Notes under the pieces: generated by a model
Database searches by the model: none
What the model was told of the DNA's origin: nothing
What the model saw: only the letters and a program-made list of their open reading frames with translations
Made by a program: the position numbers and the translations under genes
From: Mycolicibacterium malmesburyense
GTDB taxonomy: Bacteria; Actinomycetota; Actinomycetes; Mycobacteriales; Mycobacteriaceae
Direction: 5' to 3'
Length of the DNA stretch: 64,000 nucleotides
Assembly (NCBI RefSeq): GCF_001050015.1
Contig: NZ_CVTB01000011.1
Span: forward strand, 49,569 to 113,568
Shown here: one piece after another, positions 1 through 64,000 of the stretch
Numbering within the stretch: the first letter of the stretch is position 1
How the letters are laid out: every line of letters begins with the position of its first letter

Positions 1-449
1 GTTTGTCGCGGCTGGCCACCGTCGCGTCGGCGACGCTCGGCGGCGCCCAACCGCAGCGCCCGGGGGCGGGCGCGGCGGGCGGCGTGGGCTTCGCGCTCGT
101 CGAATTCCTCGGCGCGGTAAGCAGATCCGGCGTCGAAGAGGTGGCCGAGACCGTCGGCCTCGAACGGGCGCTGCACGGCGCCGACTGGGTGTTCACCGGC
201 GAAGGCAGCGTCGACGCTCAGACCGTCATGGGCAAGACGCCGTTCGGCGTGGCCCGGGCGGCGCTGCGCGCCGGGGCGCGGGTCGTCATCTTCGCCGGCC
301 GCGTCGCCCCCGACGCCGCGGTGCTGCTCGACCACGGCGTCGAGCGACTGGTCGCGATCACCGCCGACGGCACACCGATCGAGCAGGCCTTGCGCGAGGG
401 CGCCCAGTCGCTCACCCACGCGACGGCCGAGATCTGCCGTTCCCTCTAG
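1..449 (+). CDS. glycerate kinase, C-terminal part (5' end outside window)
   Basis: The visible 149 codons encode the end of a GCK-type (GlxK family) glycerate kinase, which phosphorylates glycerate in glyoxylate and serine breakdown. The glycine-rich stretch PGAGAAGGVGF and the motif TGEGSVDAQT, followed by GKTPFGVA, are family hallmarks near the C-terminus. The reading frame is open to the left edge, so the start lies upstream of the window. The stop codon TAG at 447-449 shares the palindrome CTAG with the stop of the convergent amidase gene, so the two genes overlap by four bases and leave no room for a separate terminator. Confidence 0.9.
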   Translation, partial: LSRLATVASATLGGAQPQRPGAGAAGGVGFALVEFLGAVSRSGVEEVAETVGLERALHGADWVFTGEGSVDAQTVMGKTPFGVARAALRAGARVVIFAGRVAPDAAVLLDHGVERLVAITADGTPIEQALREGAQSLTHATAEICRSL

Positions 450-1855
450 CGCTCGTCGTGAATCCGCTTGAACGGACGCGCTTCTTCGAGTTCGTAGGCC
501 AACCGGAGCAACCGGCCCTCGTGGCCTACCGGCGCGGCGAACATCATGCCGACCGGAAGGCCCGACGCGGACTCGGCGAGGGGCAGCGAGATCGCCGGCT
601 CCCCGGTGGCGTTCTGCAGCGGCGTGAACGCCACCCACTCGATGAGGCGGTCGATGATCGTCTGGTAGTCGAGGATCGGGTCGAGATGTCCGATCTGCGG
701 CGTGACGTCCGCGAGCGTGGGGGTCAGCACGACGTCGTGGTCCCGGGTGACCTGCTCGGTGAGCTGGCGGATCCTTGAGAGCCGAGCGATCGCCCTCGGC
801 AACCGGTGCAGGTTGCGTGACGCATGCCGGTCGAGGCCGAGCGTCAGATTGTCCAGCCGCCCGCGGTCGAAGCTCGGGCCCAGCGTACGTCCGCTGCGCA
901 CGATCGCGAACGCGAGAAACGCCCAGTAGAGCAGGAAGTCGTTCATGAAGTGCGACGGCACGGGGTTGTCGATCACCGTGACCCGGTGCCCCAGTTCCTC
1001 GAGCAGGGCGGCGTTCTTCAGGGTCAGCTCGCGCACCTCGGGACTGGCCTCGCGGGAGATCGACTGGGTGCACACCGCGATGCGCAGCCGCTGCGTTCCG
1101 GGTCCGGTGATGTTGCCGATCGCGGGCAGCCGCGGATTGCGGTACACCCGCTCGATCTCGCGGTAGAACGCCGCGGTGTCACGCACGGAACGCGTGACGA
1201 CGCCGTTGGCGACGATACGCAGAGGCATCTGCCGCAGCTTCTTGTCCAGCGGCAGCCGACCGCGCGATGGTTTGAGACCCACCAACCCGTTGCAGGAGGC
1301 GGGAATTCGGATCGACCCGCCGCCGTCGTTGGCATGCGCGATCGGCACCACCCCCGCGGCGACGAACGCTGCGGAACCCGACGACGACGCGCCCGCGGTG
1401 TGCTCGGTGTTCCACGGATTGCGCACCGGTCCGATGCGGGGATGCTCGGCCGAGGCGCTGAAACCGAATTCGGACATCTGCGTTTTGCCGATCGGCGCCA
1501 GGCCCGTCGCGAGGAACGACCGCGCGAAGTCGCCGTGGGTGCGCTCCGGACGCGGATCCCAGGCGTCGGTGCCGTTCATCGTCGGCATGCCGCCGACCGC
1601 GACGTTGTCCTTGAGGAACGACGGAACCCCGTTGAAGTGCCCGCCGTAGGGGTGCGGATCGGCCGCCTGGGTCCGCGCCCGGTCGAACGCCTCGTGCGCC
1701 AGCCCGTTCAGCGCCGGGTTGACCGCCTCCGTGCGGGCGATGGCGGCTTCGACGAGTTCCGCTCGGGACACTGCGCCCGACTGCAACGCCTCCACCAGCG
1801 CGACGCCGTCCAGATCGCCGAGGGCGTCGTCGCCGAAGGCACTGATGCGACCCAT
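446..1855 (-). CDS. amidase signature family hydrolase (AmiC-like)
   Basis: The product is 469 aa and belongs to the amidase signature family (Ser-cisSer-Lys hydrolases of C-N amide bonds). Visible catalytic elements are Lys at about 82 (SFLKDNVAVGG), the serine-rich GASSSGSAA segment near 155-162 with the cis-Ser, and the nucleophile Ser near 181 (GGGSIRIPAS). The ATG at 1855 is chosen because it gives the family length; an upstream in-frame start at 1951 would run into the hairpin behind tsf. The position next to tsf-rpsB matches amiC (Rv2888c) of M. tuberculosis. The physiological substrate is not evident. Confidence 0.93.
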   Translation of the reverse strand: MGRISAFGDDALGDLDGVALVEALQSGAVSRAELVEAAIARTEAVNPALNGLAHEAFDRARTQAADPHPYGGHFNGVPSFLKDNVAVGGMPTMNGTDAWDPRPERTHGDFARSFLATGLAPIGKTQMSEFGFSASAEHPRIGPVRNPWNTEHTAGASSSGSAAFVAAGVVPIAHANDGGGSIRIPASCNGLVGLKPSRGRLPLDKKLRQMPLRIVANGVVTRSVRDTAAFYREIERVYRNPRLPAIGNITGPGTQRLRIAVCTQSISREASPEVRELTLKNAALLEELGHRVTVIDNPVPSHFMNDFLLYWAFLAFAIVRSGRTLGPSFDRGRLDNLTLGLDRHASRNLHRLPRAIARLSRIRQLTEQVTRDHDVVLTPTLADVTPQIGHLDPILDYQTIIDRLIEWVAFTPLQNATGEPAISLPLAESASGLPVGMMFAAPVGHEGRLLRLAYELEEARPFKRIHDER

Positions 1856-1907
1856 GACCGCGACGGTACCAGGACGTACCGCGCCACGGGTCCACTCTCC
1901 ACATGCA

Positions 1908-1964
1908 CGAGCGCTCACCGTTGTACAGATTTCGGCCGTTCGGCCGTACAACGATGAGCGCTCG
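1908..1964. terminator. large inverted repeat behind tsf
   Basis: Two 19-base arms (1908-1926 and 1946-1964) are complementary except at one position, with a 19-base loop. The arm reads CGAGCGCTCACCGTTGTAC. It lies 12 bases past the tsf stop and upstream of the amidase start, so it probably ends the rpsB-tsf transcript. There is no long T run, as is usual for mycobacterial terminators. Confidence 0.6.
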
Positions 1965-1976
1965 GCGTGGAGATTC

Positions 1977-2792
1977 TTAGGCTTGGCCGACCTCGAAGCG
2001 CACGAAGCGCGTCACCGTCACGCCCGCCTCGTCGAGCAGGGCCTTGACGGTCTTCTTGTTGTCGGACACCGACGGTTGGTCGAGCAGCACGACGTCCTTG
2101 TAGAAGCCGGTCACGCGGCCTTCGACGATCTTGGGCAGCGCCTGCTCGGGCTTGCCCTCGTTGCGTGCGGTCTCCTCGGCGATGCGGCGCTCGTCGGCGA
2201 CGACATCCTCGGGCACGTCCTCGCGGGTGAGGTACTTCGCCTTGAGCGCGGCGATCTGCAGGGCGACCGCGTGCGCGGCGTCCTTGTTGTCGCCGTTGTA
2301 CTCCACCAGCACACCCACGGCCGGCGGCAGATCCGCGGCACGCTTGTGCAAGTAGGTCTCGACGGTGCCGTCGAAGTGCGCGACGCGGCGCAATTCGAGC
2401 TTCTCGCCGATCTTGGCCGACAGGTCCGCGATGACCTGCTCGACGGTCGTGTCGCCCACCTTGGCGGCCTTCAGCGCGTCGACGTCGTTGGCCTTCGCGG
2501 CCGCCGCGGCGGCGACGATCTGGTCGGCGACGGCCTGGAACTCCGCGTTCTTCGCAACGAAGTCGGTCTCGGAGTTCAGCTCGATCAGCGCGCCGTCCTT
2601 GGCGGCCACCAGGCCCTCGGCGGTCGCGCGCTCGGCACGTTTGCCGACGTCCTTGGCGCCCTTGATTCGCAGCAGCTCGACGGCCTTGTCGAAATCGCCG
2701 TCGGACTCGACGAGGGCGTTCTTGCTGTCGAGCATGCCGGCGCCGGTCAGCTCCCGCAGTCGCTTGACGTCGGCGGCGGTGTAGTTGGCCAT
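1977..2792 (-). CDS. tsf: elongation factor Ts
   Basis: The 271-aa protein starts [20 protein letters not shown], the typical EF-Ts N-terminus that contacts EF-Tu, and carries the TDFVAKN core motif. It exchanges GDP for GTP on EF-Tu during translation in the cytoplasm. The ATG at 2792 is preceded by GGGAGAG, a good ribosome binding site; longer in-frame openings upstream overlap rpsB and do not look like EF-Ts. The gene follows rpsB by 11 bases, the standard bacterial arrangement. Confidence 0.98.
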
Positions 2793-2803
2793 ATCAGCTC
2801 TCC

Positions 2804-3664
2804 CTAAGCCTCTGAAGTCTTCGGTTCGGTCTGGATGTCCGCCTGCGGGGTGCCGGGCTCGGCACCTGCGGCGGTCGGGGATGCGGTGGCGGTCGCGCCG
2901 GCCAGCAGCTCCTGCTCCCACTCGGCGAGCGGTTCGGCGGCCTCGGCATCCGGCTTGTCGCCGTCTCGGCCCACGCCCGCGCGGGCCTGCAAGCCCTCGG
3001 CGACCGCGGCGGCGATCACCTTGGTCAGCAGCGCGGCCGACCGGATCGCGTCGTCGTTGCCCGGGATCGGGTAGTCGACGAGGTCGGGATCGCAGTTGGT
3101 GTCGAGGATCGCGATGACGGGGATGCCGAGCTTGCGCGCCTCACCGACGGCGATGTGCTCCTTGTTGGTGTCGACGACCCACACGGCCGAGGGCACCTTG
3201 GCCATGTCGCGGATACCGCCGAGCGACCGCTCGAGCTTGTTCTTCTCGCGGGTCAGCATCAGGATTTCCTTCTTGGTGCGACCCTCGAACCCGCCGGTCT
3301 GCTCCATCGTCTCGAGTTCCTTGAGACGCTGCAGCCGCTTGTGCACGGTCGAGAAGTTGGTGAGCATGCCGCCCAACCAGCGCTGGTTCACGTACGGCAT
3401 GCCGACGCGGGTGGCCTCTTCGGCGATCGACTCCTGCGCCTGCTTCTTGGTGCCGACGAACATGATCGTCCCACCGTGAGCGACGGTTTCCTTGACGAAC
3501 TCGTACGCCTTGTCGATGTAGGTCAGCGTCTGCTGCAGGTCGATGATGTAGATGCCGTTGCGGTCGGTGAAGATGAACCGCTTCATCTTGGGATTCCAGC
3601 GACGGGTCTGATGCCCGAAGTGGGTGCCGCTGTCGAGCAGCTGCTTCATGGTTACAACAGCCAT
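2804..3664 (-). CDS. rpsB: 30S ribosomal protein S2
   Basis: The 286-aa product has the S2 N-terminus [19 protein letters not shown] and the conserved WNPKMK, GTKKQAQ and DTNCDP motifs. The C-terminal tail of about 40 residues is rich in Ala, Glu and Pro, as in other mycobacterial S2 proteins. The ATG at 3664 corresponds to the family start; the open frame further upstream is leader sequence. It forms an operon with tsf directly downstream. Confidence 0.98.
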
Positions 3665-3947
3665 GAGTCCATGGTCCTTTTCGTCGGTTGATGCCGGCGT
3701 CGGGTGACGCCGAGCCCTGGTGACTGCGCGGAAGCCAGAACCCGTTCGAAATACGGGACCGACGGCATCCGGGATACGACCTAGTGGAACGGGTCGCGGT
3801 GCAGACACGCGAAGTCAGCCCGCGCAAGCGAGCTGCGGTTAGCAGTTTACACCCTGGACAGGGGTGCTTTTTCCACGCCGAGACCGTTATCCACAGATCC
3901 TTGCCCCGGCATGGCGCAACCGGCCTGGAGTGCGCTGAGCTGGGACT
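3665..3947 (-). other. leader and promoter region of rpsB, shared with divergent peptidase gene
   Basis: This 283-base divergent spacer holds no convincing gene. On the minus strand a TGTAAACT sequence (-10 candidate TAAACT, plus-strand 3844-3849) would place the rpsB transcript start well over 100 bases upstream of its ATG, so a long, possibly autoregulatory, leader is likely. A lone TTATCCACA, identical to the DnaA-box consensus, lies at 3887-3895; a single copy carries little weight. Confidence 0.4.
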
Positions 3948-4448
3948 ATGCGAGGAATCCTGCCCCTGGCCGCCGTGGTGGTGGCGGTGCTGGTCGGGCC
4001 CGCGCCCGTCGCGGCCCAGGACGGTCGGCTGGTCTGGCCGCTGCGACCGCGACCCGAGGTGACGCGGACGTTCGACGGTCCCACCCCCAATTGGACGGCC
4101 GGGCACCGCGGTGTGGATCTGGCCGGCGCACCCGGGCAGCGGGTGCTGGCGGCGGCCGAGGGCACCGTGGTCTTCGCGGGTGAGTTGGCCGGACGGATGG
4201 TCGTCTCGATCGCCCACCCCGGCGGGCTGCGGACCAGCTACGAGCCGGTCCGGCCGGCGGTGGCGCGCGGTGAGCGCGTCGGTTCGGGGTCGGTGATCGG
4301 CGTGCTCGAGGCCGGCCACCCCGGTTGCCCGCGGACGGCGTGCCTGCACTGGGGCGCGATGTGGGGTCCCGCGTCCCGTGCGGACTACGTCGACCCGCTC
4401 GGCCTGGTGGTCACGACCCCGATCCGCCTCAAACCGATCGCGGGCTGA
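3948..4448 (+). CDS. secreted M23-family (LytM-type) peptidase-like protein
   Basis: The 166-aa protein has an N-terminal signal peptide (hydrophobic residues about 4-20, ending VAAQ) and a LytM domain. The HRGVDLAG motif supplies the His/Asp zinc ligands and HWG near residue 130 the third ligand region, so an active endopeptidase acting on peptidoglycan cross-links is plausible. The domain is short and there is no extra cell-wall-binding module. It is divergent from rpsB, as is Rv2891 in M. tuberculosis. Start ATG at 3948 gives a normal signal peptide. Confidence 0.9.
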   Translation: MRGILPLAAVVVAVLVGPAPVAAQDGRLVWPLRPRPEVTRTFDGPTPNWTAGHRGVDLAGAPGQRVLAAAEGTVVFAGELAGRMVVSIAHPGGLRTSYEPVRPAVARGERVGSGSVIGVLEAGHPGCPRTACLHWGAMWGPASRADYVDPLGLVVTTPIRLKPIAG

Positions 4449-4488
4449 CCCCCGCTGTCTCGGCGAGCGTGCGCCTACCGTCGAGACC

Positions 4489-5454
4489 ATGATTACCGAC
4501 GCTCATCGCTCCCGGCCGCTGCGCTTCGGTCTCAACGCCGGCCTGCCGCGCACCGGCGAGCAGATGCGGACCTTCGCCCGCACGGCCGAGGCTTCGGGTC
4601 TCGACGTGTTGACCTACGCCGACCACCTCGTGCCGATGGCGCCGCCGTTCACCAGCGCCACCGCGGCCGCGATGGCCACCGAGCGCCTGCACGTCGGAAC
4701 GCTGGTGCTCAACAACGACTTCCGGCATCCGGTCGACACCGCCCGCGAAGCGGCGGGCCTGGCGCTCGTCTCCGACGGACGCTTCGAACTCGGAATCGGC
4801 GCCGGACACATGAAATCCGAATACGAGGCCGCCGGAATCCCTTTCGACGCCGGCGGGGTCCGAGTGTCGCGGTTGGTCGAAGCCGCCGAAGTGATCCGGG
4901 CACTTCTCGACGGCGATCCGGTCGACGCCGCGGGACGGCACTACGAAATCCACGCCGACGCAGGCCAACTCCTGCCGATACCGCCCCACCGCGTCCCACT
5001 GTTGATCGGCGGCAACGGAACCCGCGTGCTCGAACTCGCCGGCCGCCTCGCCGACATCGTCGGGCTGGCGGGCTTCGGCCACAACCGCGACGCCACCGAG
5101 GTGAGGCTGAGCCACTTCGACGACGACGGACTCGACGACCGGATCGCGGTGGTACGCCGGGCCGCGGGCGACCGGTTCGAGCAGATCGAACTGAACGCGT
5201 TGATCCAGGCCGTCGTCGCCACCGACAAACCACGAGAGGCGGCCGAACAGTTGGGCAGCGCGCTCGGCAGCGTCTCTCCCGATCGCCTGCTGTCGTCGCC
5301 GTTCGTGCTGATCGGCACGCACGAGCAGATGGCCGAACAGCTCACTTTGCGCCAGCAGCGCTTCGGGGTGAGCTACTGGACCGTCTTCGACGAGCTGCCC
5401 GGGCGGCCCTCCGCGATGCCGGACATCGCCGAGGTGATCAAGCTGCTGCGTTGA
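4489..5454 (+). CDS. LLM-class F420-dependent oxidoreductase
   Basis: The 321-aa protein is a luciferase-like monooxygenase fold (TIM barrel) of the F420-dependent subgroup. Visible family features are the early GLNAGLPRTGEQM segment, LTYADHL, the strand TERLHVGTLVLNNDFRHPV and the FELGIGAGHMKSEYEAAG loop. The ATG at 4489 lies 41 bases after the peptidase gene; the in-frame extension upstream overlaps that gene. The 3' end overlaps the convergent hydrolase gene by 17 bases. The substrate is unknown. It corresponds in position to Rv2893. Confidence 0.9.
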   Translation: MITDAHRSRPLRFGLNAGLPRTGEQMRTFARTAEASGLDVLTYADHLVPMAPPFTSATAAAMATERLHVGTLVLNNDFRHPVDTAREAAGLALVSDGRFELGIGAGHMKSEYEAAGIPFDAGGVRVSRLVEAAEVIRALLDGDPVDAAGRHYEIHADAGQLLPIPPHRVPLLIGGNGTRVLELAGRLADIVGLAGFGHNRDATEVRLSHFDDDGLDDRIAVVRRAAGDRFEQIELNALIQAVVATDKPREAAEQLGSALGSVSPDRLLSSPFVLIGTHEQMAEQLTLRQQRFGVSYWTVFDELPGRPSAMPDIAEVIKLLR

Positions 5455-6328
5455 GCGTGTCGAGGAATTCGATCATCGCGGCCACGACGACGTCGGGCCG
5501 GTCGCGCTGGACCCAATGTGCAGCCCCCGCAACCACTTCGAGTCGTGCGTCCGGAACCAGTTCCGCCGCCGCCCGCGCCGCGGCCACCGGCACGCTGGTG
5601 TCCTGGTCGCCGTGGATGATCAACGCCGGACGCGGGAATTCCGGGAGCCGGGCGCGGTAGTCGGTGGCGAGGCCGTTCCAGCGGACCTGATCGCGCTGCC
5701 ACTGCCCGAACGCGGCGAACGCGTGTTCCGCTCGAGCGGCCGCCTGGATCTCGTCGACCAGTTCGGGTGTGCGTTGGGCGGGGTCCGCGATCAGCGCGGG
5801 CATGATCCACGACATGGCGCGCCTGCTGCGCCCCGACCAGCGGCTAACCGCGCCGAGCAGGCCGGTGCGCACCGCAACCCACGTCAGCGCCTGCCGCATC
5901 CGTGACAGCGGCCCTTCGGACAGCCGGGGCATTATCCCGTAACTACCCAACAGCATTGCGCCCGTGACCTTTTCCGGTCTGTCGAGCACGTGTCCGATCG
6001 TCATCCCGCCACCGAGTGACAGGCCGCCGATCGCGTAGCGGTCCAAACCGAGCGCGTCGACGAACTCGCCCACGTAGGCGACCAGCCGGTTCTGGCTCGA
6101 CGGCCACGGTGCCGGCGGGGTCGTGCCGTAGCCCGGATGGTCGGGCGCGAGTACGCGGTAGCCGCCCGCCGCGAGCCGCGGTCCGACCCCACCCCAGGAC
6201 AGCGACGCGCTGTCCACCCCGGCGCCGTGCAGCAGCACGACGGTCGGCGCGGCATCGGCGCGCTCAGGTGTCCACTCGAGATACGAGACCGTCCCCCACG
6301 ACAGCCGAACAGCCGCCCTTCGCATCAC
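5438..6328 (-). CDS. alpha/beta hydrolase
   Basis: The protein (about 296 aa) is an alpha/beta-hydrolase fold enzyme: oxyanion segment LLHGAG, nucleophile elbow GLSLGGG, acid residue in HGDQDTSVPVA and catalytic His in AGAAHWV. The reaction is an ester, epoxide or C-C hydrolysis that cannot be specified from sequence. Two starts are adjacent, GTG at 6328 and ATG at 6325, both behind AAGGAGAG. It is inserted between genes that are neighbours in M. tuberculosis. Confidence 0.9.
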   Translation of the reverse strand: MMRRAAVRLSWGTVSYLEWTPERADAAPTVVLLHGAGVDSASLSWGGVGPRLAAGGYRVLAPDHPGYGTTPPAPWPSSQNRLVAYVGEFVDALGLDRYAIGGLSLGGGMTIGHVLDRPEKVTGAMLLGSYGIMPRLSEGPLSRMRQALTWVAVRTGLLGAVSRWSGRSRRAMSWIMPALIADPAQRTPELVDEIQAAARAEHAFAAFGQWQRDQVRWNGLATDYRARLPEFPRPALIIHGDQDTSVPVAAARAAAELVPDARLEVVAGAAHWVQRDRPDVVVAAMIEFLDTLNAAA

Positions 6329-6399
6329 GCGCTCTCCTTCGGCGAGTTGGGTGCGCTACTGATCGCTGAGCGAGCAGTAGCGCACCGAAATCACCATAA

Positions 6400-7302
6400 T
6401 TACGCGCGGGGATGCGCCTGGTCGTGGACGGCGCGCAGACGTGCGACCGTGACATGGGTGTAGAGCTGGGTGGTCGCCAGGGAGGAATGGCCGAGCAACT
6501 CCTGAACGACGCGTAGGTCGGCACCGCCCTCGAGCAGATGCGTTGCGGCGCTGTGCCGTAACCCGTGGGGCCCGATGTCCGGCGCGCCGTCGACGGCCGC
6601 GACGGTCTGGTGCACGACGGTGCGTGCCTGCCGCGGGTCGAGACGTCGACCGCGTGCCCCCAACAGCAAGGCGGGTCCCGAATCCGGGGTCACCAACGCC
6701 GGCCGGCCGCGGTCGAGCCACGCCGCCAACGCCTCTTGCGCGGGTTCCCCGAACGGGACGGTGCGCTGTTTGTCGCCCTTGCCGAGGACGCGCAGCAGGC
6801 GTCGCGGCATGTCGATGTCGTCGATGTCGAGCCCGCACAGCTCGCTCACGCGAATACCGGTGGCGTACAACAGCTCCACGATGAGCAGGTCTCGCAGCGC
6901 CATCGGATCACCCTCTTGGGCACCGGATTTCGCCGCAGCCATGGCATCCAACGCCTGATCCTCGCGCAGCACCGCGGGCAGGTCGCGGCGCGCCTTGGGC
7001 ACCTGCAGCCGAGCCGCCGGGTCGCTCGCGATCAGGCCGCGCCGGACCGCCCACGCGGTGAACATCTTGACCGCCGAGGTGCGCCGGGCCAGGGTCGTGC
7101 GCGCTGCCCCGGATGCGGCCTGCGCGGCCAGCCACGACCGCAGCACCGGAAGGCTCAGCGCCGCCGGCCCGGCGTCGTGCCCGCGGTCGGCCATGAACCC
7201 GAACAACGAGCGAAGGTCACCGAGATAGGCGCGACGGGTGTGCGCAGAGCGGCCCCGCTCGAGCGCGAGGTACTCGTCGAACTCCTCGAGGACGGCTTCC
7301 AC
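6400..7302 (-). CDS. xerC: tyrosine recombinase XerC
   Basis: The 300-aa protein has the N-terminal SAM-like core-binding domain and the C-terminal catalytic domain. The catalytic set is complete: Arg151 (GIRVSEL), Lys175 (GKGDKQR), His246 and Arg249 (HGLRH), His272 (LLGHSS) and the nucleophile Tyr281 (TQLYTHV). It resolves chromosome dimers at dif with XerD. The start is GTG at 7302. Length and position next to viuB and dprA identify the housekeeping recombinase rather than an integrase. Confidence 0.96.
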
Positions 7303-7335
7303 AATTCCAACCGTGGCAGAGTCGCGCCCTAACGC

Positions 7336-8496
7336 TCAGGTGACGCGCCGCAGCGTGTCCGGAGTGAGATCGGCCAGGGTGGGATAGCCGTCGACGGCCA
7401 TGGTCAGGTCGGCCTCGGCAAGCAGCGAACGCAGCACGTGAACGACACCGTCCACGCCGCCCAGTGCCAGCCCATAGGCGTAGGGCCGCCCGATCCCGAC
7501 GGCGGTCGCGCCGAGCGCGAGCGCTTTGACAATGTCGGCGCCGCTGCGAATGCCCGAGTCGAACAGGACCGGCAGCCCATCGGCCGCCTCCACGACGCCG
7601 GGCAGGCAGTCGATGGCCGCGAGCCCGCCGTTGGCCTGTCGTCCGCCGTGGTTGGAGCAGTAGATCGCGTCGACGCCCCCGTCCTTGGCGCGCCGCGCGT
7701 CGTCGGGATGGCAGATGCCCTTGACGATGAGGGGTAGGTCGGTCAGCGAACGCAGCCACGGCAGGTCGTCCCACGTCAGCGGGTTGCCGAAGAGCCCCAC
7801 CCAGTGCATGACGGTGCCCTGCGGGTTCTCCTCGGGCGGCTGCGGCAGCGCGGCGCGGAACACCGGATCGCTGGTGTAGTTGGCCAGGCAGCGGCCGCGC
7901 AGCTGCGGGAAGTTCGACGTCGACAGGTCACGCGGTCGCCAACCGGGCACCCAGGTGTCCAGGGTGACGATGATCCCCTTGTATCCGGCGGCCTCGGCGC
8001 GGTGGACGAGGCTCGCGGCCAGGTCCCGGTCGGTCGGCGTGTAGAGCTGGAAGAAGCCGGGGGTGTCGCCGAATTCGGCGGCCACGGCCTCGAGTGGATC
8101 CTCGGTCAGCGTCGAGACGACCATCGGCACACCGGTTTTCGCGGCGGCGCGGGCCGTGGCGAGGTCACCGTGGCCGTCCTGGGCGCAGATGCCGATCACC
8201 CCGATCGGGGCCATGAACACCGGCGACGGCAGCTTCAGCCCGAACAGGTCGACGGTGAGGTCGCGGTCGCGGGTCGCGCGGAACATCCGCGGCATCAGGC
8301 CCCAGTTGTCGAACGCGGTGCGGTTGAGGCGCTGGGTTCGTTCGTCCCCGGCTCCTCCCGCGACGTAGGAGTACACCGACGGCGGCATGGCCGCTTCCGC
8401 CTTGGCCTCCCACTCCGCGAACGTCATCGGCAGCTTCGGCATGATGCCGGAGAGGCCCTGCAAGTAGATCTCGAACTGGTAGTTACCGAACGTCAT
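7336..8496 (-). CDS. lactate 2-monooxygenase-like FMN alpha-hydroxy-acid oxidase
   Basis: The 386-aa protein closely resembles the M. smegmatis lactate 2-monooxygenase in overall layout: [14 protein letters not shown] near 43-56, MAPIG near 95-99, STLTEDPLE near 128-136, and [12 protein letters not shown] with His283 and Arg286, which bind and deprotonate the alpha-hydroxy acid. FMN is the cofactor. The insertion region around 190-240 also follows that enzyme. The exact substrate (lactate or another 2-hydroxy acid) is inferred. The gene ends 33 bases upstream of xerC on the same strand. Confidence 0.9.
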
Positions 8497-8520
8497 GCGG
8501 CCAGCGTGCCAGGCCGCTCG

Positions 8521-9369
8521 TCAGGTACCGGATTCGGCCTTGGCGAGCTCGGCCTTCCATTGACGGAAGGTCTCCTCGGTGCGGCCGCGGCGCCAGTAGC
8601 CGGAGATCGACGACGCCCACTTGGCCTCGATGCCGCGCTCCTTGCGGATGTAGGGCCGCAGGTTGAGCATGACCGTCTGCGCCTCGCCGTGAATGAACAC
8701 CTGCACCTGGCCGGGCAGCCACGGGGTTTCCTTGACCGCGGTGATCAGTGGAGCGTGGTCACCGGCCTGATCCTCGGGCACCAGGTCCGCGCGGCCGCCC
8801 CGGTAGATCCACCGCACCTCGACGCCGTCCGGCTTCTTCAACGGGATCTCGTCGTCAGGCCCGGCGACCTCGATGAACACGCGCCCGATCGCGTTGTCCG
8901 GCAACGCTTCCAGTGCGTTGCTGATCGCGGGTATCGCCGCCTCGTCGCCGGCCAGCAGATGCCAGTCGGCGGCGGGATCCGGCGCGTAGGCGCCGCTCGG
9001 CCCCATCAGGTAGGCGGGCTGGCCGGGGGTCGCGGCCGCGGCCCAGGGCCCGGCGACGCCGTGATCGCCGTGTACGACGAAGTCGATACAGATCTCGCGA
9101 CGCTCGGGGTCGACGTTGCGCACGGTGTAGGTGCGCACGGTCGGCCGCTGTTCCGGCGGCAGCGAGGCAAACGAGTCGATGGTCAGCGGCTGCGGCAATG
9201 CCGCGACATCGATGTTCGGGTCGACGATCACGATCTTGACGTAGGCGTCGGTGAAGTCGTTCGGGGTGAACGTGTCGAACCCCGATCCGCCGAGAACCAG
9301 CCGGATCATGTGGGGCGTCAATTGCTCAGAACGCACCACTTCGAAGGTGTGTATCGGTCGCCCTGCCAC
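8521..9369 (-). CDS. viuB: siderophore-interacting protein (ferric-mycobactin reductase-like)
   Basis: The 282-aa protein is a FAD-binding SIP-family reductase. The N-terminal FAD domain holds RTYTVRN (FAD phosphate/isoalloxazine contact) and DFVVHGDHGVAGPWA, followed by the SIP domain with LLAGDEAAIPAI and a C-terminal GYWRRGRTEE segment typical of the family. It is expected to reduce ferric siderophore in the cytoplasm to release iron. Position between xerC and dprA matches viuB (Rv2895c). No IdeR box is evident in the 125 bases upstream. Confidence 0.93.
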   Translation of the reverse strand: MAGRPIHTFEVVRSEQLTPHMIRLVLGGSGFDTFTPNDFTDAYVKIVIVDPNIDVAALPQPLTIDSFASLPPEQRPTVRTYTVRNVDPERREICIDFVVHGDHGVAGPWAAAATPGQPAYLMGPSGAYAPDPAADWHLLAGDEAAIPAISNALEALPDNAIGRVFIEVAGPDDEIPLKKPDGVEVRWIYRGGRADLVPEDQAGDHAPLITAVKETPWLPGQVQVFIHGEAQTVMLNLRPYIRKERGIEAKWASSISGYWRRGRTEETFRQWKAELAKAESGT

Positions 9370-9494
9370 GAAAATCCTTCCAAATCGCTCAGCCGGCCCG
9401 GCCGGAAGGGTCTGAGCCGACCTCCCCGACTATACGAGCGGGCTTCTCCGGTCGGGGTTCTACGTTCTGTGACCTCCGCGTTGCCGCCGACACG

Positions 9495-10616
9495 TCACCG
9501 CGCCAATTTCCACCTCCCGTCCCGGCTGAGCACCAGGCCACAGAGCTCGAGGGTCGCCAGTGGGCCCAGCACCTGCCGGGCGGGCAGACCGGAGGCCACC
9601 GCGATCTCCTCGGCAGTACGCCCGCCCCGGCGCGGAAGCGCGTCGTACACCCGTTTGTCGGTGTCGCTGAGCTCGTCCAGCGGTGAGGTCGGCCGTTCTT
9701 CGTCGGGCGCGAACTCCCCCATCCGGCCGACCAGTTCGACGACGTCGGCCGCACGCGTGACGAGTTGCGCCCCGCTGCGCAGCAGCGCGTGGCATCCGAC
9801 CGACGCCGACGACGTGACCGGCCCGGGCACCGCACACACCGGACGCCCGAGCGCCCGCGCCCAGGCCGCGGTGTTGGCGGCACCGCTCCGCGCGCCCGCC
9901 TCGACCACGACGGTCGCCCCACTCAGCGCGGCCACCAACCGGTTGCGAGTCAGGAACCGATGACGCGCCGGCCGCACACCGGGCGGATACTCGCTCAGCA
10001 GCAGACCCTGTTCGGCGACCCGTCTCAGCATCGCCGAATGCCCCGCCGGATACGGGACATCCACACCACCGGCGAGAACCGCGACCGTCACACCCTCCCC
10101 TGCCAGAGCCGCACGGTGCGCGGCGCCGTCGATGCCGTACGCGCCACCCGAGACCACCGCGACATCGCGTTCGACCAGGCCGGTCGCCAGATCGCCCGCG
10201 ACGAGCTCGCCGTATGCCGTCGCTGCCCGCGTCCCGACAATCGCGGCGGACCGGAAGGCCACCTCGTCGAGCGTGGCCGGACCAATCGCCCACAGCACCA
10301 TCGGTGCATGCGCCTGCGCGCGCAACCGGTGGGATGCTGCGCCGAAACCTCCGAACGACAGCAGCGGCCACTCGTCGTCCTCGCAGGTGATCAGCCTGCC
10401 GCCGAGCCGTGCCAACACATCCAGATCTCGGGCAGTGCAATCGATGTCGCGGCGCGCCTCGGCGTCACGGTCGACCTCCTCCCCCGCCATGGCGCGGCGC
10501 ACCCGGTCGGCGGCTTCCACCGCTCCGACCCGCTGCACGAGCGCCGCCAGTGCGGGACACGGGGGTTCGACGACGCGCGAAAGATATGCCCAGGCCTCGA
10601 TGACGGCGTCGGTCAT
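9495..10616 (-). CDS. dprA: DNA-processing protein DprA (Smf)
   Basis: The 373-aa protein has the Rossmann-like DprA core: AIVGTRAATAYG, SGGAYGIDGAAHRAAL, VAVLAGGVDVPYP, LLSEYPPG and RFLTRNRLVAALS. It is followed by a winged-helix C-terminal segment (about 300-373). DprA protects incoming single-stranded DNA and loads RecA. The ATG at 10616 overlaps the stop of the upstream comM-like gene as ATGA, showing translational coupling; the longer in-frame opening lies inside that neighbour and is rejected. Confidence 0.95.
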   Translation of the reverse strand: MTDAVIEAWAYLSRVVEPPCPALAALVQRVGAVEAADRVRRAMAGEEVDRDAEARRDIDCTARDLDVLARLGGRLITCEDDEWPLLSFGGFGAASHRLRAQAHAPMVLWAIGPATLDEVAFRSAAIVGTRAATAYGELVAGDLATGLVERDVAVVSGGAYGIDGAAHRAALAGEGVTVAVLAGGVDVPYPAGHSAMLRRVAEQGLLLSEYPPGVRPARHRFLTRNRLVAALSGATVVVEAGARSGAANTAAWARALGRPVCAVPGPVTSSASVGCHALLRSGAQLVTRAADVVELVGRMGEFAPDEERPTSPLDELSDTDKRVYDALPRRGGRTAEEIAVASGLPARQVLGPLATLELCGLVLSRDGRWKLAR

Positions 10617-12124
10617 AGCACACCTCCTGCCGGCCGGAAGCTCAACGCGGTGGTGACGTCCTCGAGAGCAGGCGACGTCCGCCCCGCGAGATCGCTCAAC
10701 GTCCACGCCACCCGCAGCGTGCGATCCATACCGCGGACGCTGAGCGTGCCGCGGTTCAACGCCGCCTCGAAGGGTTTCATCACCGCCTTCGGCAGTCGAA
10801 ACTTGCGCCGCAACAACGAGCCACGGACCTCGACGTTGGTGCGGATCCCGTAGGGCCGCCAGCGCTCGGCGGCGGCCGCTCGCGCCGCGGCCACCCGGGC
10901 CCGCACCGCATCGGTGGACTCACCGTCTTCGGCGACCATCGCACCCGCCCGCAGCGAGTGCATCCGCACGTACAGATCGACCCGGTCGAGCAGCGGACCG
11001 GACAGCTTGCCGAGGTATCGCCGTTTCTCGTGGCCGGTGCAGACACAGTCCCGCGGGTCGGGACGGGCGCACGGGCATGGGTTCGCGGCCAGCACCAGCT
11101 GGAAACGGGCCGGATACCTGGCGACGCCGTCGCGGCGGGCGAGGCGGATTTGGCCGTCCTCCAACGGTGTTCGCAAGGCCTCGAGGACGCTGCTGCCGAT
11201 CTCGGCGCACTCGTCGAGAAACAGGACGCCGCGATGCGCGCGACTGACCGCGCCGGGGCGGGCCATCCCCGACCCGCCGCCGACCATCGCCGCCACGCTC
11301 GACGTGTGGTGCGGCGCGACGAAGGGCGGTCGGGTGATGAGCGGCGTGTCCCCGGACAGCAGCCCCGCCACCGAATGGATCGCCGTGACCTCCAGGGCCT
11401 CGCTGTCGGACAGCGGCGGCAGCAGACCGGGAAGACGCTGCGCGAGCATCGTTTTCCCAATACCCGGCGGCCCGGTGAGCATGAGGTGATGGCCCCCGGC
11501 CGCGGCCACCTCGACGGCGTAGCGCGCCTCGGACTGGCCTATGACATCGGCGAGGTCGGCGAGCGGTTCGGGTTGCGAGGACGGGGACGCGATGCGCGGT
11601 TCGAGTCGCGCCTTACCCCTGATCCAGGACTTCAGCTGACCGAGCGTCCGCACTCCCCACACCTCGATACCGTCGACCAGGCTGGCTTCGGCGAGGTTTC
11701 CCATGGGGACCACGGCTGCCGGCCAGCCCTCCCGCTGGGCGGCCAGCACCGCGGGGAGGATGCCCTTGACCGGCCGGACCCGCCCGTCAAGGGCCAATTC
11801 GCCGAGCAGCACGGTTTTCTCGAGCCGCGGCCACTCTTCCTTGGCGTCCGCCGACAGCACCGACATCGCCAACGCCAGGTCGTAGACCGAACCCATCTTC
11901 GGCAACGTCGCCGGTGAGAGCGCCAGCGTCAGCCGGGCTTTGGGCCACTCGCTCTTACAGTTGGTGATCGCCGCGCGAACACGGTCGCGTGACTCCTGCA
12001 GCGCCGCATCGGGCAGACCAACTAGATGCACGCTGGGCAGCCCGCCGCCGATGTCGGCCTCGATCTCGACGATCTGACCGTCGAGCGCGGTGACCGCGAC
12101 CGAATACGCCCGCCCCAGCGCCAT
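10613..12124 (-). CDS. YifB/ComM-family AAA+ ATPase (Mg-chelatase-like)
   Basis: The 503-aa protein has the ComM/YifB layout: an N-terminal Lon-protease-like fold (1-170; VEIEADIGGGLPSVHLVGLPD), a Mg-chelatase-type AAA+ core with Walker A GPPGIGKTM and Walker B LFLDECAEI, and a C-terminal helical lid. ComM is known as a helicase for branch migration in natural transformation; in mycobacteria its role is unproven. ATG at 12124 abuts the TAG of yraN directly, so yraN, comM and dprA form one operon. Confidence 0.94.
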   Translation of the reverse strand: MALGRAYSVAVTALDGQIVEIEADIGGGLPSVHLVGLPDAALQESRDRVRAAITNCKSEWPKARLTLALSPATLPKMGSVYDLALAMSVLSADAKEEWPRLEKTVLLGELALDGRVRPVKGILPAVLAAQREGWPAAVVPMGNLAEASLVDGIEVWGVRTLGQLKSWIRGKARLEPRIASPSSQPEPLADLADVIGQSEARYAVEVAAAGGHHLMLTGPPGIGKTMLAQRLPGLLPPLSDSEALEVTAIHSVAGLLSGDTPLITRPPFVAPHHTSSVAAMVGGGSGMARPGAVSRAHRGVLFLDECAEIGSSVLEALRTPLEDGQIRLARRDGVARYPARFQLVLAANPCPCARPDPRDCVCTGHEKRRYLGKLSGPLLDRVDLYVRMHSLRAGAMVAEDGESTDAVRARVAAARAAAAERWRPYGIRTNVEVRGSLLRRKFRLPKAVMKPFEAALNRGTLSVRGMDRTLRVAWTLSDLAGRTSPALEDVTTALSFRPAGGVL

Positions 12125-12493
12125 CTACCCCACCCCCACGTAATGCGTGATCTCCGGGGTGCGGCGCCGCCCGATCCGCACCCCCACCACATCGAGACGC
12201 ACCTGCGACCAGCGGGTGTCCTGAGCGGCCAGCCACAGCCCGGCGAGTCGCCGTAGCCGGCGCACCTTCTGCGGCGTCACGGCCTCCTCGACGCCGCCGA
12301 ACCGGTCGCTCGTGCGGGTCTTCACCTCCACGAACACCACGGTGCGGGCCGTCTCGTCGGCGGCGACCACATCCAGCTCCCCATACCGGCAGCGCCAGTT
12401 GCGCTCGAGCACCCGCAGCCCCAGCGACCGCAGATGGTCGACCGCCAATTGCTCTCCCAGCGCGCCGATCTCGGCGCGCGTCCACGAACTCAT
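12125..12493 (-). CDS. YraN family (UPF0102) nuclease-like protein
   Basis: The 122-aa protein is a UPF0102 member with a restriction-endonuclease-like fold: GALGEQLAVDHLRSLG, ERNWRCRYGELDVVA and VFVEVKTRTSDRFGG, giving the E/D...EVK catalytic-type arrangement. Its cellular role is unsettled. The ATG at 12493 begins MSSWTRAEIG, the usual family start. It is the first gene of the yraN-comM-dprA operon and marks the left border of the accessory island, because in M. tuberculosis fdhD and fdhF follow here instead. Confidence 0.92.
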   Translation of the reverse strand: MSSWTRAEIGALGEQLAVDHLRSLGLRVLERNWRCRYGELDVVAADETARTVVFVEVKTRTSDRFGGVEEAVTPQKVRRLRRLAGLWLAAQDTRWSQVRLDVVGVRIGRRRTPEITHYVGVG

Positions 12494-12631
12494 GGCTCCA
12501 CGTTCGAGCAGGCGACCGACACCTCGACCACACCAGGCCCCGCGAATCGGCCGCCCATCCCCAACCCCGACTTCATCCACAGATTCGGCCGGTGCCGTTT
12601 CGCCCACGTCAAAAAGCGGGTACAGGTCGGC

Positions 12632-13450
12632 ATGACCGACAACTCGTTACACGGCGTCGCCGACCGCGCCACCGAAAGCGATGCCTTCGAATACACCGCG
12701 CGTGCCGGATTCGCGGTCAGCGGCGTCCTCCATCTGCTCGTCGGCTATCTGATCCTGCGCATCGCCCTCGGGTCCGGCGGCAACGCCGACCAGTCGGGTG
12801 CGCTGGCTACGCTCGCGCAACAGAGCTTCGGTGCAGTGCTCCTGTGGCTCGTCGCCGTAGGACTGCTGGCGCTGGGGTTGTGGCGCGTTGCCGAAGCGGT
12901 CGTCGGTCCGAGACCCGGCGAGGGATCGGGCCGATTCAACGACGACACCCCGGCCTGGAAGCGGGTGAAATCGCTCGGTCTCGCCGCGGTCAACTTCGCC
13001 ATCGCCTTCTCCGCGGCCCGCTTCGCCATGGGCAGCGGCCAGCAGAGCTCGCAGCAGAACGCGGGCCTCAGCGCGCAGATGATGCAATCCGGCTGGGGTA
13101 AGGCCGTGCTGATCGCGGTCGCACTCGGCCTGATCGCGGTCGGCGGCTACCACGTCTACAAGGGTGTGACGAAGAAGTTCTTCAAGGACCTGCGCACCAC
13201 CGGTGGCACCGGCGTCACCGCGGTCGGGATCACCGGCTACGCCGCGAAGGGCCTGGTCCTCGCGGGAGCGGGTGTGCTCGTCATCGTGGCCACCCTGCAG
13301 GCCGACCCCGCCAAGGCGACGGGGCTGGACGCCGCGGTCAAGACGCTCGGACAGGCGCCGTTCGGCAAGATCCTTCTCGTCCTCGCGGCCGTCGGCATCG
13401 CCGCGTTCGGCGCCTACAACCTCGTCCGCGCCCGCAACGGGCGGATGTGA
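12632..13450 (+). CDS. DUF1206 integral membrane protein
   Basis: The 272-aa protein is a DUF1206 member with three internally similar two-helix units, about six membrane segments in all (around residues 18-38, 60-80, 100-120, 145-165, 190-215 and 235-258). Each unit has a FAxxG/YxxKG-type start (RAGFAVSGVLHL, GLAAVNFAIAF, GYAAKGLVLAG). Function is unknown. ATG at 12632 is used because it begins at the first unit; the longer frame overlaps the yraN start region. Its stop touches that of the convergent hemophore-like gene. Confidence 0.88.
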   Translation: MTDNSLHGVADRATESDAFEYTARAGFAVSGVLHLLVGYLILRIALGSGGNADQSGALATLAQQSFGAVLLWLVAVGLLALGLWRVAEAVVGPRPGEGSGRFNDDTPAWKRVKSLGLAAVNFAIAFSAARFAMGSGQQSSQQNAGLSAQMMQSGWGKAVLIAVALGLIAVGGYHVYKGVTKKFFKDLRTTGGTGVTAVGITGYAAKGLVLAGAGVLVIVATLQADPAKATGLDAAVKTLGQAPFGKILLVLAAVGIAAFGAYNLVRARNGRM

Positions 13451-13819
13451 CTATTCGCCCATCGCCTCGAACAGCGTCGCCAACTGACCCGGGCTGACCG
13501 CGATACCGCACTGCGCCCGCATATCGGTCAACGGCGCCGCGATCCCCCGCAGGTCGAGGTACTCGTTGGGATGGGCGGTGAAGTAGGCGCGCACGGCGGC
13601 GCGGGCGTCCTGCGGCGGTTGCGTCGCCGCCGCGGTCAGCACCTCGTTGGCACCGGGATGCGACTCCAGATAGCCGCCAGCCTGGTTGAGCACCCCGCTG
13701 GCCGTCGTCGCCAGGCCACTGGCCGTGCACGGGGCGGCGGTCGCCGTTGGGGCGGACGTAAGGGCACCCGCCGCGAGCATCGCTCCGCAGAGCAGTCCCG
13801 GAATCTTGGATCCGTTCAT
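13451..13819 (-). CDS. secreted hemophore-related heme-binding protein
   Basis: The 122-aa protein has a signal peptide (about 1-28, ending TATA-AP) and a small helical domain with one Cys pair (APCTASGL and RAQCGIAV) and the pattern YLESHPGANEVLT...YFTAHPNEYLDLRGIAAPL. This is the layout of the mycobacterial Rv0203-type hemophore family, which moves heme outside the cytoplasm. ATG at 13819 is preceded by GGAGGACGG. It is divergent from the iron importer operon, with the IdeR-box candidate in between. Confidence 0.85.
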   Translation of the reverse strand: MNGSKIPGLLCGAMLAAGALTSAPTATAAPCTASGLATTASGVLNQAGGYLESHPGANEVLTAAATQPPQDARAAVRAYFTAHPNEYLDLRGIAAPLTDMRAQCGIAVSPGQLATLFEAMGE

Positions 13820-14021
13820 GCGTCCGTCCTCGGAGTCCGTGCCGACGGGGCTGCGCGTCCCCGATCGAGGCAAACGTACCGCGCCTGCGGCGGCCCGGCA
13901 GGGCTGTGCGGAGAAGGGAGAAGAGACGGCGTCGAGCCACGCCCGATGTGCCCGATTCGCGGGCGGCCGCATCCAATCGCGGGACAGGCAGCGAATCCGG
14001 AGGCCGAGAAGGGTATGTTCA

Positions 14022-14040
14022 TTAGGTAATCCTCAGCTAA
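14022..14040 (+). promoter_or_regulatory. IdeR box candidate upstream of iron transporter operon
   Basis: The sequence TTAGGTAATCCTCAGCTAA agrees with the mycobacterial IdeR consensus TTAGGTTAGGCTAACCTAA at 14 of 19 positions by hand count, with both outer half-sites largely intact. It lies 42 bases upstream of the ATG of the substrate-binding protein gene, a position where iron-loaded IdeR would repress. It could also act on the divergent hemophore gene about 200 bases away. Confidence 0.7.
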
Positions 14041-14082
14041 AGACTGCGTCCTGACCTGCACGTACCGCGAAAGGACCCCCGC

Positions 14083-15099
14083 ATGCGACCACGGTGGAGG
14101 CTGATCGCCGCCGTCCTGTCCACCCTCGCCCTCACGGCCACCGCCACGGGCTGCTCGGATTCGGGCGAGAGCGACGAGCTGCTGATCTACAACGCTCAGC
14201 ACGAGTCACTGACCAAGGAGTGGATCGACGCCTTCACCAAGGAGACCGGTATCAAGGTCACCTACCGCCAGGGCGGCGACACCGAACTCGGCAACCAGCT
14301 TGTGGCCGAAGGGAAAGCATCGCCGGCCGACGTGTTCCTGACCGAGAACTCCCCCGCGATGGCCGCGGTCGAGCGCGCCGGGTTGTTCGCCGAACTCACG
14401 CCCGAGACGCTCGATCAGGTGCCGCCGCAATACCGTCCGCCGTCGGGCAACTGGACCGGTGTGGCCGCGCGCAGCACCGTTTTCGTCTACAACACCTCCC
14501 GGTTGCAGCCCGACCAATTGCCGAAGTCGCTGCTCGACCTGCAGCAGCCGGAGTGGAAGGGCCGGTGGGGTGCGCCACCGACCAAGGCCGACTTCCAGGC
14601 GATCGTCTCGGCGCTGCTCCAGTTGAAGGGCGAGCCCGCGACCGCACAGTGGCTGGCCGCGATGAAGGCCAACGCCAAGCTCTACAGCGACAACATCGCC
14701 ACGCTCAAGGCCGTCAACGCCGGTGAGGTCGACGGCGGGGTGATCTACCACTACTACTGGTTCCGCGATCAGTCGAAAACCAAAGAAATGAGCGGCAATA
14801 CCGCGCTGCACTATTTCAAGAACGAGGATCCGGGCGCCTTCGTCAGCCTGTCCGGCGGTGGCGTGCTCGCATCGACCGACCGGATGGACCAGGCCCAGCA
14901 GTTCATCCGGTTCATCACGGGCAAGGCGGGCCAGGAGGTGCTCGAGAAGGGCACCTCGTTCGAATATCCCGTCGCCAGTGGCGTGCCCGCGAATCCGGCT
15001 CTGCCCCCGCTGGACACGCTGCAGGCGCCCAATGTCGACCCGTCGAACCTCGACGCACAGAAGGTCACCGACCTGATGACGAAAGCCGGCTTGTTGTAG
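14083..15099 (+). CDS. ferric-iron ABC transporter substrate-binding lipoprotein (FbpA-like)
   Basis: The 338-aa protein starts with a lipoprotein signal peptide whose lipobox is TATGC (Cys24), so it is anchored outside the membrane. The mature part is a class II periplasmic-binding fold of the FbpA type: LLIYNAQHESLTKEW, RQGGDTELGNQL, ADVFLTENSPAM. The cluster YHYYWFRDQ near residues 222-230 supplies the consecutive tyrosines that bind Fe(III) in this family. RBS AAAGGA precedes ATG 14083. It is the first gene of the operon behind the IdeR-box candidate. Confidence 0.93.
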   Translation: MRPRWRLIAAVLSTLALTATATGCSDSGESDELLIYNAQHESLTKEWIDAFTKETGIKVTYRQGGDTELGNQLVAEGKASPADVFLTENSPAMAAVERAGLFAELTPETLDQVPPQYRPPSGNWTGVAARSTVFVYNTSRLQPDQLPKSLLDLQQPEWKGRWGAPPTKADFQAIVSALLQLKGEPATAQWLAAMKANAKLYSDNIATLKAVNAGEVDGGVIYHYYWFRDQSKTKEMSGNTALHYFKNEDPGAFVSLSGGGVLASTDRMDQAQQFIRFITGKAGQEVLEKGTSFEYPVASGVPANPALPPLDTLQAPNVDPSNLDAQKVTDLMTKAGLL

Positions 15100-16680
15100 G
15101 TGGTCGCCGCCGCTCCCCCCGTACCCCCACCCGCGGCGCCGGCTTCGCGGTCGGACAAGACGGCTCGCCCGGGCCCCCTGGTGTCGGCCACGGTCGCGAT
15201 TCTCGTTGCCGCGACGTGTATTCCGCTGGGATACGTGGCGTGGGCGACGGTCTCGGTGGGCTGGACGCGGGCCTACGAGCTCGTCGTGCGTCCGCGCGTG
15301 GGCGAGCTGCTCGTCAACACGGTCGCTCTGGTCCTCATCACCGTTCCGCTGTGCGTGGTGATTGGGGTCGGCACGGCCTGGTTGGTGGAACGAACGGATT
15401 TGCCGGGGCGCATGTTCTGGCGTCCGCTGTTCGTTGCACCGCTTGCCGTTCCGGCGTTCGTCAACAGTTACGCCTGGGTCGGGGTGATCCCGTCACTGCA
15501 CGGTCTCACCGCCGGGGTGCTGATCACCACCCTGTCCTACTTTCCCTTCATGTACCTGCCGGTCGCCGCGACACTGCGTAGGCTCGATCCCGCCATCGAG
15601 GAGTCGGCCCGCGCGCTGGGATCGGGTTCGGCGGAAGTGTTCGCGCGCATCGTCCTTCCTCAGCTGCGGCTCGCGATCCTCGGAGGCGCGCTGCTGGTAG
15701 GGGTGCACCTGCTCGCCGAATTCGGTGCGTTCGCCATGGTGCGGTTCGACACCTTCACCGTCGCGATCTTCCAGCAGTTTCAGGCCACGTTCGACGGAGC
15801 GGCGGGCAGCATGCTCTCCGGCGTGCTGGTGCTGCTGTGCCTGGCGTTGCTTGTCAGTGAGGCCGCCGCTAGGGGCAACGCCCGCTTCGCGCGGATCGGT
15901 TCGGGCGCCCCGCGGGCGGCCACCCCGATCCGTCTGCGCCGCAGCGTGATTCCGGCAACTCTGACGCTGACGGCGCTGGCGGTGCTGGCCATCGGGGTGC
16001 CGGTCGGAACCATCGCCCGGTGGCTGTATCGGGGCGGCGCCCGCGTCTGGGACGTCGACGCGATCCTGACGGCGTTGGGCCAGACCATCGGTTTGGCTTC
16101 CGCAGCAGCGGTCCTGACGACGGTCCTCGCGTTCCCGGTCGCCTGGGTCGCGGTGCGGTCGAGCGGTGTGCTTGCCCGCGTCGTCGAAGGCGCGAACTAC
16201 GTGACCAGTTCGCTGCCCGGTATCGTCACCGCGCTGGCGCTGGTGACCGTCACGATCCACTTCGTGCGCCCGCTGTATCAGAGCGTGGCGTTGATCGTGT
16301 TCGCTTACGTCCTGCTGTTCATGCCCCGCGCACTTGTCAACGTCCGCGCGGGCCTCGCCCAGGTCCCGCCGAGCCTGGAGGAGGCGGCACGGTCGCTGGG
16401 CAGTTCCCCGGCGGCGACGTTCTTCCGGGTGACGCTGCGGTTGACCGCGCCCGCCGCGGCGGCAGGCGCCTCGCTGGTGTTCGTGGCCGTGGCGACCGAA
16501 CTCACCGCCACCCTGCTGCTCGCGCCCACCGGCACCCGCACCCTGGCGATGATGTTCTGGTCGTTCTCCAGCGAGCTGGATTACGCCGCCGCCGCACCGT
16601 ACGCGCTGGTGCTCGTGGTGCTGGCGATCCCGGTGACATTGCTGCTGTACCGGCAGTCGACGAAGGCGGCGGCACTGTGA
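15100..16680 (+). CDS. ferric-iron ABC transporter permease (fused FbpB type)
   Basis: The 526-aa protein has about twelve membrane helices in two homologous halves, each with the ABC permease EAA loop: EESARALGSGSAEVFARIVLP near 167-187 and EEAARSLGSSPAATFFRVTL near 427-446. It forms the iron channel on its own. GTG at 15100 follows the TAG of the binding-protein gene with no spacer, so the two are coupled. Its stop overlaps the ATPase gene start. Confidence 0.93.
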   Translation: MVAAAPPVPPPAAPASRSDKTARPGPLVSATVAILVAATCIPLGYVAWATVSVGWTRAYELVVRPRVGELLVNTVALVLITVPLCVVIGVGTAWLVERTDLPGRMFWRPLFVAPLAVPAFVNSYAWVGVIPSLHGLTAGVLITTLSYFPFMYLPVAATLRRLDPAIEESARALGSGSAEVFARIVLPQLRLAILGGALLVGVHLLAEFGAFAMVRFDTFTVAIFQQFQATFDGAAGSMLSGVLVLLCLALLVSEAAARGNARFARIGSGAPRAATPIRLRRSVIPATLTLTALAVLAIGVPVGTIARWLYRGGARVWDVDAILTALGQTIGLASAAAVLTTVLAFPVAWVAVRSSGVLARVVEGANYVTSSLPGIVTALALVTVTIHFVRPLYQSVALIVFAYVLLFMPRALVNVRAGLAQVPPSLEEAARSLGSSPAATFFRVTLRLTAPAAAAGASLVFVAVATELTATLLLAPTGTRTLAMMFWSFSSELDYAAAAPYALVLVVLAIPVTLLLYRQSTKAAAL

Positions 16681-17726
16681 GCATCCTCGAAACCCACGGC
16701 CTGGCCAAGGCTTTCAACGGTCACATGGTGCTCGACCACATCGACCTGGAACTGCGGGCGGGCACCATCACCGCAGTCGTCGGGGCGTCGGGATGCGGCA
16801 AGACCACCCTGCTTCGCTTGATCGCCGGCTTCGAGACACCGGACGACGGGATCGTCGTCATCGACGGTCGCCAGGTGGCGGGCCCGGGCAGATGCGTGGC
16901 GCCGCACCGGCGTGCGGTCGGTTACGTCGCGCAGGACGGCGCGCTGTTCCCCCACCTGACGGTGGGCCAGAACATCGCCTACGGCCTGGACGGGTCCCCG
17001 CGCCGGGCCGAGATCCGCGACCGGGTCGGCGAACTGCTCGAGACGGTCTCGCTGGACCCCTCCTTCGCAACGCGCCGACCCCACGAACTCTCGGGTGGCC
17101 AGCAGCAGCGGGTGGCTCTCGCGAGGGCGCTTGCCCGCAAACCGGTCGTGATGTTGCTCGACGAACCGTTCAGCGCGCTCGACACCGGCCTGCGGGCGTC
17201 CACGCGAAAAGCGGTCGCCCGCCTGCTGACCGACGCCGGTGTCACCACCCTGCTGGTCACCCACGACCAGGAGGAGGCGCTGTCGGTCGCCGACCAGGTG
17301 GCGGTCATGCGTGACGGTCGCTTCACGCAGGTCGGACCGCCGCAGGAGGTGTACCGGCATCCCACCGACCATTTCACCGCCGCGTTCCTCGGCGACTGCA
17401 TATCGCTGCCCTGCACCGTCACCGACGGCGTCGCAGAATGTGCACTCGGACGAATTCCCGTGCACAACACGGACTCCCGCCCGACCGGAGCTGCGACGCT
17501 GTTGCTGCGGCCCGAACAGCTCGTGGCGACCGTGGTGTCCGACACCGAGCGGCTCGAAGGCGTCGGGACCGTGCTGGCGGTCGAGTTCCTCGGCCACGAC
17601 GTGCTGTTGACCGTCGACCCCGCCGGCGACGCCGAGCCGATCATCGTGCGCCAGCACAGCCTCGAGCCGCCTGCGGTCGACGCGAAGGTCCACATCCGAG
17701 TCCTCGGCAGCGGAGTGGCGCTGTGA
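16677..17726 (+). CDS. ferric-iron ABC transporter ATPase (FbpC-like)
   Basis: The 349-aa protein is a complete ABC ATPase: Walker A GASGCGKTT near 36-44, signature LSGGQQQR near 138-145, Walker B VVMLLDEPFSALD near 155-167 and H-loop THDQEEA. A C-terminal TOBE-like extension (about 235-349) is typical of the CysA/FbpC group. Start GTG at 16677 lies in a GTGA overlap with the permease stop; the longer open frame upstream is inside the permease gene. Third gene of the iron operon. Confidence 0.94.
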   Translation: MSILETHGLAKAFNGHMVLDHIDLELRAGTITAVVGASGCGKTTLLRLIAGFETPDDGIVVIDGRQVAGPGRCVAPHRRAVGYVAQDGALFPHLTVGQNIAYGLDGSPRRAEIRDRVGELLETVSLDPSFATRRPHELSGGQQQRVALARALARKPVVMLLDEPFSALDTGLRASTRKAVARLLTDAGVTTLLVTHDQEEALSVADQVAVMRDGRFTQVGPPQEVYRHPTDHFTAAFLGDCISLPCTVTDGVAECALGRIPVHNTDSRPTGAATLLLRPEQLVATVVSDTERLEGVGTVLAVEFLGHDVLLTVDPAGDAEPIIVRQHSLEPPAVDAKVHIRVLGSGVAL

Positions 17727-20230
17727 GGACCCTGATCGATCGCTTGCGCCACCACGGCGACAACGTCGCCGTGTACACCGACACGCGGCGCCTCACATAC
17801 GGGGCGCTGACCGAGCTGGTCGAGAACGCCATGCTCGAACTCGGCGGGGACAGACGCCTCGTGCTGCTCGAAACGCGTAACGACATCGACACTCTCGTGC
17901 ACTACCTCGCCGCGCTCGCCGGTGACCACGTGGTCCTTCCGGTCCCGGCGGGACGCGATCACGCGACGATAATGCGGACCTACGACCCCGACACTGTCGT
18001 CGGCGACGGCGTCGTCACGCACCGCCGCCGGCCGGGCGGGCGTCGCATACACGACGACCTGGCCGTGTTGATGTCCACATCGGGCACCACCGGATCGCCG
18101 AAGTTGGTCCGGCTCTCACGCCACAACCTGATCTCCAACGCCCGCGCGATCGCCGAGTATCTCGACATCCGCCGAACCGACCGTGCGGCGACCACGCTGC
18201 CGATGTCGTACTGCTACGGGCTGTCGGTCGTCAACAGTCACCTGATCAGTGGTGCGGGGCTCATCCTCACCGATCTCTCGGTGACCGACGAGCGGTTCTG
18301 GGAGCTGTTCCGTCGCCACCGGGGCACCTCGTTCGCCGGCGTGCCCTACACCTTCGAACTGCTCGAGCGGATCGGGTTCGACGCGATGGACCTGCCCGAT
18401 CTGCGGTACGTGACCCAGGCGGGCGGGCGGATGCCGCCCGAGCGGGTCCGCCGTTTCGCCGAACGCGCGCGCGACGGCGGCTGGCAGCTGTTCGTGATGT
18501 ACGGGGCGACCGAGGCGACGGCCCGAATGGCGTATCTGTCACCGGATCTGGCGCTGTCGCGGCCCGAAGCGATCGGCACACCGATCCCCGGCGGGTCCTT
18601 CACGATCGAATCGACCGGCGAGTCCCACGACGATGCGGTCGGCGAATTGGTCTATCGCGGGCCGAACGTGATGATGGGCTACGCGCGCGGGCCCGACGAC
18701 CTCGCGCTCGGCAAGACGGTGGAGTCGTTGCACACCGGCGACCTCGCCCGCCGCACCCCCGACGGGCTCTACGAGATCGTCGGGCGCACCAGCCGATTCG
18801 TGAAGATGTACGGCTTGCGCGTCGACCTTCAGCGCATCGAAGCGGCATTGAGCGCGTCGGGGATCACCGCGTTCTGCACCAACGACGACGACCGGCTCGT
18901 CGTCGCGGCGACGGGTGCCCACGCCGAGCGCGACGTACAGCGCACCGCCGCGGAGGCCGCCGGTGTGCCGACCTCCGCCGTGCGGACGGTCCTGGTGGAC
19001 GAACTGCCGCTGCTGTCCTCCGGCAAGCCGGATTACCAAACCGTTCGGGAACTGTCGCGCGACGGCGACGACACGATCGCCACCGACCTTCGCGGAGTCT
19101 TCGCCGACGTGCTGCAGCTCGACCCCGAGACCATCGACCCGAACGCCAGCTTCGTCGACCTCGGCGGGAACTCGCTGTCCTACGTGGCGATGTCGGTTCG
19201 GCTGGAACGTGCGCTCGGGCAGCTGCCCGCGGGATGGCAGCAGCGGCCGCTGCGCGAACTCGAGCGGCTGACCAAGCCGCCGCGGCCGCGATGGCGGCTG
19301 TGGGACGCGACGCTGGAGACCAGCGTGGCGTTGCGGGCCGTGGCCATCATCCTGATCGTCGGATCGCACGCCGAGCTGTTCGAGATGTGGGGCGGGGCCC
19401 ATCTGCTGCTCGGCATCGCCGGATATAACTTCGGCCGGTTCTGCCTCACACCGGTACCGCGCGCCAAGCGAGTGCGCCACCTGCGCAACACCATCGGCTG
19501 GATCGTGGTGCCGTCGGTGCTGTGGGTGGCGATCGTCCTGCTGTGGACCAGGGACTACACGTGGACAAACCTGTTGCTGGCCAACAAGATCCTCGGCCCG
19601 CACGACAGCATGACGGCTGGGCGGCTGTGGTTCGTCGAGGTCTTGGTGTGGACGCTGGTGGCGCTGGCGCTGCTGTTCTGGATACCCGCGATGGATCGTG
19701 CCGAGCGTCGGCGGCCGTTCACGATCGCCGTGGCGTTCCTGGTGATCGGCCTGGCGCTGCGCTACGACGTACTCGGGTTGGACATGGGCCGGGAGGCCTG
19801 GTTCACGATGCTCGCGTTCTGGTTCTTCGCGCTCGGCTGGGCCGCGTCCAAGGCGGACACGGCCCTGCAGCGCATCCTGCTGACGGTGGTCCTCGCGGTG
19901 GCGCTGCACGGGTACTTCGACAGCACCCTGCGCGGGTTTGTCGTGTTCGCCGGTGTCGCGCTGGTGATCTGGCTGCCCACCATCCGCTGCCCCGCGGCGC
20001 TGACCGTCGCGGCCGGTGTGCTCGCCGAGGCCTCGCTGTATACCTACCTGGTCCACTACCAGGTGTATTCGATGTTCCCCGGTCACCCCGCCGTCGGCGT
20101 CATCGCGTCGCTCGCCGTCGGCATCCTGCTCACCTACCTCGTGACCGCGGCGCGTCGTCGACTCCGGACGCGCGGCGGACACCGCGCCGCCGAACACCAG
20201 ACCCCGACACTTCGAGCGTCGGAAAAATGA
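17723..20230 (+). CDS. fused adenylation-carrier-membrane acyltransferase protein
   Basis: The 835-aa protein joins three modules. Residues about 1-430 are an ANL adenylation domain with TSGTTGSPK (117-125), YGATEA, the hinge GRTSRFVKMYGLRVD and the catalytic Lys in LLSSGKPDY. Residues about 450-520 are a carrier domain whose phosphopantetheine Ser lies in DLGGNSLSY (Ser about 484). Residues about 525-820 form roughly ten membrane helices resembling an acyltransferase-3 domain (LRAVAIILIVGSHAEL). The likely job is to activate an acid, load it on the carrier and transfer it to a membrane or exported acceptor, similar in logic to Dlt D-alanylation. GTG 17723 overlaps the ATPase stop as GTGA, placing it in the iron operon. 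Substrate and acceptor are unknown. Confidence 0.85.
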   Translation: MRTLIDRLRHHGDNVAVYTDTRRLTYGALTELVENAMLELGGDRRLVLLETRNDIDTLVHYLAALAGDHVVLPVPAGRDHATIMRTYDPDTVVGDGVVTHRRRPGGRRIHDDLAVLMSTSGTTGSPKLVRLSRHNLISNARAIAEYLDIRRTDRAATTLPMSYCYGLSVVNSHLISGAGLILTDLSVTDERFWELFRRHRGTSFAGVPYTFELLERIGFDAMDLPDLRYVTQAGGRMPPERVRRFAERARDGGWQLFVMYGATEATARMAYLSPDLALSRPEAIGTPIPGGSFTIESTGESHDDAVGELVYRGPNVMMGYARGPDDLALGKTVESLHTGDLARRTPDGLYEIVGRTSRFVKMYGLRVDLQRIEAALSASGITAFCTNDDDRLVVAATGAHAERDVQRTAAEAAGVPTSAVRTVLVDELPLLSSGKPDYQTVRELSRDGDDTIATDLRGVFADVLQLDPETIDPNASFVDLGGNSLSYVAMSVRLERALGQLPAGWQQRPLRELERLTKPPRPRWRLWDATLETSVALRAVAIILIVGSHAELFEMWGGAHLLLGIAGYNFGRFCLTPVPRAKRVRHLRNTIGWIVVPSVLWVAIVLLWTRDYTWTNLLLANKILGPHDSMTAGRLWFVEVLVWTLVALALLFWIPAMDRAERRRPFTIAVAFLVIGLALRYDVLGLDMGREAWFTMLAFWFFALGWAASKADTALQRILLTVVLAVALHGYFDSTLRGFVVFAGVALVIWLPTIRCPAALTVAAGVLAEASLYTYLVHYQVYSMFPGHPAVGVIASLAVGILLTYLVTAARRRLRTRGGHRAAEHQTPTLRASEK

Positions 20231-20268
20231 CGGTTTCGGGCCGGAATCCGTCATCCATCCGACGCTCG
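20213..20268. terminator. bidirectional hairpin between convergent genes
   Basis: An 11-base arm CGAGCGTCGGA (20213-20223) is perfectly repeated as its complement at 20258-20268, and an inner 7-base pair ATGACGG/CCGTCAT (20227-20233, 20248-20254) extends the stem. It spans the end of the fused ligase gene and the spacer before the convergent thioesterase gene, so it can end transcription from both sides. Confidence 0.7.
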
Positions 20269-20275
20269 GCGCCGC

Positions 20276-21079
20276 TCAGTCGCGCTCCGCGATAAGTCCT
20301 TCTTGGGCCAGCGTCGCGACGATGACACCGTCGGCGCGGATCAGGCTTCCCGTCACCACGCCCCGGCCCCGCGCCGCGGCCGGCGACGTCGTCTCGAGCA
20401 GGTTCCACTGGTCGGCGAACACCGGTTGGTGAAACCAGATCGACGAGTCCGTGGTGCCGCTGCGGTGTGTTCGCGCCCGCATCGAGTGGCCGTGAACCTG
20501 AAGCGACGGATCGATCATGTACACGTCGCACACGTACGCCGCAATCAGGGTGTGCAGCAGCGGATTGTCCGGCAGGGGCACGGTTGCGCGCCACCAGAAC
20601 CTACGGATGAACTCACCCGACGCACTGTCGTCGAAGATCCGGATATCGAGCTCGTCGAGCGGCATCGACGGCGCCGGCCCGGCGGGCCCGGTGCGGGGCA
20701 ACGACTCCGGGTCGTACAACGTGGGGGTCCGGTGCCCGTGCTCCGGACCGCGGGTCGGCACCGCGAACGACACCGTCGCGGTGGTCAGAAGCCGGTCCTG
20801 TTGCCGGGATTCGACCCGGCGCGCCGACGACGTGCGGCCGTCGAAAACGCGTGTGACGGCGTACTCGATCTCAGAGCCCGCTTCGCCGCCGCGCAGGAAC
20901 TGCAGGTGCAGATTCGTGGGTAGCCGGTCCGCTTCGACGGTGCGGCAGGCGGCGGCCAGGCTCTGCGCGACGAACTGTCCGCCGTAGGCGCGCTTGCCTT
21001 CCGGGCCGCTCGCCGGGCCGATCCAGGTGTCGGGCTCCGCGCCGGCACGGACGTCGAGCAGGTCGAGCAGCCTGCTCAT
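20276..21079 (-). CDS. acyl-CoA thioesterase (TesB-like double hot dog)
   Basis: The 267-aa protein has two hot-dog halves of the acyl-CoA thioesterase II family: RAYGGQFVAQSLAAACRTV near 29-48 and NLHLQFLRGGEAGSEIEYAVTRVFDGRTSSARRV, then LLHTLIAAYVCDVYMI and SIWFHQPVFADQWNLLETTSPAAARGRGVVTGSLI in the second half. It hydrolyses acyl-CoA esters in the cytoplasm. The ATG at 21079 overlaps the stop of the CoA-transferase gene as ATGA, so the two are co-translated. Confidence 0.92.
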   Translation of the reverse strand: MSRLLDLLDVRAGAEPDTWIGPASGPEGKRAYGGQFVAQSLAAACRTVEADRLPTNLHLQFLRGGEAGSEIEYAVTRVFDGRTSSARRVESRQQDRLLTTATVSFAVPTRGPEHGHRTPTLYDPESLPRTGPAGPAPSMPLDELDIRIFDDSASGEFIRRFWWRATVPLPDNPLLHTLIAAYVCDVYMIDPSLQVHGHSMRARTHRSGTTDSSIWFHQPVFADQWNLLETTSPAAARGRGVVTGSLIRADGVIVATLAQEGLIAERD

Positions 21080-22296
21080 TCCGCGCGTCCAGTCGCCACG
21101 GCGCCCGACTCGACCAGGCCGTCAACCTGATCGGCCGTCAACCCCAACCAGTCGCTCAGCACGCCGACGGTGTCGTCACCCAGCGCAGGCGACGCCACCG
21201 CAGGCGGATATTGTCCGCCGATCGAAATCGGAAGCCCCGGCGCCAGGTAGGTGCCGATCCGCGGCTGGTCGAGCGAGGTGAACAACGGGTTGTCCGTGAC
21301 CTTGTCCTCGGTGGTCGCCTCGGCGAAGGTGCGGTACCGCTCCCACAGCACCGAACTCGCCGACAACGCCGCGCTGATCTCCTCGGCGGTGTGCGCGCCG
21401 AACCATTCGGCGAACAGCCCGCTCAGCGCGTCGCGGTGCACGAACCGTTGCCCCTCGTCGGAGAAATCCGCGCTGAGCGTCTCCGCCAGGGCGGCAACGG
21501 CTTTCGTCGTTCCAGTGAGCTCGGTGAGGTCGCGGAAGTGCCGGCCGGTCAGCGCGACGACCATGAACGAGACGCCGTCACTGCTGACGAAGTCCTGGCC
21601 GTACTGCCCGTAGACCGAGTTGCCGATGCGTTCGCGTGCGGTGCCGTTGACCATCACCTCGGTGAAGAAGCCGAGGTTGCCCGCCGTGGCCAGCGCGACG
21701 TTCTCCAACGGGATGCTGATTCGCTGCCCTTGCCCGGTATCGTCGCGGTGCCGCAGCGCGGTCACGACCGCCAGCGCGGTGTAGAGGCCACATGCGACGT
21801 CCCACGCCGGGAGCACATGGTTCACGGGTGTGGCGAGTTCGGCCGGACCGGTGACGAGCGGAAAGCCGATGCCCGCGTTGACGGTGTAGTCCACGCCGGT
21901 GCCACCGTCGGCGCGGCCGGACACCTCGACGTGGATCAGGTCGTCGCGCAACTCCTTGAGGGTGTCGTACGAATGCCATTCGCGCCCAGCCACATTGGTG
22001 ATCAGGATCCCGCTGCTCGCGATGAGCCGTTTGATCACGTCCTGGCCCTCGGCGGAGCGCACGTCGGCGGCCACCGATCGCTTGCCCTTGTTCAGGCCGG
22101 CCCAGTAGATGCTCTCGCCGCCGTCGGTGACGGGCCATCGGCGGTAGTCGGCGGCACCGCCGATCGGATCGACCCGGATCACCTCCGCCCCGAGTTGGGC
22201 CAGCGTCATGCCGGCCAACGGGACGGCGACGAAGCTGGAGATCTCGACAATGCGCACGCCGGCCAGTGGCCGCGTCGCCTCGGATGTGCTGGTCAT
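21076..22296 (-). CDS. CaiB/BaiF family (class III) CoA-transferase
   Basis: The 406-aa protein is a family III CoA-transferase: PLAGVRIVEISSFVAVPLAGMTLAQLGAEVI at the N-terminus, YWAGLNKGKRSVAADVRS, the VSGRADGGTGVDYTVNAGIGF region near the active site, and a C-terminal KVTDNPLFTSLDQPRIGTYLAPG segment. It would move CoA between carboxylic acids. It is coupled to the downstream thioesterase. The acyl substrate is not evident; racemase-type activity is an alternative within the same family. Confidence 0.92.
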   Translation of the reverse strand: MTSTSEATRPLAGVRIVEISSFVAVPLAGMTLAQLGAEVIRVDPIGGAADYRRWPVTDGGESIYWAGLNKGKRSVAADVRSAEGQDVIKRLIASSGILITNVAGREWHSYDTLKELRDDLIHVEVSGRADGGTGVDYTVNAGIGFPLVTGPAELATPVNHVLPAWDVACGLYTALAVVTALRHRDDTGQGQRISIPLENVALATAGNLGFFTEVMVNGTARERIGNSVYGQYGQDFVSSDGVSFMVVALTGRHFRDLTELTGTTKAVAALAETLSADFSDEGQRFVHRDALSGLFAEWFGAHTAEEISAALSASSVLWERYRTFAEATTEDKVTDNPLFTSLDQPRIGTYLAPGLPISIGGQYPPAVASPALGDDTVGVLSDWLGLTADQVDGLVESGAVATGRAE

Positions 22297-22329
22297 CGAG
22301 GTCAGTGTAGGCAGCGGCCGCGCCGCGCC

Positions 22330-23103
22330 TCACACCAGTTCGATGGCCTCGGCGATGGACGGCAGCACCCGGCTGGGGCGGAACGGGTACCGCTCGACCT
22401 CCTCGACCGTCGTCGAGCCCGTCAGCACGAGGATGGTTTCCAGGCCTGCCTCGATGCCCGCGACGACGTCGGTGTCCATCCGGTCCCCCACCATGACGGT
22501 GCTCTCCGAATGCGCTTCGATCCGATTGAGCGCGCTGCGGAACATCATCGGGTTGGGTTTGCCGACGAAGTACGGTTCGCGGCCGGTGGCCTTGGTGATC
22601 ATCGCCGCGACCGAGCCGGTGGCCGGCAGCGGACCTTCCGCCGACGGCCCGGTGACGTCGGGGTTGGTCGCGATGAACCGCGACCCGGCGAGGATCAACC
22701 GGATCGCCTTGGTGATCGCCTCGAACGAGTACGTCCGGGTCTCCCCGAGGACCACGAAGTCCGGTTCCACGTCGGTGAGGGTGTAGCCGCCCTCGTGCAG
22801 TGCCGTGGTCAGGCCGGCCTCTCCGATGACATAAGCCGAGCCGCCGGGCAACTGGTCGGTGAGGAACGCCGCGGTGGCCAGCGCGGAGGTCCAGATGGAC
22901 TCCTCGGGCACGTTCAGACCCGACCGTCGCAGCCGAGCCGACAGGTCGCGCGGCGTGAAGATCGAGTTGTTGGTCAAAACCAAGAACGGCCGCTGCAGGT
23001 CGACGAGCCGCTGGAGGAAGTCGGCGGCGCCGGGCAGCGCATGTTCCTCGCGGACGAGCACGCCGTCCATGTCGGTGAGCCAGCACTTCGGTGTGTCGCG
23101 CAC
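22330..23103 (-). CDS. HAD-IIA family phosphatase (NagD-like)
   Basis: The 257-aa protein has the HAD motifs TDMDGVL (nucleophile Asp and general acid Asp), LTNNS, the Lys in YFVGKPNPMMF and GDRMDTDV. The cap domain is of type IIA. It dephosphorylates a small metabolite that cannot be named from sequence. The start is GTG at 23103. It lies 33 bases upstream of the CoA-transferase gene on the same strand. Confidence 0.92.
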   Translation of the reverse strand: MRDTPKCWLTDMDGVLVREEHALPGAADFLQRLVDLQRPFLVLTNNSIFTPRDLSARLRRSGLNVPEESIWTSALATAAFLTDQLPGGSAYVIGEAGLTTALHEGGYTLTDVEPDFVVLGETRTYSFEAITKAIRLILAGSRFIATNPDVTGPSAEGPLPATGSVAAMITKATGREPYFVGKPNPMMFRSALNRIEAHSESTVMVGDRMDTDVVAGIEAGLETILVLTGSTTVEEVERYPFRPSRVLPSIAEAIELV

Positions 23104-23134
23104 GCCTCCAGTGTGTCAGTTCCGCGCGTGATCG

Positions 23135-23479
23135 TTAGCCCATCGGCAGGTCGGGCATCGCGACGTCGCAGCGCGCCCGGAAATCGAACGCGGGCGCCCG
23201 CACCGCCCGCAGCTCGTCGCGGACCTGCGGATTGGCGTTCAGGTACGCCTTGATCTCCTCGGTCATCTGGTCTCGGGGTTTGCCCTTCAGCCCGGTGAAG
23301 AATGCGTTCACCTCCGGGTGCGTGAACAGATACGACGAGGTACCCGCGGAGACTCCGGCCATCACGCCGGCGAGGTCGGCGGCCGTGCAGTTGGGCGGTT
23401 CGGCGGCGGCGGGTGCGGCACCGAAGAGGATGGCGCGGGCGAGCACACCAGCACCGACAGCACTGCGTCGCAACAACAT
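23135..23479 (-). CDS. secreted hemophore-related heme-binding protein (second copy)
   Basis: The 114-aa protein has a signal peptide (1-26, ending AAAE) and the small two-Cys domain of the mycobacterial hemophore family: PPNCTAADL, YLFTHPEVNAFFTGLKG, YLNANPQVRDELRAVRAP, FRARCDVA. ATG at 23479 has AGGAG six bases upstream; the longer frame upstream is the neighbouring gene read in another phase. It is a paralogue of the protein at 13451-13819. Heme binding is inferred from family membership. Confidence 0.83.
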   Translation of the reverse strand: MLLRRSAVGAGVLARAILFGAAPAAAEPPNCTAADLAGVMAGVSAGTSSYLFTHPEVNAFFTGLKGKPRDQMTEEIKAYLNANPQVRDELRAVRAPAFDFRARCDVAMPDLPMG

Positions 23480-23508
23480 TGACAACTCCTTACTCGGGTG
23501 GTGACTTC

Positions 23509-23814
23509 CTAACGCGGTCCGGGACCACCGCCGGGGCGACCCGGTCGACCGATGTCGATCCCGGGCGGGCCGGGATCGATGATGATGTCGACGCCCCAGT
23601 CGTCGCTGCAATACCACGGGTCGGCGCAGTATCCGGGGTAGACCGGACCGGCCTGCGGCGCATCGGGTCCCCCGCCGCGCACGGTGCCCTGCGCGCACAC
23701 GGTCGCCGCGCCCGCATTCGTGCAGTCCGGCGATGCGACGGGGGCGAGGGCCACAGCGACCGGCGCCGCCGACATCGACAGCGCAACCAGTAGGCAGCGA
23801 TGGGTGGATCTCAT
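23509..23814 (-). CDS. small secreted protein of unknown function
   Basis: The 101-aa product has a signal peptide (about 1-28) and a mature part with four cysteines (PDCTNAG, TVCAQG, GYCADPWYCSDDWG) and a Gly/Pro-rich tail (DPGPPGIDIGRPGRPGGG). I do not recognise a catalytic family. ATG at 23814 follows GGGAGG; the in-frame extension upstream is less likely. It precedes the second hemophore-like gene by 29 bases, so they may be co-transcribed. Confidence 0.72.
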   Translation of the reverse strand: MRSTHRCLLVALSMSAAPVAVALAPVASPDCTNAGAATVCAQGTVRGGGPDAPQAGPVYPGYCADPWYCSDDWGVDIIIDPGPPGIDIGRPGRPGGGPGPR

Positions 23815-23930
23815 GGCCGCCTCCCTCTCTCGTAGGCGGGCGGTATGCCGTCGCACCTGGTACGCCGACTACCGGAATGTTCGCAGCGTACTGCGATGCG
23901 CGGGTTTCGTTCTCGAAATCGCCGTCGCGG

Positions 23931-24719
23931 TCAGCGGGGCTGGTTCGGGATGCCGGGGAACAGTTGCTCGGTCGGGCCCGACGTCACGTAGCCGCCGAGT
24001 TTCGTCGCCAGATGCGGGGCGAAGACCGCGCCGTACATCACGTGACCCACCACGACGACGGCCGCGACCGACAGCAACGCCGATCCGACGCGGCTCGTCG
24101 ACCGCTTGTCCGCCCACACTTCGATCACGTTGCGCCCCTGACCGTCGACGCGCCCCAGCAGGTAGGTGAGCACCATCATCTGCAAGCCCATCGCGACGGC
24201 GTCGTAGATCGGGTACTGGAATTTGCTTCCTTCGAAGATCGCCAAACCCGGGATCACGTATCCGTAGTAGAAGATGCCCAGACGGGGACCGAAGAAGCCG
24301 TTGAACAGGAGGGCCCAGCAGAATCCGACGAGCAGACCCACAATCAGAAGGGTTTGTGGTCTGCGCCAACCGAATCGCCGGATCAGCCACCGACCGACGG
24401 CGGCGCCGATCACCGCGGGCAGCACGAAGTAGGCGATGTACCCGATCGGCACCGAGGACGGAAGCCCGCCGCCCCATGTCATGTTCATCGGCCACCACGA
24501 CGGCATACGCGGTAGCGCCGGCGGGAACTGCGCGTACACCGCCCAGTCGTAGGGCGCCTCGATCCACGAGAACGAGATCGCCGAGATCGACACCAGCAGC
24601 AGCGGATGAAGGCGGCCGCGGCGGATGCTCAGATACACGCCGTAGGCAAGGAACAGAACCCCGCCGACATAGGCGAAGGACAACCCGACGATCAAGGCCG
24701 GTGTCAGCTCGGTGCTCAT
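23931..24719 (-). CDS. AveC-like (spirocyclase AveC family) integral membrane protein
   Basis: The 262-aa protein has about six or seven membrane helices and resembles the actinobacterial AveC family: ISAISFSWIEAPYDWAVYAQFPP, PSWWPMNMTWGGGLP, SVPIGYIAYFVLP and the long EGSKFQYPIYDAVAMG segment. AveC itself performs spiroketal formation and dehydration in avermectin synthesis; the activity of mycobacterial relatives is unknown. Its ATG overlaps the stop of a 39-aa membrane protein gene as ATGA. Divergent from a TetR gene with a palindromic operator between them. Confidence 0.82.
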   Translation of the reverse strand: MSTELTPALIVGLSFAYVGGVLFLAYGVYLSIRRGRLHPLLLVSISAISFSWIEAPYDWAVYAQFPPALPRMPSWWPMNMTWGGGLPSSVPIGYIAYFVLPAVIGAAVGRWLIRRFGWRRPQTLLIVGLLVGFCWALLFNGFFGPRLGIFYYGYVIPGLAIFEGSKFQYPIYDAVAMGLQMMVLTYLLGRVDGQGRNVIEVWADKRSTSRVGSALLSVAAVVVVGHVMYGAVFAPHLATKLGGYVTSGPTEQLFPGIPNQPR

Positions 24720-24835
24720 CGGTCCTCCTCGGTGACCGTCTTCTCACCGCGTGCTTCGGGATCGAAGTACAGCACCAGCCCGAAGATCAATACGAGCAGC
24801 CCGAACAGCGTTCCGAGCATGATGAGTTGGCCCAT
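24716..24835 (-). CDS. 39-aa single-span membrane protein
   Basis: Reading the minus strand from ATG 24835 gives 39 codons and TGA at 24716-24718. The protein has one strongly hydrophobic helix (residues about 4-24, LIMLGTLFGLLVLIFGLVLY) and a charged tail with EARGEKTVTEEDR. An AAGGA ribosome site lies eight bases upstream, and the stop overlaps the AveC-like start as ATGA, so it is very likely translated and coupled. It may be a small subunit or stabiliser of the AveC-like protein; that role is inferred. Confidence 0.75.
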   Translation of the reverse strand: MGQLIMLGTLFGLLVLIFGLVLYFDPEARGEKTVTEEDR

Positions 24836-24864
24836 GACAACGTCCTTCCGCACCGGCCTTCAGC

Positions 24865-24886
24865 TGTAATAGTGCACACTATTACA
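24865..24886. promoter_or_regulatory. palindromic TetR operator
   Basis: Two perfect 10-base arms, TGTAATAGTG and its complement, are separated by CA. The palindrome lies 29 bases upstream of the small membrane protein gene and at or just before the start of the divergent TetR gene, the classical location for an autoregulated TetR operator. The AT-rich arms stand out from the surrounding GC-rich DNA. Confidence 0.75.
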
Positions 24887-24922
24887 CGCGTGCCGGTCAA
24901 GGGGCGACTATCGTCATTTCCC

Positions 24923-25579
24923 GTGCCCCAGCGCCGTTCGTCGAAGAAGGCATCCACCAAAGAGGTGGCGGCCACTCGTCGGCCGCCCGGCGAGGCCCGG
25001 CGGCTCCTGCTCGACGCCGCCCGTGACCTGTTCGCGCGCCGGGACTATCGCAGCACCACCACACGCGAGATCGCCGAGGCGGCCGGTGTCACCGAATACC
25101 TCCTGTTCCGCCACTTCGGCTCCAAGGCGGGCCTGTTCCGCGAGGCCCTCGTCCTCCCGTTCACCGACTTCGTCGACGACTTCGGCGAGACCTGGCAAGC
25201 GGTGATCCCCGACAAGGTCACCGAGGAGGAGCTGACCCGCCAATTCGTCGGTCGCCTCTACGACGTCCTCATCGAGCATCGAGGACTGCTGCTGACCCTC
25301 GTCGCGTCGGACGGGCTCACCGACGAGGAGATCGACAGCGCAGGCATCGCCGACATCAGGCGCGCGCTCACACTGCTCGGCCAGATCAGCGCCGAAGGCA
25401 TTCGCCTGCGCGGCATCAGATCGGAACAGCCCGACCTTCCGGCACATTCGACGGTCGCGATGATCGTCGGCATGGTGGCGCTGCGGTCCACCTTCTTCGG
25501 CAACAGGCCGCCGTCGCGTGAGGCGATCGTCGACGAACTCGTGCAGGCGGTGCTGCACGGATTCCTACACCGGCCTTAG
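24923..25579 (+). CDS. TetR/AcrR family transcriptional regulator
   Basis: The 218-aa protein has an N-terminal TetR helix-turn-helix domain (TTTREIAEAAGVTEYLLFRHFGSKAGLFREAL, split over residues about 45-78) and a helical ligand-binding C-terminal domain. Start is uncertain: GTG 24923 is used, but GTG 24890, only three bases from the operator, is in frame and would suit a leaderless transcript. It probably represses itself and the divergent AveC-like pair. The 3' end overlaps the convergent SDR gene by four bases. Confidence 0.9.
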   Translation: MPQRRSSKKASTKEVAATRRPPGEARRLLLDAARDLFARRDYRSTTTREIAEAAGVTEYLLFRHFGSKAGLFREALVLPFTDFVDDFGETWQAVIPDKVTEEELTRQFVGRLYDVLIEHRGLLLTLVASDGLTDEEIDSAGIADIRRALTLLGQISAEGIRLRGIRSEQPDLPAHSTVAMIVGMVALRSTFFGNRPPSREAIVDELVQAVLHGFLHRP

Positions 25580-26454
25580 CCGCCGGGCCCGTTGGGCCAC
25601 TTGAGCAATGAGCCGGCGTCCACCCGGATGTGCTGGCCGGTGATGTAGCGGCTGTCGTCGCTGGCGAGGAAGACGCCGAGGTTGGCCATGTCCTCCGGCT
25701 CGATGTACGGAATCGGCATGGCCTGAAAGAGTGAGAAAAGCGGTTCGGCGTCCTCGCGGGTGGGGGTCTTGCCCTCGGCCTTCAGGTCGGGCCGGAACAC
25801 GCCGTACATACCCTCGTTCTGCAACAGATGGGTGTTGCAGTTGGTCGGGTGGATGGCATTGATGCGAATCATCCTCGGCGCCAGGTGAAGACACATCTCG
25901 TCGACGTACTCGATCACGATGCGCTTGCTCCAGCCGTAGCCGGCGCCACCGGGACCCATGTCCGGGCTCGTCGTGGTGCCGCGGATCATGCCCGCGGTGG
26001 ATCCGGTCACGATGACCGACGCGCCGTCGGGCAGGTGCGGAAGCGCCACCGCGACGGTGTTCATCACACCGACCAGGTCGACGTCCGAGGCGTCGACGAA
26101 GCCCATCGGATCGGGATTGCCCATGGCCATCGGCAGGATTCCGGCGTTGGCCACCACGATGTCGATCTTCCCGAGATCGGCCACCCCCGCCTCCACTGCC
26201 TCGCGAAGCTCGTGACGTTCGCGAACGTCGGCCACCCGGGCGACGACGCGACGGCCGATCTCCTTGACCGCGCGCTCGGTTTCGGACAGATCCTCGGGCG
26301 TGGCAAGCGGATACGGATTCGACGGGATGTCACGACAGATGTCGACCGCGATGATGTCGGCGCCCTCTTTGGCCATTGCGATCGCGTGCGCACGACCCTG
26401 ACCGCGGGCGGACCCGGTGATGAAAGCGACCTTGCCCTCGAGCTTTCCGGTCAT
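25576..26454 (-). CDS. mycofactocin-coupled SDR family oxidoreductase
   Basis: The 292-aa protein is a short-chain dehydrogenase with TGSARGQGRAHA at 14-25, NAGI, and Tyr-x-x-x-Lys in GYGWSK. The insertion after the second strand (DICRDIPSNPYPLATPEDL) is the mark of the mycofactocin-dependent SDR subfamily, whose NAD stays bound and is recycled by the peptide-derived redox cofactor. It would oxidise an alcohol made by the upstream P450s. Last gene of the long minus-strand operon, 23 bases after the P450 gene. Confidence 0.9.
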   Translation of the reverse strand: MTGKLEGKVAFITGSARGQGRAHAIAMAKEGADIIAVDICRDIPSNPYPLATPEDLSETERAVKEIGRRVVARVADVRERHELREAVEAGVADLGKIDIVVANAGILPMAMGNPDPMGFVDASDVDLVGVMNTVAVALPHLPDGASVIVTGSTAGMIRGTTTSPDMGPGGAGYGWSKRIVIEYVDEMCLHLAPRMIRINAIHPTNCNTHLLQNEGMYGVFRPDLKAEGKTPTREDAEPLFSLFQAMPIPYIEPEDMANLGVFLASDDSRYITGQHIRVDAGSLLKWPNGPGG

Positions 26455-26477
26455 GTCCTACTCCTTCGATTCCTGGG

Positions 26478-27746
26478 TCAGCCGATCGGGGTGAATGTGA
26501 TGTGCAGTTCGCTGAGCCCCCGCATGATGAACGTCGGCTCGTAGGTGAAGCGCCGGTCGTCCGGCGGGCCGTGGTGCTCGGTGGAGATCGTGATGTCGCT
26601 CATCCGGTCGAGGATCCGGTTCACCGAGATCCGCCCTTCGGCGCGGGCCAGCGGCGCGCCCGGGCACGAATGGACGCCGCGGATGAACGCGATCTGCTCG
26701 CGAACGTTCGGCCGGTCCGCCCGGAAGGTGTTGGGATCGGTGAACTTCCGCTCGTCGCGGTTGCAGGCGCCGGGAAGCAGCATCACGGTGGTCCCGGCGG
26801 GCACCTCGACCTCCCCGATCTTCGTGGTGGTGCGTGCCATCCGGAAGTGCGACTTGACCGGGCTTTCCATCCGCAGGGTCTCCTCGAGGAACGCGGGGAT
26901 CTTGCTGCGGTCGTTTCGCAGTTCCTTCTCCGAGCCCGGATTGTCGGCGATGAAGCGCACCGCCGAGCTGACGAGCTTCGTGGTCGTCTCGGTGCCCGCC
27001 GCGAACAGGAACGTCGATAGGTTCATGACGTCCTCGATGTCGGGGGTCGAGCCGTCCTCGTGCTTGGCCTGGGCCAGCTCGGTCAACACGTCGGCGCGCG
27101 GTGAGCGTCGCCGGTCCTCGATGTAGGAATAGAACTTCTCGTTGAGCCACTGCAGCGGATTGTGCGTCGTCGGTGCCTCCTTGCCGAGTTCACCGACGGT
27201 TTCGAGCGCGAAGACCTCCTTGAACTCGTCATGGTCTTCGGCGGGCACACCGAGAAGGTCGGCGATGACCAACAGCGAGAACGGTTTCGCGTAGGCGGCC
27301 AGGAACTCACAGCTGCCATTCTCGAGGAAGGTGTCGAGTTGCTGATCGGCCAACCGCCACATGAAGTCTTCGTTCTCCTTGAGGCGCTTGGGCGTGATCA
27401 GCTTGTTCAGCAGGCCGCGTGTGCGGGTGTGCAGCGGCGGGTCCTGCGTGGTGATGTGCTCCGCCATCGGCACGGCGCCACGGTGTTCTTCGATCAGCTC
27501 GCTGACGTCGTCGGATTCCCCGGGTCCGAAGGGCAGGCCCGAGAACGGACCTGCGACCGACACGCACGAGGAGAAGGCCGGGTCCTTGTAGACGGCGAGC
27601 GCCTCCTCGTACCCGGTGACGGCCAGCACGTTGAACGGGGTGGCCTGAGCCACCGGGCATTTGGATCGTAGGTGGTCGAAATACGGATACGGGTCCGGGA
27701 TCAGCGTCTCGTCGGTGAAGAAGTCAAGGGTCTCAAAATCGGTCAC
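26478..27746 (-). CDS. cytochrome P450
   Basis: The 422-aa protein is a soluble bacterial P450. The I-helix motif AAGTETTT, the K-helix E-x-x-R (EETLRMES), and the heme loop FIRGVHSCPGAP with Cys361 are all present, so it should be active. It would hydroxylate a hydrophobic substrate using ferredoxin and reductase encoded elsewhere, since neither is in the window. GTG at 27746 overlaps the stop of the upstream SDR gene as GTGA. CYP family cannot be assigned by eye. Confidence 0.94.
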   Translation of the reverse strand: MTDFETLDFFTDETLIPDPYPYFDHLRSKCPVAQATPFNVLAVTGYEEALAVYKDPAFSSCVSVAGPFSGLPFGPGESDDVSELIEEHRGAVPMAEHITTQDPPLHTRTRGLLNKLITPKRLKENEDFMWRLADQQLDTFLENGSCEFLAAYAKPFSLLVIADLLGVPAEDHDEFKEVFALETVGELGKEAPTTHNPLQWLNEKFYSYIEDRRRSPRADVLTELAQAKHEDGSTPDIEDVMNLSTFLFAAGTETTTKLVSSAVRFIADNPGSEKELRNDRSKIPAFLEETLRMESPVKSHFRMARTTTKIGEVEVPAGTTVMLLPGACNRDERKFTDPNTFRADRPNVREQIAFIRGVHSCPGAPLARAEGRISVNRILDRMSDITISTEHHGPPDDRRFTYEPTFIMRGLSELHITFTPIG

Positions 27747-28654
27747 AGGACACTCCTAGTTGCTTCGGTCACGTAGGCGTCGTCGACGGTCATGATCGTG
27801 TCGAGGTTCTCGGCGATGTCTTCGGGTGTCAGGGGCTGTTTCCAGATGCCCTGGGTGCGGACGACGGCCAGGCGCGAGACGCCGCCCATCCCCGTCAGCA
27901 GGACCTCACCGTTCAAGGGGCATGACGGGTGTGCGAGGAAAACCGCTGCGGGAGCGCATAGTTCGGGAGGCATGCTGGCGTTGATCTCGGCCATCGTCTC
28001 CTCGGACATGCCGTACAGTTCGGCCAGTTGCCGCCCTTGCGATGCGGACATGCGGGTGTAGGCGCGCGGCGCGATCGCATTGACCGCGATGCCGTGTACC
28101 GCCCCTTCGGTCGCGAGGTTGCGGGTGAGCCCCCAGACGGCTCCCTTGGCCGCGCCGTAGCTCGTGAGTTCCGGGATGCCGCCGAGCATGGCCTCGGATA
28201 CGGTGTTGACGATCCGGCCCTGGCCCGCCGCGACGAGATGGGGCCACGCCGCCCGCGTGACGAAAAGCGTTCCGAAGTAATGGACGTCGAGCATCCGCCG
28301 GACCCTGTCCCCGGACAGCGTCTCGAAGAGCCCCGGGTCGTGGACGCCGGCGTTGTTGATCACCGCATCGAGGTGCCCGAACGCGTCGAGCGCGGCGTCG
28401 ATGACCGACTGCGCGCCCGCCTCGTCGGCGACCGAGGCGCGGCACGCTACGGCACGCCCGCCGCTTTGCGTGATCTCCTCGACCACCGCGTCAGCCGGCC
28501 GTGACGCGCAGGCACGTCCGTCGATCTCGGCGCCGTTGTCGGCGACGACGACGCACGCCCCCTTGGCGGCGGCCAGCAGCGCATGGCCGCGGCCGATTCC
28601 GCGTCCGCCCCCGGTGACGACCACCACCCGGTCGTCGAAACGCAGATCGGTCAC
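27743..28654 (-). CDS. SDR family oxidoreductase
   Basis: The 303-aa protein has the nucleotide-binding motif TGGGRGIGRG near 15-24, NNAGV, and the active-site Tyr and Lys in SYGAAKGAV. The C-terminal extension (about 250-303) follows the pattern of hydroxyacyl-CoA-dehydrogenase-like SDRs and resembles that of the SDR at 37229. GTG at 28654 overlaps the stop of the upstream P450 gene (GTGA). The upstream in-frame opening lies inside the P450 gene and is rejected. Confidence 0.9.
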   Translation of the reverse strand: MTDLRFDDRVVVVTGGGRGIGRGHALLAAAKGACVVVADNGAEIDGRACASRPADAVVEEITQSGGRAVACRASVADEAGAQSVIDAALDAFGHLDAVINNAGVHDPGLFETLSGDRVRRMLDVHYFGTLFVTRAAWPHLVAAGQGRIVNTVSEAMLGGIPELTSYGAAKGAVWGLTRNLATEGAVHGIAVNAIAPRAYTRMSASQGRQLAELYGMSEETMAEINASMPPELCAPAAVFLAHPSCPLNGEVLLTGMGGVSRLAVVRTQGIWKQPLTPEDIAENLDTIMTVDDAYVTEATRSVL

Positions 28655-29874
28655 GGGTTGGCGGCCGGGTCGAAGAGGATGGGCAGCGCCGTCGGTGACC
28701 GGAACACCTGGCCGCGGATGTAGGCCTCTTCGGCGCCCGGATCGAGCCGAAGGTTCGGCAAGCGATCCAGCAGGAGGTTGAGCGCGACCCGCATCTCCAG
28801 TCGCGCCAGGTGCATTCCGAGGCAGACGTGCACACCGTGGCCCCACCCGATGTTGGCCTTGGACTCTCGGAAGATGTTGAACTGATCGGGATCGGGGAAC
28901 CGCTCGTCCTGCCGGTTGGCCGCGCCCAACACCGGCATCACCGACGAACCCTCGGGAATGTGAACGCCGCCGAGTTCGGTGTCACGGCTGGCGATCCGGG
29001 TGATCATGCTCAGCGGCGGCTCCCAGCGCACCGCCTCCTCGATCGCCTGCGGTATCAGTGTCCGGTCGGCCCGAAGGGCTTCCAGCTGTTCGGGATTGGT
29101 CAGCAGCCCGAACATCAGGTTGCCGAACGCCCGGTACGTGGTCTCCACCCCGGCGGGCAGAAGCAACCGCAGGAACGAGAAGATCTCCTCGTCCGAAAGC
29201 CTCTCGCCGTCGATCTCGGCCGCCGCCAACCGGCTGATCAAATCGTCGCGCGGGTCCTCGCGACGCGCGGCCAGGATGGGCCGGAAATAGTCGGCCAGCG
29301 CCGCGGACGCCTCCCGACCGCGTTCGGGGTTGACGGTGAACGACAGCAACGAGATCGACCACTTCTGGAACTGCGCGTAGTCATCCTGCGGCAGGCCCAG
29401 CAGCCCGGCGATGATCAGGGTGGGGTACGGGAAGTTGAACTCCTTGACCAGGTCGGCGCTTCCGCGAGAGGCGAACCGGTCGATCAACGCATTGCCGATC
29501 TTGGTGACCAGCGTGTCTTCCCAGCGAGCCAAGGCCTTCTGCGAGAACGCCTTGGCCACCAGACCCCGATGCCTGCCGTGCTCGGGTTCGTCCATGCCGA
29601 GCATCACATGCTTGCCGAACACGTCGCCGAACGCCTGGATGATGATCGCCGAGGAGAACGTCTCGTTGTCCCGCAGCATCTGCTGGGCTTCGTCGTAGCG
29701 GTAGACCATGACGATCGGCTTGCCCTCTTGCCCTGGGATACCGGGGATCTCGATCTTCTGGACGGGCTCCTCGCGGCGCAACCGGGCCAATTCGGTGTGG
29801 GGGTCGCGCACGTCGCCCGACACGAAGTCGTCGAATTCGCCGAAGTCCTCGAGGTCTTCGAACAACAGTTGCAT
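28651..29874 (-). CDS. cytochrome P450 (second in operon)
   Basis: The 407-aa protein is a P450 with I-helix LPAGVETTYRA (the acidic/alcohol pair is E-T), ExxR in EEAVRWEP, and the heme loop GWGHGVHVCLGMHLAR with Cys351. The N-terminus lacks a membrane anchor, as usual for bacterial P450s. It begins nine bases after the aldehyde dehydrogenase gene and is coupled to the downstream SDR. It differs clearly from the P450 at 26478, so the operon has two distinct oxidation steps. Confidence 0.94.
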   Translation of the reverse strand: MQLLFEDLEDFGEFDDFVSGDVRDPHTELARLRREEPVQKIEIPGIPGQEGKPIVMVYRYDEAQQMLRDNETFSSAIIIQAFGDVFGKHVMLGMDEPEHGRHRGLVAKAFSQKALARWEDTLVTKIGNALIDRFASRGSADLVKEFNFPYPTLIIAGLLGLPQDDYAQFQKWSISLLSFTVNPERGREASAALADYFRPILAARREDPRDDLISRLAAAEIDGERLSDEEIFSFLRLLLPAGVETTYRAFGNLMFGLLTNPEQLEALRADRTLIPQAIEEAVRWEPPLSMITRIASRDTELGGVHIPEGSSVMPVLGAANRQDERFPDPDQFNIFRESKANIGWGHGVHVCLGMHLARLEMRVALNLLLDRLPNLRLDPGAEEAYIRGQVFRSPTALPILFDPAANP

Positions 29875-29883
29875 GGCTGCCTC

Positions 29884-31362
29884 CTACGAACCGGCCGGAT
29901 AGGCGACGGACTTGATCTCGGTGTACTGGTCGAAGCCCGCGACACCGTTCTGGCGGCCGATGCCGCTGGCCTTGTAACCGCCGAACGGTGTGTCGGCGCC
30001 GTAGCCTGCGGTGCCGTTCAACCCGATGAATCCGGCGCGAAGCCGCCGGGCCACCGACAGGGCATGGTCCAGCGTTCCCGCCATCACGTTGCCCGCCAGG
30101 CCGTACGGGCTGTCGTTGGCGATGCGCACCGCGTCGTCCTCGTCGTCGAAGGGGATCACCGAGAGCACCGGTCCGAAGATCTCCTCCTGCGCGATGGTCA
30201 TCGAGTTGTCGACGTTCACGAAGAGCGTGGGCTTGACGAAGAAGCCCTTGTCCATGCCGTCGGGCGCCTCGGCTCCCCCGACCAGCAGGGTGGCCCCCTC
30301 CTCGACGCCCTTGTCGATGTATCCGCGGATCCGGCTGCGCTGCTTGTCCGAGATGACCGGCCCGCACAGGGTTGCGGGGTCCTGGGGATCGCCGGGTGCG
30401 ACGCCTTCGTAGATGCCCCTGAGGATCTCGACGCCTTCGTCGTAGCGGGAACGTGGCAGCAGCAGCCGGGTGGGGTTGGCGCACCCCTGACCCGCGTGCA
30501 TGCAGGGCGCGATGCCCATCATGCAGCCCACCGCGAAGTCCGCGTCCTCCAGCACGATGGTGGCCGACTTGCCGCCCAGTTCCAGGAACAGCCGCTTCAT
30601 GCTCGCGGCGCCCTTCTCCATGATGCGCCGACCCACGACGGTGGAGCCGGTGAACGAGATCAGGTCCACCTTCGGCGACAGGGTGAGTTCCTCGCCGACG
30701 AAGTGATCCGACGCGGTGACCACGTTCACGACACCCGGTGGAATGTCGGTGTTTTCGGCGATCAGCCGGCCCAGCCGGGTGGCGTTGTAAGGGGTGTTGG
30801 GCGCCGGCTTGAGCACCACGGTGTTACCGGTGCCGAGGGCCTGCCCGAGCTTCTGGATGGTGACCTCGAACGGAAAGTTCCACGGCACGATCGCCCCCAC
30901 CACACCGACCGGCTCGCGCCAGACCTTACGGGTGGTGTTCACTCCGGTGACCGATACGAGCGCGTCGCCCAGCGAGGTCTCCCAGGGGTACTCGTCGATC
31001 AGGCGCGCGGGGTACTTCAGGGCGTCGGACAGCGGAGCGTCGAGCTGAGGGCCGTGGGTGATGGCGCGCGGGCAGCCCACCTCGAGGATGAGTTCCTCGC
31101 GCAACTCTTCCTGTTCGGACTCGATCGCCTCCTGCAGCTGCAGCAGACACCGCTTCCGGAACTCGTGGTTGGTCGCCCAGTCGGTCTCGTCGAACGCCCG
31201 CCGGGCCGCGTCGATCGCGCGATGCATATCGGCCTTGGAGGCATCGGCGACCTCGCCGAGCACCTCCTCGGTCGCGGGGTTGATGTTGGTGAAGGTCCCT
31301 GCCTCACCGTCGACGAGCTTGCCGTCGATCATCATCTTCGTCTCGAAGCGAACGTCAGCCAT
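29884..31362 (-). CDS. aldehyde dehydrogenase
   Basis: The 492-aa protein is a canonical NAD(P)-dependent aldehyde dehydrogenase: VVPWNFP-type segment (IVPWNFPFEV, 158-167), FTGSTVVG (238-245), general base Glu261 (LELGGKS) and nucleophile Cys294 (GQGCANPTR). It would convert an aldehyde made by the P450/SDR steps to the acid. ATG at 31362 follows GAGGAAGCAGGA; the eight codons further upstream are rejected on RBS grounds. The start overlaps the upstream SDR gene by eight bases. Confidence 0.95.
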   Translation of the reverse strand: MADVRFETKMMIDGKLVDGEAGTFTNINPATEEVLGEVADASKADMHRAIDAARRAFDETDWATNHEFRKRCLLQLQEAIESEQEELREELILEVGCPRAITHGPQLDAPLSDALKYPARLIDEYPWETSLGDALVSVTGVNTTRKVWREPVGVVGAIVPWNFPFEVTIQKLGQALGTGNTVVLKPAPNTPYNATRLGRLIAENTDIPPGVVNVVTASDHFVGEELTLSPKVDLISFTGSTVVGRRIMEKGAASMKRLFLELGGKSATIVLEDADFAVGCMMGIAPCMHAGQGCANPTRLLLPRSRYDEGVEILRGIYEGVAPGDPQDPATLCGPVISDKQRSRIRGYIDKGVEEGATLLVGGAEAPDGMDKGFFVKPTLFVNVDNSMTIAQEEIFGPVLSVIPFDDEDDAVRIANDSPYGLAGNVMAGTLDHALSVARRLRAGFIGLNGTAGYGADTPFGGYKASGIGRQNGVAGFDQYTEIKSVAYPAGS

Positions 31363-32272
31363 GGTTCCTGCTTCCTCGTAGCGCACCGAACCGCGGAATG
31401 CCCATCATCAGCCGGATCATCTGGTGCAGTCCCGCGGAGGGGACTACGCGGTTGGCGATCAACAACATTCGTGCGTCGGGCCCCACCGGGCGCTTGTCGA
31501 ACGGCTTCGTGTTGTCCAGCGCCTTCGCCAAGCCCACCGCGAACTTCTCGGGCGATCGTGCGGCCATGCGCATCGCGGCCCGGCCGCGCTTGTCCATCGT
31601 GCTGTGGTGTGGTGCGTAAGGCCCCTCGAGATCCCGGCAGTCGGTGGTGCCCGCGTCGGTGATGATCTCGGTGTCGTAGGTGCCGGTCACGAGGATCGTC
31701 ACACCGATTCCGAACGGTGCGACCTCCGCCGCCATCGACTCACCCCACCGTTCCAGCGCACCCTTGACCGCTGAATACGGCGCCGTGGCCGGCATTCCGC
31801 GGACGCCGCCCTGGCTCGAGACCAGGACGATGCGGCCTCGTCCGGCTTCACGCATGGACGGCAGCAGCGCCTTGGTCAGCGCGACGGGCCCGAAGATGTT
31901 GGTCGCGAACATCTGCTCCCACAGGCTCACCGGGGTCTCCTCGACCATTCCGGCCGCCGAGATGCCGGCGTTGTGCACCACCGCGTAGGGCGCGCCGACC
32001 GCTTCCTCGATCGACTTCGCGGCCGCCTCGATCGACGCGGTGTCGGTCAGATCGAGCGTGACGCCCATCAGATTCGGATCGTCCGGCGCCGCGCCGGTGG
32101 CCTCGCGAAGCCTCTGCATGCCGGCATCGACGGAGCGCATGGCCGCGAGGACCTGCCAGCCCTGTCGGTATAGATGGGTCGCCGACGCCAAGCCCAGCCC
32201 CCGCGACGCGCCGGTGATGACGACGCTGCGCGGCCGCCCTGCCGTCTGTTGTTCGTGCAAGCGCTCAACCAT
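31355..32272 (-). CDS. SDR family oxidoreductase
   Basis: The 305-aa protein has TGASRGLGLA near 20-29, the NAGIS strand, and Tyr/Lys in PYSAVKGAL. Residues after 200 form a longer substrate region (RDLEGPYAPHHSTMDKRG) than in minimal SDRs. Substrate unknown. It overlaps the AveC-like gene by eight bases upstream and the aldehyde dehydrogenase gene by eight bases downstream, showing tight coupling within the operon. Confidence 0.9.
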   Translation of the reverse strand: MVERLHEQQTAGRPRSVVITGASRGLGLASATHLYRQGWQVLAAMRSVDAGMQRLREATGAAPDDPNLMGVTLDLTDTASIEAAAKSIEEAVGAPYAVVHNAGISAAGMVEETPVSLWEQMFATNIFGPVALTKALLPSMREAGRGRIVLVSSQGGVRGMPATAPYSAVKGALERWGESMAAEVAPFGIGVTILVTGTYDTEIITDAGTTDCRDLEGPYAPHHSTMDKRGRAAMRMAARSPEKFAVGLAKALDNTKPFDKRPVGPDARMLLIANRVVPSAGLHQMIRLMMGIPRFGALRGSRNHG

Positions 32273-33407
32273 TCTGGGCGTCCGGTGCGCAGCGATCGCT
32301 CTTCGCGCCCAGTTCCACGTCGGGCCGTCCGTCGGGTTGACCGCTCATCCAGGTCGACATGATGCCCACCGAGTAGGGCCCGGGCTGCCCGTTTTCCTCG
32401 TAGAAGCCCTGCGGGTCATAGATTTTCACCTCTGGGTACGGCCACGGGCACGCCACCGAGGTGGAGATCTTCGTCGCTTTCACGATCGCGAAAAGGCCGC
32501 CGTAGCAGAGATAGGCGATGTTGATGATCACGAACATCACGATGAAGGTCCCCAGCCTGGGCCGGGAGGCGAAGATCCGGGCCCGCTGCGCGAGCTTCTC
32601 GGCCACCGACTTGCCGGTGTCGTCGCGATACAGAAGCACACCGGCGGGGATCATCACGAACGTCACGGCCACGACTTCCCAGATCAACGGGAACTGATGC
32701 GGCTCCCCGTTGAACACCGCCGCCCACGGTGGCACCTGCGAATAGATGTACATGCCGGTGCGCACCAGGGTGATCTCCAGCGCCGCGTCCACCACCACCC
32801 CGATCGGGAAGATGATGGCCGCCAGGCTGATCAGCGGGTGCCGCCACACGAACGAGTCAACGGGCCTGCGCGCCTGCAGTTTCCGCAGGATCCAGATCGC
32901 CGGGAAGTAGGGCCCGAGGTAGAACATCACGTAGCCGAGAACCACGTATGGTTCCACGGTGGGCGACAGCGACACCAGCGGCCAGTCCTCGGGCAGATGC
33001 GCCAGTTCGGGGTTGTAGACCGCGAACGGCGACCAGTTCATGATCGGGTCTTGCCACACGATCAACGACGTGACCAGTGCCATCAGCAGCGTCGGGTTGT
33101 GCGGGTTACGCCGCCAGTGCACCACCCACAAGGTGATGATGACCGCCATCGTGATGACGGTGAAGGTCTCGAGGATCACCACCCATGTCGACGTGCTCCA
33201 CCCGAACAACACCTCGACGGGCCGCGGCGCCCCCTCGACGTCGGGGTTGGCGATGCGCGGAGAGCCCGGCCCCTTGCGGGTGTTGACGGCGAAGAACACC
33301 GCCACGGCGAGCAGCGCGGCCACCGAGATCGTCGGTCCGAGCCAGGACCGCTTCGGCGGCTCGGCGGTCGGCTGCGCGAGGTCGGCCTTGGGCACTTCCG
33401 TGGTCAT
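32265..33407 (-). CDS. AveC-like (spirocyclase AveC family) integral membrane protein, long form
   Basis: The 380-aa protein has about seven membrane helices after a Pro-rich cytoplasmic N-terminus (1-25). Family features shared with the shorter copy at 23931 are SLIVWQDPIMNWSPFAVYNP (aligned with WIEAPYDWAVY), the PYFPAIW region, and GMYIYSQVPPWAAVFNGEPHQFPLIWE. The extra C-terminal domain ends in a soluble segment with CPWPYPEVKIYDP. ATG 33407 has GAGGAG upstream and lies five bases after the binding-protein gene. The reaction is unknown. Confidence 0.85.
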   Translation of the reverse strand: MTTEVPKADLAQPTAEPPKRSWLGPTISVAALLAVAVFFAVNTRKGPGSPRIANPDVEGAPRPVEVLFGWSTSTWVVILETFTVITMAVIITLWVVHWRRNPHNPTLLMALVTSLIVWQDPIMNWSPFAVYNPELAHLPEDWPLVSLSPTVEPYVVLGYVMFYLGPYFPAIWILRKLQARRPVDSFVWRHPLISLAAIIFPIGVVVDAALEITLVRTGMYIYSQVPPWAAVFNGEPHQFPLIWEVVAVTFVMIPAGVLLYRDDTGKSVAEKLAQRARIFASRPRLGTFIVMFVIINIAYLCYGGLFAIVKATKISTSVACPWPYPEVKIYDPQGFYEENGQPGPYSVGIMSTWMSGQPDGRPDVELGAKSDRCAPDAQNG

Positions 33408-33411
33408 GGGT

Positions 33412-34524
33412 TCACTCCTCACCGAATCGGTCAACGAGATGTGAGTTGACGCCGTCGGCGTCCAGTCGTCGGGCGACCAGATACCCGGCCCCCATCCAGG
33501 CCCGACGGGTCCAGTTGCCGAACGAGACACGAGTGCCCGGCGCACCCGCGGCCGCGGGCATCATCTTGACGCGTTCCAGCGCCTCCTTGACCCCGCGCGG
33601 GCTCAGCGGATGAGCATCGGCGCACGCGCGCAGCAGGGCCGACGCGACATCGCAGTTCACAACGGGCACACAGTATTCCGGTCGGCGACCGAACTTCTCC
33701 TGGTACTTGTCGAGGAACCGCTGGCCGACGGGATTGCCCTCGTCGTACTGGTCGACACCCGTCCACCCCATGAAAGCGTTCCACATGATCGGGTTGATCC
33801 ACGCGTTCTGGAAGGCCGTGCTGGTGAAGCGCGGCGGATCCCATCCGAGCCCCTCGAGCGCCGGGTTGACGAACACGATGCCGAATCCGAAGCCGGCGTG
33901 CACTATCGCCTGCGCCTTGGCCTCATACAGGGTGCGCACGGCTTCCGAGACATCCTGCGCCGTCTGTGCGATCGCCGCCTCGGCGACGATCCGGATACCC
34001 TTGCGCCGGCAGGCTTTCCGGAAGTTCTTCACATAAGTCTCGCCGACGAGCGACTGCTCCATGAGGACCCCGACCTCCTGGTGGCCGCCCTTGGCCAGCA
34101 GGTCCGCCCAGAAGATCGGCTCGTCGGTCAGCGAGCCCTGCGGGAACGAGAACGTCCACTCCCCCAACCAGGCGTCGCTTCCGGTGACGCTGAGCGCGGG
34201 TACCCGGAAACGCTCCTCGATGGCCTCGCGGGTCGGCACGCAGTTGTCGGTGATGTGCGGGCCGAACACCGCGAGACACCCCTCGTCGACGAGCTCGCCG
34301 TACGCGTCGATCACCGCCTTGACCGAACCCTTCGGCAGCCCCTCCACCTCCTTGTAGATGATCTGGATGGGGCGGTCGATCACGCCCTGCTCCACCGCCT
34401 CGGCGAAGATCAGCTCGAAGGGGTTGGACAGGTCTTCCTTCATCTCCTGCGGGTACAGGTCGGGCAGCTTGAAGTCCATGAGGTACCCGAACTTGATTGG
34501 TTCCGCGGTGCTCTCGTAGGACAT
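33412..34524 (-). CDS. periplasmic-binding-protein-fold protein without signal peptide
   Basis: The 370-aa protein has the type I binding-protein fold of branched-chain amino acid/amide receptors (FGYLMDFKLPD, VFGPHITDNCVPTREAIEE, GVLMEQSLVGETYVKNFRKACRRKGI). The N-terminus MSYESTAEPIKFGYLMD has no signal peptide or lipobox, and an in-frame TAG shortly upstream of the ATG (before any other start) rules out a longer form. No ABC permease or ATPase is nearby. A cytoplasmic ligand sensor, like AmiC of Pseudomonas, is one possibility. It is the first gene of the eight-gene operon ending at 25576. Confidence 0.85.
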   Translation of the reverse strand: MSYESTAEPIKFGYLMDFKLPDLYPQEMKEDLSNPFELIFAEAVEQGVIDRPIQIIYKEVEGLPKGSVKAVIDAYGELVDEGCLAVFGPHITDNCVPTREAIEERFRVPALSVTGSDAWLGEWTFSFPQGSLTDEPIFWADLLAKGGHQEVGVLMEQSLVGETYVKNFRKACRRKGIRIVAEAAIAQTAQDVSEAVRTLYEAKAQAIVHAGFGFGIVFVNPALEGLGWDPPRFTSTAFQNAWINPIMWNAFMGWTGVDQYDEGNPVGQRFLDKYQEKFGRRPEYCVPVVNCDVASALLRACADAHPLSPRGVKEALERVKMMPAAAGAPGTRVSFGNWTRRAWMGAGYLVARRLDADGVNSHLVDRFGEE

Positions 34525-34543
34525 GCCACCTCCGTCGTTGTAA

Positions 34544-34589
34544 ACCTAAAATTTGTTCAGACAGTAGCCACGGTCATGATCACCGTCAA
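34544..34589 (-). promoter_or_regulatory. promoter and operator of the P450/AveC operon
   Basis: On the minus strand TTGACG (34584-34589) and TACTGT (34561-34566) are 17 bases apart, a good sigma-A-type promoter. The expected start near 34554 falls inside ACCTAAAATTTGTTC (34544-34558, plus-strand orientation), a copy of the island's 15-bp element. The operator thus covers the transcription start of the operon beginning at 34524. Confidence 0.65.
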
Positions 34590-35392
34590 TCGTCCGGCCG
34601 CGAGTCGACCAGGTACGCATCGATCATCTCGAGCAGGCCGCGGGTGATGGTCGCGTCGTCGGTGAGCGGGCCCGCGATGGCGGCCCTGGCGGCGTCGCGC
34701 GGGGTCAATCCCTCGGCGATCAGCCGGCCGGCGGCGATCAGTACCCGCGTCGAGGCGACCTCGCGCAGCCCCCCCGTCTCCAGCCGCCGGATCGCGTGCC
34801 CCAACCGGACGAGCTCCGCGGCGCGGTCGTGGTCGATGGCGGCCTCGCTCGCGACGATCTTCTCTTCGACATCGGCTGTCGGGAAACCGAACTCGATCGC
34901 GACCATCCGCTGCCTGGTGGAATCCTTGAGGTCCTTCAGCACGCTCTGATAACCGGGGTTGTAGGAGACGACCAGGCAGAATCCCGGTGCGGCGTCCAGC
35001 GTGACGCCCAGCCGTTCGATCGGCAGCTGCCTGCGGTGGTCGGCCAGCGGGTGCAACACCACGGTGGTGTCCTGACGAGCCTCCACGACCTCGTCGAGAT
35101 AGCAGATCGCACCCTCGCGGACCGCGCGGGTCAGCGGCCCGTCGACCCACTCGGTCTCCCCGCCGTGCAGGAGGAAGCGGCCGACCAGATCGGCGGTGGT
35201 GAGGTCGTCGTGACAGGCGACGGTGACCAGCGGCCGGTCCAGGTCGTGCGCCATCGCCTCGACGAAGCGCGTCTTCCCGCACCCCGTCGGGCCCTTCAAT
35301 GCGATCGAGAGCCCCTGGTGGTAGGCGGCCTTGAAGACCTGCTCCTCGTTCGCGACGGGCACGTAATAGGGCCGCGGCGGCTTCACCTGCAT
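34586..35392 (-). CDS. CbbQ/NirQ/NorQ-type AAA+ ATPase
   Basis: The 268-aa protein is a MoxR-class AAA+ ATPase: Walker A GPTGCGKTR near 34-42, Walker B ICYLDEVVEA near 94-103, sensor LVVSYNPGYQ, and the C-terminal CbbQ segment with TRGLLEMIDAYL. Relatives act with a VWA protein to remodel or insert metal into enzymes (rubisco with CbbO, nitric oxide reductase with NorD). The VWA partner is directly upstream. No rubisco or NO reductase is in the window, so the client is unknown. Confidence 0.92.
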   Translation of the reverse strand: MQVKPPRPYYVPVANEEQVFKAAYHQGLSIALKGPTGCGKTRFVEAMAHDLDRPLVTVACHDDLTTADLVGRFLLHGGETEWVDGPLTRAVREGAICYLDEVVEARQDTTVVLHPLADHRRQLPIERLGVTLDAAPGFCLVVSYNPGYQSVLKDLKDSTRQRMVAIEFGFPTADVEEKIVASEAAIDHDRAAELVRLGHAIRRLETGGLREVASTRVLIAAGRLIAEGLTPRDAARAAIAGPLTDDATITRGLLEMIDAYLVDSRPDD

Positions 35393-35422
35393 GGCTTCCC
35401 TTCGCTCGGCCTGGTCTAACGG

Positions 35423-35452
35423 ACCCTATCGCGGAACAGATGTTTGGTTCAA
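35423..35452 (-). promoter_or_regulatory. promoter with 15-bp operator upstream of the AAA ATPase gene
   Basis: On the minus strand TTGAAC (35447-35452) and TAGGGT (35423-35428) are 18 bases apart, and the spacer contains ACCAAACATCTGTTC (plus-strand 35434-35448). The element lies within the last codons of the VWA gene, so the AAA gene can be transcribed on its own. Confidence 0.6.
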
Positions 35453-37147
35453 GGGTCTGGCGGGTGTTGACACGCGCCGACGCAGATCCGCGGTGCGCAG
35501 CGCCGAGCGGAACAGCGGTCCGATCACGTCGGCCAACTGGGCGGGTTTCGGGATCGACGCGTGTGCGGCGCTGCCGAACACCCTGGCCAACTCCCCGGAG
35601 TCGGTGGCGGCCCCGATCGTCAGGCACAGGCAGCCGATACCCTCGCGCCTGGCCTCCCCCAGCGCCTTTCGCACGTCGGCCGCCCCGTAGACCCGTTCGT
35701 AGCCGTGGTCGTAGGCCAACCCGTCGGACAGCACCACCAGCAGGCGCCGTGACGTGCCGGCTTTCTCCGTCATCACCGCGGTGCCGTGCCGGACCGCCGC
35801 CCCCAGCCGGGAGTAGGCGCCGGCCTTGAGGCTTCCCAATCGCCGCGTGACCGTCGCGTCGAGGCGCTCGTCGAAGCGCTTGACCGGCATCAGGTTGACC
35901 GCCGCGCGGCCCTGTGACTGGAAGGCGTACAGCGCCACTCGGTCTCCGAGTTCGTGGAGGGCGATCGTGAGCGCGGCGGCGGCCGCCCGCTGCTGTTCGT
36001 GCACGGTCTGCCCGAATGTGCCCGCCTCTCCCGCCGATCCGGAGATGTCGAGCAGGACGAGCACCGCCAGGTCGCGCCGCCGACGCAGGTTGTCGAGGTA
36101 GACGGCTTCGTCCGGTGTCGAACCCGCAAGGGTCTCCACACGCGCCTCGACCGCGGCATCGACGTCGATGTCATCACCCTGGGTCTGCCTGTGGCACCGG
36201 TCGAGCCCGATGCCGAGTCGGGTCAGCGGCCGCCGCAACGCGTGAACATCGGGCCGGGCCAAGGTTTGCCCCTCCTCGATCGGAGGCTCGATCTCGAGCA
36301 CCGTGCACCAGTCCGGCCGGTAACACCGTCGTTGGAAGTCCCACTCGGGATAGGTGCGACCCTCCTTCCCGGAGGAATCGAAACCCTCGGCGTCGACCGC
36401 CCCGGCCGCGCTCGACGTCACCGCACCGGTGCCACGAAATCCCCTGCGGGAGCGATGAGTTGGTGTGTCCGCGCCCGGTGTGCCGCCGCTGGAGAGCTTA
36501 CGGACGCTCTTGGTCATGCGCTTGAGCAGCTTGCCGAGCGCACCGCCTCCGCCGACGGGACTGGAGAAGGGGTCGATCACGTCGTCGCCGTCGACATCAT
36601 CGTCGTCGTCCAATTCCGCGAGATCCCCGTTCGACCCCCGACGTGGGATGTGTCCGCCCGCCGGTTCCACCTGTGCGGCGGCTGCGCGCGTCGCCAGCAG
36701 CTTCTGCGCCTTGATCACGCCGAAGCCCGCCGGTGGATCGGCGATGTCACGGTGCTCCCCGGCCACCTTCAACGACCCGGCAGCGCAATCGGCTCGTGCC
36801 GCGAGGTCGCAGTCGAGGAGCGAGCGGACACCGGATGGCAACAGATCGTCGTTGACCGACAGCGCGCGCTGACCCTCCACCGCGAGGTAGCGCCGCGCCA
36901 GCGCCGGGCGCCTGACGAGTTTGCGCACCACGTCGGCCTCCAGACCCCCGCTGGCCAGAAGCGATGCCTGCACGGTGACCGACTCGAGCTGGCGGGGCGC
37001 GCTCGCGGACGGGTCGACGAACACCGTGACGCCGTCGGTCCACGCCGCTTCGCCCGGGGCCGCCGGCGCGACCGCCAGCGTGCGGCCGGCCAGTGCCGAG
37101 GCCAGCAGCGCCAGGCGCTTGGGATCGTCGGCGTCCTCGCTCGTCAT
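35426..37147 (-). CDS. VWA-domain protein (NorD/CbbO-like partner of the AAA ATPase)
   Basis: The 574-aa protein has a C-terminal von Willebrand A domain with the MIDAS motif DISGS and LSDGLAYDHGY. The N-terminal half holds a helical region and a charged linker (DDDDDVDGDD near 190). This layout is that of NorD/CbbO proteins, which pair with MoxR-type ATPases. ATG 37147 is chosen behind AGGAAAGG; a TTG at 37174 is in frame but falls in the promoter element. It is divergent from the SDR gene at 37229. Confidence 0.88.
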   Translation of the reverse strand: MTSEDADDPKRLALLASALAGRTLAVAPAAPGEAAWTDGVTVFVDPSASAPRQLESVTVQASLLASGGLEADVVRKLVRRPALARRYLAVEGQRALSVNDDLLPSGVRSLLDCDLAARADCAAGSLKVAGEHRDIADPPAGFGVIKAQKLLATRAAAAQVEPAGGHIPRRGSNGDLAELDDDDDVDGDDVIDPFSSPVGGGGALGKLLKRMTKSVRKLSSGGTPGADTPTHRSRRGFRGTGAVTSSAAGAVDAEGFDSSGKEGRTYPEWDFQRRCYRPDWCTVLEIEPPIEEGQTLARPDVHALRRPLTRLGIGLDRCHRQTQGDDIDVDAAVEARVETLAGSTPDEAVYLDNLRRRRDLAVLVLLDISGSAGEAGTFGQTVHEQQRAAAAALTIALHELGDRVALYAFQSQGRAAVNLMPVKRFDERLDATVTRRLGSLKAGAYSRLGAAVRHGTAVMTEKAGTSRRLLVVLSDGLAYDHGYERVYGAADVRKALGEARREGIGCLCLTIGAATDSGELARVFGSAAHASIPKPAQLADVIGPLFRSALRTADLRRRVSTPARPLNQTSVPR

Positions 37148-37166
37148 CGAGCGCGCCCTTTCCTCG

Positions 37167-37195
37167 TTGACCAAATATCTGTTCCAACGTAAAGT
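37167..37195 (+). promoter_or_regulatory. promoter with 15-bp operator, SDR gene side
   Basis: TTGACC (37167-37172) and TAAAGT (37190-37195) are 17 bases apart, and the spacer carries ACCAAATATCTGTTC (37170-37184). The predicted start near 37202 leaves a short leader with GGAGGG before the ATG at 37229. The -10 and flanks (CGTAAAGTCC) are identical to those before the mce operon. Confidence 0.7.
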
Positions 37196-37228
37196 CCGGC
37201 CGGACCGCCGTCAATCACCGGAGGGACG

Positions 37229-38158
37229 ATGATCGACTTCACCGGCCAGGTCGTCGTGGTGACGGGGGCCGGTCGCGGCCTCGGACGCGTCTATGCGCTC
37301 GAGTTGGCAAGGCGCGGAGCGGCGGTGGTCGTCAACGACCTCGGCGGCACCATGCACGGTGACGGCGAGGACGCCGCGGTCGCCGACCAGGTGGTCGCCG
37401 AGATCACCGCATCGGGTGGTACCGCGGTCGCGTCGCACGACTCGGTGGACAGCCCCCGCGGCGGTGAAGCGATCGTGCGGACCGCCGTCGACGCGTTCGG
37501 TCGGCTGGATGCGGTGATCAGCAACGCGGGCATCTTCAACTCCATCCCCTTCGACGAGCTGACACCCGACGACTGGCGCCGCATGCTGTCGGTTCATCTC
37601 GACGGTGCGTTCTACCTGTCCCAGCCCGCCTACCGGGTGATGAAGGCGCAGGGGTACGGCCGGTTCGTATTCGTCGCCTCGTCGGCGGGGATGTTCGGTC
37701 AGCATCTGGAGGCGCATTACGCCGCGGCCAAGGCGGGCATCGTCGGCCTGTCCAACGTCATCGCGCTCGAAGGCGAACCGCACGGGATCCGTGCGAACAC
37801 CGTGCTCCCGTTCGGGTTGTCGCGCATGGTCACCGAGACGCTGGGCGATCCGAAGGTCCTCGAAGACAACGGCTTCTTCACCGCGATCCGCCCCGAACTC
37901 GTTGCGCCGATCGTGGTGTACCTGGCCAGCCGGGCCTGCGAGTTCAGCCACCAGAACTTCTCCGCCTGCGCGGGACGGTTCGCCAGGGTGTTCGTCGGGC
38001 TCGGCGAGGGCTGGCTGGCGCCGCGCGACGCGGAGCCGACGGCGGAGGACGTCGCCGAACACCTCGACGAGGTGGCGGCCACCGACCCGTTCACCGTCCC
38101 GGGTTCGATCTACGACGAGGTCTTCGCGGTGACCCAACGCCTCGGCATCACCGACTGA
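37229..38158 (+). CDS. SDR family oxidoreductase (hydroxyacyl-CoA dehydrogenase type)
   Basis: The 309-aa protein has TGAGRGLGRVYALELARRGA, NDLGGTMHGDG, SNAGI and Tyr/Lys in HYAAAKAGI. The NDLGG motif and the long C-terminus (RVFVGLGEGWLAP...) match the (3R)-hydroxyacyl-CoA dehydrogenase part of peroxisomal MFE-2-like enzymes, so a CoA-bound hydroxy acid is a reasonable substrate guess. ATG 37229 is preceded by GGAGGG. It is the first plus-strand gene from the divergent promoter. Confidence 0.9.
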   Translation: MIDFTGQVVVVTGAGRGLGRVYALELARRGAAVVVNDLGGTMHGDGEDAAVADQVVAEITASGGTAVASHDSVDSPRGGEAIVRTAVDAFGRLDAVISNAGIFNSIPFDELTPDDWRRMLSVHLDGAFYLSQPAYRVMKAQGYGRFVFVASSAGMFGQHLEAHYAAAKAGIVGLSNVIALEGEPHGIRANTVLPFGLSRMVTETLGDPKVLEDNGFFTAIRPELVAPIVVYLASRACEFSHQNFSACAGRFARVFVGLGEGWLAPRDAEPTAEDVAEHLDEVAATDPFTVPGSIYDEVFAVTQRLGITD

Positions 38159-38198
38159 TCACCGAAGCACGGCACTGGTCAACGCGCCACGGGCATCG

Positions 38199-38227
38199 TT
38201 GACCAAAAATCTGTTCCCGATTATCGT
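38199..38227 (+). promoter_or_regulatory. promoter with 15-bp operator upstream of nitroreductase gene
   Basis: TTGACC (38199-38204) and TATCGT (38222-38227) are 17 bases apart, with ACCAAAAATCTGTTC at 38202-38216 in the spacer. The predicted start near 38234 lies upstream of GAGGAG at 38248-38253. Confidence 0.65.
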
Positions 38228-38258
38228 CGGCGCGAGTGATCAGCACGAGGAGCGCGCC

Positions 38259-38903
38259 ATCGACATCGACCGGCTTCTGACGACTACGCGGTCCGCGCGA
38301 AAGTCACTCGACCTCGACGTCCCGGTCGATCGCGATGTGGTCGAGGATTGCCTGCGGATCGCGATGCACGCTCCCAACGGCTCGAATCAGCAGAGTTGGC
38401 GATGGGTGGCCGTTCTCGACGAGACGCTCCGCGCACGTGTCGCCGAGCTTTACCGCGATGCCTATCTGCAGAAGGTCGGCGGCCAGCTCATCAGCGACTT
38501 GCTACCGCCCGAAACACCCGGCAAGAAGATCATGTCCTCGACAGAGTGGCTGGTCGAGAACATGGCGAAGGTCCCGGTCCTGATCATCCCGTGCTACGAA
38601 CCGTATCTCCCCCGCACCGAGGGTGAATCCTTCTATCAGGCAACGCTGTACGGCTCGATCTTCCCCGCCGTATGGAATTTCGCGCTGGCCCTCCACACGC
38701 GCGGCTACGGGACCTGCGTCACGACCTTGCACCTGACCCACGAGGCCGCGGTCCGCGAACTGCTCGGCATTCCCGAAACGTACGTACAAGGCTGCCTGCT
38801 GCCCGTGGGGCGGCTGCGGGCCGGCGTCACATTCCGTCCGGCGGAACGCCGACCGATCTCCGAAGTGGTCGCCGTGGACACCTGGGACGGACCGCCGCTG
38901 TGA
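38259..38903 (+). CDS. nitroreductase family protein (possible ATC start)
   Basis: The 214-aa protein is an FMN-dependent nitroreductase-fold enzyme: TTTRSARKSLDLDVPVDRDVVEDCLRIAMHAPNGSNQQSWRWV at the start and ALALHTRGYGTCVTTLHL plus VGRLRAG near the end. It reduces nitro groups, quinones or C=C bonds with NAD(P)H. The start is odd: the only standard in-frame start, TTG 38199, is the -35 of the promoter. ATC at 38259, five bases after GAGGAG, aligns with the usual family start M-D-x-D-R-L-L. The coding call is firm; the start is not. Confidence 0.82.
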   Translation: MDIDRLLTTTRSARKSLDLDVPVDRDVVEDCLRIAMHAPNGSNQQSWRWVAVLDETLRARVAELYRDAYLQKVGGQLISDLLPPETPGKKIMSSTEWLVENMAKVPVLIIPCYEPYLPRTEGESFYQATLYGSIFPAVWNFALALHTRGYGTCVTTLHLTHEAAVRELLGIPETYVQGCLLPVGRLRAGVTFRPAERRPISEVVAVDTWDGPPL

Positions 38904-39430
38904 ATGCCAGGCTGCAGGAACTCTGTGACCGCGCGGACATACTCGCGTGCATACAGCGTTACGCGAGGGGCATGGACCGGCGCGACCGCGAATTGGTGCG
39001 CTCGGCCTACCACGACGATGCGGTCGACGAGCACATCGGTTTCGTGGGCCCCGTCGACGAATTCATCGACTGGGCGTTCGCATACCACGAGACGCAGACC
39101 CGCTACCAGCACTACCTGCTGAACCACACCGCGGACATCGCGGGCGATGAGGCGCACGCGGAAACCTACTACCTGTTCGTCGGCACCGACCGCGCCCCGG
39201 CGAACCATCTGACCATCAACGGGGGCCGCTACATCGACCGGCTCGAGCGTAGGGACGACCGCTGGGCCATCGCCGCACGGGTGTGTGTCGTCGAATGGCA
39301 CACGGAGGGCACGACGCTGATCACCGACGAGACCATGGGGTTTCTCGCCGACATCCTCACCGTCGCGCACGATCACAGCGACATCTCCTACGAGCGCCCC
39401 CTGAAGATCGTCCGCTCGCCGACCCTCTGA
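38900..39430 (+). CDS. SnoaL-like (NTF2-fold) protein
   Basis: The 176-aa protein belongs to the SnoaL_4 group of the NTF2 fold: ILACIQRYARGMDRRDRELVRSAYHDDAV near 13-41 and HYLLNHTADIAGDEAHAETYYLFV. Relatives are cyclases, isomerases or dehydratases of ring compounds, or non-enzymatic. GTG 38900 overlaps the nitroreductase stop as GTGA, so they are coupled. An ATG four bases later is out of frame. Whether it is catalytic cannot be judged here. Confidence 0.85.
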   Translation: MNARLQELCDRADILACIQRYARGMDRRDRELVRSAYHDDAVDEHIGFVGPVDEFIDWAFAYHETQTRYQHYLLNHTADIAGDEAHAETYYLFVGTDRAPANHLTINGGRYIDRLERRDDRWAIAARVCVVEWHTEGTTLITDETMGFLADILTVAHDHSDISYERPLKIVRSPTL

Positions 39431-39492
39431 TCCCGCTGCAGGCGCTTTCACCTGGAGCGACACTGTGTGAGGTTCCGATTCTGGTAGCGTTA

Positions 39493-39528
39493 ACCAAACT
39501 TTGGGTCGGTTCGACCAAACAGGTGGAC
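39493..39528. promoter_or_regulatory. two degenerate operator copies upstream of the tandem TetR gene
   Basis: ACCAAACTTTGGGTC (39493-39507) and ACCAAACAGGTGGAC (39514-39528) each match the first half of the island's 15-bp element and part of the second. The ACCAAAC cores are exactly 21 bases apart, two helical turns. A -10 candidate TAGCGT (39485-39490) just upstream would put the start within the first copy, as expected for autoregulation. Confidence 0.5.
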
Positions 39529-39551
39529 AGGAGCCTGGTCTTGGAGGTGCT

Positions 39552-40874
39552 GTGGCGCGCCGCGTGACGCCGAAGGCGGACCTCGCGAAGCGCGCTGGCC
39601 ATTCATACGACGACGGCACCCGGCGGACCGAAATCCTGCACACGGCGGCGTCGTTGATCGCCACGTCCGGGCTGCGGACATCGCTGCAGGAGATCGCCGA
39701 CGCCGCGGGCATCCTGCCGGGCAGCCTCTACCACCACTTCGAATCCAAGGAAGCGATCCTCGTCGAGTTGCTGCGCCGCTATCACGAGGATCTCGACCGC
39801 ATCGCCGGGCAGGCCCTCGACCGTCTCGACGATCCGGCGCCGCTGTCGGCGTTCGACCGGATCGTGGAACTGGGCGCGGCGATCGCCGAATGCGCGGTGA
39901 CGCACAGTGCCGCATTGCAGATGACGTTCTACGAAGCCCCGACGTCGAACCCGGAACTCGCCGCGCTGGCTCAACAACGCCCGGCGAAGATCCTCGAAGC
40001 GATGGTGCAGACGCTGCGTGCCGCGCGGTGGAGCGGCTATCTGCGCCCGGACGTCGATCTTCCGATCCTGGCCGACCGGATCGTTCAGTCGATGCGCCAG
40101 GTCGGCCTCGACGTCATCCGACACAGTGCGGGCGCCGACAAGGTCGCGGAAACGCTGTGCCGGATCCTGCTGGAGGGCCTGGCCACCGTCCCCCCGAGCG
40201 ACGCCGAACTCGATCGCTCCGCAGCGTTCATCGCCGCCGACGACGCGGTCAAATCGTGGATCGAGGATGAGCAGAACGCCCGCGACGACAAGGTCGCGCA
40301 CGTACGCGCGGTCGCGCGTGCCGAGTTCGGTCGAAAAGGCTACGAGGTCACCACGATCCGCGACATCGCCGCGGCCGCGGGCCTGGGCACCGGGACGGTG
40401 TACCGCTTGATCGGATCGAAGGAGGAGCTGCTGGCCTCGATCATGCAGTCGTTCGGCGAGAAGGTCGCCGAGGTGGGATGGACCAGTGTGTTGCGGTCCG
40501 ACTCGACGGCCGTCGAGAAGCTGGACGCGCTCAGTTGGATCCACACCAACGCCCTCGCCCACTTCGGCGACGAGTTCCGCATTCAGCTGGCGTGGATGCG
40601 CCAGTCCCCGCCCGACACCCCGAACATCGCGTGGCTGTTCACCAAACGCGTCCGACAGATGAAATCACTGCTGACCGCGGGCATTCGCGCCGGCGAGATC
40701 TCGATCGACAGCCCGTCCAACGAGATACTGGCCCGCGTCGTCATCGGCGTCTCGTGGATCCCGGAGAACCTCCTACACGATCTCGGGCCCCGCGCATCGC
40801 AGATCCACGTGCGCGACACCTTGCTTCGGGGGGTCACCACGCGCTCGGCCGCCGAGGACGCTAGCCGACGGTGA
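39552..40874 (+). CDS. tandem TetR-family regulator (two TetR domains in one chain)
   Basis: The 440-aa protein has two complete TetR helix-turn-helix units: TSLQEIADAAGILPGSLYHHFESKEAIL in the N-terminal half (about 40-68) and TTIRDIAAAAGLGTGTVYRLIGSKEELL near 270-300, each followed by a helical domain. Single-chain double TetR proteins are rare; Mce3R of M. tuberculosis (Rv1963c), repressor of mce3 and lipid genes, is the known example. An intramolecular pair of unlike reading heads suits an asymmetric operator. GTG 39552 is tentative (GGAGGT is only three bases away); GTG 39564 is an alternative. It overlaps the convergent P450 gene by 14 bases. Confidence 0.92.
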   Translation: MARRVTPKADLAKRAGHSYDDGTRRTEILHTAASLIATSGLRTSLQEIADAAGILPGSLYHHFESKEAILVELLRRYHEDLDRIAGQALDRLDDPAPLSAFDRIVELGAAIAECAVTHSAALQMTFYEAPTSNPELAALAQQRPAKILEAMVQTLRAARWSGYLRPDVDLPILADRIVQSMRQVGLDVIRHSAGADKVAETLCRILLEGLATVPPSDAELDRSAAFIAADDAVKSWIEDEQNARDDKVAHVRAVARAEFGRKGYEVTTIRDIAAAAGLGTGTVYRLIGSKEELLASIMQSFGEKVAEVGWTSVLRSDSTAVEKLDALSWIHTNALAHFGDEFRIQLAWMRQSPPDTPNIAWLFTKRVRQMKSLLTAGIRAGEISIDSPSNEILARVVIGVSWIPENLLHDLGPRASQIHVRDTLLRGVTTRSAAEDASRR

Positions 40875-42057
40875 TCGGCAGCTTGCCCCACCCCCGGACG
40901 CTCGAGGTGTGGGCCATGGCGGCATCGGTGTAGTCGACATCCCACTCGGGCCAGCGCCGCAGCATCTCCTCCAGCGCGACCCGTCCCTGCATCCGCGCCA
41001 GCGACGAGCCCAGGCAGAAGTGCAGTCCCTGCCCGAACGACAGGTGTGACCCGCCGCGATGGATGTTGAAGCTCTCCCCGTCCGGGTAACGCCGCTCGTC
41101 GCGGTTGGCAGAACCGTTGAGCAACAACATCACCGAACCCTCGGCGATCGTCGTGCCGTAGCACTCGGTCTCGCGGGCGACGTACCTCCCCTGCACCGGC
41201 GACGGCGACTGGTAGCGCAACACCTCCTCGATCGCCTTCGGTATCAGCGAGAAGTCGTCGACCAGTTCACGTCGCTGCTCGGGATGCTCGGCGAGCATCT
41301 GGGCGATGAATCCGATCAGCCTGGTGGTCGTCTCGTTGCCGGCGCCGGCGATCATGCTCGTGTAGGTCAGCACCTCGATGCGCGACAGCGGCCGAAGCTG
41401 ACCGTCGTCTTCGACCTCGGCGTTGAGCAGCTGCGTCATCAGATCGTCCGACGGGTGTTCGGCCCGCCATTCGATGTAGTCGGCGAACAGCTGATAGGCG
41501 TTCTCGAACGTTGCGGCCGACACCGCCTGAAAGCTCCCCTCTTTCAGGCCGATCGACGCATCGGTGTTGTCGCGGATCTGCTGCTGACCCTGCTCGGGGA
41601 TGCCCAGCAGATAGCCGATCGTGCGCATCGGGATCAGCGCCCCGAAATCGCCGATCACGTCGAACCGCGTGGCGCCGGCCAGCGAGTCGAGCGCGCGAAC
41701 GCAGAACTGCCGTACCAGGCCTTCGATGGCCTCCATCCGGCGCGGGGTGAAGACCTTGGAGAGCACCCGTCGGTGGATGTCGTGCAGTGGCGGATCCTCG
41801 AACAGGATGACCCCCGGGGGCACGTCGACGCCGCTCATGATGACGTCCATCGTGGTGCCCTTGCCCGATCGGTACGTGTCCCAGTCGTGGAGGCCCTGGG
41901 AAACATCGTCGTAGCGGCTCAACGCGTAGAAGTTGTACTTCTCGTTGTAGTACAGCGGCGCCTCGTCGCGCATCCGCTTCCAGATCGGGTACGGGTCGTC
42001 GTCGATGTCGAAATCGAACGGGTCGTAGTACAGGTCGACGGTGTTGGTGTCGGTCAT
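40861..42057 (-). CDS. cytochrome P450 (third)
   Basis: The 398-aa protein is a soluble P450: I-helix IAGAGNETTTRL, ExxR in EEVLRYQS, heme loop SFGQGLHFCLGSSLAR with Cys348. It ends the operon that begins at 45107 and overlaps the upstream LLM gene as ATGA. Association with F420-type oxidoreductases and DHDPR-like dehydrogenases suggests a ring-modifying pathway, but the substrate is not visible. The 3' end overlaps the convergent tandem TetR gene. Confidence 0.94.
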   Translation of the reverse strand: MTDTNTVDLYYDPFDFDIDDDPYPIWKRMRDEAPLYYNEKYNFYALSRYDDVSQGLHDWDTYRSGKGTTMDVIMSGVDVPPGVILFEDPPLHDIHRRVLSKVFTPRRMEAIEGLVRQFCVRALDSLAGATRFDVIGDFGALIPMRTIGYLLGIPEQGQQQIRDNTDASIGLKEGSFQAVSAATFENAYQLFADYIEWRAEHPSDDLMTQLLNAEVEDDGQLRPLSRIEVLTYTSMIAGAGNETTTRLIGFIAQMLAEHPEQRRELVDDFSLIPKAIEEVLRYQSPSPVQGRYVARETECYGTTIAEGSVMLLLNGSANRDERRYPDGESFNIHRGGSHLSFGQGLHFCLGSSLARMQGRVALEEMLRRWPEWDVDYTDAAMAHTSSVRGWGKLPITVG

Positions 42058-43043
42058 TGGTCACTCCCTCTTGTCGTGGTCAGGTTCGTCACCACGTCGC
42101 CGGCCCGCCTCAGGTATGGCCACGCGATCTCGGGTGGGATGCCCCCGCACAGCGGTGACAGGTTGAGAAACCCACCGCCCGAAACGATTTCAGTCGCCTC
42201 AGCGGTGTCGATGATTCGGTGCGAGGTGTAGGTGGTGCGCAGTTCCGCCACATCGCGCGCGGCGGAGATGCCCGCGGAGGCGTGGTTGCCGGGATTCCAC
42301 TGGGCATACATCCGGGCGTCGTGCAGCAGATGCTCGCCGATCTCCTCCCACGCCTGGTCGACGTCGTCGGCGACGAAGGTGACCGTGGGAGTGTCGGGCG
42401 GGGGCAACAGCACACCAGCCGGCTCGTGCCCGTGCTCGCGCGACGCGGCTTCGTAGGTCTCCCGCATACCCGCCACGCTTCCGTTGGCGAGCAGGCCGAG
42501 ACCGTATCGGCCCGCGCGGCGCGCCGCCGCGAGACTCGCACCGCCCCACATCAAGACCGGTCCGCCAGTGGTTTTCGCCCGGGGCGTCACCGTGATGCGC
42601 CGGTCGTCGTGAACGGTGCTCGACCCGGTCAGCAGCGCCCTCAGCAGGGCGAGGTTCTCGTCGGCCAGCGCGCCTCGGCGTGACCGGTCGAGGCCGAAGT
42701 GCTCGAACTCCTCGGGGCGATACCCCAACCCGAACACGCACGAGGTCCGGCCGTCGCTGAGTATGTCGAGCACCGCGATGTCTTCGGCCAGCCGGACGGG
42801 ATCGTAGAACGGCAGGATGACCACCACGTTGAGCATCAACCGCTCCGTGCGGGCCGCGATCGCCGATGCCAACATCAGCGGTGCGGGCAGATATCCGTCC
42901 TCGGATCCGTGGTGCTCGCACAGCACCGCCGCCACACATCCGTGTTGCTCGGCCCACGCCGACATGTCGATCGCGGCCGCGTACAGGTCCGTCGTCGCGG
43001 CGCCGAAGCTCGGCGCGCGCATGTCGAAGCGAATGGTGAGCAC
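42054..43043 (-). CDS. LLM-class flavin/F420-dependent oxidoreductase
   Basis: The 329-aa protein is a luciferase-like monooxygenase fold: MLTIRFDMRAPSFGA, AVLCEHHGSEDGYLPAPLMLASAIAARTERL, DILSDGRTSCVFGLGYRPEEFEHFG. It is a clear paralogue of the protein at 44139 (same FDMRAP start and SEHHG/CEHHG-E-DGxLPAP motif). The cofactor, FMNH2 or F420, cannot be decided by eye. It begins seven bases after the DHDPR-like gene and is coupled to the P450. Confidence 0.9.
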   Translation of the reverse strand: MLTIRFDMRAPSFGAATTDLYAAAIDMSAWAEQHGCVAAVLCEHHGSEDGYLPAPLMLASAIAARTERLMLNVVVILPFYDPVRLAEDIAVLDILSDGRTSCVFGLGYRPEEFEHFGLDRSRRGALADENLALLRALLTGSSTVHDDRRITVTPRAKTTGGPVLMWGGASLAAARRAGRYGLGLLANGSVAGMRETYEAASREHGHEPAGVLLPPPDTPTVTFVADDVDQAWEEIGEHLLHDARMYAQWNPGNHASAGISAARDVAELRTTYTSHRIIDTAEATEIVSGGGFLNLSPLCGGIPPEIAWPYLRRAGDVVTNLTTTRGSDQ

Positions 43044-43049
43044 CGTCGA

Positions 43050-44123
43050 TCACCCGAAAGCGTGTCGGGGCAACGTGTTCGGCAGATCCAGTGAGCTCAA
43101 CAGGCCGGCGGGCGCCTCCACGACATAGGGGATCGCGTTGACCACACGCATCGCGGTGGCCGCCATCGCCGCGTGCCCCGCGCCGTGGCCTTCGGCGGCG
43201 CCGACGTTCATCGCGCAGTGGATGTCGGGATCGCCGTCGATGTCGACGCGATAGGTGGCGTCGAACTCCGAGGAGAGCCAGTCGGGCGCGACGTCACGCG
43301 CCATGCGGATGATGTGTTGGACGACGATGGCTTCCCTGCCGTCGACCACGCCCGCGGCGCGGGTGCTGACCGCACCGCACGTCCCGGCCTTGATCGTGCC
43401 GAACGCCACCTCGATATCCCGCTCGGTGACACGACGGTCGAGGCTTCCCCGGACCTCTTCGACCTCCACGCCCAACCCCTCGGCGATCAGATGAATCGGT
43501 GCCCGCCAGGCCATCTCGATGAACCCGGGAGTCTTCAGGAGCGGCTCGAAATCGAGCGGGTGGCCGAAGCCCATGCCGTTCATCATCACGTCGGCCACCG
43601 GATAGTGGTCGTTGAGCGCGACCTCGGTGACGGTCAGGCACCGAATCCGCTTCGACTGCGTGGCAAGGACCAGTGCGAGTTGATCGGAGCCGAAACCGGG
43701 AAAGATGCCCGAGGCATAGAAGGACGCGCTGCCCTTCTTCGCCGCCTGTTCCATCTGGTCCCGCCACTCGGGCGAATAATAGGCGGGCGGATAGATCAGC
43801 GTCGTCGAGGACGTGGACACCACGTTGATTCCGGCTTCGAGGAGTTTCACGTAGTCCGGCACCGCAGCCGCGTCCCGTTCCGGTCCGCTCGCGGTGTACA
43901 CGACGCAGTCCGGTTGTAGCGCGATCAACGCGTCGGCGTCCTTGGTCGCCGTCACCCCGATGGGCTCACCACCGGCCAACTCCCCCGCGTCCTTGCCGAT
44001 CTTCTCGTCGGAGTGCACCCACACCCCGACGAGCTCGAGGTCCGGTCTGCTGCGGATCGCGTCGATGGCGATCGACCCGACGCCACCCGTCGCCCAGACA
44101 ACGGTTCTCAGCGGTGTTGTCAC
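43050..44123 (-). CDS. DHDPR-like NAD(P)-dependent dehydrogenase
   Basis: The 357-aa protein has a Rossmann start (VVWATGGVGSIAIDAIRSRPDLELVGVWVHS) and the layout of dihydrodipicolinate-reductase-like proteins such as 2,4-diaminopentanoate dehydrogenase, with VVYTASGPERDAAAVPDYVKLLEAGINVVSTSS and FYASGIFPGFGSDQL. It is not lysine-pathway DapB. The partner at 45250 is a close paralogue (VWSTGGIGSIAIRAI, ELANGQPIGV). In the island each copy sits next to an LLM oxidoreductase, hinting at paired steps. Confidence 0.88.
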   Translation of the reverse strand: MTTPLRTVVWATGGVGSIAIDAIRSRPDLELVGVWVHSDEKIGKDAGELAGGEPIGVTATKDADALIALQPDCVVYTASGPERDAAAVPDYVKLLEAGINVVSTSSTTLIYPPAYYSPEWRDQMEQAAKKGSASFYASGIFPGFGSDQLALVLATQSKRIRCLTVTEVALNDHYPVADVMMNGMGFGHPLDFEPLLKTPGFIEMAWRAPIHLIAEGLGVEVEEVRGSLDRRVTERDIEVAFGTIKAGTCGAVSTRAAGVVDGREAIVVQHIIRMARDVAPDWLSSEFDATYRVDIDGDPDIHCAMNVGAAEGHGAGHAAMAATAMRVVNAIPYVVEAPAGLLSSLDLPNTLPRHAFG

Positions 44124-44138
44124 GAATCCTCCCGTCGC

Positions 44139-45107
44139 TCAGGTTGTTGCGCTCGCCAGTGCGGCGCGCTCGAGATAGGGCCAGGCCAGATCGGGTGGCA
44201 GCCCGCCGCAGAGTGGAAGCAGCGGTAGCGGTCTGCCGCCCCGCACGTAGTCGGCGGCTTCCTCGACCGTGAGGATGCGGTAGGGCCCTGCGTTTTCCCG
44301 CAGTTCGGCCACGCTGCGCGCCGTCGAGATGCTCGCCACGGAGTCGTCGCCGTGGCGGTAGGACGCGGCCATCATCGCGTCGTGCAGCAGGTACGGCGCC
44401 AGCTCCCGCCATGCGGCGTCCACATCGTCGGCGACGAAGATCGTAGTTGGGGCGCCCTCAACGGGGAACTGCATCATACCGGGCTCGAATCCGCTGGCGC
44501 GGCACTCGTTTTCGTAAAACGCCTTCAACTCGTCCGAGGCTACCTGAGAGATGAAGCCCAGCCCGTTGCGGGCGGCGCGCCTGGCCGCGGCCTTGCTGCC
44601 CCCGGCGATCAGCATGTAGGGCCCGCCGGGCGATGCGGGCGGGGGCGTCACCTGAACTCGCCGCCCGTCGATCTCGATAGGTTCTCCGGTCAGCAGGCGC
44701 AGCACCAGCGCCAGCGATGCGTCTGCCAGCGCTCCCCGCCGGCGCATGTCCACACCGAAATGCTCGTACTCCTCGGCGCGGTGGCCGATTCCGAACGCGT
44801 GGGACACGCGCCCCCGACTGATGATGTCGAGGACGGCGATGTTCTCGGCGAGCCGGATCGGATCCCAGAAGGTGATGGGTACGGCCGCGAGCAGGATGGC
44901 CAGCCGGGAGGTTCGCGCGGCGATCGCCGAGGCCAGCAGGTGCGGGGCGGGCAGGTGGCCGTCCTCGGTGCCGTGGTGCTCCGAGAGCACGGCGATCACC
45001 GCGCCGCGCGTCTCGGCCCACTCGCACATCTGCACGGCGGCCGCGTACAGCTCGGCCGCGGGCGCTCCGGAGGCGGGCGCGCGCATGTCGAAACGGAGCG
45101 TGAACAT
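44139..45107 (-). CDS. LLM-class flavin/F420-dependent oxidoreductase (paralogue)
   Basis: The 322-aa protein starts MFTLRFDMRAPASGAPAAEL and carries AVLSEHHGTEDGHLPAPHLLASAIAARTSRL and GRVSHAFGIGHRAEEYEHFGVD, matching the LLM protein at 42054 along its length. It is the first gene of the minus-strand operon (LLM, DHDPR-like, LLM, P450). A copy of the 15-bp element lies 44 bases upstream of the ATG at 45107. Confidence 0.9.
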   Translation of the reverse strand: MFTLRFDMRAPASGAPAAELYAAAVQMCEWAETRGAVIAVLSEHHGTEDGHLPAPHLLASAIAARTSRLAILLAAVPITFWDPIRLAENIAVLDIISRGRVSHAFGIGHRAEEYEHFGVDMRRRGALADASLALVLRLLTGEPIEIDGRRVQVTPPPASPGGPYMLIAGGSKAAARRAARNGLGFISQVASDELKAFYENECRASGFEPGMMQFPVEGAPTTIFVADDVDAAWRELAPYLLHDAMMAASYRHGDDSVASISTARSVAELRENAGPYRILTVEEAADYVRGGRPLPLLPLCGGLPPDLAWPYLERAALASATT

Positions 45108-45150
45108 CAGCGCCGCAATAAGCCCGAGGGATTCACGACGACCGACTCTA

Positions 45151-45165
45151 ACCTAATTTTTGTTC
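45151..45165. promoter_or_regulatory. 15-bp operator between divergent LLM and DHDPR-like genes
   Basis: ACCTAATTTTTGTTC fits the island element. On the minus strand TAGAGT (plus-strand 45145-45150) next to it could be a -10 for the LLM operon, with the element in the -35/-10 spacer. The plus-strand gene starts 85 bases away. One site may serve both directions. Confidence 0.55.
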
Positions 45166-45249
45166 TGGTTTCCATTAATAGTGGATGCTATTCTCAGCGC
45201 TGGCACGTCGTCGTGGACGTCGCCGTCTCGCGCTCTCCGAGGAGGATCG

Positions 45250-46362
45250 ATGTCCGGAGGTAAGCACCGCGTCGTGGTCTGGTCGACCGGCGGAATCGGG
45301 TCCATCGCGATCCGCGCGATCTCCCAGCGGCCCGACCTCGATCTCGTCGGAGTATGGGTGCACTCCCCCGACAAGGACGGCAAGGACGCGGGCGAACTCG
45401 CCAACGGGCAGCCGATCGGCGTCGCCGTGACCACCAATGCGGATGCGCTGATCGGGCTCAAACCCGACTGCGTCATCTACGCCGCCAGCGGACCCGAACG
45501 CGACGCGCTCGCGATCCCGGATTACGTGAGGCTGCTCAACGCCGGGATCAACGTGGTGACCACCAGCACCACCCGCCTGGTCAATCCCCACGCCTACGAA
45601 CCGGCCGAGTGGCGCGACCAACTGGTCGCGGCGGCCAAGGAGGGCCAGGCCTCCTTATACGCCTCGGGTATCGAACCGGGTTTCGTCGCCGATTACCTCC
45701 CGCTGGTGCTGAGCACGCAGTCCTCGCAGATCGAGAAGATCCACGCATACGAGATCGGTCTCTACGACGACTACGGCGTGCCCGACATCATGAGCGACGC
45801 TCTGGGTTTCGGCCGTCCGCTCGACTACCAGCCGTGGATCTCGTTCCCCGGTGCGATCTCCGGCGAATGGCAGGGTCAGATCCGCATGGTCGCCGAGGCT
45901 CTCGGCGTCGAGGTGCAGGAGATCCGCGAGACGTTCGACCGCGCGGTGACCGAGCGGACGCTCGAGGTGGCGATGGGCACGGTCGAGGCGGGCACCTGTG
46001 GTGCACTGCGCATGCAGGCCATCGGCATCGTCGACGGTCAAGAGGCGATCGTGATCGAACACGTCACCCGCTTGGCGCCCGACGTCGCTCCCGAATGGCC
46101 GACGATGCCGGACGCACTCGGATACCGCATCGTGATCACCGGCCAGCCCGACATCGAGTGCACGATGGCGGCCACCGTCCGCGACCGCAAGGACGCCGCG
46201 ATCGAGAGCATGACCTCAGGCGCCGGGGCGATGGTCGCGACGGCGATGCGGGTCGTCAACGCCGTGCCGTATGTCGTTGCCGCACAACCGGGCCTGCTCA
46301 GTTCGGTGGACCTGCCGCTGACGATCCCGCGGCACGCGTTCAACCCACGCGGGTCAGCGTGA
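45250..46362 (+). CDS. DHDPR-like NAD(P)-dependent dehydrogenase (paralogue)
   Basis: The 370-aa protein is a paralogue of the product at 43050: VVVWSTGGIGSIAIRAISQRPDLDLVGVWVHS, KDGKDAGELANGQPIG, VIYAASGPERDALAIPDYVRLLNAGINVVTTSTTRL, LYASGIEPGFVADYLPL, and the shared C-terminal pattern LLSSVDLPLTIPRHAF. ATG 45250 has a perfect GGAGGA site. It is transcribed alone, divergent from the LLM operon; its 3' end overlaps the convergent secreted-protein gene of the mce operon by 23 bases. Confidence 0.88.
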   Translation: MSGGKHRVVVWSTGGIGSIAIRAISQRPDLDLVGVWVHSPDKDGKDAGELANGQPIGVAVTTNADALIGLKPDCVIYAASGPERDALAIPDYVRLLNAGINVVTTSTTRLVNPHAYEPAEWRDQLVAAAKEGQASLYASGIEPGFVADYLPLVLSTQSSQIEKIHAYEIGLYDDYGVPDIMSDALGFGRPLDYQPWISFPGAISGEWQGQIRMVAEALGVEVQEIRETFDRAVTERTLEVAMGTVEAGTCGALRMQAIGIVDGQEAIVIEHVTRLAPDVAPEWPTMPDALGYRIVITGQPDIECTMAATVRDRKDAAIESMTSGAGAMVATAMRVVNAVPYVVAAQPGLLSSVDLPLTIPRHAFNPRGSA

Positions 46363-46822
46363 ACGGCATCTCGATATCGAGCACCTTGTTGAAACCGCAG
46401 GCGCCACTGGGACCTTCGGTCTTGTCCCACCCCTGGTACTTGTTGGGGTCGGGCGGATAACCCAGCCAGAACACCCACGACTGCTTGCCGGGGTAGGCCG
46501 TACCGTCGATGCACGGCTCCCAGTCCGGGACCGTCCTGGTGACCTTCCACCGGCCGCTCATGTACACCGCCTCCGCACTCCAGCCCTGATCGCTCTCGAC
46601 CCGACCGGTGCAGTCCTGATACGTCGTACATGTGGAGGTGATGGTCCACGTCTGCGTGACGCTCGCCTCGTCGTGACGGGAGTCGTTGGTCGTGGCCCAT
46701 CGGCCGTCGGAGAACGCGGTGAAGACTCCGTTGATCGCGACCTCGTTCTGCGCCTGCGCGTGCGGCGCGAGGTGGATCGCCGCGAGGAGCGTCGAGGCGG
46801 CGATCGTCAAAGCCCGGATCAT
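46340..46822 (-). CDS. secreted protein, last gene of the mce operon
   Basis: The 160-aa product has a signal peptide (1-24, ending AQAQ) and a mature domain with four cysteines (CTTYQDC, EPCIDG, GACGFNK) and many Trp/Tyr residues. ATG 46822 overlaps the mceF stop as ATGA. Secreted proteins of this type often end mce operons, but I do not recognise a named family. The open frame extending far upstream is the mceF gene read out of phase. Confidence 0.8.
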   Translation of the reverse strand: MIRALTIAASTLLAAIHLAPHAQAQNEVAINGVFTAFSDGRWATTNDSRHDEASVTQTWTITSTCTTYQDCTGRVESDQGWSAEAVYMSGRWKVTRTVPDWEPCIDGTAYPGKQSWVFWLGYPPDPNKYQGWDKTEGPSGACGFNKVLDIEMPFTLTRVG

Positions 46823-48528
46823 TGTGCCCCTCCCCCGTAGACCAACTGCTGCCACGACTTCGGGCTCTGCACGAGATCGGTCTGGCGGCCGACGTTTCCG
46901 TCCGGTGTCGCATACTGTCCGGTCTGCGGATCGTAGTGCGCGATGGCGACGGACGGTCCGTCCGCCGGACCAGTGGTGGCGGAACTCGGCGTCGCGGGCA
47001 CCGCCCCGGGCGGGGGTGGCGAACCGTCCGGCGGCGGGTCTTGCGGCGGTGGCCCGTGCGGGGTAGCCGCCTGCGGTGCGGGTGCGACGGTGCTCTGCTG
47101 ATCCACCGATTGCGACACCAGGGGTGGGATCGCGTTCGGCGGCAGCGAAGGCATCCTTGCACCGGGCGCCAGCGGCGGTGGGGGGATCGGTGGCAACGGC
47201 CCACGCGGGACGGCACCGGCCGGGAGCGGCGTGCCCTCGAGCGGGGCGAAGAGGTTCTCGTCGGCCCGGACCCGGCTGTCGGGCGGTACGCCCTGTGCGA
47301 TGAGGTTCGGATCGATCGGATACGCGCCCAGCGAATGTTGGCGCATCGCGAGCGGTTCGTAGGGTTTGTCGCTGTAGCACTGCTCGACGGTGGGCGCGCG
47401 TTTGCCGGGGACCCCCATGCACGGCGTGTTGCGCGCACCCCGCACGACGATCGGCGAGTCCTGGGGCAGTTTGCAGTAGATCCCGTCCGGCGTGTCGATC
47501 GTGGTCTGGTCGTCCGGGCTGCGCCACTCCGAGGGCGGCAGGAAGCCGACGGTGCACGGGTTGGGGTCGGCCATCTGAATGCGGAAGTCGCCCAGGGCGA
47601 TACCGGTGGGATTGTTGTGGGGAGCCGAGGACTGGACGTTGGCCACGAACGGCGGTAACAGCACGAGCACCTGCTCCAGCGAGGGGCGATAGGTCACTGC
47701 CACCTGACCGATGGTGGTCATGTTGGCCAGCAGCACCGGCAGAGTCGGCCTGATCTGCTCGAACAGTCCGGAGACCTGGCTCGCTGCGGCAGGACCGTCG
47801 TCCAGCAGGGTGCGGATCTGCGGGTCGTCGGCCACGACCTGATCGGTGATACCGGCGAGGCTTCGCGCCCACACCCGCAATGCGTCGGCCGAGCGGGCCT
47901 GCGAATCCAGCAGCGGCACCGAATCTTCGGCCAGCGTCGCGGAACGGGAGGCATCCCTGTTCAGAGCTTCGGAGAGGGTGGCCGACGAATCCACCAGCGA
48001 ACCCATGTCGAAACCGGCCCCGCTGAATGCCCTGTACGACTCGTCGATCAATTCCGTCAAGCGGCCCTTCGGGATGCTCGCGATCAGGGTGTTCACCTGC
48101 TCCAGCATCGGGCTCACCGGCTGCGGAATCGTGGTGTCGGCCATGGCGATCACCGACCCGTCTTCCAGATATGGCGGCGAGTCAGTGCGCGGAAGCAGCT
48201 CGACGTACTGCTCGCCAACGGCCGACACACTGCGCACTTCGGCCTGCAGATCGGCCGGTATCTTCGGCGAGGTGTCGAGGCGCAGCGTCGCGGTGGCCCG
48301 GGTGCGCGACACATCCATTTCGGTGACCTTGCCCACCTGCACCCCGCGGTAGGTGACGTTGGCAAACCGGTAGAGCCCGCCAGACGCGGGCAATTCCAGT
48401 GTGACGGTGATCTTCCCGATGCCCAGCAGCGTGGGCACCTGCATATAGGCGAACACCATCGCGACCACGCCGATGATCGATGCGATCGAGAAGATCACGA
48501 GCTGGATACGCACCATCCGCGGCAGCAT
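46819..48528 (-). CDS. mceF: Mce family protein, MceF
   Basis: The 569-aa protein has one N-terminal membrane helix (about 8-28), the MlaD/MCE domain (LPASGGLYRFANVTYRGVQVGKVTEMD, about 40-115), the helical MCE-associated region, and a long Pro-rich C-terminal tail (about 430-540). Mce A-F subunits build a hexameric tunnel that carries lipids across the periplasm-like space. ATG 48528 shares one base with the mceE stop (TGATG); eight further codons upstream are unlikely. Confidence 0.92.
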   Translation of the reverse strand: MLPRMVRIQLVIFSIASIIGVVAMVFAYMQVPTLLGIGKITVTLELPASGGLYRFANVTYRGVQVGKVTEMDVSRTRATATLRLDTSPKIPADLQAEVRSVSAVGEQYVELLPRTDSPPYLEDGSVIAMADTTIPQPVSPMLEQVNTLIASIPKGRLTELIDESYRAFSGAGFDMGSLVDSSATLSEALNRDASRSATLAEDSVPLLDSQARSADALRVWARSLAGITDQVVADDPQIRTLLDDGPAAASQVSGLFEQIRPTLPVLLANMTTIGQVAVTYRPSLEQVLVLLPPFVANVQSSAPHNNPTGIALGDFRIQMADPNPCTVGFLPPSEWRSPDDQTTIDTPDGIYCKLPQDSPIVVRGARNTPCMGVPGKRAPTVEQCYSDKPYEPLAMRQHSLGAYPIDPNLIAQGVPPDSRVRADENLFAPLEGTPLPAGAVPRGPLPPIPPPPLAPGARMPSLPPNAIPPLVSQSVDQQSTVAPAPQAATPHGPPPQDPPPDGSPPPPGAVPATPSSATTGPADGPSVAIAHYDPQTGQYATPDGNVGRQTDLVQSPKSWQQLVYGGGAQ

Positions 48529-49688
48529 CAGCCACCACCGCCCGGTTCCCACGGCGCGGGTGCAGCATTCGGAATCGGGCCGAAAGGTGGCGAGGTGCCA
48601 ACGCCCAGCGGGAATTTGGTGTAGTACGCATCGTATCCGGGGTCACCCGGCGCGGGAACCAACGATGCCCGGTTCTGGCCGAGCGCGGTGCCGAGCAGCA
48701 ATCCACGCTTGAGCCGCGCGTTCGTCCAGTCCACCGTGACGAAGAGGTTCACGTAATCGCCGCGCACCCCGCGGTCGATCAGATTCTGGCTCAACGGGAA
48801 CGTCGGAAGGGCGCCCAGCGCCGTGCCGATCTCTGCGCCGACGTCGGAGAGCGCGCGCAGCGTCGGCTCCAAGTTCTGCAGATTCGTCACGAGGTCGGCT
48901 TGAGTGTCGTTGATCAAGCCGGAAACCGTCTCGCTGAACTGCGCCAACCGATTCAGCGCGGTGGTGAAGTTGGGTCGTTCCCGGATCAGGACGTCGAGTG
49001 CGGGCGGGATCTTGTCGAGCGCGCGGGTGAGCACGCGCTGTTCATCACCCAACCGTTGCGAGAACCTGTTCAACTCGTCGATGGTCGCAATGATGTTCTC
49101 GCGCTGTTGATACAGGGTCCCGACGAAGGTGTCCAGTCGGGCGATCAGGTCGCGCACCGTGCCCTGGCGTCCCGACAGCGCGGTGTTGAAATTCGCGATG
49201 ATGTCGCCGATCTGACCCAGCCCCCCGCCGTTGACCACCGCCGCCAGCGACGACAGCGTCTGTTCCGTCGACGGGTAGGTGGACGTCTTGTCAAGTCCGA
49301 TGGTGGCGCCCGGGCGAAGCCTGCCGCTCGGCTTCTCATCCGGCGGCGGGTCCAGCGCGACGTGCATGGAGCCCAGAAGGCTGGTCTGGCCGACGGTGGC
49401 GACGGCGTTGGCCGGCACCGCGACGTCGGGCTTGACCGAGATCTCGAGGTCGATGTGCCAGCCGTGCAACGTCATCCTGCCCACGCTGCCCACCACGACG
49501 TCGTCGATCATCACGGGCGAATTCGATTCCAGCGTACCGACGTTCGCGAGCTCGACGTGGTAGACGTCGGCGTCCGACCCCCGACCCACCGCCCCCGGCA
49601 ACGGCAGTGAGTTCACCCCTTTGAACGAACACCCGGTGAGGGTCAACAGCATGGTCAGCCCCGCGGCCACCGCACGACTGCCGATCAT
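48528..49688 (-). CDS. mceE: Mce family lipoprotein, MceE
   Basis: The 386-aa protein begins with a lipoprotein signal whose lipobox is LTGC (Cys19), the hallmark of MceE (Lpr) subunits. The MCE domain follows (DVYHVELANVGTLESNSPVMIDDVVVGSVGRM) and then the long helical region (LARLDTFVGTLYQQRENIIATIDELNRFSQ). ATG 49688 overlaps the mceD stop as ATGA; the longer in-frame opening lies within mceD. It is the lipid-anchored subunit of the importer. Confidence 0.93.
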   Translation of the reverse strand: MIGSRAVAAGLTMLLTLTGCSFKGVNSLPLPGAVGRGSDADVYHVELANVGTLESNSPVMIDDVVVGSVGRMTLHGWHIDLEISVKPDVAVPANAVATVGQTSLLGSMHVALDPPPDEKPSGRLRPGATIGLDKTSTYPSTEQTLSSLAAVVNGGGLGQIGDIIANFNTALSGRQGTVRDLIARLDTFVGTLYQQRENIIATIDELNRFSQRLGDEQRVLTRALDKIPPALDVLIRERPNFTTALNRLAQFSETVSGLINDTQADLVTNLQNLEPTLRALSDVGAEIGTALGALPTFPLSQNLIDRGVRGDYVNLFVTVDWTNARLKRGLLLGTALGQNRASLVPAPGDPGYDAYYTKFPLGVGTSPPFGPIPNAAPAPWEPGGGG

Positions 49689-51118
49689 GACGGTCCTCCG
49701 CCGTGTGGCATCGGGGGTGCCGCGGCCGGCGATTTCGGCGGCGCCGGGGGTGCCTGCGGGTTGGGCTGCTCCGCGGGCAGCAGCATGTCCTGCAGGGCCG
49801 GCGGACCGGGTGAGGGGGGTGCGGCGAGCGGTGCGGGGGGGATGCCCGGCGGTGGCGGGGGCGCCCCCCATCCCGGTGGCGGCGGTATGTCACCGATCCC
49901 GGTATAGGCCGACACCGCGGGCGGCGGCTCGGGCTGATCGTCGGGCGGTCCATCCGCACCGGGCATCAGCTCCGGTTCCGAATACCGCAGCATGTACGGC
50001 GGCGGGTTCGCCGTCAGGAACAGGCTGAACGGGAACGGCACGTTGTTGATGCTCGCCGTGCGCAGGCCGGGCCCGAGGTACTGCGAGCACAGCTTGCCGG
50101 TGGTTGGCGAAGTGACGTTTTGCAGCGCCCCGATCATGCCGCAGAAGGCCCACACCGGATTCGACAGGTTGTTGAGCACGAACACGCCGCTGGCAGCCCC
50201 GGTGCGCGGATCGAACATGTTGACCGCGTTGGCGATCGAGTGCGGCGCGATGTGCAGGACGTTCTCCAACGCCATGCGGTTGTCGACGAGGTTCTGCGTC
50301 ACATTGGCCAGCCGCTGGATCTGTTCGGCGGTCTGGTCGCGCGTGCCCCGGATGAATCGGGTGGTCTCGCCGACGACGTCGGACAGGTTCTTCAACGCGG
50401 CGTCGAGATCGGATCGACTTTCGTCCACGACGCTGGTCAACGTCGCGAACCTGTCCTGGAACTGCACGATCTGCTCGTTGCTGTCCCGCAACGCGGTGAC
50501 GAACGCCTGCAGGTGGTTGATGGTGTCGACGATGTTGCCGCTCCCGTCGGCGAGTATGCGACCGACGCCGGAGAGCTGCGCGAGCGTTTGACGCAATTTG
50601 TCGCCGTTGCCGTCGAGCGCGTTGGCCGCACTGTCGATGAACCGCCCGACCGAACCGGTCGACATCCCCTCGGCGGGACCGAGGTCCGTCGCCAGGCGCA
50701 TCAGCTGCTCTTTGACCTCGTTCCACTCGACCGGAACGGCCGTGCGGTTCAACGGGATAACGGCGCCGTCGACCATCGCGGGCCCGGATTCGTAAGCGGG
50801 TGTCAGCTGAACATACCGCGCCGAGACCAGATTCTGGGCGACGATCACCGCCTTCGCGTCGGCGGGCACCTTGATACCGTGGTCGACTGCCAGCCTCATC
50901 TCCGCCTGGGTGCCGACCGGTTTGATCGATTCGATGGAGCCCACCTTGACGCCCGCGATACGGACCTCGTCACCGGGATAGATCGCGGTGGCCGTGGTGA
51001 AGTGGGCGGTGATCGTCGTGGGTCGGAACGCGGTCTGCCGGATCAGGACCACGACCCCGCCGAAGAGCGCTACGGCCAGCGCGGCCGCGAGCGCGCGCTT
51101 CACCCAGATGTTGTTCAT
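49685..51118 (-). CDS. mceD: Mce family protein, MceD
   Basis: The 477-aa protein has an N-terminal helix (8-28), an MCE domain (TAHFTTATAIYPGDEVRIAGVKVGSIESIKPVG), the helical region, and a very Pro-rich C-terminus (about 390-477, runs of PPPP and PAPP), typical of MceD. ATG 51118 overlaps the mceC stop as ATGA. Part of the six-subunit lipid tunnel. Confidence 0.93.
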   Translation of the reverse strand: MNNIWVKRALAAALAVALFGGVVVLIRQTAFRPTTITAHFTTATAIYPGDEVRIAGVKVGSIESIKPVGTQAEMRLAVDHGIKVPADAKAVIVAQNLVSARYVQLTPAYESGPAMVDGAVIPLNRTAVPVEWNEVKEQLMRLATDLGPAEGMSTGSVGRFIDSAANALDGNGDKLRQTLAQLSGVGRILADGSGNIVDTINHLQAFVTALRDSNEQIVQFQDRFATLTSVVDESRSDLDAALKNLSDVVGETTRFIRGTRDQTAEQIQRLANVTQNLVDNRMALENVLHIAPHSIANAVNMFDPRTGAASGVFVLNNLSNPVWAFCGMIGALQNVTSPTTGKLCSQYLGPGLRTASINNVPFPFSLFLTANPPPYMLRYSEPELMPGADGPPDDQPEPPPAVSAYTGIGDIPPPPGWGAPPPPPGIPPAPLAAPPSPGPPALQDMLLPAEQPNPQAPPAPPKSPAAAPPMPHGGGPS

Positions 51119-52215
51119 CGCCCCGGCCCCCACTGCTCGTGAGGCATCGGTATTCCGTTGTAGGGGAACGGAAGCTCGGCGCGCGGTCCGGCGTTGTCGG
51201 GTGGCTGACCGGCGTTGACCCCGCGCCGGAAACCGAACGCGTAATCGAAGAACGGCTGGAATATCTGCGAGAAGAAGATATTGGGGATGAAGGCCTGGTA
51301 GTACGGGCCGTTCCCGATCCCCTCGCCCAATGTGGTCTGGAACTTCGCCAGCCCGGGAAGCGCCTTGGCGATGTTGTCGCGGTTACGCTCCAAGATCTCG
51401 GTGACGCCGTTGAGCTTCTCCAACGTGGGGGCGAGTTCTTTCTCGTTGTCAGCGATGAGGCCGGACAGCTGTTGAGACAACGCCGAGGTGTGCGCCAGGA
51501 GTTCGACGATGGCGTAACGACGAGCCGACAACACCGACACCAGGTCGTTGGCGTTGAGGATCAGCGTGTTCACCTGCTGACTGCGGTCCGACAGGATCTC
51601 GGTGACATCGGCGCCGTTCTCCAGGAGGTCCCCCAGCGTTTCGTCACGGTCGTTGATCGCCCTGGACAGCCGGGTCAGCCCGTCGAACGCCGGGCCCAGC
51701 TGCGGCGCCACCTGGTCCAGGGTCGCCGCCAACGTGTCCAACGATTGGTTCAACGACACGGTGTCGGTGCCCGCAGTGTTGCTCGTCAGCTCGCTGACCG
51801 CCTCGGTCAGCGAGTACGGGGATGCGGTGCGCGACAACGGAATCATATCCATCGGGCGCAGCGACCCCTCTCCCTTGGACTCCAGGGTCACGACCCGCTC
51901 GCCCAGCAGGGTTCCGGTCCGGATGTGTGCGGTGGTGTCCGATCCGAGCGACACCGAGCCGTCGATCACCACCGTCACCAGTGCGTTGCGTCCTTGGAGC
52001 GCAACGCTGGAGACGGTGCCCACCTTGATCCCCGAGATTGTCACGTCGTTGCCCGCTGCCAGCCCGCCTGCGTCGGCGAACTGCGCCTGATACCGCACCG
52101 CGGTCGCCCATGACACCAGCCGTTCCGGAGCGAGCCCGACCGCGATGACAAGGACGATCAGCACCACGCCGAGGATGCCGGCGCGGATGAGTTGTCTGCC
52201 ACGGTATTTCAGCAT
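51115..52215 (-). CDS. mceC: Mce family protein, MceC
   Basis: The 366-aa protein has one N-terminal helix (about 12-32) and an MCE domain (YQAQFADAGGLAAGNDVTISGIKVGTVSSVAL), then the helical region NTLILNANDLVSVLSARRYAIVELLAHTSAL. ATG 52215 shares one base with the mceB stop; an upstream in-frame ATG (52254) inside mceB is less likely. Confidence 0.93.
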   Translation of the reverse strand: MLKYRGRQLIRAGILGVVLIVLVIAVGLAPERLVSWATAVRYQAQFADAGGLAAGNDVTISGIKVGTVSSVALQGRNALVTVVIDGSVSLGSDTTAHIRTGTLLGERVVTLESKGEGSLRPMDMIPLSRTASPYSLTEAVSELTSNTAGTDTVSLNQSLDTLAATLDQVAPQLGPAFDGLTRLSRAINDRDETLGDLLENGADVTEILSDRSQQVNTLILNANDLVSVLSARRYAIVELLAHTSALSQQLSGLIADNEKELAPTLEKLNGVTEILERNRDNIAKALPGLAKFQTTLGEGIGNGPYYQAFIPNIFFSQIFQPFFDYAFGFRRGVNAGQPPDNAGPRAELPFPYNGIPMPHEQWGPGR

Positions 52216-53240
52216 CAGGGCTCGGTACACCTCCCGTTTTCCTGTTTGAGCCATGGGAAGACGGCGGTGCGGCCCTGCAGGTCGGTCACCCGCCACTTGA
52301 GTTCGCAGATGTAGTAGTTGAAGAAGCTGCCGTAAGACCCGGTGCGGACCAGTTTGCGATAGTTCTCGGGTGCTTTCTGCAGGCCCGTGTCGATCCGGTC
52401 CTTCTGGAAGTCGAGGTTGGGCGCCAACCGGGCGAGCTCATCGACGGTGCCGGCCAGCGGTGCGCGCGCATCGCTGAGAAGATCGGCCACCGACGCCGAT
52501 CCGTTGTTCAGCGATTCGATCGCGGTGCCGATCGGGTCGCGTTCGGCCGCCAGCTCGGTGACGAGCTTCTCCAGGCGGTCGATCGTGCCCGAGAACTTGT
52601 CGCCCTCGCGATTGAGGGTGGTAAGCAGGGTGCGTAGGTTGTCGATGAGCGCCTGGATCGTCTGGTTGTGCTCGGCAAGCGCCGTGGTGAATCCGGAGGT
52701 GTTGTTCAGCAGCGACTGCAAGGTGCCGCCCTGCCCCTGGAAGATCTGGATCAGCGACGCTGAGAGCGCGTTCACGTCTTCCGGATTCAATCCCCGGATA
52801 ACGGGTTTGAGGCCGCCGAGCAGCAGATCCAGGTCGAGCGCGCCCTGGGTCCGCTCCAGCGGGATCTCAGAACCGGCCGACATCGGCGCCCCGTCCGGAC
52901 CCTCGATCAGTTCCAGGTACCGGTCGCCGACCAGGTTCAGGTACCGCACCGCCGCCCGGGTGCCCGTGGTCATGCGCACATTCGGGTCGGCGTCGAAGCT
53001 GACCAGCACCGTCTTGTCCGAGCGAAGCTTGACGCTGTTGACCGTGCCGACCCGCATCCCGGCCACCCGCACGGACTGTCCGGTCTTCAGCCGGGAAGCG
53101 TCGGCGAACACCGCCGAATAGTCCTTCGTGCTCCCGGTCTGGTACTGGCCGAAGATGAAGAACAGCGATGCGGTCAGCAACGCCATCACGAACGCGAAGA
53201 TCCCGAATTTGACCAGGGTCGGCCGCAACGAGCGCCTCAT
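52215..53240 (-). CDS. mceB: Mce family protein, MceB
   Basis: The 341-aa protein has one N-terminal helix (about 9-30), an MCE domain (YSAVFADASRLKTGQSVRVAGMRVGTVNSVKL) and the MceB-type C-terminus with FNYYICELKWRVTDLQGR. ATG 53240 overlaps the mceA stop as ATGA. Confidence 0.94.
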   Translation of the reverse strand: MRRSLRPTLVKFGIFAFVMALLTASLFFIFGQYQTGSTKDYSAVFADASRLKTGQSVRVAGMRVGTVNSVKLRSDKTVLVSFDADPNVRMTTGTRAAVRYLNLVGDRYLELIEGPDGAPMSAGSEIPLERTQGALDLDLLLGGLKPVIRGLNPEDVNALSASLIQIFQGQGGTLQSLLNNTSGFTTALAEHNQTIQALIDNLRTLLTTLNREGDKFSGTIDRLEKLVTELAAERDPIGTAIESLNNGSASVADLLSDARAPLAGTVDELARLAPNLDFQKDRIDTGLQKAPENYRKLVRTGSYGSFFNYYICELKWRVTDLQGRTAVFPWLKQENGRCTEP

Positions 53241-54430
53241 CCGGGCATTCCGATCTGCGCCGTATTACGGGGCGGCCCAGCGGTTTCGGTGTCGGGGAAC
53301 ATGATCTGCTTGATGATGTCGGCGTTGAGGATGATACCGGGGTAGGTGCGTCGCCAGGGATTGGTTCCGGTGTCGGCCACGACATACGGTGCGGCGGTTT
53401 CGAACGGCAGCTTCGGCAGTCCGGTGCACTGCGGACCGCCCTCGGCGCCGGCCTTGGGCAGATCCAGTGGATAGCGGTACCGCTCCTGGGCCCATAGGAA
53501 GCCGGCCAGCACCTCGACGCCCGGCGCTTTCAGCGGTGGGAAGTGCGACGACTCGACAATGCCGGCCAGCCCACACCACAACGCCTGGTTGTACTCGTTG
53601 GTCAGCGCCGTGGTCGGGACCAGCAGCCGCACGACGTCCGTCAGCGACCGACGGTTCTGACCGATCACCTCGTTGCCGACGTCGGCCAGCCCGATCACGC
53701 TGACGAGCGCCGCGTCGAGATCGTCCTGTTTGTCGACGATGGATTCGCTGACGGTGGCCGCGTTGTCGGCGATCGAGACGAAATCCCCTGAGGCATCGGC
53801 GTATGCGCGCAGCACGCCCGGGGCGAGTTCGAGATCGCGACTGAGCGCAGGCAGGCTTGGCTCCAGCGTCGCGAGGTAGGAATCCAAGTCGGAGAGCATT
53901 TGGCCGAACTTCTGCCCGCGACCCGATACGGCCTGCGCGATCGCACCGAGCGTGGCGTTGAGCTTCGCCGGCTCGATCGTGGACAGCACCGAGGTCAGTT
54001 GTTCGAAGACGGTGTTCACCTCGACCATCACGTGCTGGGCCTCGATCACTTGGCCGGCGCGCAGCGATTGTGGCGAAGGATCGTCGGGGAAGACGAATTG
54101 CACTTGCTTGGCGCCGAAGACGGTCGGCGACGCGATGTCGACCAGCGCGTTCGCCGGAATCGCGTCGAGCCGTGAGGGATCCATCGCGAGATGCAGGGCC
54201 GCCTCACCGCTCGGGAGCGCTTCGATCGATGCGACCCGGCCGACCTGGACACCGCGGACTTGAACCTTCGCATCGGGATTCATGACCAAGCCGGCGCGCT
54301 GCGAGATGACCGTCACCGGAACGCTATCGGAGAAGTCGCCGCGAAACAGGCTCGCCGCCAACGCGAACACCGCGATGACCGCAACGATCGACACCAAACC
54401 GACGAGAGGACGCAGCACCCAGAGCTTCAT
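53237..54430 (-). CDS. mceA: Mce family protein, MceA
   Basis: The 397-aa protein has one N-terminal helix (about 7-28), an MCE domain (VTVISQRAGLVMNPDAKVQVRGVQVGRVASIEAL) and the MceA cholesterol-uptake-porter-like C-terminal part with NEYNQALWCGLAGIVESSHFPPLKAPGVEV. It heads the six-gene operon. No yrbEA/yrbEB permease genes precede it, unlike typical mce operons. ATG 54430 has a weak GAGGG site. Confidence 0.94.
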   Translation of the reverse strand: MKLWVLRPLVGLVSIVAVIAVFALAASLFRGDFSDSVPVTVISQRAGLVMNPDAKVQVRGVQVGRVASIEALPSGEAALHLAMDPSRLDAIPANALVDIASPTVFGAKQVQFVFPDDPSPQSLRAGQVIEAQHVMVEVNTVFEQLTSVLSTIEPAKLNATLGAIAQAVSGRGQKFGQMLSDLDSYLATLEPSLPALSRDLELAPGVLRAYADASGDFVSIADNAATVSESIVDKQDDLDAALVSVIGLADVGNEVIGQNRRSLTDVVRLLVPTTALTNEYNQALWCGLAGIVESSHFPPLKAPGVEVLAGFLWAQERYRYPLDLPKAGAEGGPQCTGLPKLPFETAAPYVVADTGTNPWRRTYPGIILNADIIKQIMFPDTETAGPPRNTAQIGMPG

Positions 54431-54532
54431 CGGTCGCCCTCACAATCACACCCAAGGCGTAACGCACCGCACCCCGTTGGTCGGTATGACAAGCCCGTTT
54501 TCCCCCCAGCGTGCGATCGAGGACGGTGCAGG

Positions 54533-54562
54533 ACTTTACGCCGGAACATATCTTTGGGTCAA
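54533..54562 (-). promoter_or_regulatory. promoter of the mce operon with operator variant
   Basis: On the minus strand TTGACC (plus-strand 54557-54562) and TAAAGT (54533-54538) are 18 bases apart. The spacer reads ACCCAAAGATATGTTC, the island element with one extra C, and the -10 context CGTAAAGTCC is identical to the promoter at 37167. The leader to mceA would be about 95 bases. Confidence 0.65.
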
Positions 54563-55021
54563 TCGCTCCCGTAGTGATACGACAATTCGAGGTGGCGGAT
54601 CTTCTTTCATGCTGTCAGGGACGAAGAAAATGTTTGCTGAGCAAGCATGTCACACAGCTCAACGCAGTTCAACACGCAAAAGTGGGACAAATAGAGGTTA
54701 TCTGTCTCGTACCCACGACGTGTGCGGACGGCTTGTCAGTCGCGGTTGTGAGCAGGCAAAACGGAACAATGATTAGGCCCACGCCGGGCACCCCACAACG
54801 CGACCGGAAGGCAACTGATCCAGTCGCGTCGACCTCAGCCGAATTCAATGATGACGCGTCACCGAAGCCCGAGCAGTCAAATGACAATTTTTAGGAGAAT
54901 AGAGACGGACGGTCTCAAAAACGCCCTGTGATAATCGAACTCATCGGCTTTACAGCGCTGCGAAAACTGTCGCCGGGCGTCAAACAATAGGAGCGGAAAA
55001 CGAGCGTCCGCGTGCGGAGAT
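54563..55021. other. gene-free, AT-richer segment at island border
   Basis: No convincing gene is seen between the mce promoter and the DUF2469 gene. Open frames here (for example 54511-54894) lack recognisable domains and codon bias. Two 60-base lines counted by hand are about 43-48% GC, well below the surrounding genes. This is where the accessory island meets the core block, so it may be a remnant of the recombination that inserted it. Confidence 0.5.
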
Positions 55022-55327
55022 TTACTCGGGCAACCGCAACTCGGGCTTTTCCACCTCTTCGATATTGACGTCTTTAAAGGTGATCACCCGCACCTGTTTG
55101 ACGAAACGGGCGGGCCGATACATGTCCCACACCCAGGCGTCGGCCAACCGCAGCTCGAAGTAGACCTCCCCGTCGGAGTTGCGCGGTACGAGTTCGACGC
55201 TGTTGGCGAGGTAGAACCTCCGCTCGGTTTCCACCACGTAACTGAACTGGCCGACGATGTCCTTGTATTCGCGGTAGAGCGAGAGCTCCATCTCGGTTTC
55301 GTACTTTTCGAGATCTTCGGCACTCAT
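55022..55327 (-). CDS. DUF2469 family protein
   Basis: The 101-aa acidic protein starts MSAEDLEKYETEMELSLYREYKDIVGQF and contains VVETERRFYLANSVELVPR and MYRPARFVKQVRV, the highly conserved actinobacterial DUF2469 family (Rv2901c). Function is unknown; it may be cytoplasmic and housekeeping in view of its constant location beside rnhB. It marks the right border of the accessory island. Confidence 0.95.
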   Translation of the reverse strand: MSAEDLEKYETEMELSLYREYKDIVGQFSYVVETERRFYLANSVELVPRNSDGEVYFELRLADAWVWDMYRPARFVKQVRVITFKDVNIEEVEKPELRLPE

Positions 55328-55382
55328 CGGCTCAGCTGTCCTTCATCTTGGTCGCTGCCCCCTTGTTGGCTCCCATTGTCCC

Positions 55383-56120
55383 CTACCCCGCTTGGTCGCG
55401 TTGATCCGGTGGACCTACTGAATCGCAGTCGACCAGTTCGGTCACCACCTTGACGCCTCCCGCCGTGGCCACCCGGCGGACGTTGATGAACGAGTGCCGG
55501 TGCTGGGCACAGGGCCCCAGCTCGGCCAACGCGGCGCTGTGTGCGGGCGTGCTGTAGCCCTTGTGGTCGGCGAAGCCGTAGCCGGGGTGTTCGGCCTCCA
55601 TCTTCACCATCAAACGGTCCCGGCTGACCTTGGCCAGCACGCTGGCCGCCGCGATACATGCGGCGGCCGCATCGCCGCCCACCACCGGTAGCGACGGCAC
55701 CGGCAGCCCGGGTACGCGGAAGCCGTCGGAGAGCACGTAACCCGGCCGCACCGACAGGCCGGCGACCGCCCGGCGCATCCCCTCGATATTGGCGACGTGC
55801 ACGCCGCGGCGATCCACTTCCGTCGACGGGATGAACACCACGTGATAGGCCAGCGCGTACCGGCGGATCAGCGGGAAGAGGCGCTCGCGCTCTTTCTCGT
55901 TCAGCTTCTTCGAGTCGTCGAGCGCCGAGAGGCTCTCCAAGCGGTTCGGCCCCAGGACGCAGGCGGCGACGACGAGAGGTCCCGCACAGGCGCCCCGACC
56001 GACCTCATCGACGCCGGCAACCGGGCCGAGGCCGGTGCGATACAGCGCCGACTCCAGCGTGCGCAGCCCCGAGGATTTCCGGATCACAGTGCGCGGAGGC
56101 CATGTCGCCGGCAAGAACAC
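55383..56120 (-). CDS. rnhB: ribonuclease HII
   Basis: The 245-aa protein is RNase [26 protein letters not shown] (DEVGRG motif with two catalytic acids), [12 protein letters not shown], and [29 protein letters not shown]. It removes ribonucleotides from DNA. The start is GTG 56120 behind AGGAGAGG. It lies 33 bases after lepB and 55 bases before DUF2469 in one direction. Confidence 0.96.
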
Positions 56121-56153
56121 CCTCTCCTATTGCGTCCCGATGCGTCGTGGCGC

Positions 56154-57020
56154 TTACGTCTGCGGGTTCACGCTGCCCACCCCGCCCCAACGGGAGGGAG
56201 GCCACGCGATGAACCGCGCCTTACCGATGACATTGTCCACCGGGACGGTGCCCGCCATCGGGTCGCCCGTGCACAGCAGACCCTTCTGGGCGTCGGCCGG
56301 GGTATTGGTGCAGTGCGCGCGGGAGTCCGCGGAGTGGGTGCGGTTGTCCCCCATCACCCACACCCGTCCTTCGGGGACCGTCACGGGCCCGAACTCGTTG
56401 CCCAGGCAGGGGTAGACCGCGGGGTCGGCACGCATGGTGTCGGGGTCGAGGTACGGCTCGTCGAGGCGCTTGCCGTCGACGGTCAAGCCGGTCGCGGCGC
56501 GGCATTCGATGGTCTGACCGCCCACGGCGATGATCCGCTTGACGAGGTCGTTCTCGTCGGGCGGGACGAATCCGACGACCGACAGCGCGTTCTGGATCCA
56601 GCGGACGGCGGTGTTGTCCGAACGGATCGACCGGTAGTTGATGTTCCAGTTCGGCGGCCCCTTGAACACGACGACGTCGCCGGGCTCCGGAGACGTGAAC
56701 CGGTAGGACAGCTTGTCGACCATGATCCGGTCGCCGGTGCAGCCGGGGCAGCCGTGCAGCGTGGGTTCCATCGACTCGGACGGAATCAGGTAGGGCCGCG
56801 CGACGAACGTCAGCATGACGTAATAGAGGACCAGTGCGATCGAGATCAGGATCGCGAATTCCCGTAGCGCGCCGCCCTTCTTCTTGGGCTTCTCCTCGGC
56901 GCTGTCCGGCGCGGTGGTTTCGGGCGGGTGCTCGGCCGATGACTCGTCGGACTCTGCGGAACCGGTCACCGCATCAGGGTAGCCAGCGCCGGCTTCGGCC
57001 TCGCGCTGCTCGCGCTCCAA
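56154..57020 (-). CDS. lepB: signal peptidase I
   Basis: The 288-aa protein has a charged cytoplasmic N-terminus, one membrane helix (about 53-73), catalytic Ser83 (PSESMEPTL) and Lys161 (LVKRIIAVGG), and the GDNRTHSADSRAH box. It cleaves signal peptides of exported proteins. The start is uncertain: TTG 57020 gives the length quoted, GTG 56969 would shorten it by 17 residues; neither has a clear RBS. Upstream is rplS, as in M. tuberculosis. Confidence 0.95.
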   Translation of the reverse strand: MEREQREAEAGAGYPDAVTGSAESDESSAEHPPETTAPDSAEEKPKKKGGALREFAILISIALVLYYVMLTFVARPYLIPSESMEPTLHGCPGCTGDRIMVDKLSYRFTSPEPGDVVVFKGPPNWNINYRSIRSDNTAVRWIQNALSVVGFVPPDENDLVKRIIAVGGQTIECRAATGLTVDGKRLDEPYLDPDTMRADPAVYPCLGNEFGPVTVPEGRVWVMGDNRTHSADSRAHCTNTPADAQKGLLCTGDPMAGTVPVDNVIGKARFIAWPPSRWGGVGSVNPQT

Positions 57021-57055
57021 GGATCAGGCTCCGACGCCGTCCGCCGACCCGGAGG

Positions 57056-57397
57056 TCAGCGCTTCTCCTTGATCTTGGCCTTCTTGCCTCGCAGCTCGCG
57101 CAGGTAGTACAGCTTGGCGCGGCGGACGTCACCGCGGGTGACGACGTCGATGTGGTCGATGTTGGGCGAATGCACCGGGAAGGTCCGCTCGACGCCGACG
57201 CCGTAGCTCTCCTTGCGCACGGTGAAGGTCTCCCGGATGCCGCCGCCCTGGCGACGCAGGACCACACCCTTGAAGACCTGGATGCGCTCCTTGGAGCCCT
57301 CGATGACCTTGACGTGCACGTTGACGGTGTCGCCGGGACCGAAGTCCGGGATGTCGTCGCGCAGCGATGCCTGATCGACGAAGTCCAGCGTGTTCAT
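57056..57397 (-). CDS. rplS: 50S ribosomal protein L19
   Basis: The 113-aa protein starts [19 protein letters not shown] and shows the L19 pattern [25 protein letters not shown] and [28 protein letters not shown]. It sits at the subunit interface of the ribosome. ATG 57397 has AAGGAAG upstream. lepB follows after 35 bases. Confidence 0.98.
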
Positions 57398-57721
57398 CGG
57401 TGACACTTCCTTGCGGTTGGCGGCTGCGGGCGCTGCTGTCACGTGGACGCCGTGACATAAGACTGCCGAGCCGATCTGATCGGACGAATCGGGGTGTATC
57501 TCGCAGCGGGCGGAACTGGCCGTTCCCGGGTCCTGCGCAGACAACTGCTCAATTGTGCCAGATGGGAGCCGTCCGGCGAAATCGCGCCGGATCCCTCGGC
57601 CGACACTTCGTAAGCTTAGCTAAGCAGGCGGTGCCGGCGCCCAGCGGTTAGGCTGGATACCAGGGCTGAAGCAATGCGGCGGGCCCCGACAATCCCCATA
57701 TCGGGCCACTAGAGGAGGGTC
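57398..57721. other. divergent promoter region of rplS and lppW
   Basis: This 324-base spacer contains no gene I can support. A perfect 12-base palindrome GCTTAGCTAAGC lies at 57614-57625; on the lppW side TAGGCT near 57647 could be a -10. If the rplS transcript starts near the palindrome its leader exceeds 200 bases, which leaves room for autoregulation, but no specific structure was identified. Confidence 0.4.
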
Positions 57722-58666
57722 ATGCGACGGCGGCCATCTCCGCTGGTCAAGACGATCGCGATCGTCGCCGCTGCGGTCGTGACCGTCGCTGGCTGCGAGG
57801 CGAAGGTGCACGGCACCCCGCCCCAGCCCGCCGTCCCCCACCTGACCGTCGTCGTGCCGCAAGGTGGCATGGCTCCCCTGCCCGAGGCGCCCCCCGACGA
57901 ACCCCCCGCGTCGTTCGGCGGCCTGAACGCCCGCACCCAGGAAGCGACCGCCGAGGCCGCCCGGGCGGGCGCCGATGTCTCGATCGCCGTCCTCGACCGC
58001 AACACCGGAAACCTCGTGACGAACGGCAACAACGAGGCGATGCCGATCGCCTCGGTGGTCAAGCTGTTCATCGCCGACGACCTGCTGTTGCAGGAGTCGC
58101 AGGGCAAGGTCGACCTCACGCCCGAGGACCGCAAGGGGTTCGAGGCGATGTTGCGGTCGTCCGACGACAGCGCCGCCGAGGTGTTCTGGAACCGCAGCGG
58201 CGGCAGCGAGATCGTGTCGCGCGTCATCGCCCGGTACGGCCTGGGCGCGACCCGGTTGCCGTACGACGGCCGTTGGTTCACCACCACGAGCACGACCGGA
58301 GACCTCGTCCGGTACTACTCGGAACTGCTGTCGGGCGGCGGCGGATTACCTGCCGACAAGGCCAACGTCATCCTGTCGAACCTCGCCGCGTCCACACCCA
58401 CCGCACCCGACGGCACCGTGCCCGGCGGCGTGTACCCCCAGCGATTCGGCATCCCCGAGGGCCTCTACAACGAGCGGGTGGCGGTCAAGCAGGGATGGTT
58501 CTGCTGCTGGAACGGCGCCAACTGGGTGCACTGGTCTACCGGGGCGATCGGACCCGACCGTCGATACGTGATGGCGATCGCGTCGATGCAACCCACCGAC
58601 GATGTCACCGCCCGCAACACCATCACCCAGGCGGTCAAGACCATGTTCCCCGGCGGACGCGTCTAG
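57722..58666 (+). CDS. lppW: lipoprotein LppW, beta-lactamase-like fold
   Basis: The 314-aa protein has a lipoprotein signal with lipobox VAGC (Cys25) and a serine beta-lactamase/transpeptidase-like domain with Ser111-x-x-Lys114 (IASVVKLF), a possible second motif near SDDSAAEVF, and VKQGWFCCWNG in the position of the third motif, where the usual KTG is not evident. It is outside the membrane. Enzymatic activity is doubtful because the third motif is altered. Position between rplS and trmD matches Rv2905. Confidence 0.9.
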   Translation: MRRRPSPLVKTIAIVAAAVVTVAGCEAKVHGTPPQPAVPHLTVVVPQGGMAPLPEAPPDEPPASFGGLNARTQEATAEAARAGADVSIAVLDRNTGNLVTNGNNEAMPIASVVKLFIADDLLLQESQGKVDLTPEDRKGFEAMLRSSDDSAAEVFWNRSGGSEIVSRVIARYGLGATRLPYDGRWFTTTSTTGDLVRYYSELLSGGGGLPADKANVILSNLAASTPTAPDGTVPGGVYPQRFGIPEGLYNERVAVKQGWFCCWNGANWVHWSTGAIGPDRRYVMAIASMQPTDDVTARNTITQAVKTMFPGGRV

Positions 58667-58728
58667 CGGTTTCGGGCGGGAACCGCGAAAACGCACTTGG
58701 CGCCGCGGAAATCCGGCACGCTGCGTTG

Positions 58729-59253
58729 ATGACGTCGGCTGATCACCTCCCGCACATCTCGCGCAGGGCCGCACTCGGTGCGCTGGGTCTCGGCGCCGCC
58801 GCCATGGCCACCGCCCCGCATGCGGCGGGCCAACTCGACCAGGGCTACGAGGCGATGTTGATGAAATGCATCGACCCGCGGTTCACCACGAACACGTGGA
58901 AATACATGACCGGTCGGGGTTGGCAGAACAACTACAGCGAGTTCGCCTTCGCCGGTGGGCCGGTCGGCGTGGTGGCGCCGGCGTTCGCGGGTTGGCACGA
59001 GACGTTCTGGGAGAACCTCGCGATCTCGGTGGACCTGCACTGGTTGACGCGGTTGATCGGCATGGCGCACCGCGACTGCGGCGCGGTCGCGGCGGCCTAC
59101 GGCGATCGCGTGCTGACCGACAGGGCCTACGAAACCGAGGTGTTGTCCGGGGCCTTGCGCGAGTTCCGCGATGAGGCCGGTCGGCGTCAGCCCGGCCTGA
59201 TCGTCGAACTCGGCATCATGGATCTCAACGGTGCCGTGGAGGTCGTCACCTGA
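58729..59253 (+). CDS. Tat-exported beta-carbonic-anhydrase-like protein
   Basis: The 174-aa protein starts with a twin-arginine signal (ISRRAALGALGLGAAA, residues about 10-25, cleavage near AAGQ). The mature part holds Cys47-x-Asp-x-Arg51 (CIDPRF) and His114-x-x-Cys117 (AHRDCGAV), the zinc-ligand set of beta-class carbonic anhydrases, with ELGIMDLNGAVEVV at the end. It is short for the class. ATG 58729 is used because the open frame upstream overlaps lppW. Carbonic anhydrase activity is inferred, not shown. Confidence 0.75.
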   Translation: MTSADHLPHISRRAALGALGLGAAAMATAPHAAGQLDQGYEAMLMKCIDPRFTTNTWKYMTGRGWQNNYSEFAFAGGPVGVVAPAFAGWHETFWENLAISVDLHWLTRLIGMAHRDCGAVAAAYGDRVLTDRAYETEVLSGALREFRDEAGRRQPGLIVELGIMDLNGAVEVVT

Positions 59254-59260
59254 CCCGAGC

Positions 59261-59938
59261 TCAGTCGAGCAGGTCGGGCCGGCGCTCGCGGGTGCGCTCG
59301 AGACCCTGCTCGCGGCGCCAGGCGGCGATCCTGGCGTGGTCGCCGGACAGCAGGATCTCGGGCACGTCGAGGCCCCGCCAGCTTGGCGGCCTGGTGTAGC
59401 TCGGCCCCTCGAGGATTCCCTCGGAGTGCGAATCCTGTTGATGCGACTGCGGATTGCCGAGTACCTCGGGTAACAGCCGCACGACGGCCTCGATCATCAC
59501 CAACGCCGCGGACTCACCGCCGGGCAGCACGTAGTCGCCGATCGACAGCTCCTCGACACGCATGCGTCGCGCCGCGTCCTCGACGACCCGCTGGTCGATC
59601 CCCTCGTAGCGTCCGCAGGCAAACACGAGATGCTTCTCCTCGGCCCAGGCCTCCGCATCGGCCTGCCGGAACAGCCGCCCCGCGGGCGTCGGCACCACGA
59701 GAAGCGTTTCAGCCGAACAGATCTCGTCGAGAGCCTCACCCCACACCGGCGCCTTCATCACCATGCCCGGTCCCCCGCCGTAGGGTGAGTCGTCGACCGA
59801 GCGGTGCACGTCGTGCGTCCAGCGCCGCAGATCGTGCACGGCCAGCTGCACGATCCCGGAGTCGATGGCCTTGCCGGGCAACGACTGTCGCAGCGGCTCG
59901 AGGTAATCCGGGAAGATCGTGACGACGTCTATCCGCAT
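59261..59938 (-). CDS. trmD: tRNA (guanine-N1)-methyltransferase
   Basis: The 225-aa protein is Trm[54 protein letters not shown] (trefoil-knot SAM site) and [13 protein letters not shown]. It methylates G37 of tRNAs to prevent frameshifting. It follows rimM by three bases and ends the rpsP-khpA-rimM-trmD operon. Confidence 0.97.
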
Positions 59939-59941
59939 GGC

Positions 59942-60457
59942 TCAGATCTCCAGCAGGCCTTCGGGCGGGTCGATCTCGACCAGCTGATCCGCCAGCGACA
60001 CCGAGGTCACGATCGCGCTGACGAACGGCACGAGAACCTCGCGTTTCTCGCCGCGGACCGCGAGCAGTTCACCGGCGGCCGTGTGCAACACCTCGGTGAC
60101 GGTGCCGACGTCGACGCCCTCGGTGGTGCGTACCCGAAGACCCTCGAGTTCGTGGTCGTAATACTCGTCGGGGTCCTCGATCGGCGGAAGTTCCTGCGAA
60201 TCGACGAGAAAGACGATGCCGCGCAACGTCTCTGCGGCGTTGCGGTCGTCGACGCCGTCCAACCGGACCAGCAGCCGACCGCCGTGTTCACGCACCGATT
60301 CGACCGTGTACTCGCGTTCGGCGCCGCCCTTGGCGGGGCGGCCGCGCAACGACGTCCCGGGCGCGAACCGCGCGTCGGGATCGTCGGTGCGGACGTGCAC
60401 CACCAGTTCGCCGGTGATGCCGTGCGCTTTGACGACGCGCCCGACGACGAGGTCCAT
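59942..60457 (-). CDS. rimM: ribosome maturation factor RimM
   Basis: The 171-aa protein has the RimM N-terminal domain ([34 protein letters not shown]) and PRC-barrel C-terminal domain ([36 protein letters not shown]). It assists assembly of the 30S head. It lies between the KH protein and trmD genes. Confidence 0.96.
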
Positions 60458-60466
60458 GCGCAGGTG

Positions 60467-60709
60467 TTACTGGTCGGTGTCCACCACGTCCACGCGGATA
60501 CCGCGGCCGCCGATGCCGGCGACCAGCGTGCGCAGCGCGGTCGCGGTGCGGCCACCCCGGCCGATCACCTTGCCGAGGTCATCCGGATGGACATGAACCT
60601 CGACGGTGCGGCCACGCCGGCTGGTCACCATGTCGACGCGGACGTCGTCCGGGTTGTCGACGATCCCGCGCACCAGGTGTTCGACCGCGTCGACGACGAC
60701 AGAACTCAC
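60467..60709 (-). CDS. khpA: KH-domain RNA-binding protein (KhpA)
   Basis: The 80-aa protein is a single KH domain: LVRGIVDNPDDVRVD and the RNA-contacting loop GKVIGRGGRTATALR. It binds RNA, usually with a Jag/KhpB partner, and affects cell elongation or translation in other bacteria. Eight bases after rpsP, nine before rimM. Confidence 0.94.
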   Translation of the reverse strand: MSSVVVDAVEHLVRGIVDNPDDVRVDMVTSRRGRTVEVHVHPDDLGKVIGRGGRTATALRTLVAGIGGRGIRVDVVDTDQ

Positions 60710-60717
60710 GGCCGGAC

Positions 60718-61269
60718 TCAGCTTTCAGTGGCGCCGGAGACGGTGGCGTCCTCACCCTCAGCCGGGGGCTCGGACTGGTCCTTGGCGGGGGCCGGTTCGG
60801 CCTGGGCCTCGGCCTCGACGGCCTTGGGATCCGACTCGTCGGACGCCTTGTCGGCGGCCCGCCCGGCCTTTTTGGCTGCGGGCGCCTTCTTCTTCTTGGG
60901 CTGCGTGGCCTCGGTGCTCGGGCCGCCCTCGGCCTCGGCCAGCGCGGCGTTGAACAGGTCCAGCTTGCTCGGCTTGGGCTCCTTGACCTTCAGCGTGCCT
61001 TCCGCGCCGGGCAGACCCTTGAACTTCTGCCAGTCGCCGGTGATCTTCAGCAGCGCGAGGACGGGCTCGGTGGGCTGGGCGCCGACGCTGAGCCAGTACT
61101 GGGCCCGCTCCGAGTCGATCTCGATGAGGCTCGGGTCTTCCTTCGGGTGGTACCGGCCGATGACCTCGATGGACCGGCCCTGACGGCGGGTGCGCGCGTC
61201 GGCGACGGCGATACGGTACTGCGGATTGCGGATCTTGCCGAGCCGCGTGAGCTTGATCTTTACAGCCAT
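60718..61269 (-). CDS. rpsP: 30S ribosomal protein S16 with long C-terminal tail
   Basis: The first 80 residues are S16 ([40 protein letters not shown]). The remaining 100 residues form a charged tail rich in Ala, Lys and Glu ([17 protein letters not shown]), longer than S16 of most bacteria but present in mycobacteria. ATG 61269 is the family start. First gene of the operon with khpA, rimM and trmD. Confidence 0.97.
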
Positions 61270-61480
61270 GGTGGTGCGTCTTCTCCTGTGATTGCCACGC
61301 TGGCAATTCAGCGATCGAGGCGGGTTGCCTCGGCCCGGTTTTGCCTTGCGCGTGTGACCGCCGCGGGGTCGTAGTCCTGCGGTAGACAGCCGCCCATTGT
61401 GCCAGAACAGCCCCGACCGGGAGAAATCCGCTGCGGCCCGACGCTCGGCGGGCGACCCCTCGGCGGCTGAACGGGCTAAG

Positions 61481-61530
61481 CGGGTTGATTCCACGCACCA
61501 GGTGAGGGCGATCAACCCGTTAAGGGGTTG
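61481..61530 (-). promoter_or_regulatory. competing hairpins in rpsP upstream region
   Basis: CGGGTTGAT (61481-61489) pairs perfectly with ATCAACCCG (61511-61519). The central CAACCC (61513-61518) can instead pair with GGGTTG (61525-61530). The two stems exclude each other. They lie between the SnoaL-like gene and rpsP, so they could be a terminator of the former or an attenuator of the latter. Confidence 0.4.
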
Positions 61531-61560
61531 GGGGCATGTTCGCGCGCAGCACGTGAGCGT

Positions 61561-61992
61561 TCACAGGAGTTTGTCGAAGCACTTCTCCTCGACCCGCTTG
61601 CTCATCCGCCAGCCGTCGGCCGTGCGCACAAATTCGTCGACGTACCAGATGCCGACGAAGTAGATCTGGCCCTCGCCGCCCATCACCATCGGGTTGAAGC
61701 AGATCGCCCGCGATCTGCCGGTGTCGCCCGTGACGCGGATGTCGACGTTGCCCAGCATGTGGTAGTACGCCGGGAAGTTCGGCAGCACATCCTTCAGCCA
61801 CGCCTTGACCTCACCGAAGCGGCCGTCGATGCCTCCGGTGACGCGGTAGTCGATGTAGGCGTCCGGTGTGAAAACCCGGTCGAGGTCGTCGAATCGCTTC
61901 TGGTCGATGGCGGTCGAATAGTCGATCAACAACTGCTGGATCTCGATGCGGTCCGAAATCTCTTCCAGGCTCAACATGCGTCGATTGAACAC
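61561..61992 (-). CDS. SnoaL-like (NTF2-fold) protein
   Basis: The 143-aa protein is an NTF2-fold SnoaL_4-type member: IQQLLIDYSTAIDQKRFDDLDRVFTPDAYIDYR and YYHMLGNVDIRVTGDTGRSRAICFNPM. Function is unknown; position matches Rv2910c. Starts GTG 61992 or ATG 61977 are possible; neither has a clear RBS and the gene may be leaderless, as it is divergent from dacB2 with only 17 bases between. Confidence 0.88.
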   Translation of the reverse strand: MFNRRMLSLEEISDRIEIQQLLIDYSTAIDQKRFDDLDRVFTPDAYIDYRVTGGIDGRFGEVKAWLKDVLPNFPAYYHMLGNVDIRVTGDTGRSRAICFNPMVMGGEGQIYFVGIWYVDEFVRTADGWRMSKRVEEKCFDKLL

Positions 61993-62009
61993 GACTAGGC
62001 TGCCTGCCC

Positions 62010-62888
62010 ATGCGCAAGCTGTTGATCTGCGTCGTGACCGTGCTGTGCGTGACCCTGTGGGGGACCTCGATCGCGTCCGCGGCGCCCGTCGGTGTCAGCC
62101 AGCCGTCGGGATCGCTTCCGATCCCCGAGGGCCCGGCCCAAGCCTGGGTGCTCGCCGACATGGACACCGGCGCGGTGCTGGCCGCCCGCGACGAGTACGG
62201 CCAGTACGCGCCGGCCAGCACGATCAAGGTGCTGCTGGCGCTGACGGTACTCGACGAGCTTCCGCTCGACGCCACCGTCGTGGCCAACCAGGCCGATACC
62301 CGGGTGGAGTGCAACTGTGCGGGCGTCACACCCGGGATGGTCTACACGACGCGACAACTGCTGGAGGCGCTGCTGCTGGTGTCGGGCAACGACGCGGCCA
62401 ACACCCTGGCCACCATGCTCGGCGGGTACGACGTCGCGGTGACGAAGATGAACGCCAAGGCCGCCCTGCTCGGCGCGCACGGCACCAACGCGGCCTCGCC
62501 CTCGGGCCTCGACGGGCCGGGCATCGACATGTGGTCGTCGCCGCGCGATCTGGCGGTCATCTTCCGCGCCGCGATGGCGAACCCGGTGTTCGCCGCGATC
62601 ACCGCCCAGCCGACAGCCGTCTTCCCCACGAAGAACGGCGACAAGGTTCTGGTCAACCAGGACGAACTGCTGAAGCGCTATCCGGGCATGCTCGGCGGGA
62701 AGACCGGGTTCACCGACCGCGCGCAGAAGACGTTCGTCGGTGCGGCACAACGCGACGGCCGCCGGTTGGTTGTCGCGCTCATGTACGGCATGGACAAGCC
62801 CGGCCAGCCGACGTATTGGGACCAGGCCTCGAGCCTGTTCGACTGGGGGTTCGCGCTGGGCCCCGGCGCCAGTATCGGCGCGCTGTGA
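62010..62888 (+). CDS. dacB2: D-alanyl-D-alanine carboxypeptidase DacB2
   Basis: The 292-aa protein has a signal peptide (1-26) and a complete penicillin-binding catalytic set: Ser70-x-x-Lys73 (ASTIKVL), SGN in VSGNDAAN and KTG in GGKTGFT. It trims the terminal D-Ala of peptidoglycan stem peptides outside the membrane. It lacks the C-terminal membrane anchor of PBP5-type enzymes. Position matches Rv2911. A paralogue follows directly. Confidence 0.95.
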   Translation: MRKLLICVVTVLCVTLWGTSIASAAPVGVSQPSGSLPIPEGPAQAWVLADMDTGAVLAARDEYGQYAPASTIKVLLALTVLDELPLDATVVANQADTRVECNCAGVTPGMVYTTRQLLEALLLVSGNDAANTLATMLGGYDVAVTKMNAKAALLGAHGTNAASPSGLDGPGIDMWSSPRDLAVIFRAAMANPVFAAITAQPTAVFPTKNGDKVLVNQDELLKRYPGMLGGKTGFTDRAQKTFVGAAQRDGRRLVVALMYGMDKPGQPTYWDQASSLFDWGFALGPGASIGAL

Positions 62889-62961
62889 TCGCCCGTTGAG
62901 TTGCTGAATCGCAACGCTTCCGAGACCGGGACTCCGAACGGCGCCGATACGCTCGGCGTCC

Positions 62962-63807
62962 ATGCGAAGCATGTTGGCCGCGTTGGCCATCGCGCTGACT
63001 GGCGCAATGGCCCTGGCCATCGGCGTCGCCGCGCCCGCACCGGCCCAGCCGCGTGGCGAACCGTCGGGCGCCGTCGCGCTTCCCGAAGGGCCCGCGCAAT
63101 CGTGGGTGCTCGCCGACGTCGACTCCGGTCGAATCCTGGCCTCCCGCAACCCCAATGAGCCGCACGCTCCGGCAAGCACCATCAAGGCGCTGTTGGCGAT
63201 GGTGGTGCTCGACCACCTTCCGCTCAACGCGGTGATCGCGGCCAGGCCCGCGGCCGCCGACGTCGAATGTTCCTGTGCCGGAGTCAAAGCCGGGCGCGCC
63301 TACACCGTGCGTCAACTGCTCGACGGATTGATGCTGGTGTCCGGCAACGACGCCGCCAACGTTCTGGCCGACGGTCTCGGCGGCTATCGCGTCGCGGTGG
63401 CGAAGATGAACGCCAAGGCGCAGTCGCTGGGGGCGCGCAGCACGCGGGCGTCGTCGCCGTCGGGGCTCGACGGTCCCGGCATGGAGTCGTTCACCACCGC
63501 CAGCGACCTTGCGCAGATCTATCGCCATGCGCTGCGCTATCCCGTCTTCGCCGCGATCGTGCGCCAGCCGTCGTCGCTGTTCCCCACCGACAACGGCCCG
63601 AAGACGATCACCAACCAGAACCAGTTGCTCAAGCGGTATCCGGGCACGCTTGTCGGCAAGACCGGCTACACCAACCTGGCGCGCGACACCTTCGCCGCGG
63701 CGGCGCAGCGCGGCAACCGCCGGTTGGTGGTCGCGCAGTTGTACGGCAGCGGCGACCTCTACGGCCAGGCGATGAAACTGTTCGACTGGGGCTTCAGCCA
63801 ACCCTGA
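62962..63807 (+). CDS. D-alanyl-D-alanine carboxypeptidase, tandem paralogue of DacB2
   Basis: The 281-aa protein has a signal peptide (1-29), Ser72-x-x-Lys75 (ASTIKAL), SGN in VSGNDAAN and KTG in VGKTGYT, so it should be active. It aligns with DacB2 along its whole length (for example EGPAQ-WVLAD, VAKMNAKA, SPSGLDGPG), showing a tandem duplication. The spacer of 73 bases holds a short hairpin but no obvious promoter. Confidence 0.93.
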   Translation: MRSMLAALAIALTGAMALAIGVAAPAPAQPRGEPSGAVALPEGPAQSWVLADVDSGRILASRNPNEPHAPASTIKALLAMVVLDHLPLNAVIAARPAAADVECSCAGVKAGRAYTVRQLLDGLMLVSGNDAANVLADGLGGYRVAVAKMNAKAQSLGARSTRASSPSGLDGPGMESFTTASDLAQIYRHALRYPVFAAIVRQPSSLFPTDNGPKTITNQNQLLKRYPGTLVGKTGYTNLARDTFAAAAQRGNRRLVVAQLYGSGDLYGQAMKLFDWGFSQP

Positions 63808-63814
63808 ATCTATT

Positions 63815-63864
63815 GCGAGCGACCGTGTTTGTCCGCGACACGCCGCCATTTCGCGGTCACTCGC
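63815..63864. terminator. nested inverted repeat between convergent genes
   Basis: Arms GCGAGCGACCG (63815-63825) and CGGTCACTCGC (63854-63864) pair with one mismatch, and an inner CGTGT/ACACG pair (63824-63828, 63838-63842) could form an alternative stem. It sits between the carboxypeptidase and the convergent amidohydrolase gene and probably serves both as terminator. Confidence 0.5.
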
Positions 63865-63866
63865 GG

Positions 63867-63911
63867 CTCAGGAAAAGGTGCGTCCGCGACTCAGGGGAAG
63901 GTACGCCCGCG
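63867..63911. repeat. 22-bp imperfect direct repeat at amidohydrolase 3' end
   Basis: Bases 63867-63888 and 63890-63911 agree at 18 of 22 positions. On the minus strand both copies encode R-G-R-T-F-(P/S)-stop, the second copy being past the real stop codon. It looks like a decayed duplication of the gene end. Confidence 0.6.
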
Positions 63912-64000
63912 CAGGACCACCAGATCCGGGCGGTTGACGACCGCCGCGCCCTTGCGCGGATCGTCGGCGTAACACACCAGATCGGCGGGTGCGCCGTGCT
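63891..64000 (-). CDS. amidohydrolase, C-terminal part (5' end outside window)
   Basis: Reading the minus strand in from the right edge gives 35 codons and TGA at 63891-63893, ending with GAPADLVCYADDPR and RPDLVVLRGRTFP. This is the typical C-terminus of imidazolonepropionase/aryldialkylphosphatase-type metal-dependent amidohydrolases (ADLV-Y-DPR followed by P-VVLRGR). The active-site region is beyond the window, so the substrate class is open. A homologue, Rv2915c, lies a few genes away in M. tuberculosis. Confidence 0.75.
   Translation of the reverse strand, partial: HGAPADLVCYADDPRKGAAVVNRPDLVVLRGRTFP

Follow-up and report, generated by a model that had tools for sequence, protein, structure and literature searches.

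The window analysed here is a stretch of 64,000 nucleotides from Mycolicibacterium malmesburyense, and it contains a gene island flanked on one side by genes for RNase HII, a signal peptidase and a tRNA m1G methyltransferase, and on the other by Mg-chelatase-type, siderophore-interacting and phage-integrase-type genes. The closest fetched DNA to the window is from Mycobacterium sp. 1164985.4 (90% over 13.7 kb). According to Pfam, the minus strand from 23931 to 34524 encodes PBP6, AveC-like, SDR, ALDH, P450, SDR, P450 and SDR proteins, the gene at 24914 and another AveC-like protein, in a putative operon with gaps of -32 to 23 bp, except for 194 bp before the last gene. No substrate can be assigned to the P450 at 28651, since its 160 matches to solved P450 sequences (E of 1e-40 or better) include both steroid and macrolide hydroxylases. 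Pfam further identifies an AAA (CbbQ_C) and a VWA gene (34586 to 37147, minus strand), as well as SDR, nitroreductase and SnoaL-like genes (37229 to 39430, plus strand). A second putative operon (40861 to 45107, minus strand; gaps of -4, 6 and 15 bp) encodes LLM, DapB-like, LLM and P450 proteins. The mce operon (46340 to 54430, minus strand) encodes six MlaD/Mce proteins (46819 to 54430) and includes a frame at 46340 without a Pfam match. Among these products, PBP6 is a periplasmic-binding-type protein and the LLM proteins are flavoenzymes.

The tandem TetR gene (tTetR; 39552 to 40874, plus strand) encodes a single chain with two TetR domains, which is the putative reader of the sites described below. 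PF00440 matches this protein over two stretches (E 9.4e-27) and its model aligns to many TetR chains. In the predicted fold, the two TetR domains of the chain are arranged as in Mce3R, and DNA-bound Mce3R can be superposed on the model across both domains. A Pfam scan of 58 window proteins, representing part of the frames, found no other transcription-regulator domain, and a search of open-licence literature found no paper on the motif or tTetR.

Putative operator sites and promoters

The first-pass annotation had described six copies of an asymmetric 15-bp element in this region. Exact copies are indeed present at 34544 (plus), 35434 (minus), 37170 (plus), 38202 (plus) and 45151 (plus), and the sixth, the one-base-longer variant ACCCAAAGATATGTTC, is confirmed at 54544 to 54559 on the minus strand. 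The count of six was nevertheless too low, as there are at least eight sites, with those at 39493 (plus), before the tTetR gene, and 54764 (minus), before mceA, having been missed. Allowing up to two mismatches, the window holds 7 matches, whereas 100 dinucleotide-shuffled versions average 0.19. Chance as the source of the sites is rejected by these shuffles and by reversed-pattern controls in the 80 loci and 12 genomes described below.

The sites fall on predicted promoters in two geometries. In class I, the site would overlap the -35 hexamer and fill the -35/-10 spacer, while in class II it would begin right after the -10 hexamer and cover the start point. The exact copy ACCTAAAATTTGTTC (34544 to 34558, plus strand) is a class II site located directly after the -10 of a TTGACG-17-TACTGT promoter for the PBP6-AveC-SDR-ALDH-P450 operon (minus strand, 33412-34524 downward), which agrees with its earlier placement over the probable transcription start. 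Two exact copies are class I sites, these being ACCAAACATCTGTTC (35434 to 35448, minus strand) at the promoter of the AAA (CbbQ-type) gene 34586-35392 (TTGAAC 35447-35452, 18 bp, TAGGGT 35423-35428), and ACCAAAAATCTGTTC (38202 to 38216, plus strand) at the promoter of the nitroreductase (about 38259-38903) and SnoaL-like genes (TTGACC 38199-38204, 17 bp, TATCGT 38222-38227). In the gap between the SDR (37229-38158, plus strand) and VWA (35426-37147, minus strand) genes, the exact copy ACCAAATATCTGTTC (37170 to 37184, plus strand) would serve both classes at once. It is class I for the SDR promoter (TTGACC 37167-37172, 17 bp, TAAAGT 37190-37195, plus strand) and class II for the VWA promoter (TTGACG 37209-37214, 17 bp, TACGTT 37186-37191, minus strand), and the -10 hexamers of these divergent promoters overlap.

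At the mce operon, ACCCAAAGATATGTTC is a class I site in the mceA promoter (TTGACC 54557-54562, 18 bp, TAAAGT 54533-54538), and a second, upstream site, GCCTAATCATTGTTC (54764 to 54778, minus strand), lies 334 bp from mceA. The exact copy ACCTAATTTTTGTTC (45151 to 45165, plus strand) lies between the LLM gene 44139-45107 (minus strand), first of the operon it would control, and a DapB-like gene (45250-46362, plus strand). The variant ACCAAACTTTGGGTC (39493 to 39507, plus strand) lies 59 bp upstream of the tTetR start, which suggests autoregulation. The TTGACC hexamers previously noted at 37167, 38199 and 54557 each have a TANNNT-type -10, at spacers of 17, 17 and 18 bp, and the identical -10 context claimed for two promoters is real, with CGTAAAGTCC occurring exactly twice in the window (37188, plus; 54531, minus).

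Motif structure

The motif matrix uses 179 sites, left from 246 distinct ones once those with more than 80% similarity had been filtered out. As its input comprised sites within one mismatch of the earlier pattern, the core and part of the dyad follow from construction, in contrast to the flanks and the -10 peak. The matrix consensus is TTRACCWAATATYTGTTCMRM, with a TANNNT peak at positions 21-26 that was not imposed by the search pattern. The element had been said to lack dyad symmetry, but the matrix resembles its own reverse complement (cosine 0.697) and forms a degenerate inverted repeat, and on this similarity we reject a strict absence of symmetry. For the dyad, column permutation gives P = 0.002 at the given centre and P = 0.083 with the centre optimized. 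When position p is paired with position 15-p, positions 1-14 pair in 173/179 sites, 3-12 in 179/179 and 6-9 in 173/179, which is largely dictated by the search pattern, and positions 2-13 (C and T) are unpaired in 151/179. This pairing pattern indicates two halves that resemble each other but differ in a consistent way, making the element a pseudo-palindrome rather than a sequence without symmetry.

In a matrix scan of the window, leaving aside reverse readings of the same sites, the five exact sites rank first (27.6 to 30.3 bits), followed by 39164 (14.1), 39493 (12.1), 54764 (11.0) and 54544 (9.4, a modest score for this mce site alone), with the next unrelated position at 5.0 bits. The match at 39164, with two mismatches, falls inside the coding region of SnoaL and could be a chance occurrence. 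An extended matrix scores 54544, 39493 and 54764 at 15.2, 12.0 and 11.7 bits, respectively. Scores above 12 bits arise 0.05 times per sample in 40 Markov samples of the window, one sample reaching 17.1 bits, and the weak single sites are therefore supported by conservation and not by score alone.

Conservation and co-occurrence with tTetR

For comparison, we used the best 80 of 286 relatives from a genome-contig scan with an alignment of 14 tTetR proteins, comprising mycobacteria and four Nocardia. These loci (1.59 Mb) contain 159 exact, 92 one-mismatch and 111 two-mismatch sites, compared to 0, 0 and 8 for the reversed pattern. Sites with no more than one mismatch are found in 75 of the loci and in none of the other five. 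Counting as inside a gene any site within a tblastn match (E 1e-25) to one of 27 window queries, 0/159 exact sites lie inside homologs of these genes, and five one-mismatch sites lie inside SnoaL. Across 12 whole genomes, 42/43 exact sites are at most 6 kb from tTetR. Of 40 one-mismatch sites in the same genomes (4 matches for the reversed control pattern), 19 are near tTetR and 21 elsewhere, the latter of which may represent chance or further targets.

Among 297 genomes of the mycobacterial group, the exact motif is found in 184, tTetR (E 1e-60) in 186 and both in 181 (Fisher P = 1.7e-70, a value that is overstated because the genomes are related and the counts are not independent). The eight discordant genomes were rechecked with one mismatch allowed and tTetR at E 1e-20. 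Three have the motif without tTetR (G017, G100 and G157), likely due to incomplete assembly, given the small size of the G017 and G100 genomes (3.8 and 3.2 Mb) and the location of the exact G157 matches on high-numbered contigs (589 and 654). The other five have tTetR without an exact site: G152, with one-mismatch sites 2.6 kb from tTetR; G272, with tTetR detected over residues 197-432 only; and G194, G207 and G240. Within 148 genomes from the genus of the Nocardia genome that contributed locus L028, 19 have the motif, 21 have tTetR and 19 have both, with G365 and G394 having tTetR without an exact site.

Second tTetR copies in a rearranged gene set occur at eight loci, with sites beside tTetR in all of them. 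At five additional loci, where tTetR is 44-46% identical, the motif is present and the island genes consist of a distant ALDH in 4/5 and are absent in 1/5. A self-promoter site (at least 5 bits, -130 to +20) is found for 75/83 tTetR copies in the 80 loci, and is absent in 8/83, compared to 8/198 control gene starts, which include operon-internal genes. Because the genomes share ancestry, we weigh the loci with a changed gene setting and the self-promoter sites more heavily. In the window's clade only, the halves of the self-sites are more alike (ACC/ACC), with positions 2-13 paired more commonly (37/75 self-sites vs 28/179 sites). It did not hold that self-sites always exceed the targets in symmetry, as 54/75 self-sites match 5/8 dyad pairs and the general set mostly matches 4 to 6.

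Promoter geometry was compared in orthologs using extrapolated gene starts. At the SDR gene, TTGAC is 3 bases before the first A of the site in 52/52 distinct sites and TANNNT is at +20 (17-bp spacer) in 49/52. At the AAA gene, TTGA is one base further upstream than for SDR in 51/56, with TANNNT at one position in 38/56 and one base closer in 18/56. The VWA sites, which are largely those of SDR in the opposite reading, are separated from TANNNT by one base in 60/65, with TTGAC 17 bp further up in 44/65 and 18 bp in 16/65, and the PBP6 sites have TANNNT at -8 in 49/56. Orientation relative to the gene (same/opposite) is 56/0 for AAA, 51/0 for SDR and 5/0 for nitroreductase, and is reversed for PBP6 (1/57), VWA (0/64) and LLM44139 (1/18; 19 ortholog sites). 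Exceptions occur for DapB43050 homologs (8/3) and tTetR (4/1), and site counts for nitroreductase and DapB-like 45250, whose tblastn queries contain 1 and 11 stops, are lower bounds. Orientation is also conserved where no divergent partner uses the same site (AAA, 56/56 same; PBP6, 57/58 opposite), a polarity that a symmetric dimer would be unable to encode.

For the mce operon, 16 relatives were hand-picked among tTetR genomes, 15 of them close ones. A CCCAAA-type longer form is at the mceA promoter in 14/16, one of which has two other bases, and in the remaining two this place, 107 bp from mceA, is taken by the 15-bp form with one mismatch. With a site at the mceA promoter in 16/16 relatives, the mce site belongs to the motif family. 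A second site above 8.5 bits lies 291-345 bp before mceA in 11/16 and is missing in 5/16, and the two mce sites are about 220 bp apart.

Discussion

The first-pass annotation had placed these genes in one regulon under the tTetR gene product, and our analysis supports this proposal through phylogenetic footprinting, co-occurrence in two genera, self-promoter sites and a predicted fold like that of Mce3R. We consider it very probable that the element is the operator of tTetR, with its unlike halves read by two heads of one chain and repression by occlusion. The predicted operator is a 16-bp pseudo-palindrome in which an ACC-type half (RACCWAAT) and an AAC-type half (ATYTGTTC) meet around one centre, each half presumably being read by one of two unlike HTH heads in a single polypeptide, as in Mce3R. 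Bound tTetR would block class I and class II promoters alike. The regulon would include the tTetR gene, the P450/ALDH/SDR/AveC operon, the AAA/VWA pair, the SDR-nitroreductase genes, the LLM/P450 operon and the mce operon. These genes appear suited to the import (Mce) and oxidation (P450s, SDRs, ALDH, LLM) of a hydrophobic growth substrate, and they would be kept off until an inducer, probably this compound or its breakdown product, arrives.

The assignment of the two halves to the two heads of one chain could be mistaken if two tTetR copies, or a homodimer via like domains, bind each site. The more similar halves of the ACC/ACC self-sites would suit such binding, and Mce3R is reported also to homodimerize (PMC11667970). 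We nonetheless find this unlikely, albeit worth some weight, given that the single-chain model fits DNA-bound Mce3R over both domains and the polarity of the unlike halves is nearly fixed. That polarity raises a more tentative idea, which we regard as possible but rather less than even in likelihood. The unlike halves could set the direction of a single-chain repressor and be locked to promoter geometry, the ACC half with the -35 in class I and the AAC half with the -10 in class II, allowing one molecule to close two overlapping back-to-back promoters.

The class I and class II sites differ in position relative to RNA polymerase, and TetR-type activators exist, so tTetR might read the sites but activate, or act both ways. 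However, sites in the spacer and at the start point are both repressor positions, and we judge activation to be unlikely. Mce3R itself represses mce3 and its own gene (PMC2277422). It is still more improbable that another regulator encoded elsewhere reads the sites and tTetR is an island passenger. The three mycobacterial genomes with the motif and no detected tTetR, and the tTetR-containing G194, G207 and G240 without an exact site, would fit a passenger, but the self-promoter sites, the co-occurrence in two genera, the distant tTetRs that carry the motif in a different gene setting, and the absence of another regulator domain from the 58 scanned proteins (part of the frames) argue for tTetR as the reader. 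Lastly, the overlap of class I sites with the -35 and their common -10 context could indicate a conserved promoter sequence (-35, spacer and -10) rather than an operator. This is scarcely credible, as the same 15 bp occur downstream of the -10 in class II, also reversed, and the best-conserved columns are in the spacer and not the hexamers, within a core fixed by the search pattern. On the class II geometry, we reject a pure promoter element.

The closest parallel in arrangement is Mce3R (Rv1963c, Mycobacterium tuberculosis, PDB 9b7y), which has 17% identity to tTetR in structural alignment and an HTH-level match by sequence. A Mce3R-like regulon is consistent with the sites found at mceA and tTetR promoters. 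Orthology to Mce3R is rejected, since phmmer gives 41 bits over HTH regions only, compared to 62-68 bits for KstR2 and RHA5900. The operators also differ. Mce3R sites are described in PMC11667970 as 25 bp long, without a palindrome, and paired at a distance of 53 bp, whereas tTetR would use a 16-bp pseudo-palindrome dispersed over at least eight promoters, with mce sites about 220 bp and not 53 bp apart. For the first TetR domain of tTetR, no solved sequences come closer than KstR2 (Rv3557c) and RHA5900, the latter being the closest chain, with E values of 1e-17 and 5e-16 between the two. Both are single-domain proteins of about 200 residues that match tTetR residues 22-212 only, and the KstR2 operator is palindromic. 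Classical TetR repressors share with tTetR their TetR_N domains and a two-fold-like operator in promoters, but are homodimers on symmetric sites, whereas tTetR is one chain that would use two unlike heads on unlike half-sites.

tTetR, which would work like Mce3R, is best regarded as representing a second type of double-TetR regulator that uses a separate operator code. According to the Mce3R paper (PMC11667970), no duplicated-TetR structure was known before that of Mce3R. A second, sequence-distant double TetR with more than 100 conserved operator copies would make the code between two heads and half-sites readable by mutation. In addition, a regulator present in 186/297 sampled mycobacterial genomes gains a putative regulon, an mce importer within it and a likely class of inducer.

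The tTetR gene, encoding a single-chain regulator with two TetR domains (39552..40874, plus strand), lies in an island at about 16700-54600 of the window. The island is flanked on one side by genes for RNase HII, signal peptidase and tRNA m1G methyltransferase, and on the other by Mg-chelatase-like, siderophore-interacting and integrase-type genes, a setting conserved in mycobacteria. Across 12 genomes, only one of 43 exact copies of the operator-like motif, at G011:C1:757803, had no tTetR nearby. Two tTetR genes stand close together in five loci from relatives (L038, L041, L065, L107 and L108), with identities to the window tTetR of 64-65% and 68-72%, and in L107 and L108 sites are located between both genes. 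Loci L109-L113 carry a tTetR of a distant subfamily (44-46% identity) and a more symmetric form of the site, ACCAAATATTTGTTC, about 60-90 bp beyond the point where the match to tTetR stops; there it apparently precedes the next operon.

The mce operon, in the region 46340-55040, begins with mceA. In the window and in genomes G002, G113 and G238, the mce set of the tTetR island is without adjoining permease genes; across these three genomes, which hold 14 to 36 MlaE matches, no YrbE (MlaE) match was found close to the island.

The expected start of the nitroreductase frame (38259-38903) has no ATG, GTG or TTG. An ATC codon preceded by a GGAG-type sequence occupies this position in the window and in the related loci L004, L005 and L007, whereas L002 and L006 have ATG. 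ATC may be a natural start codon here.
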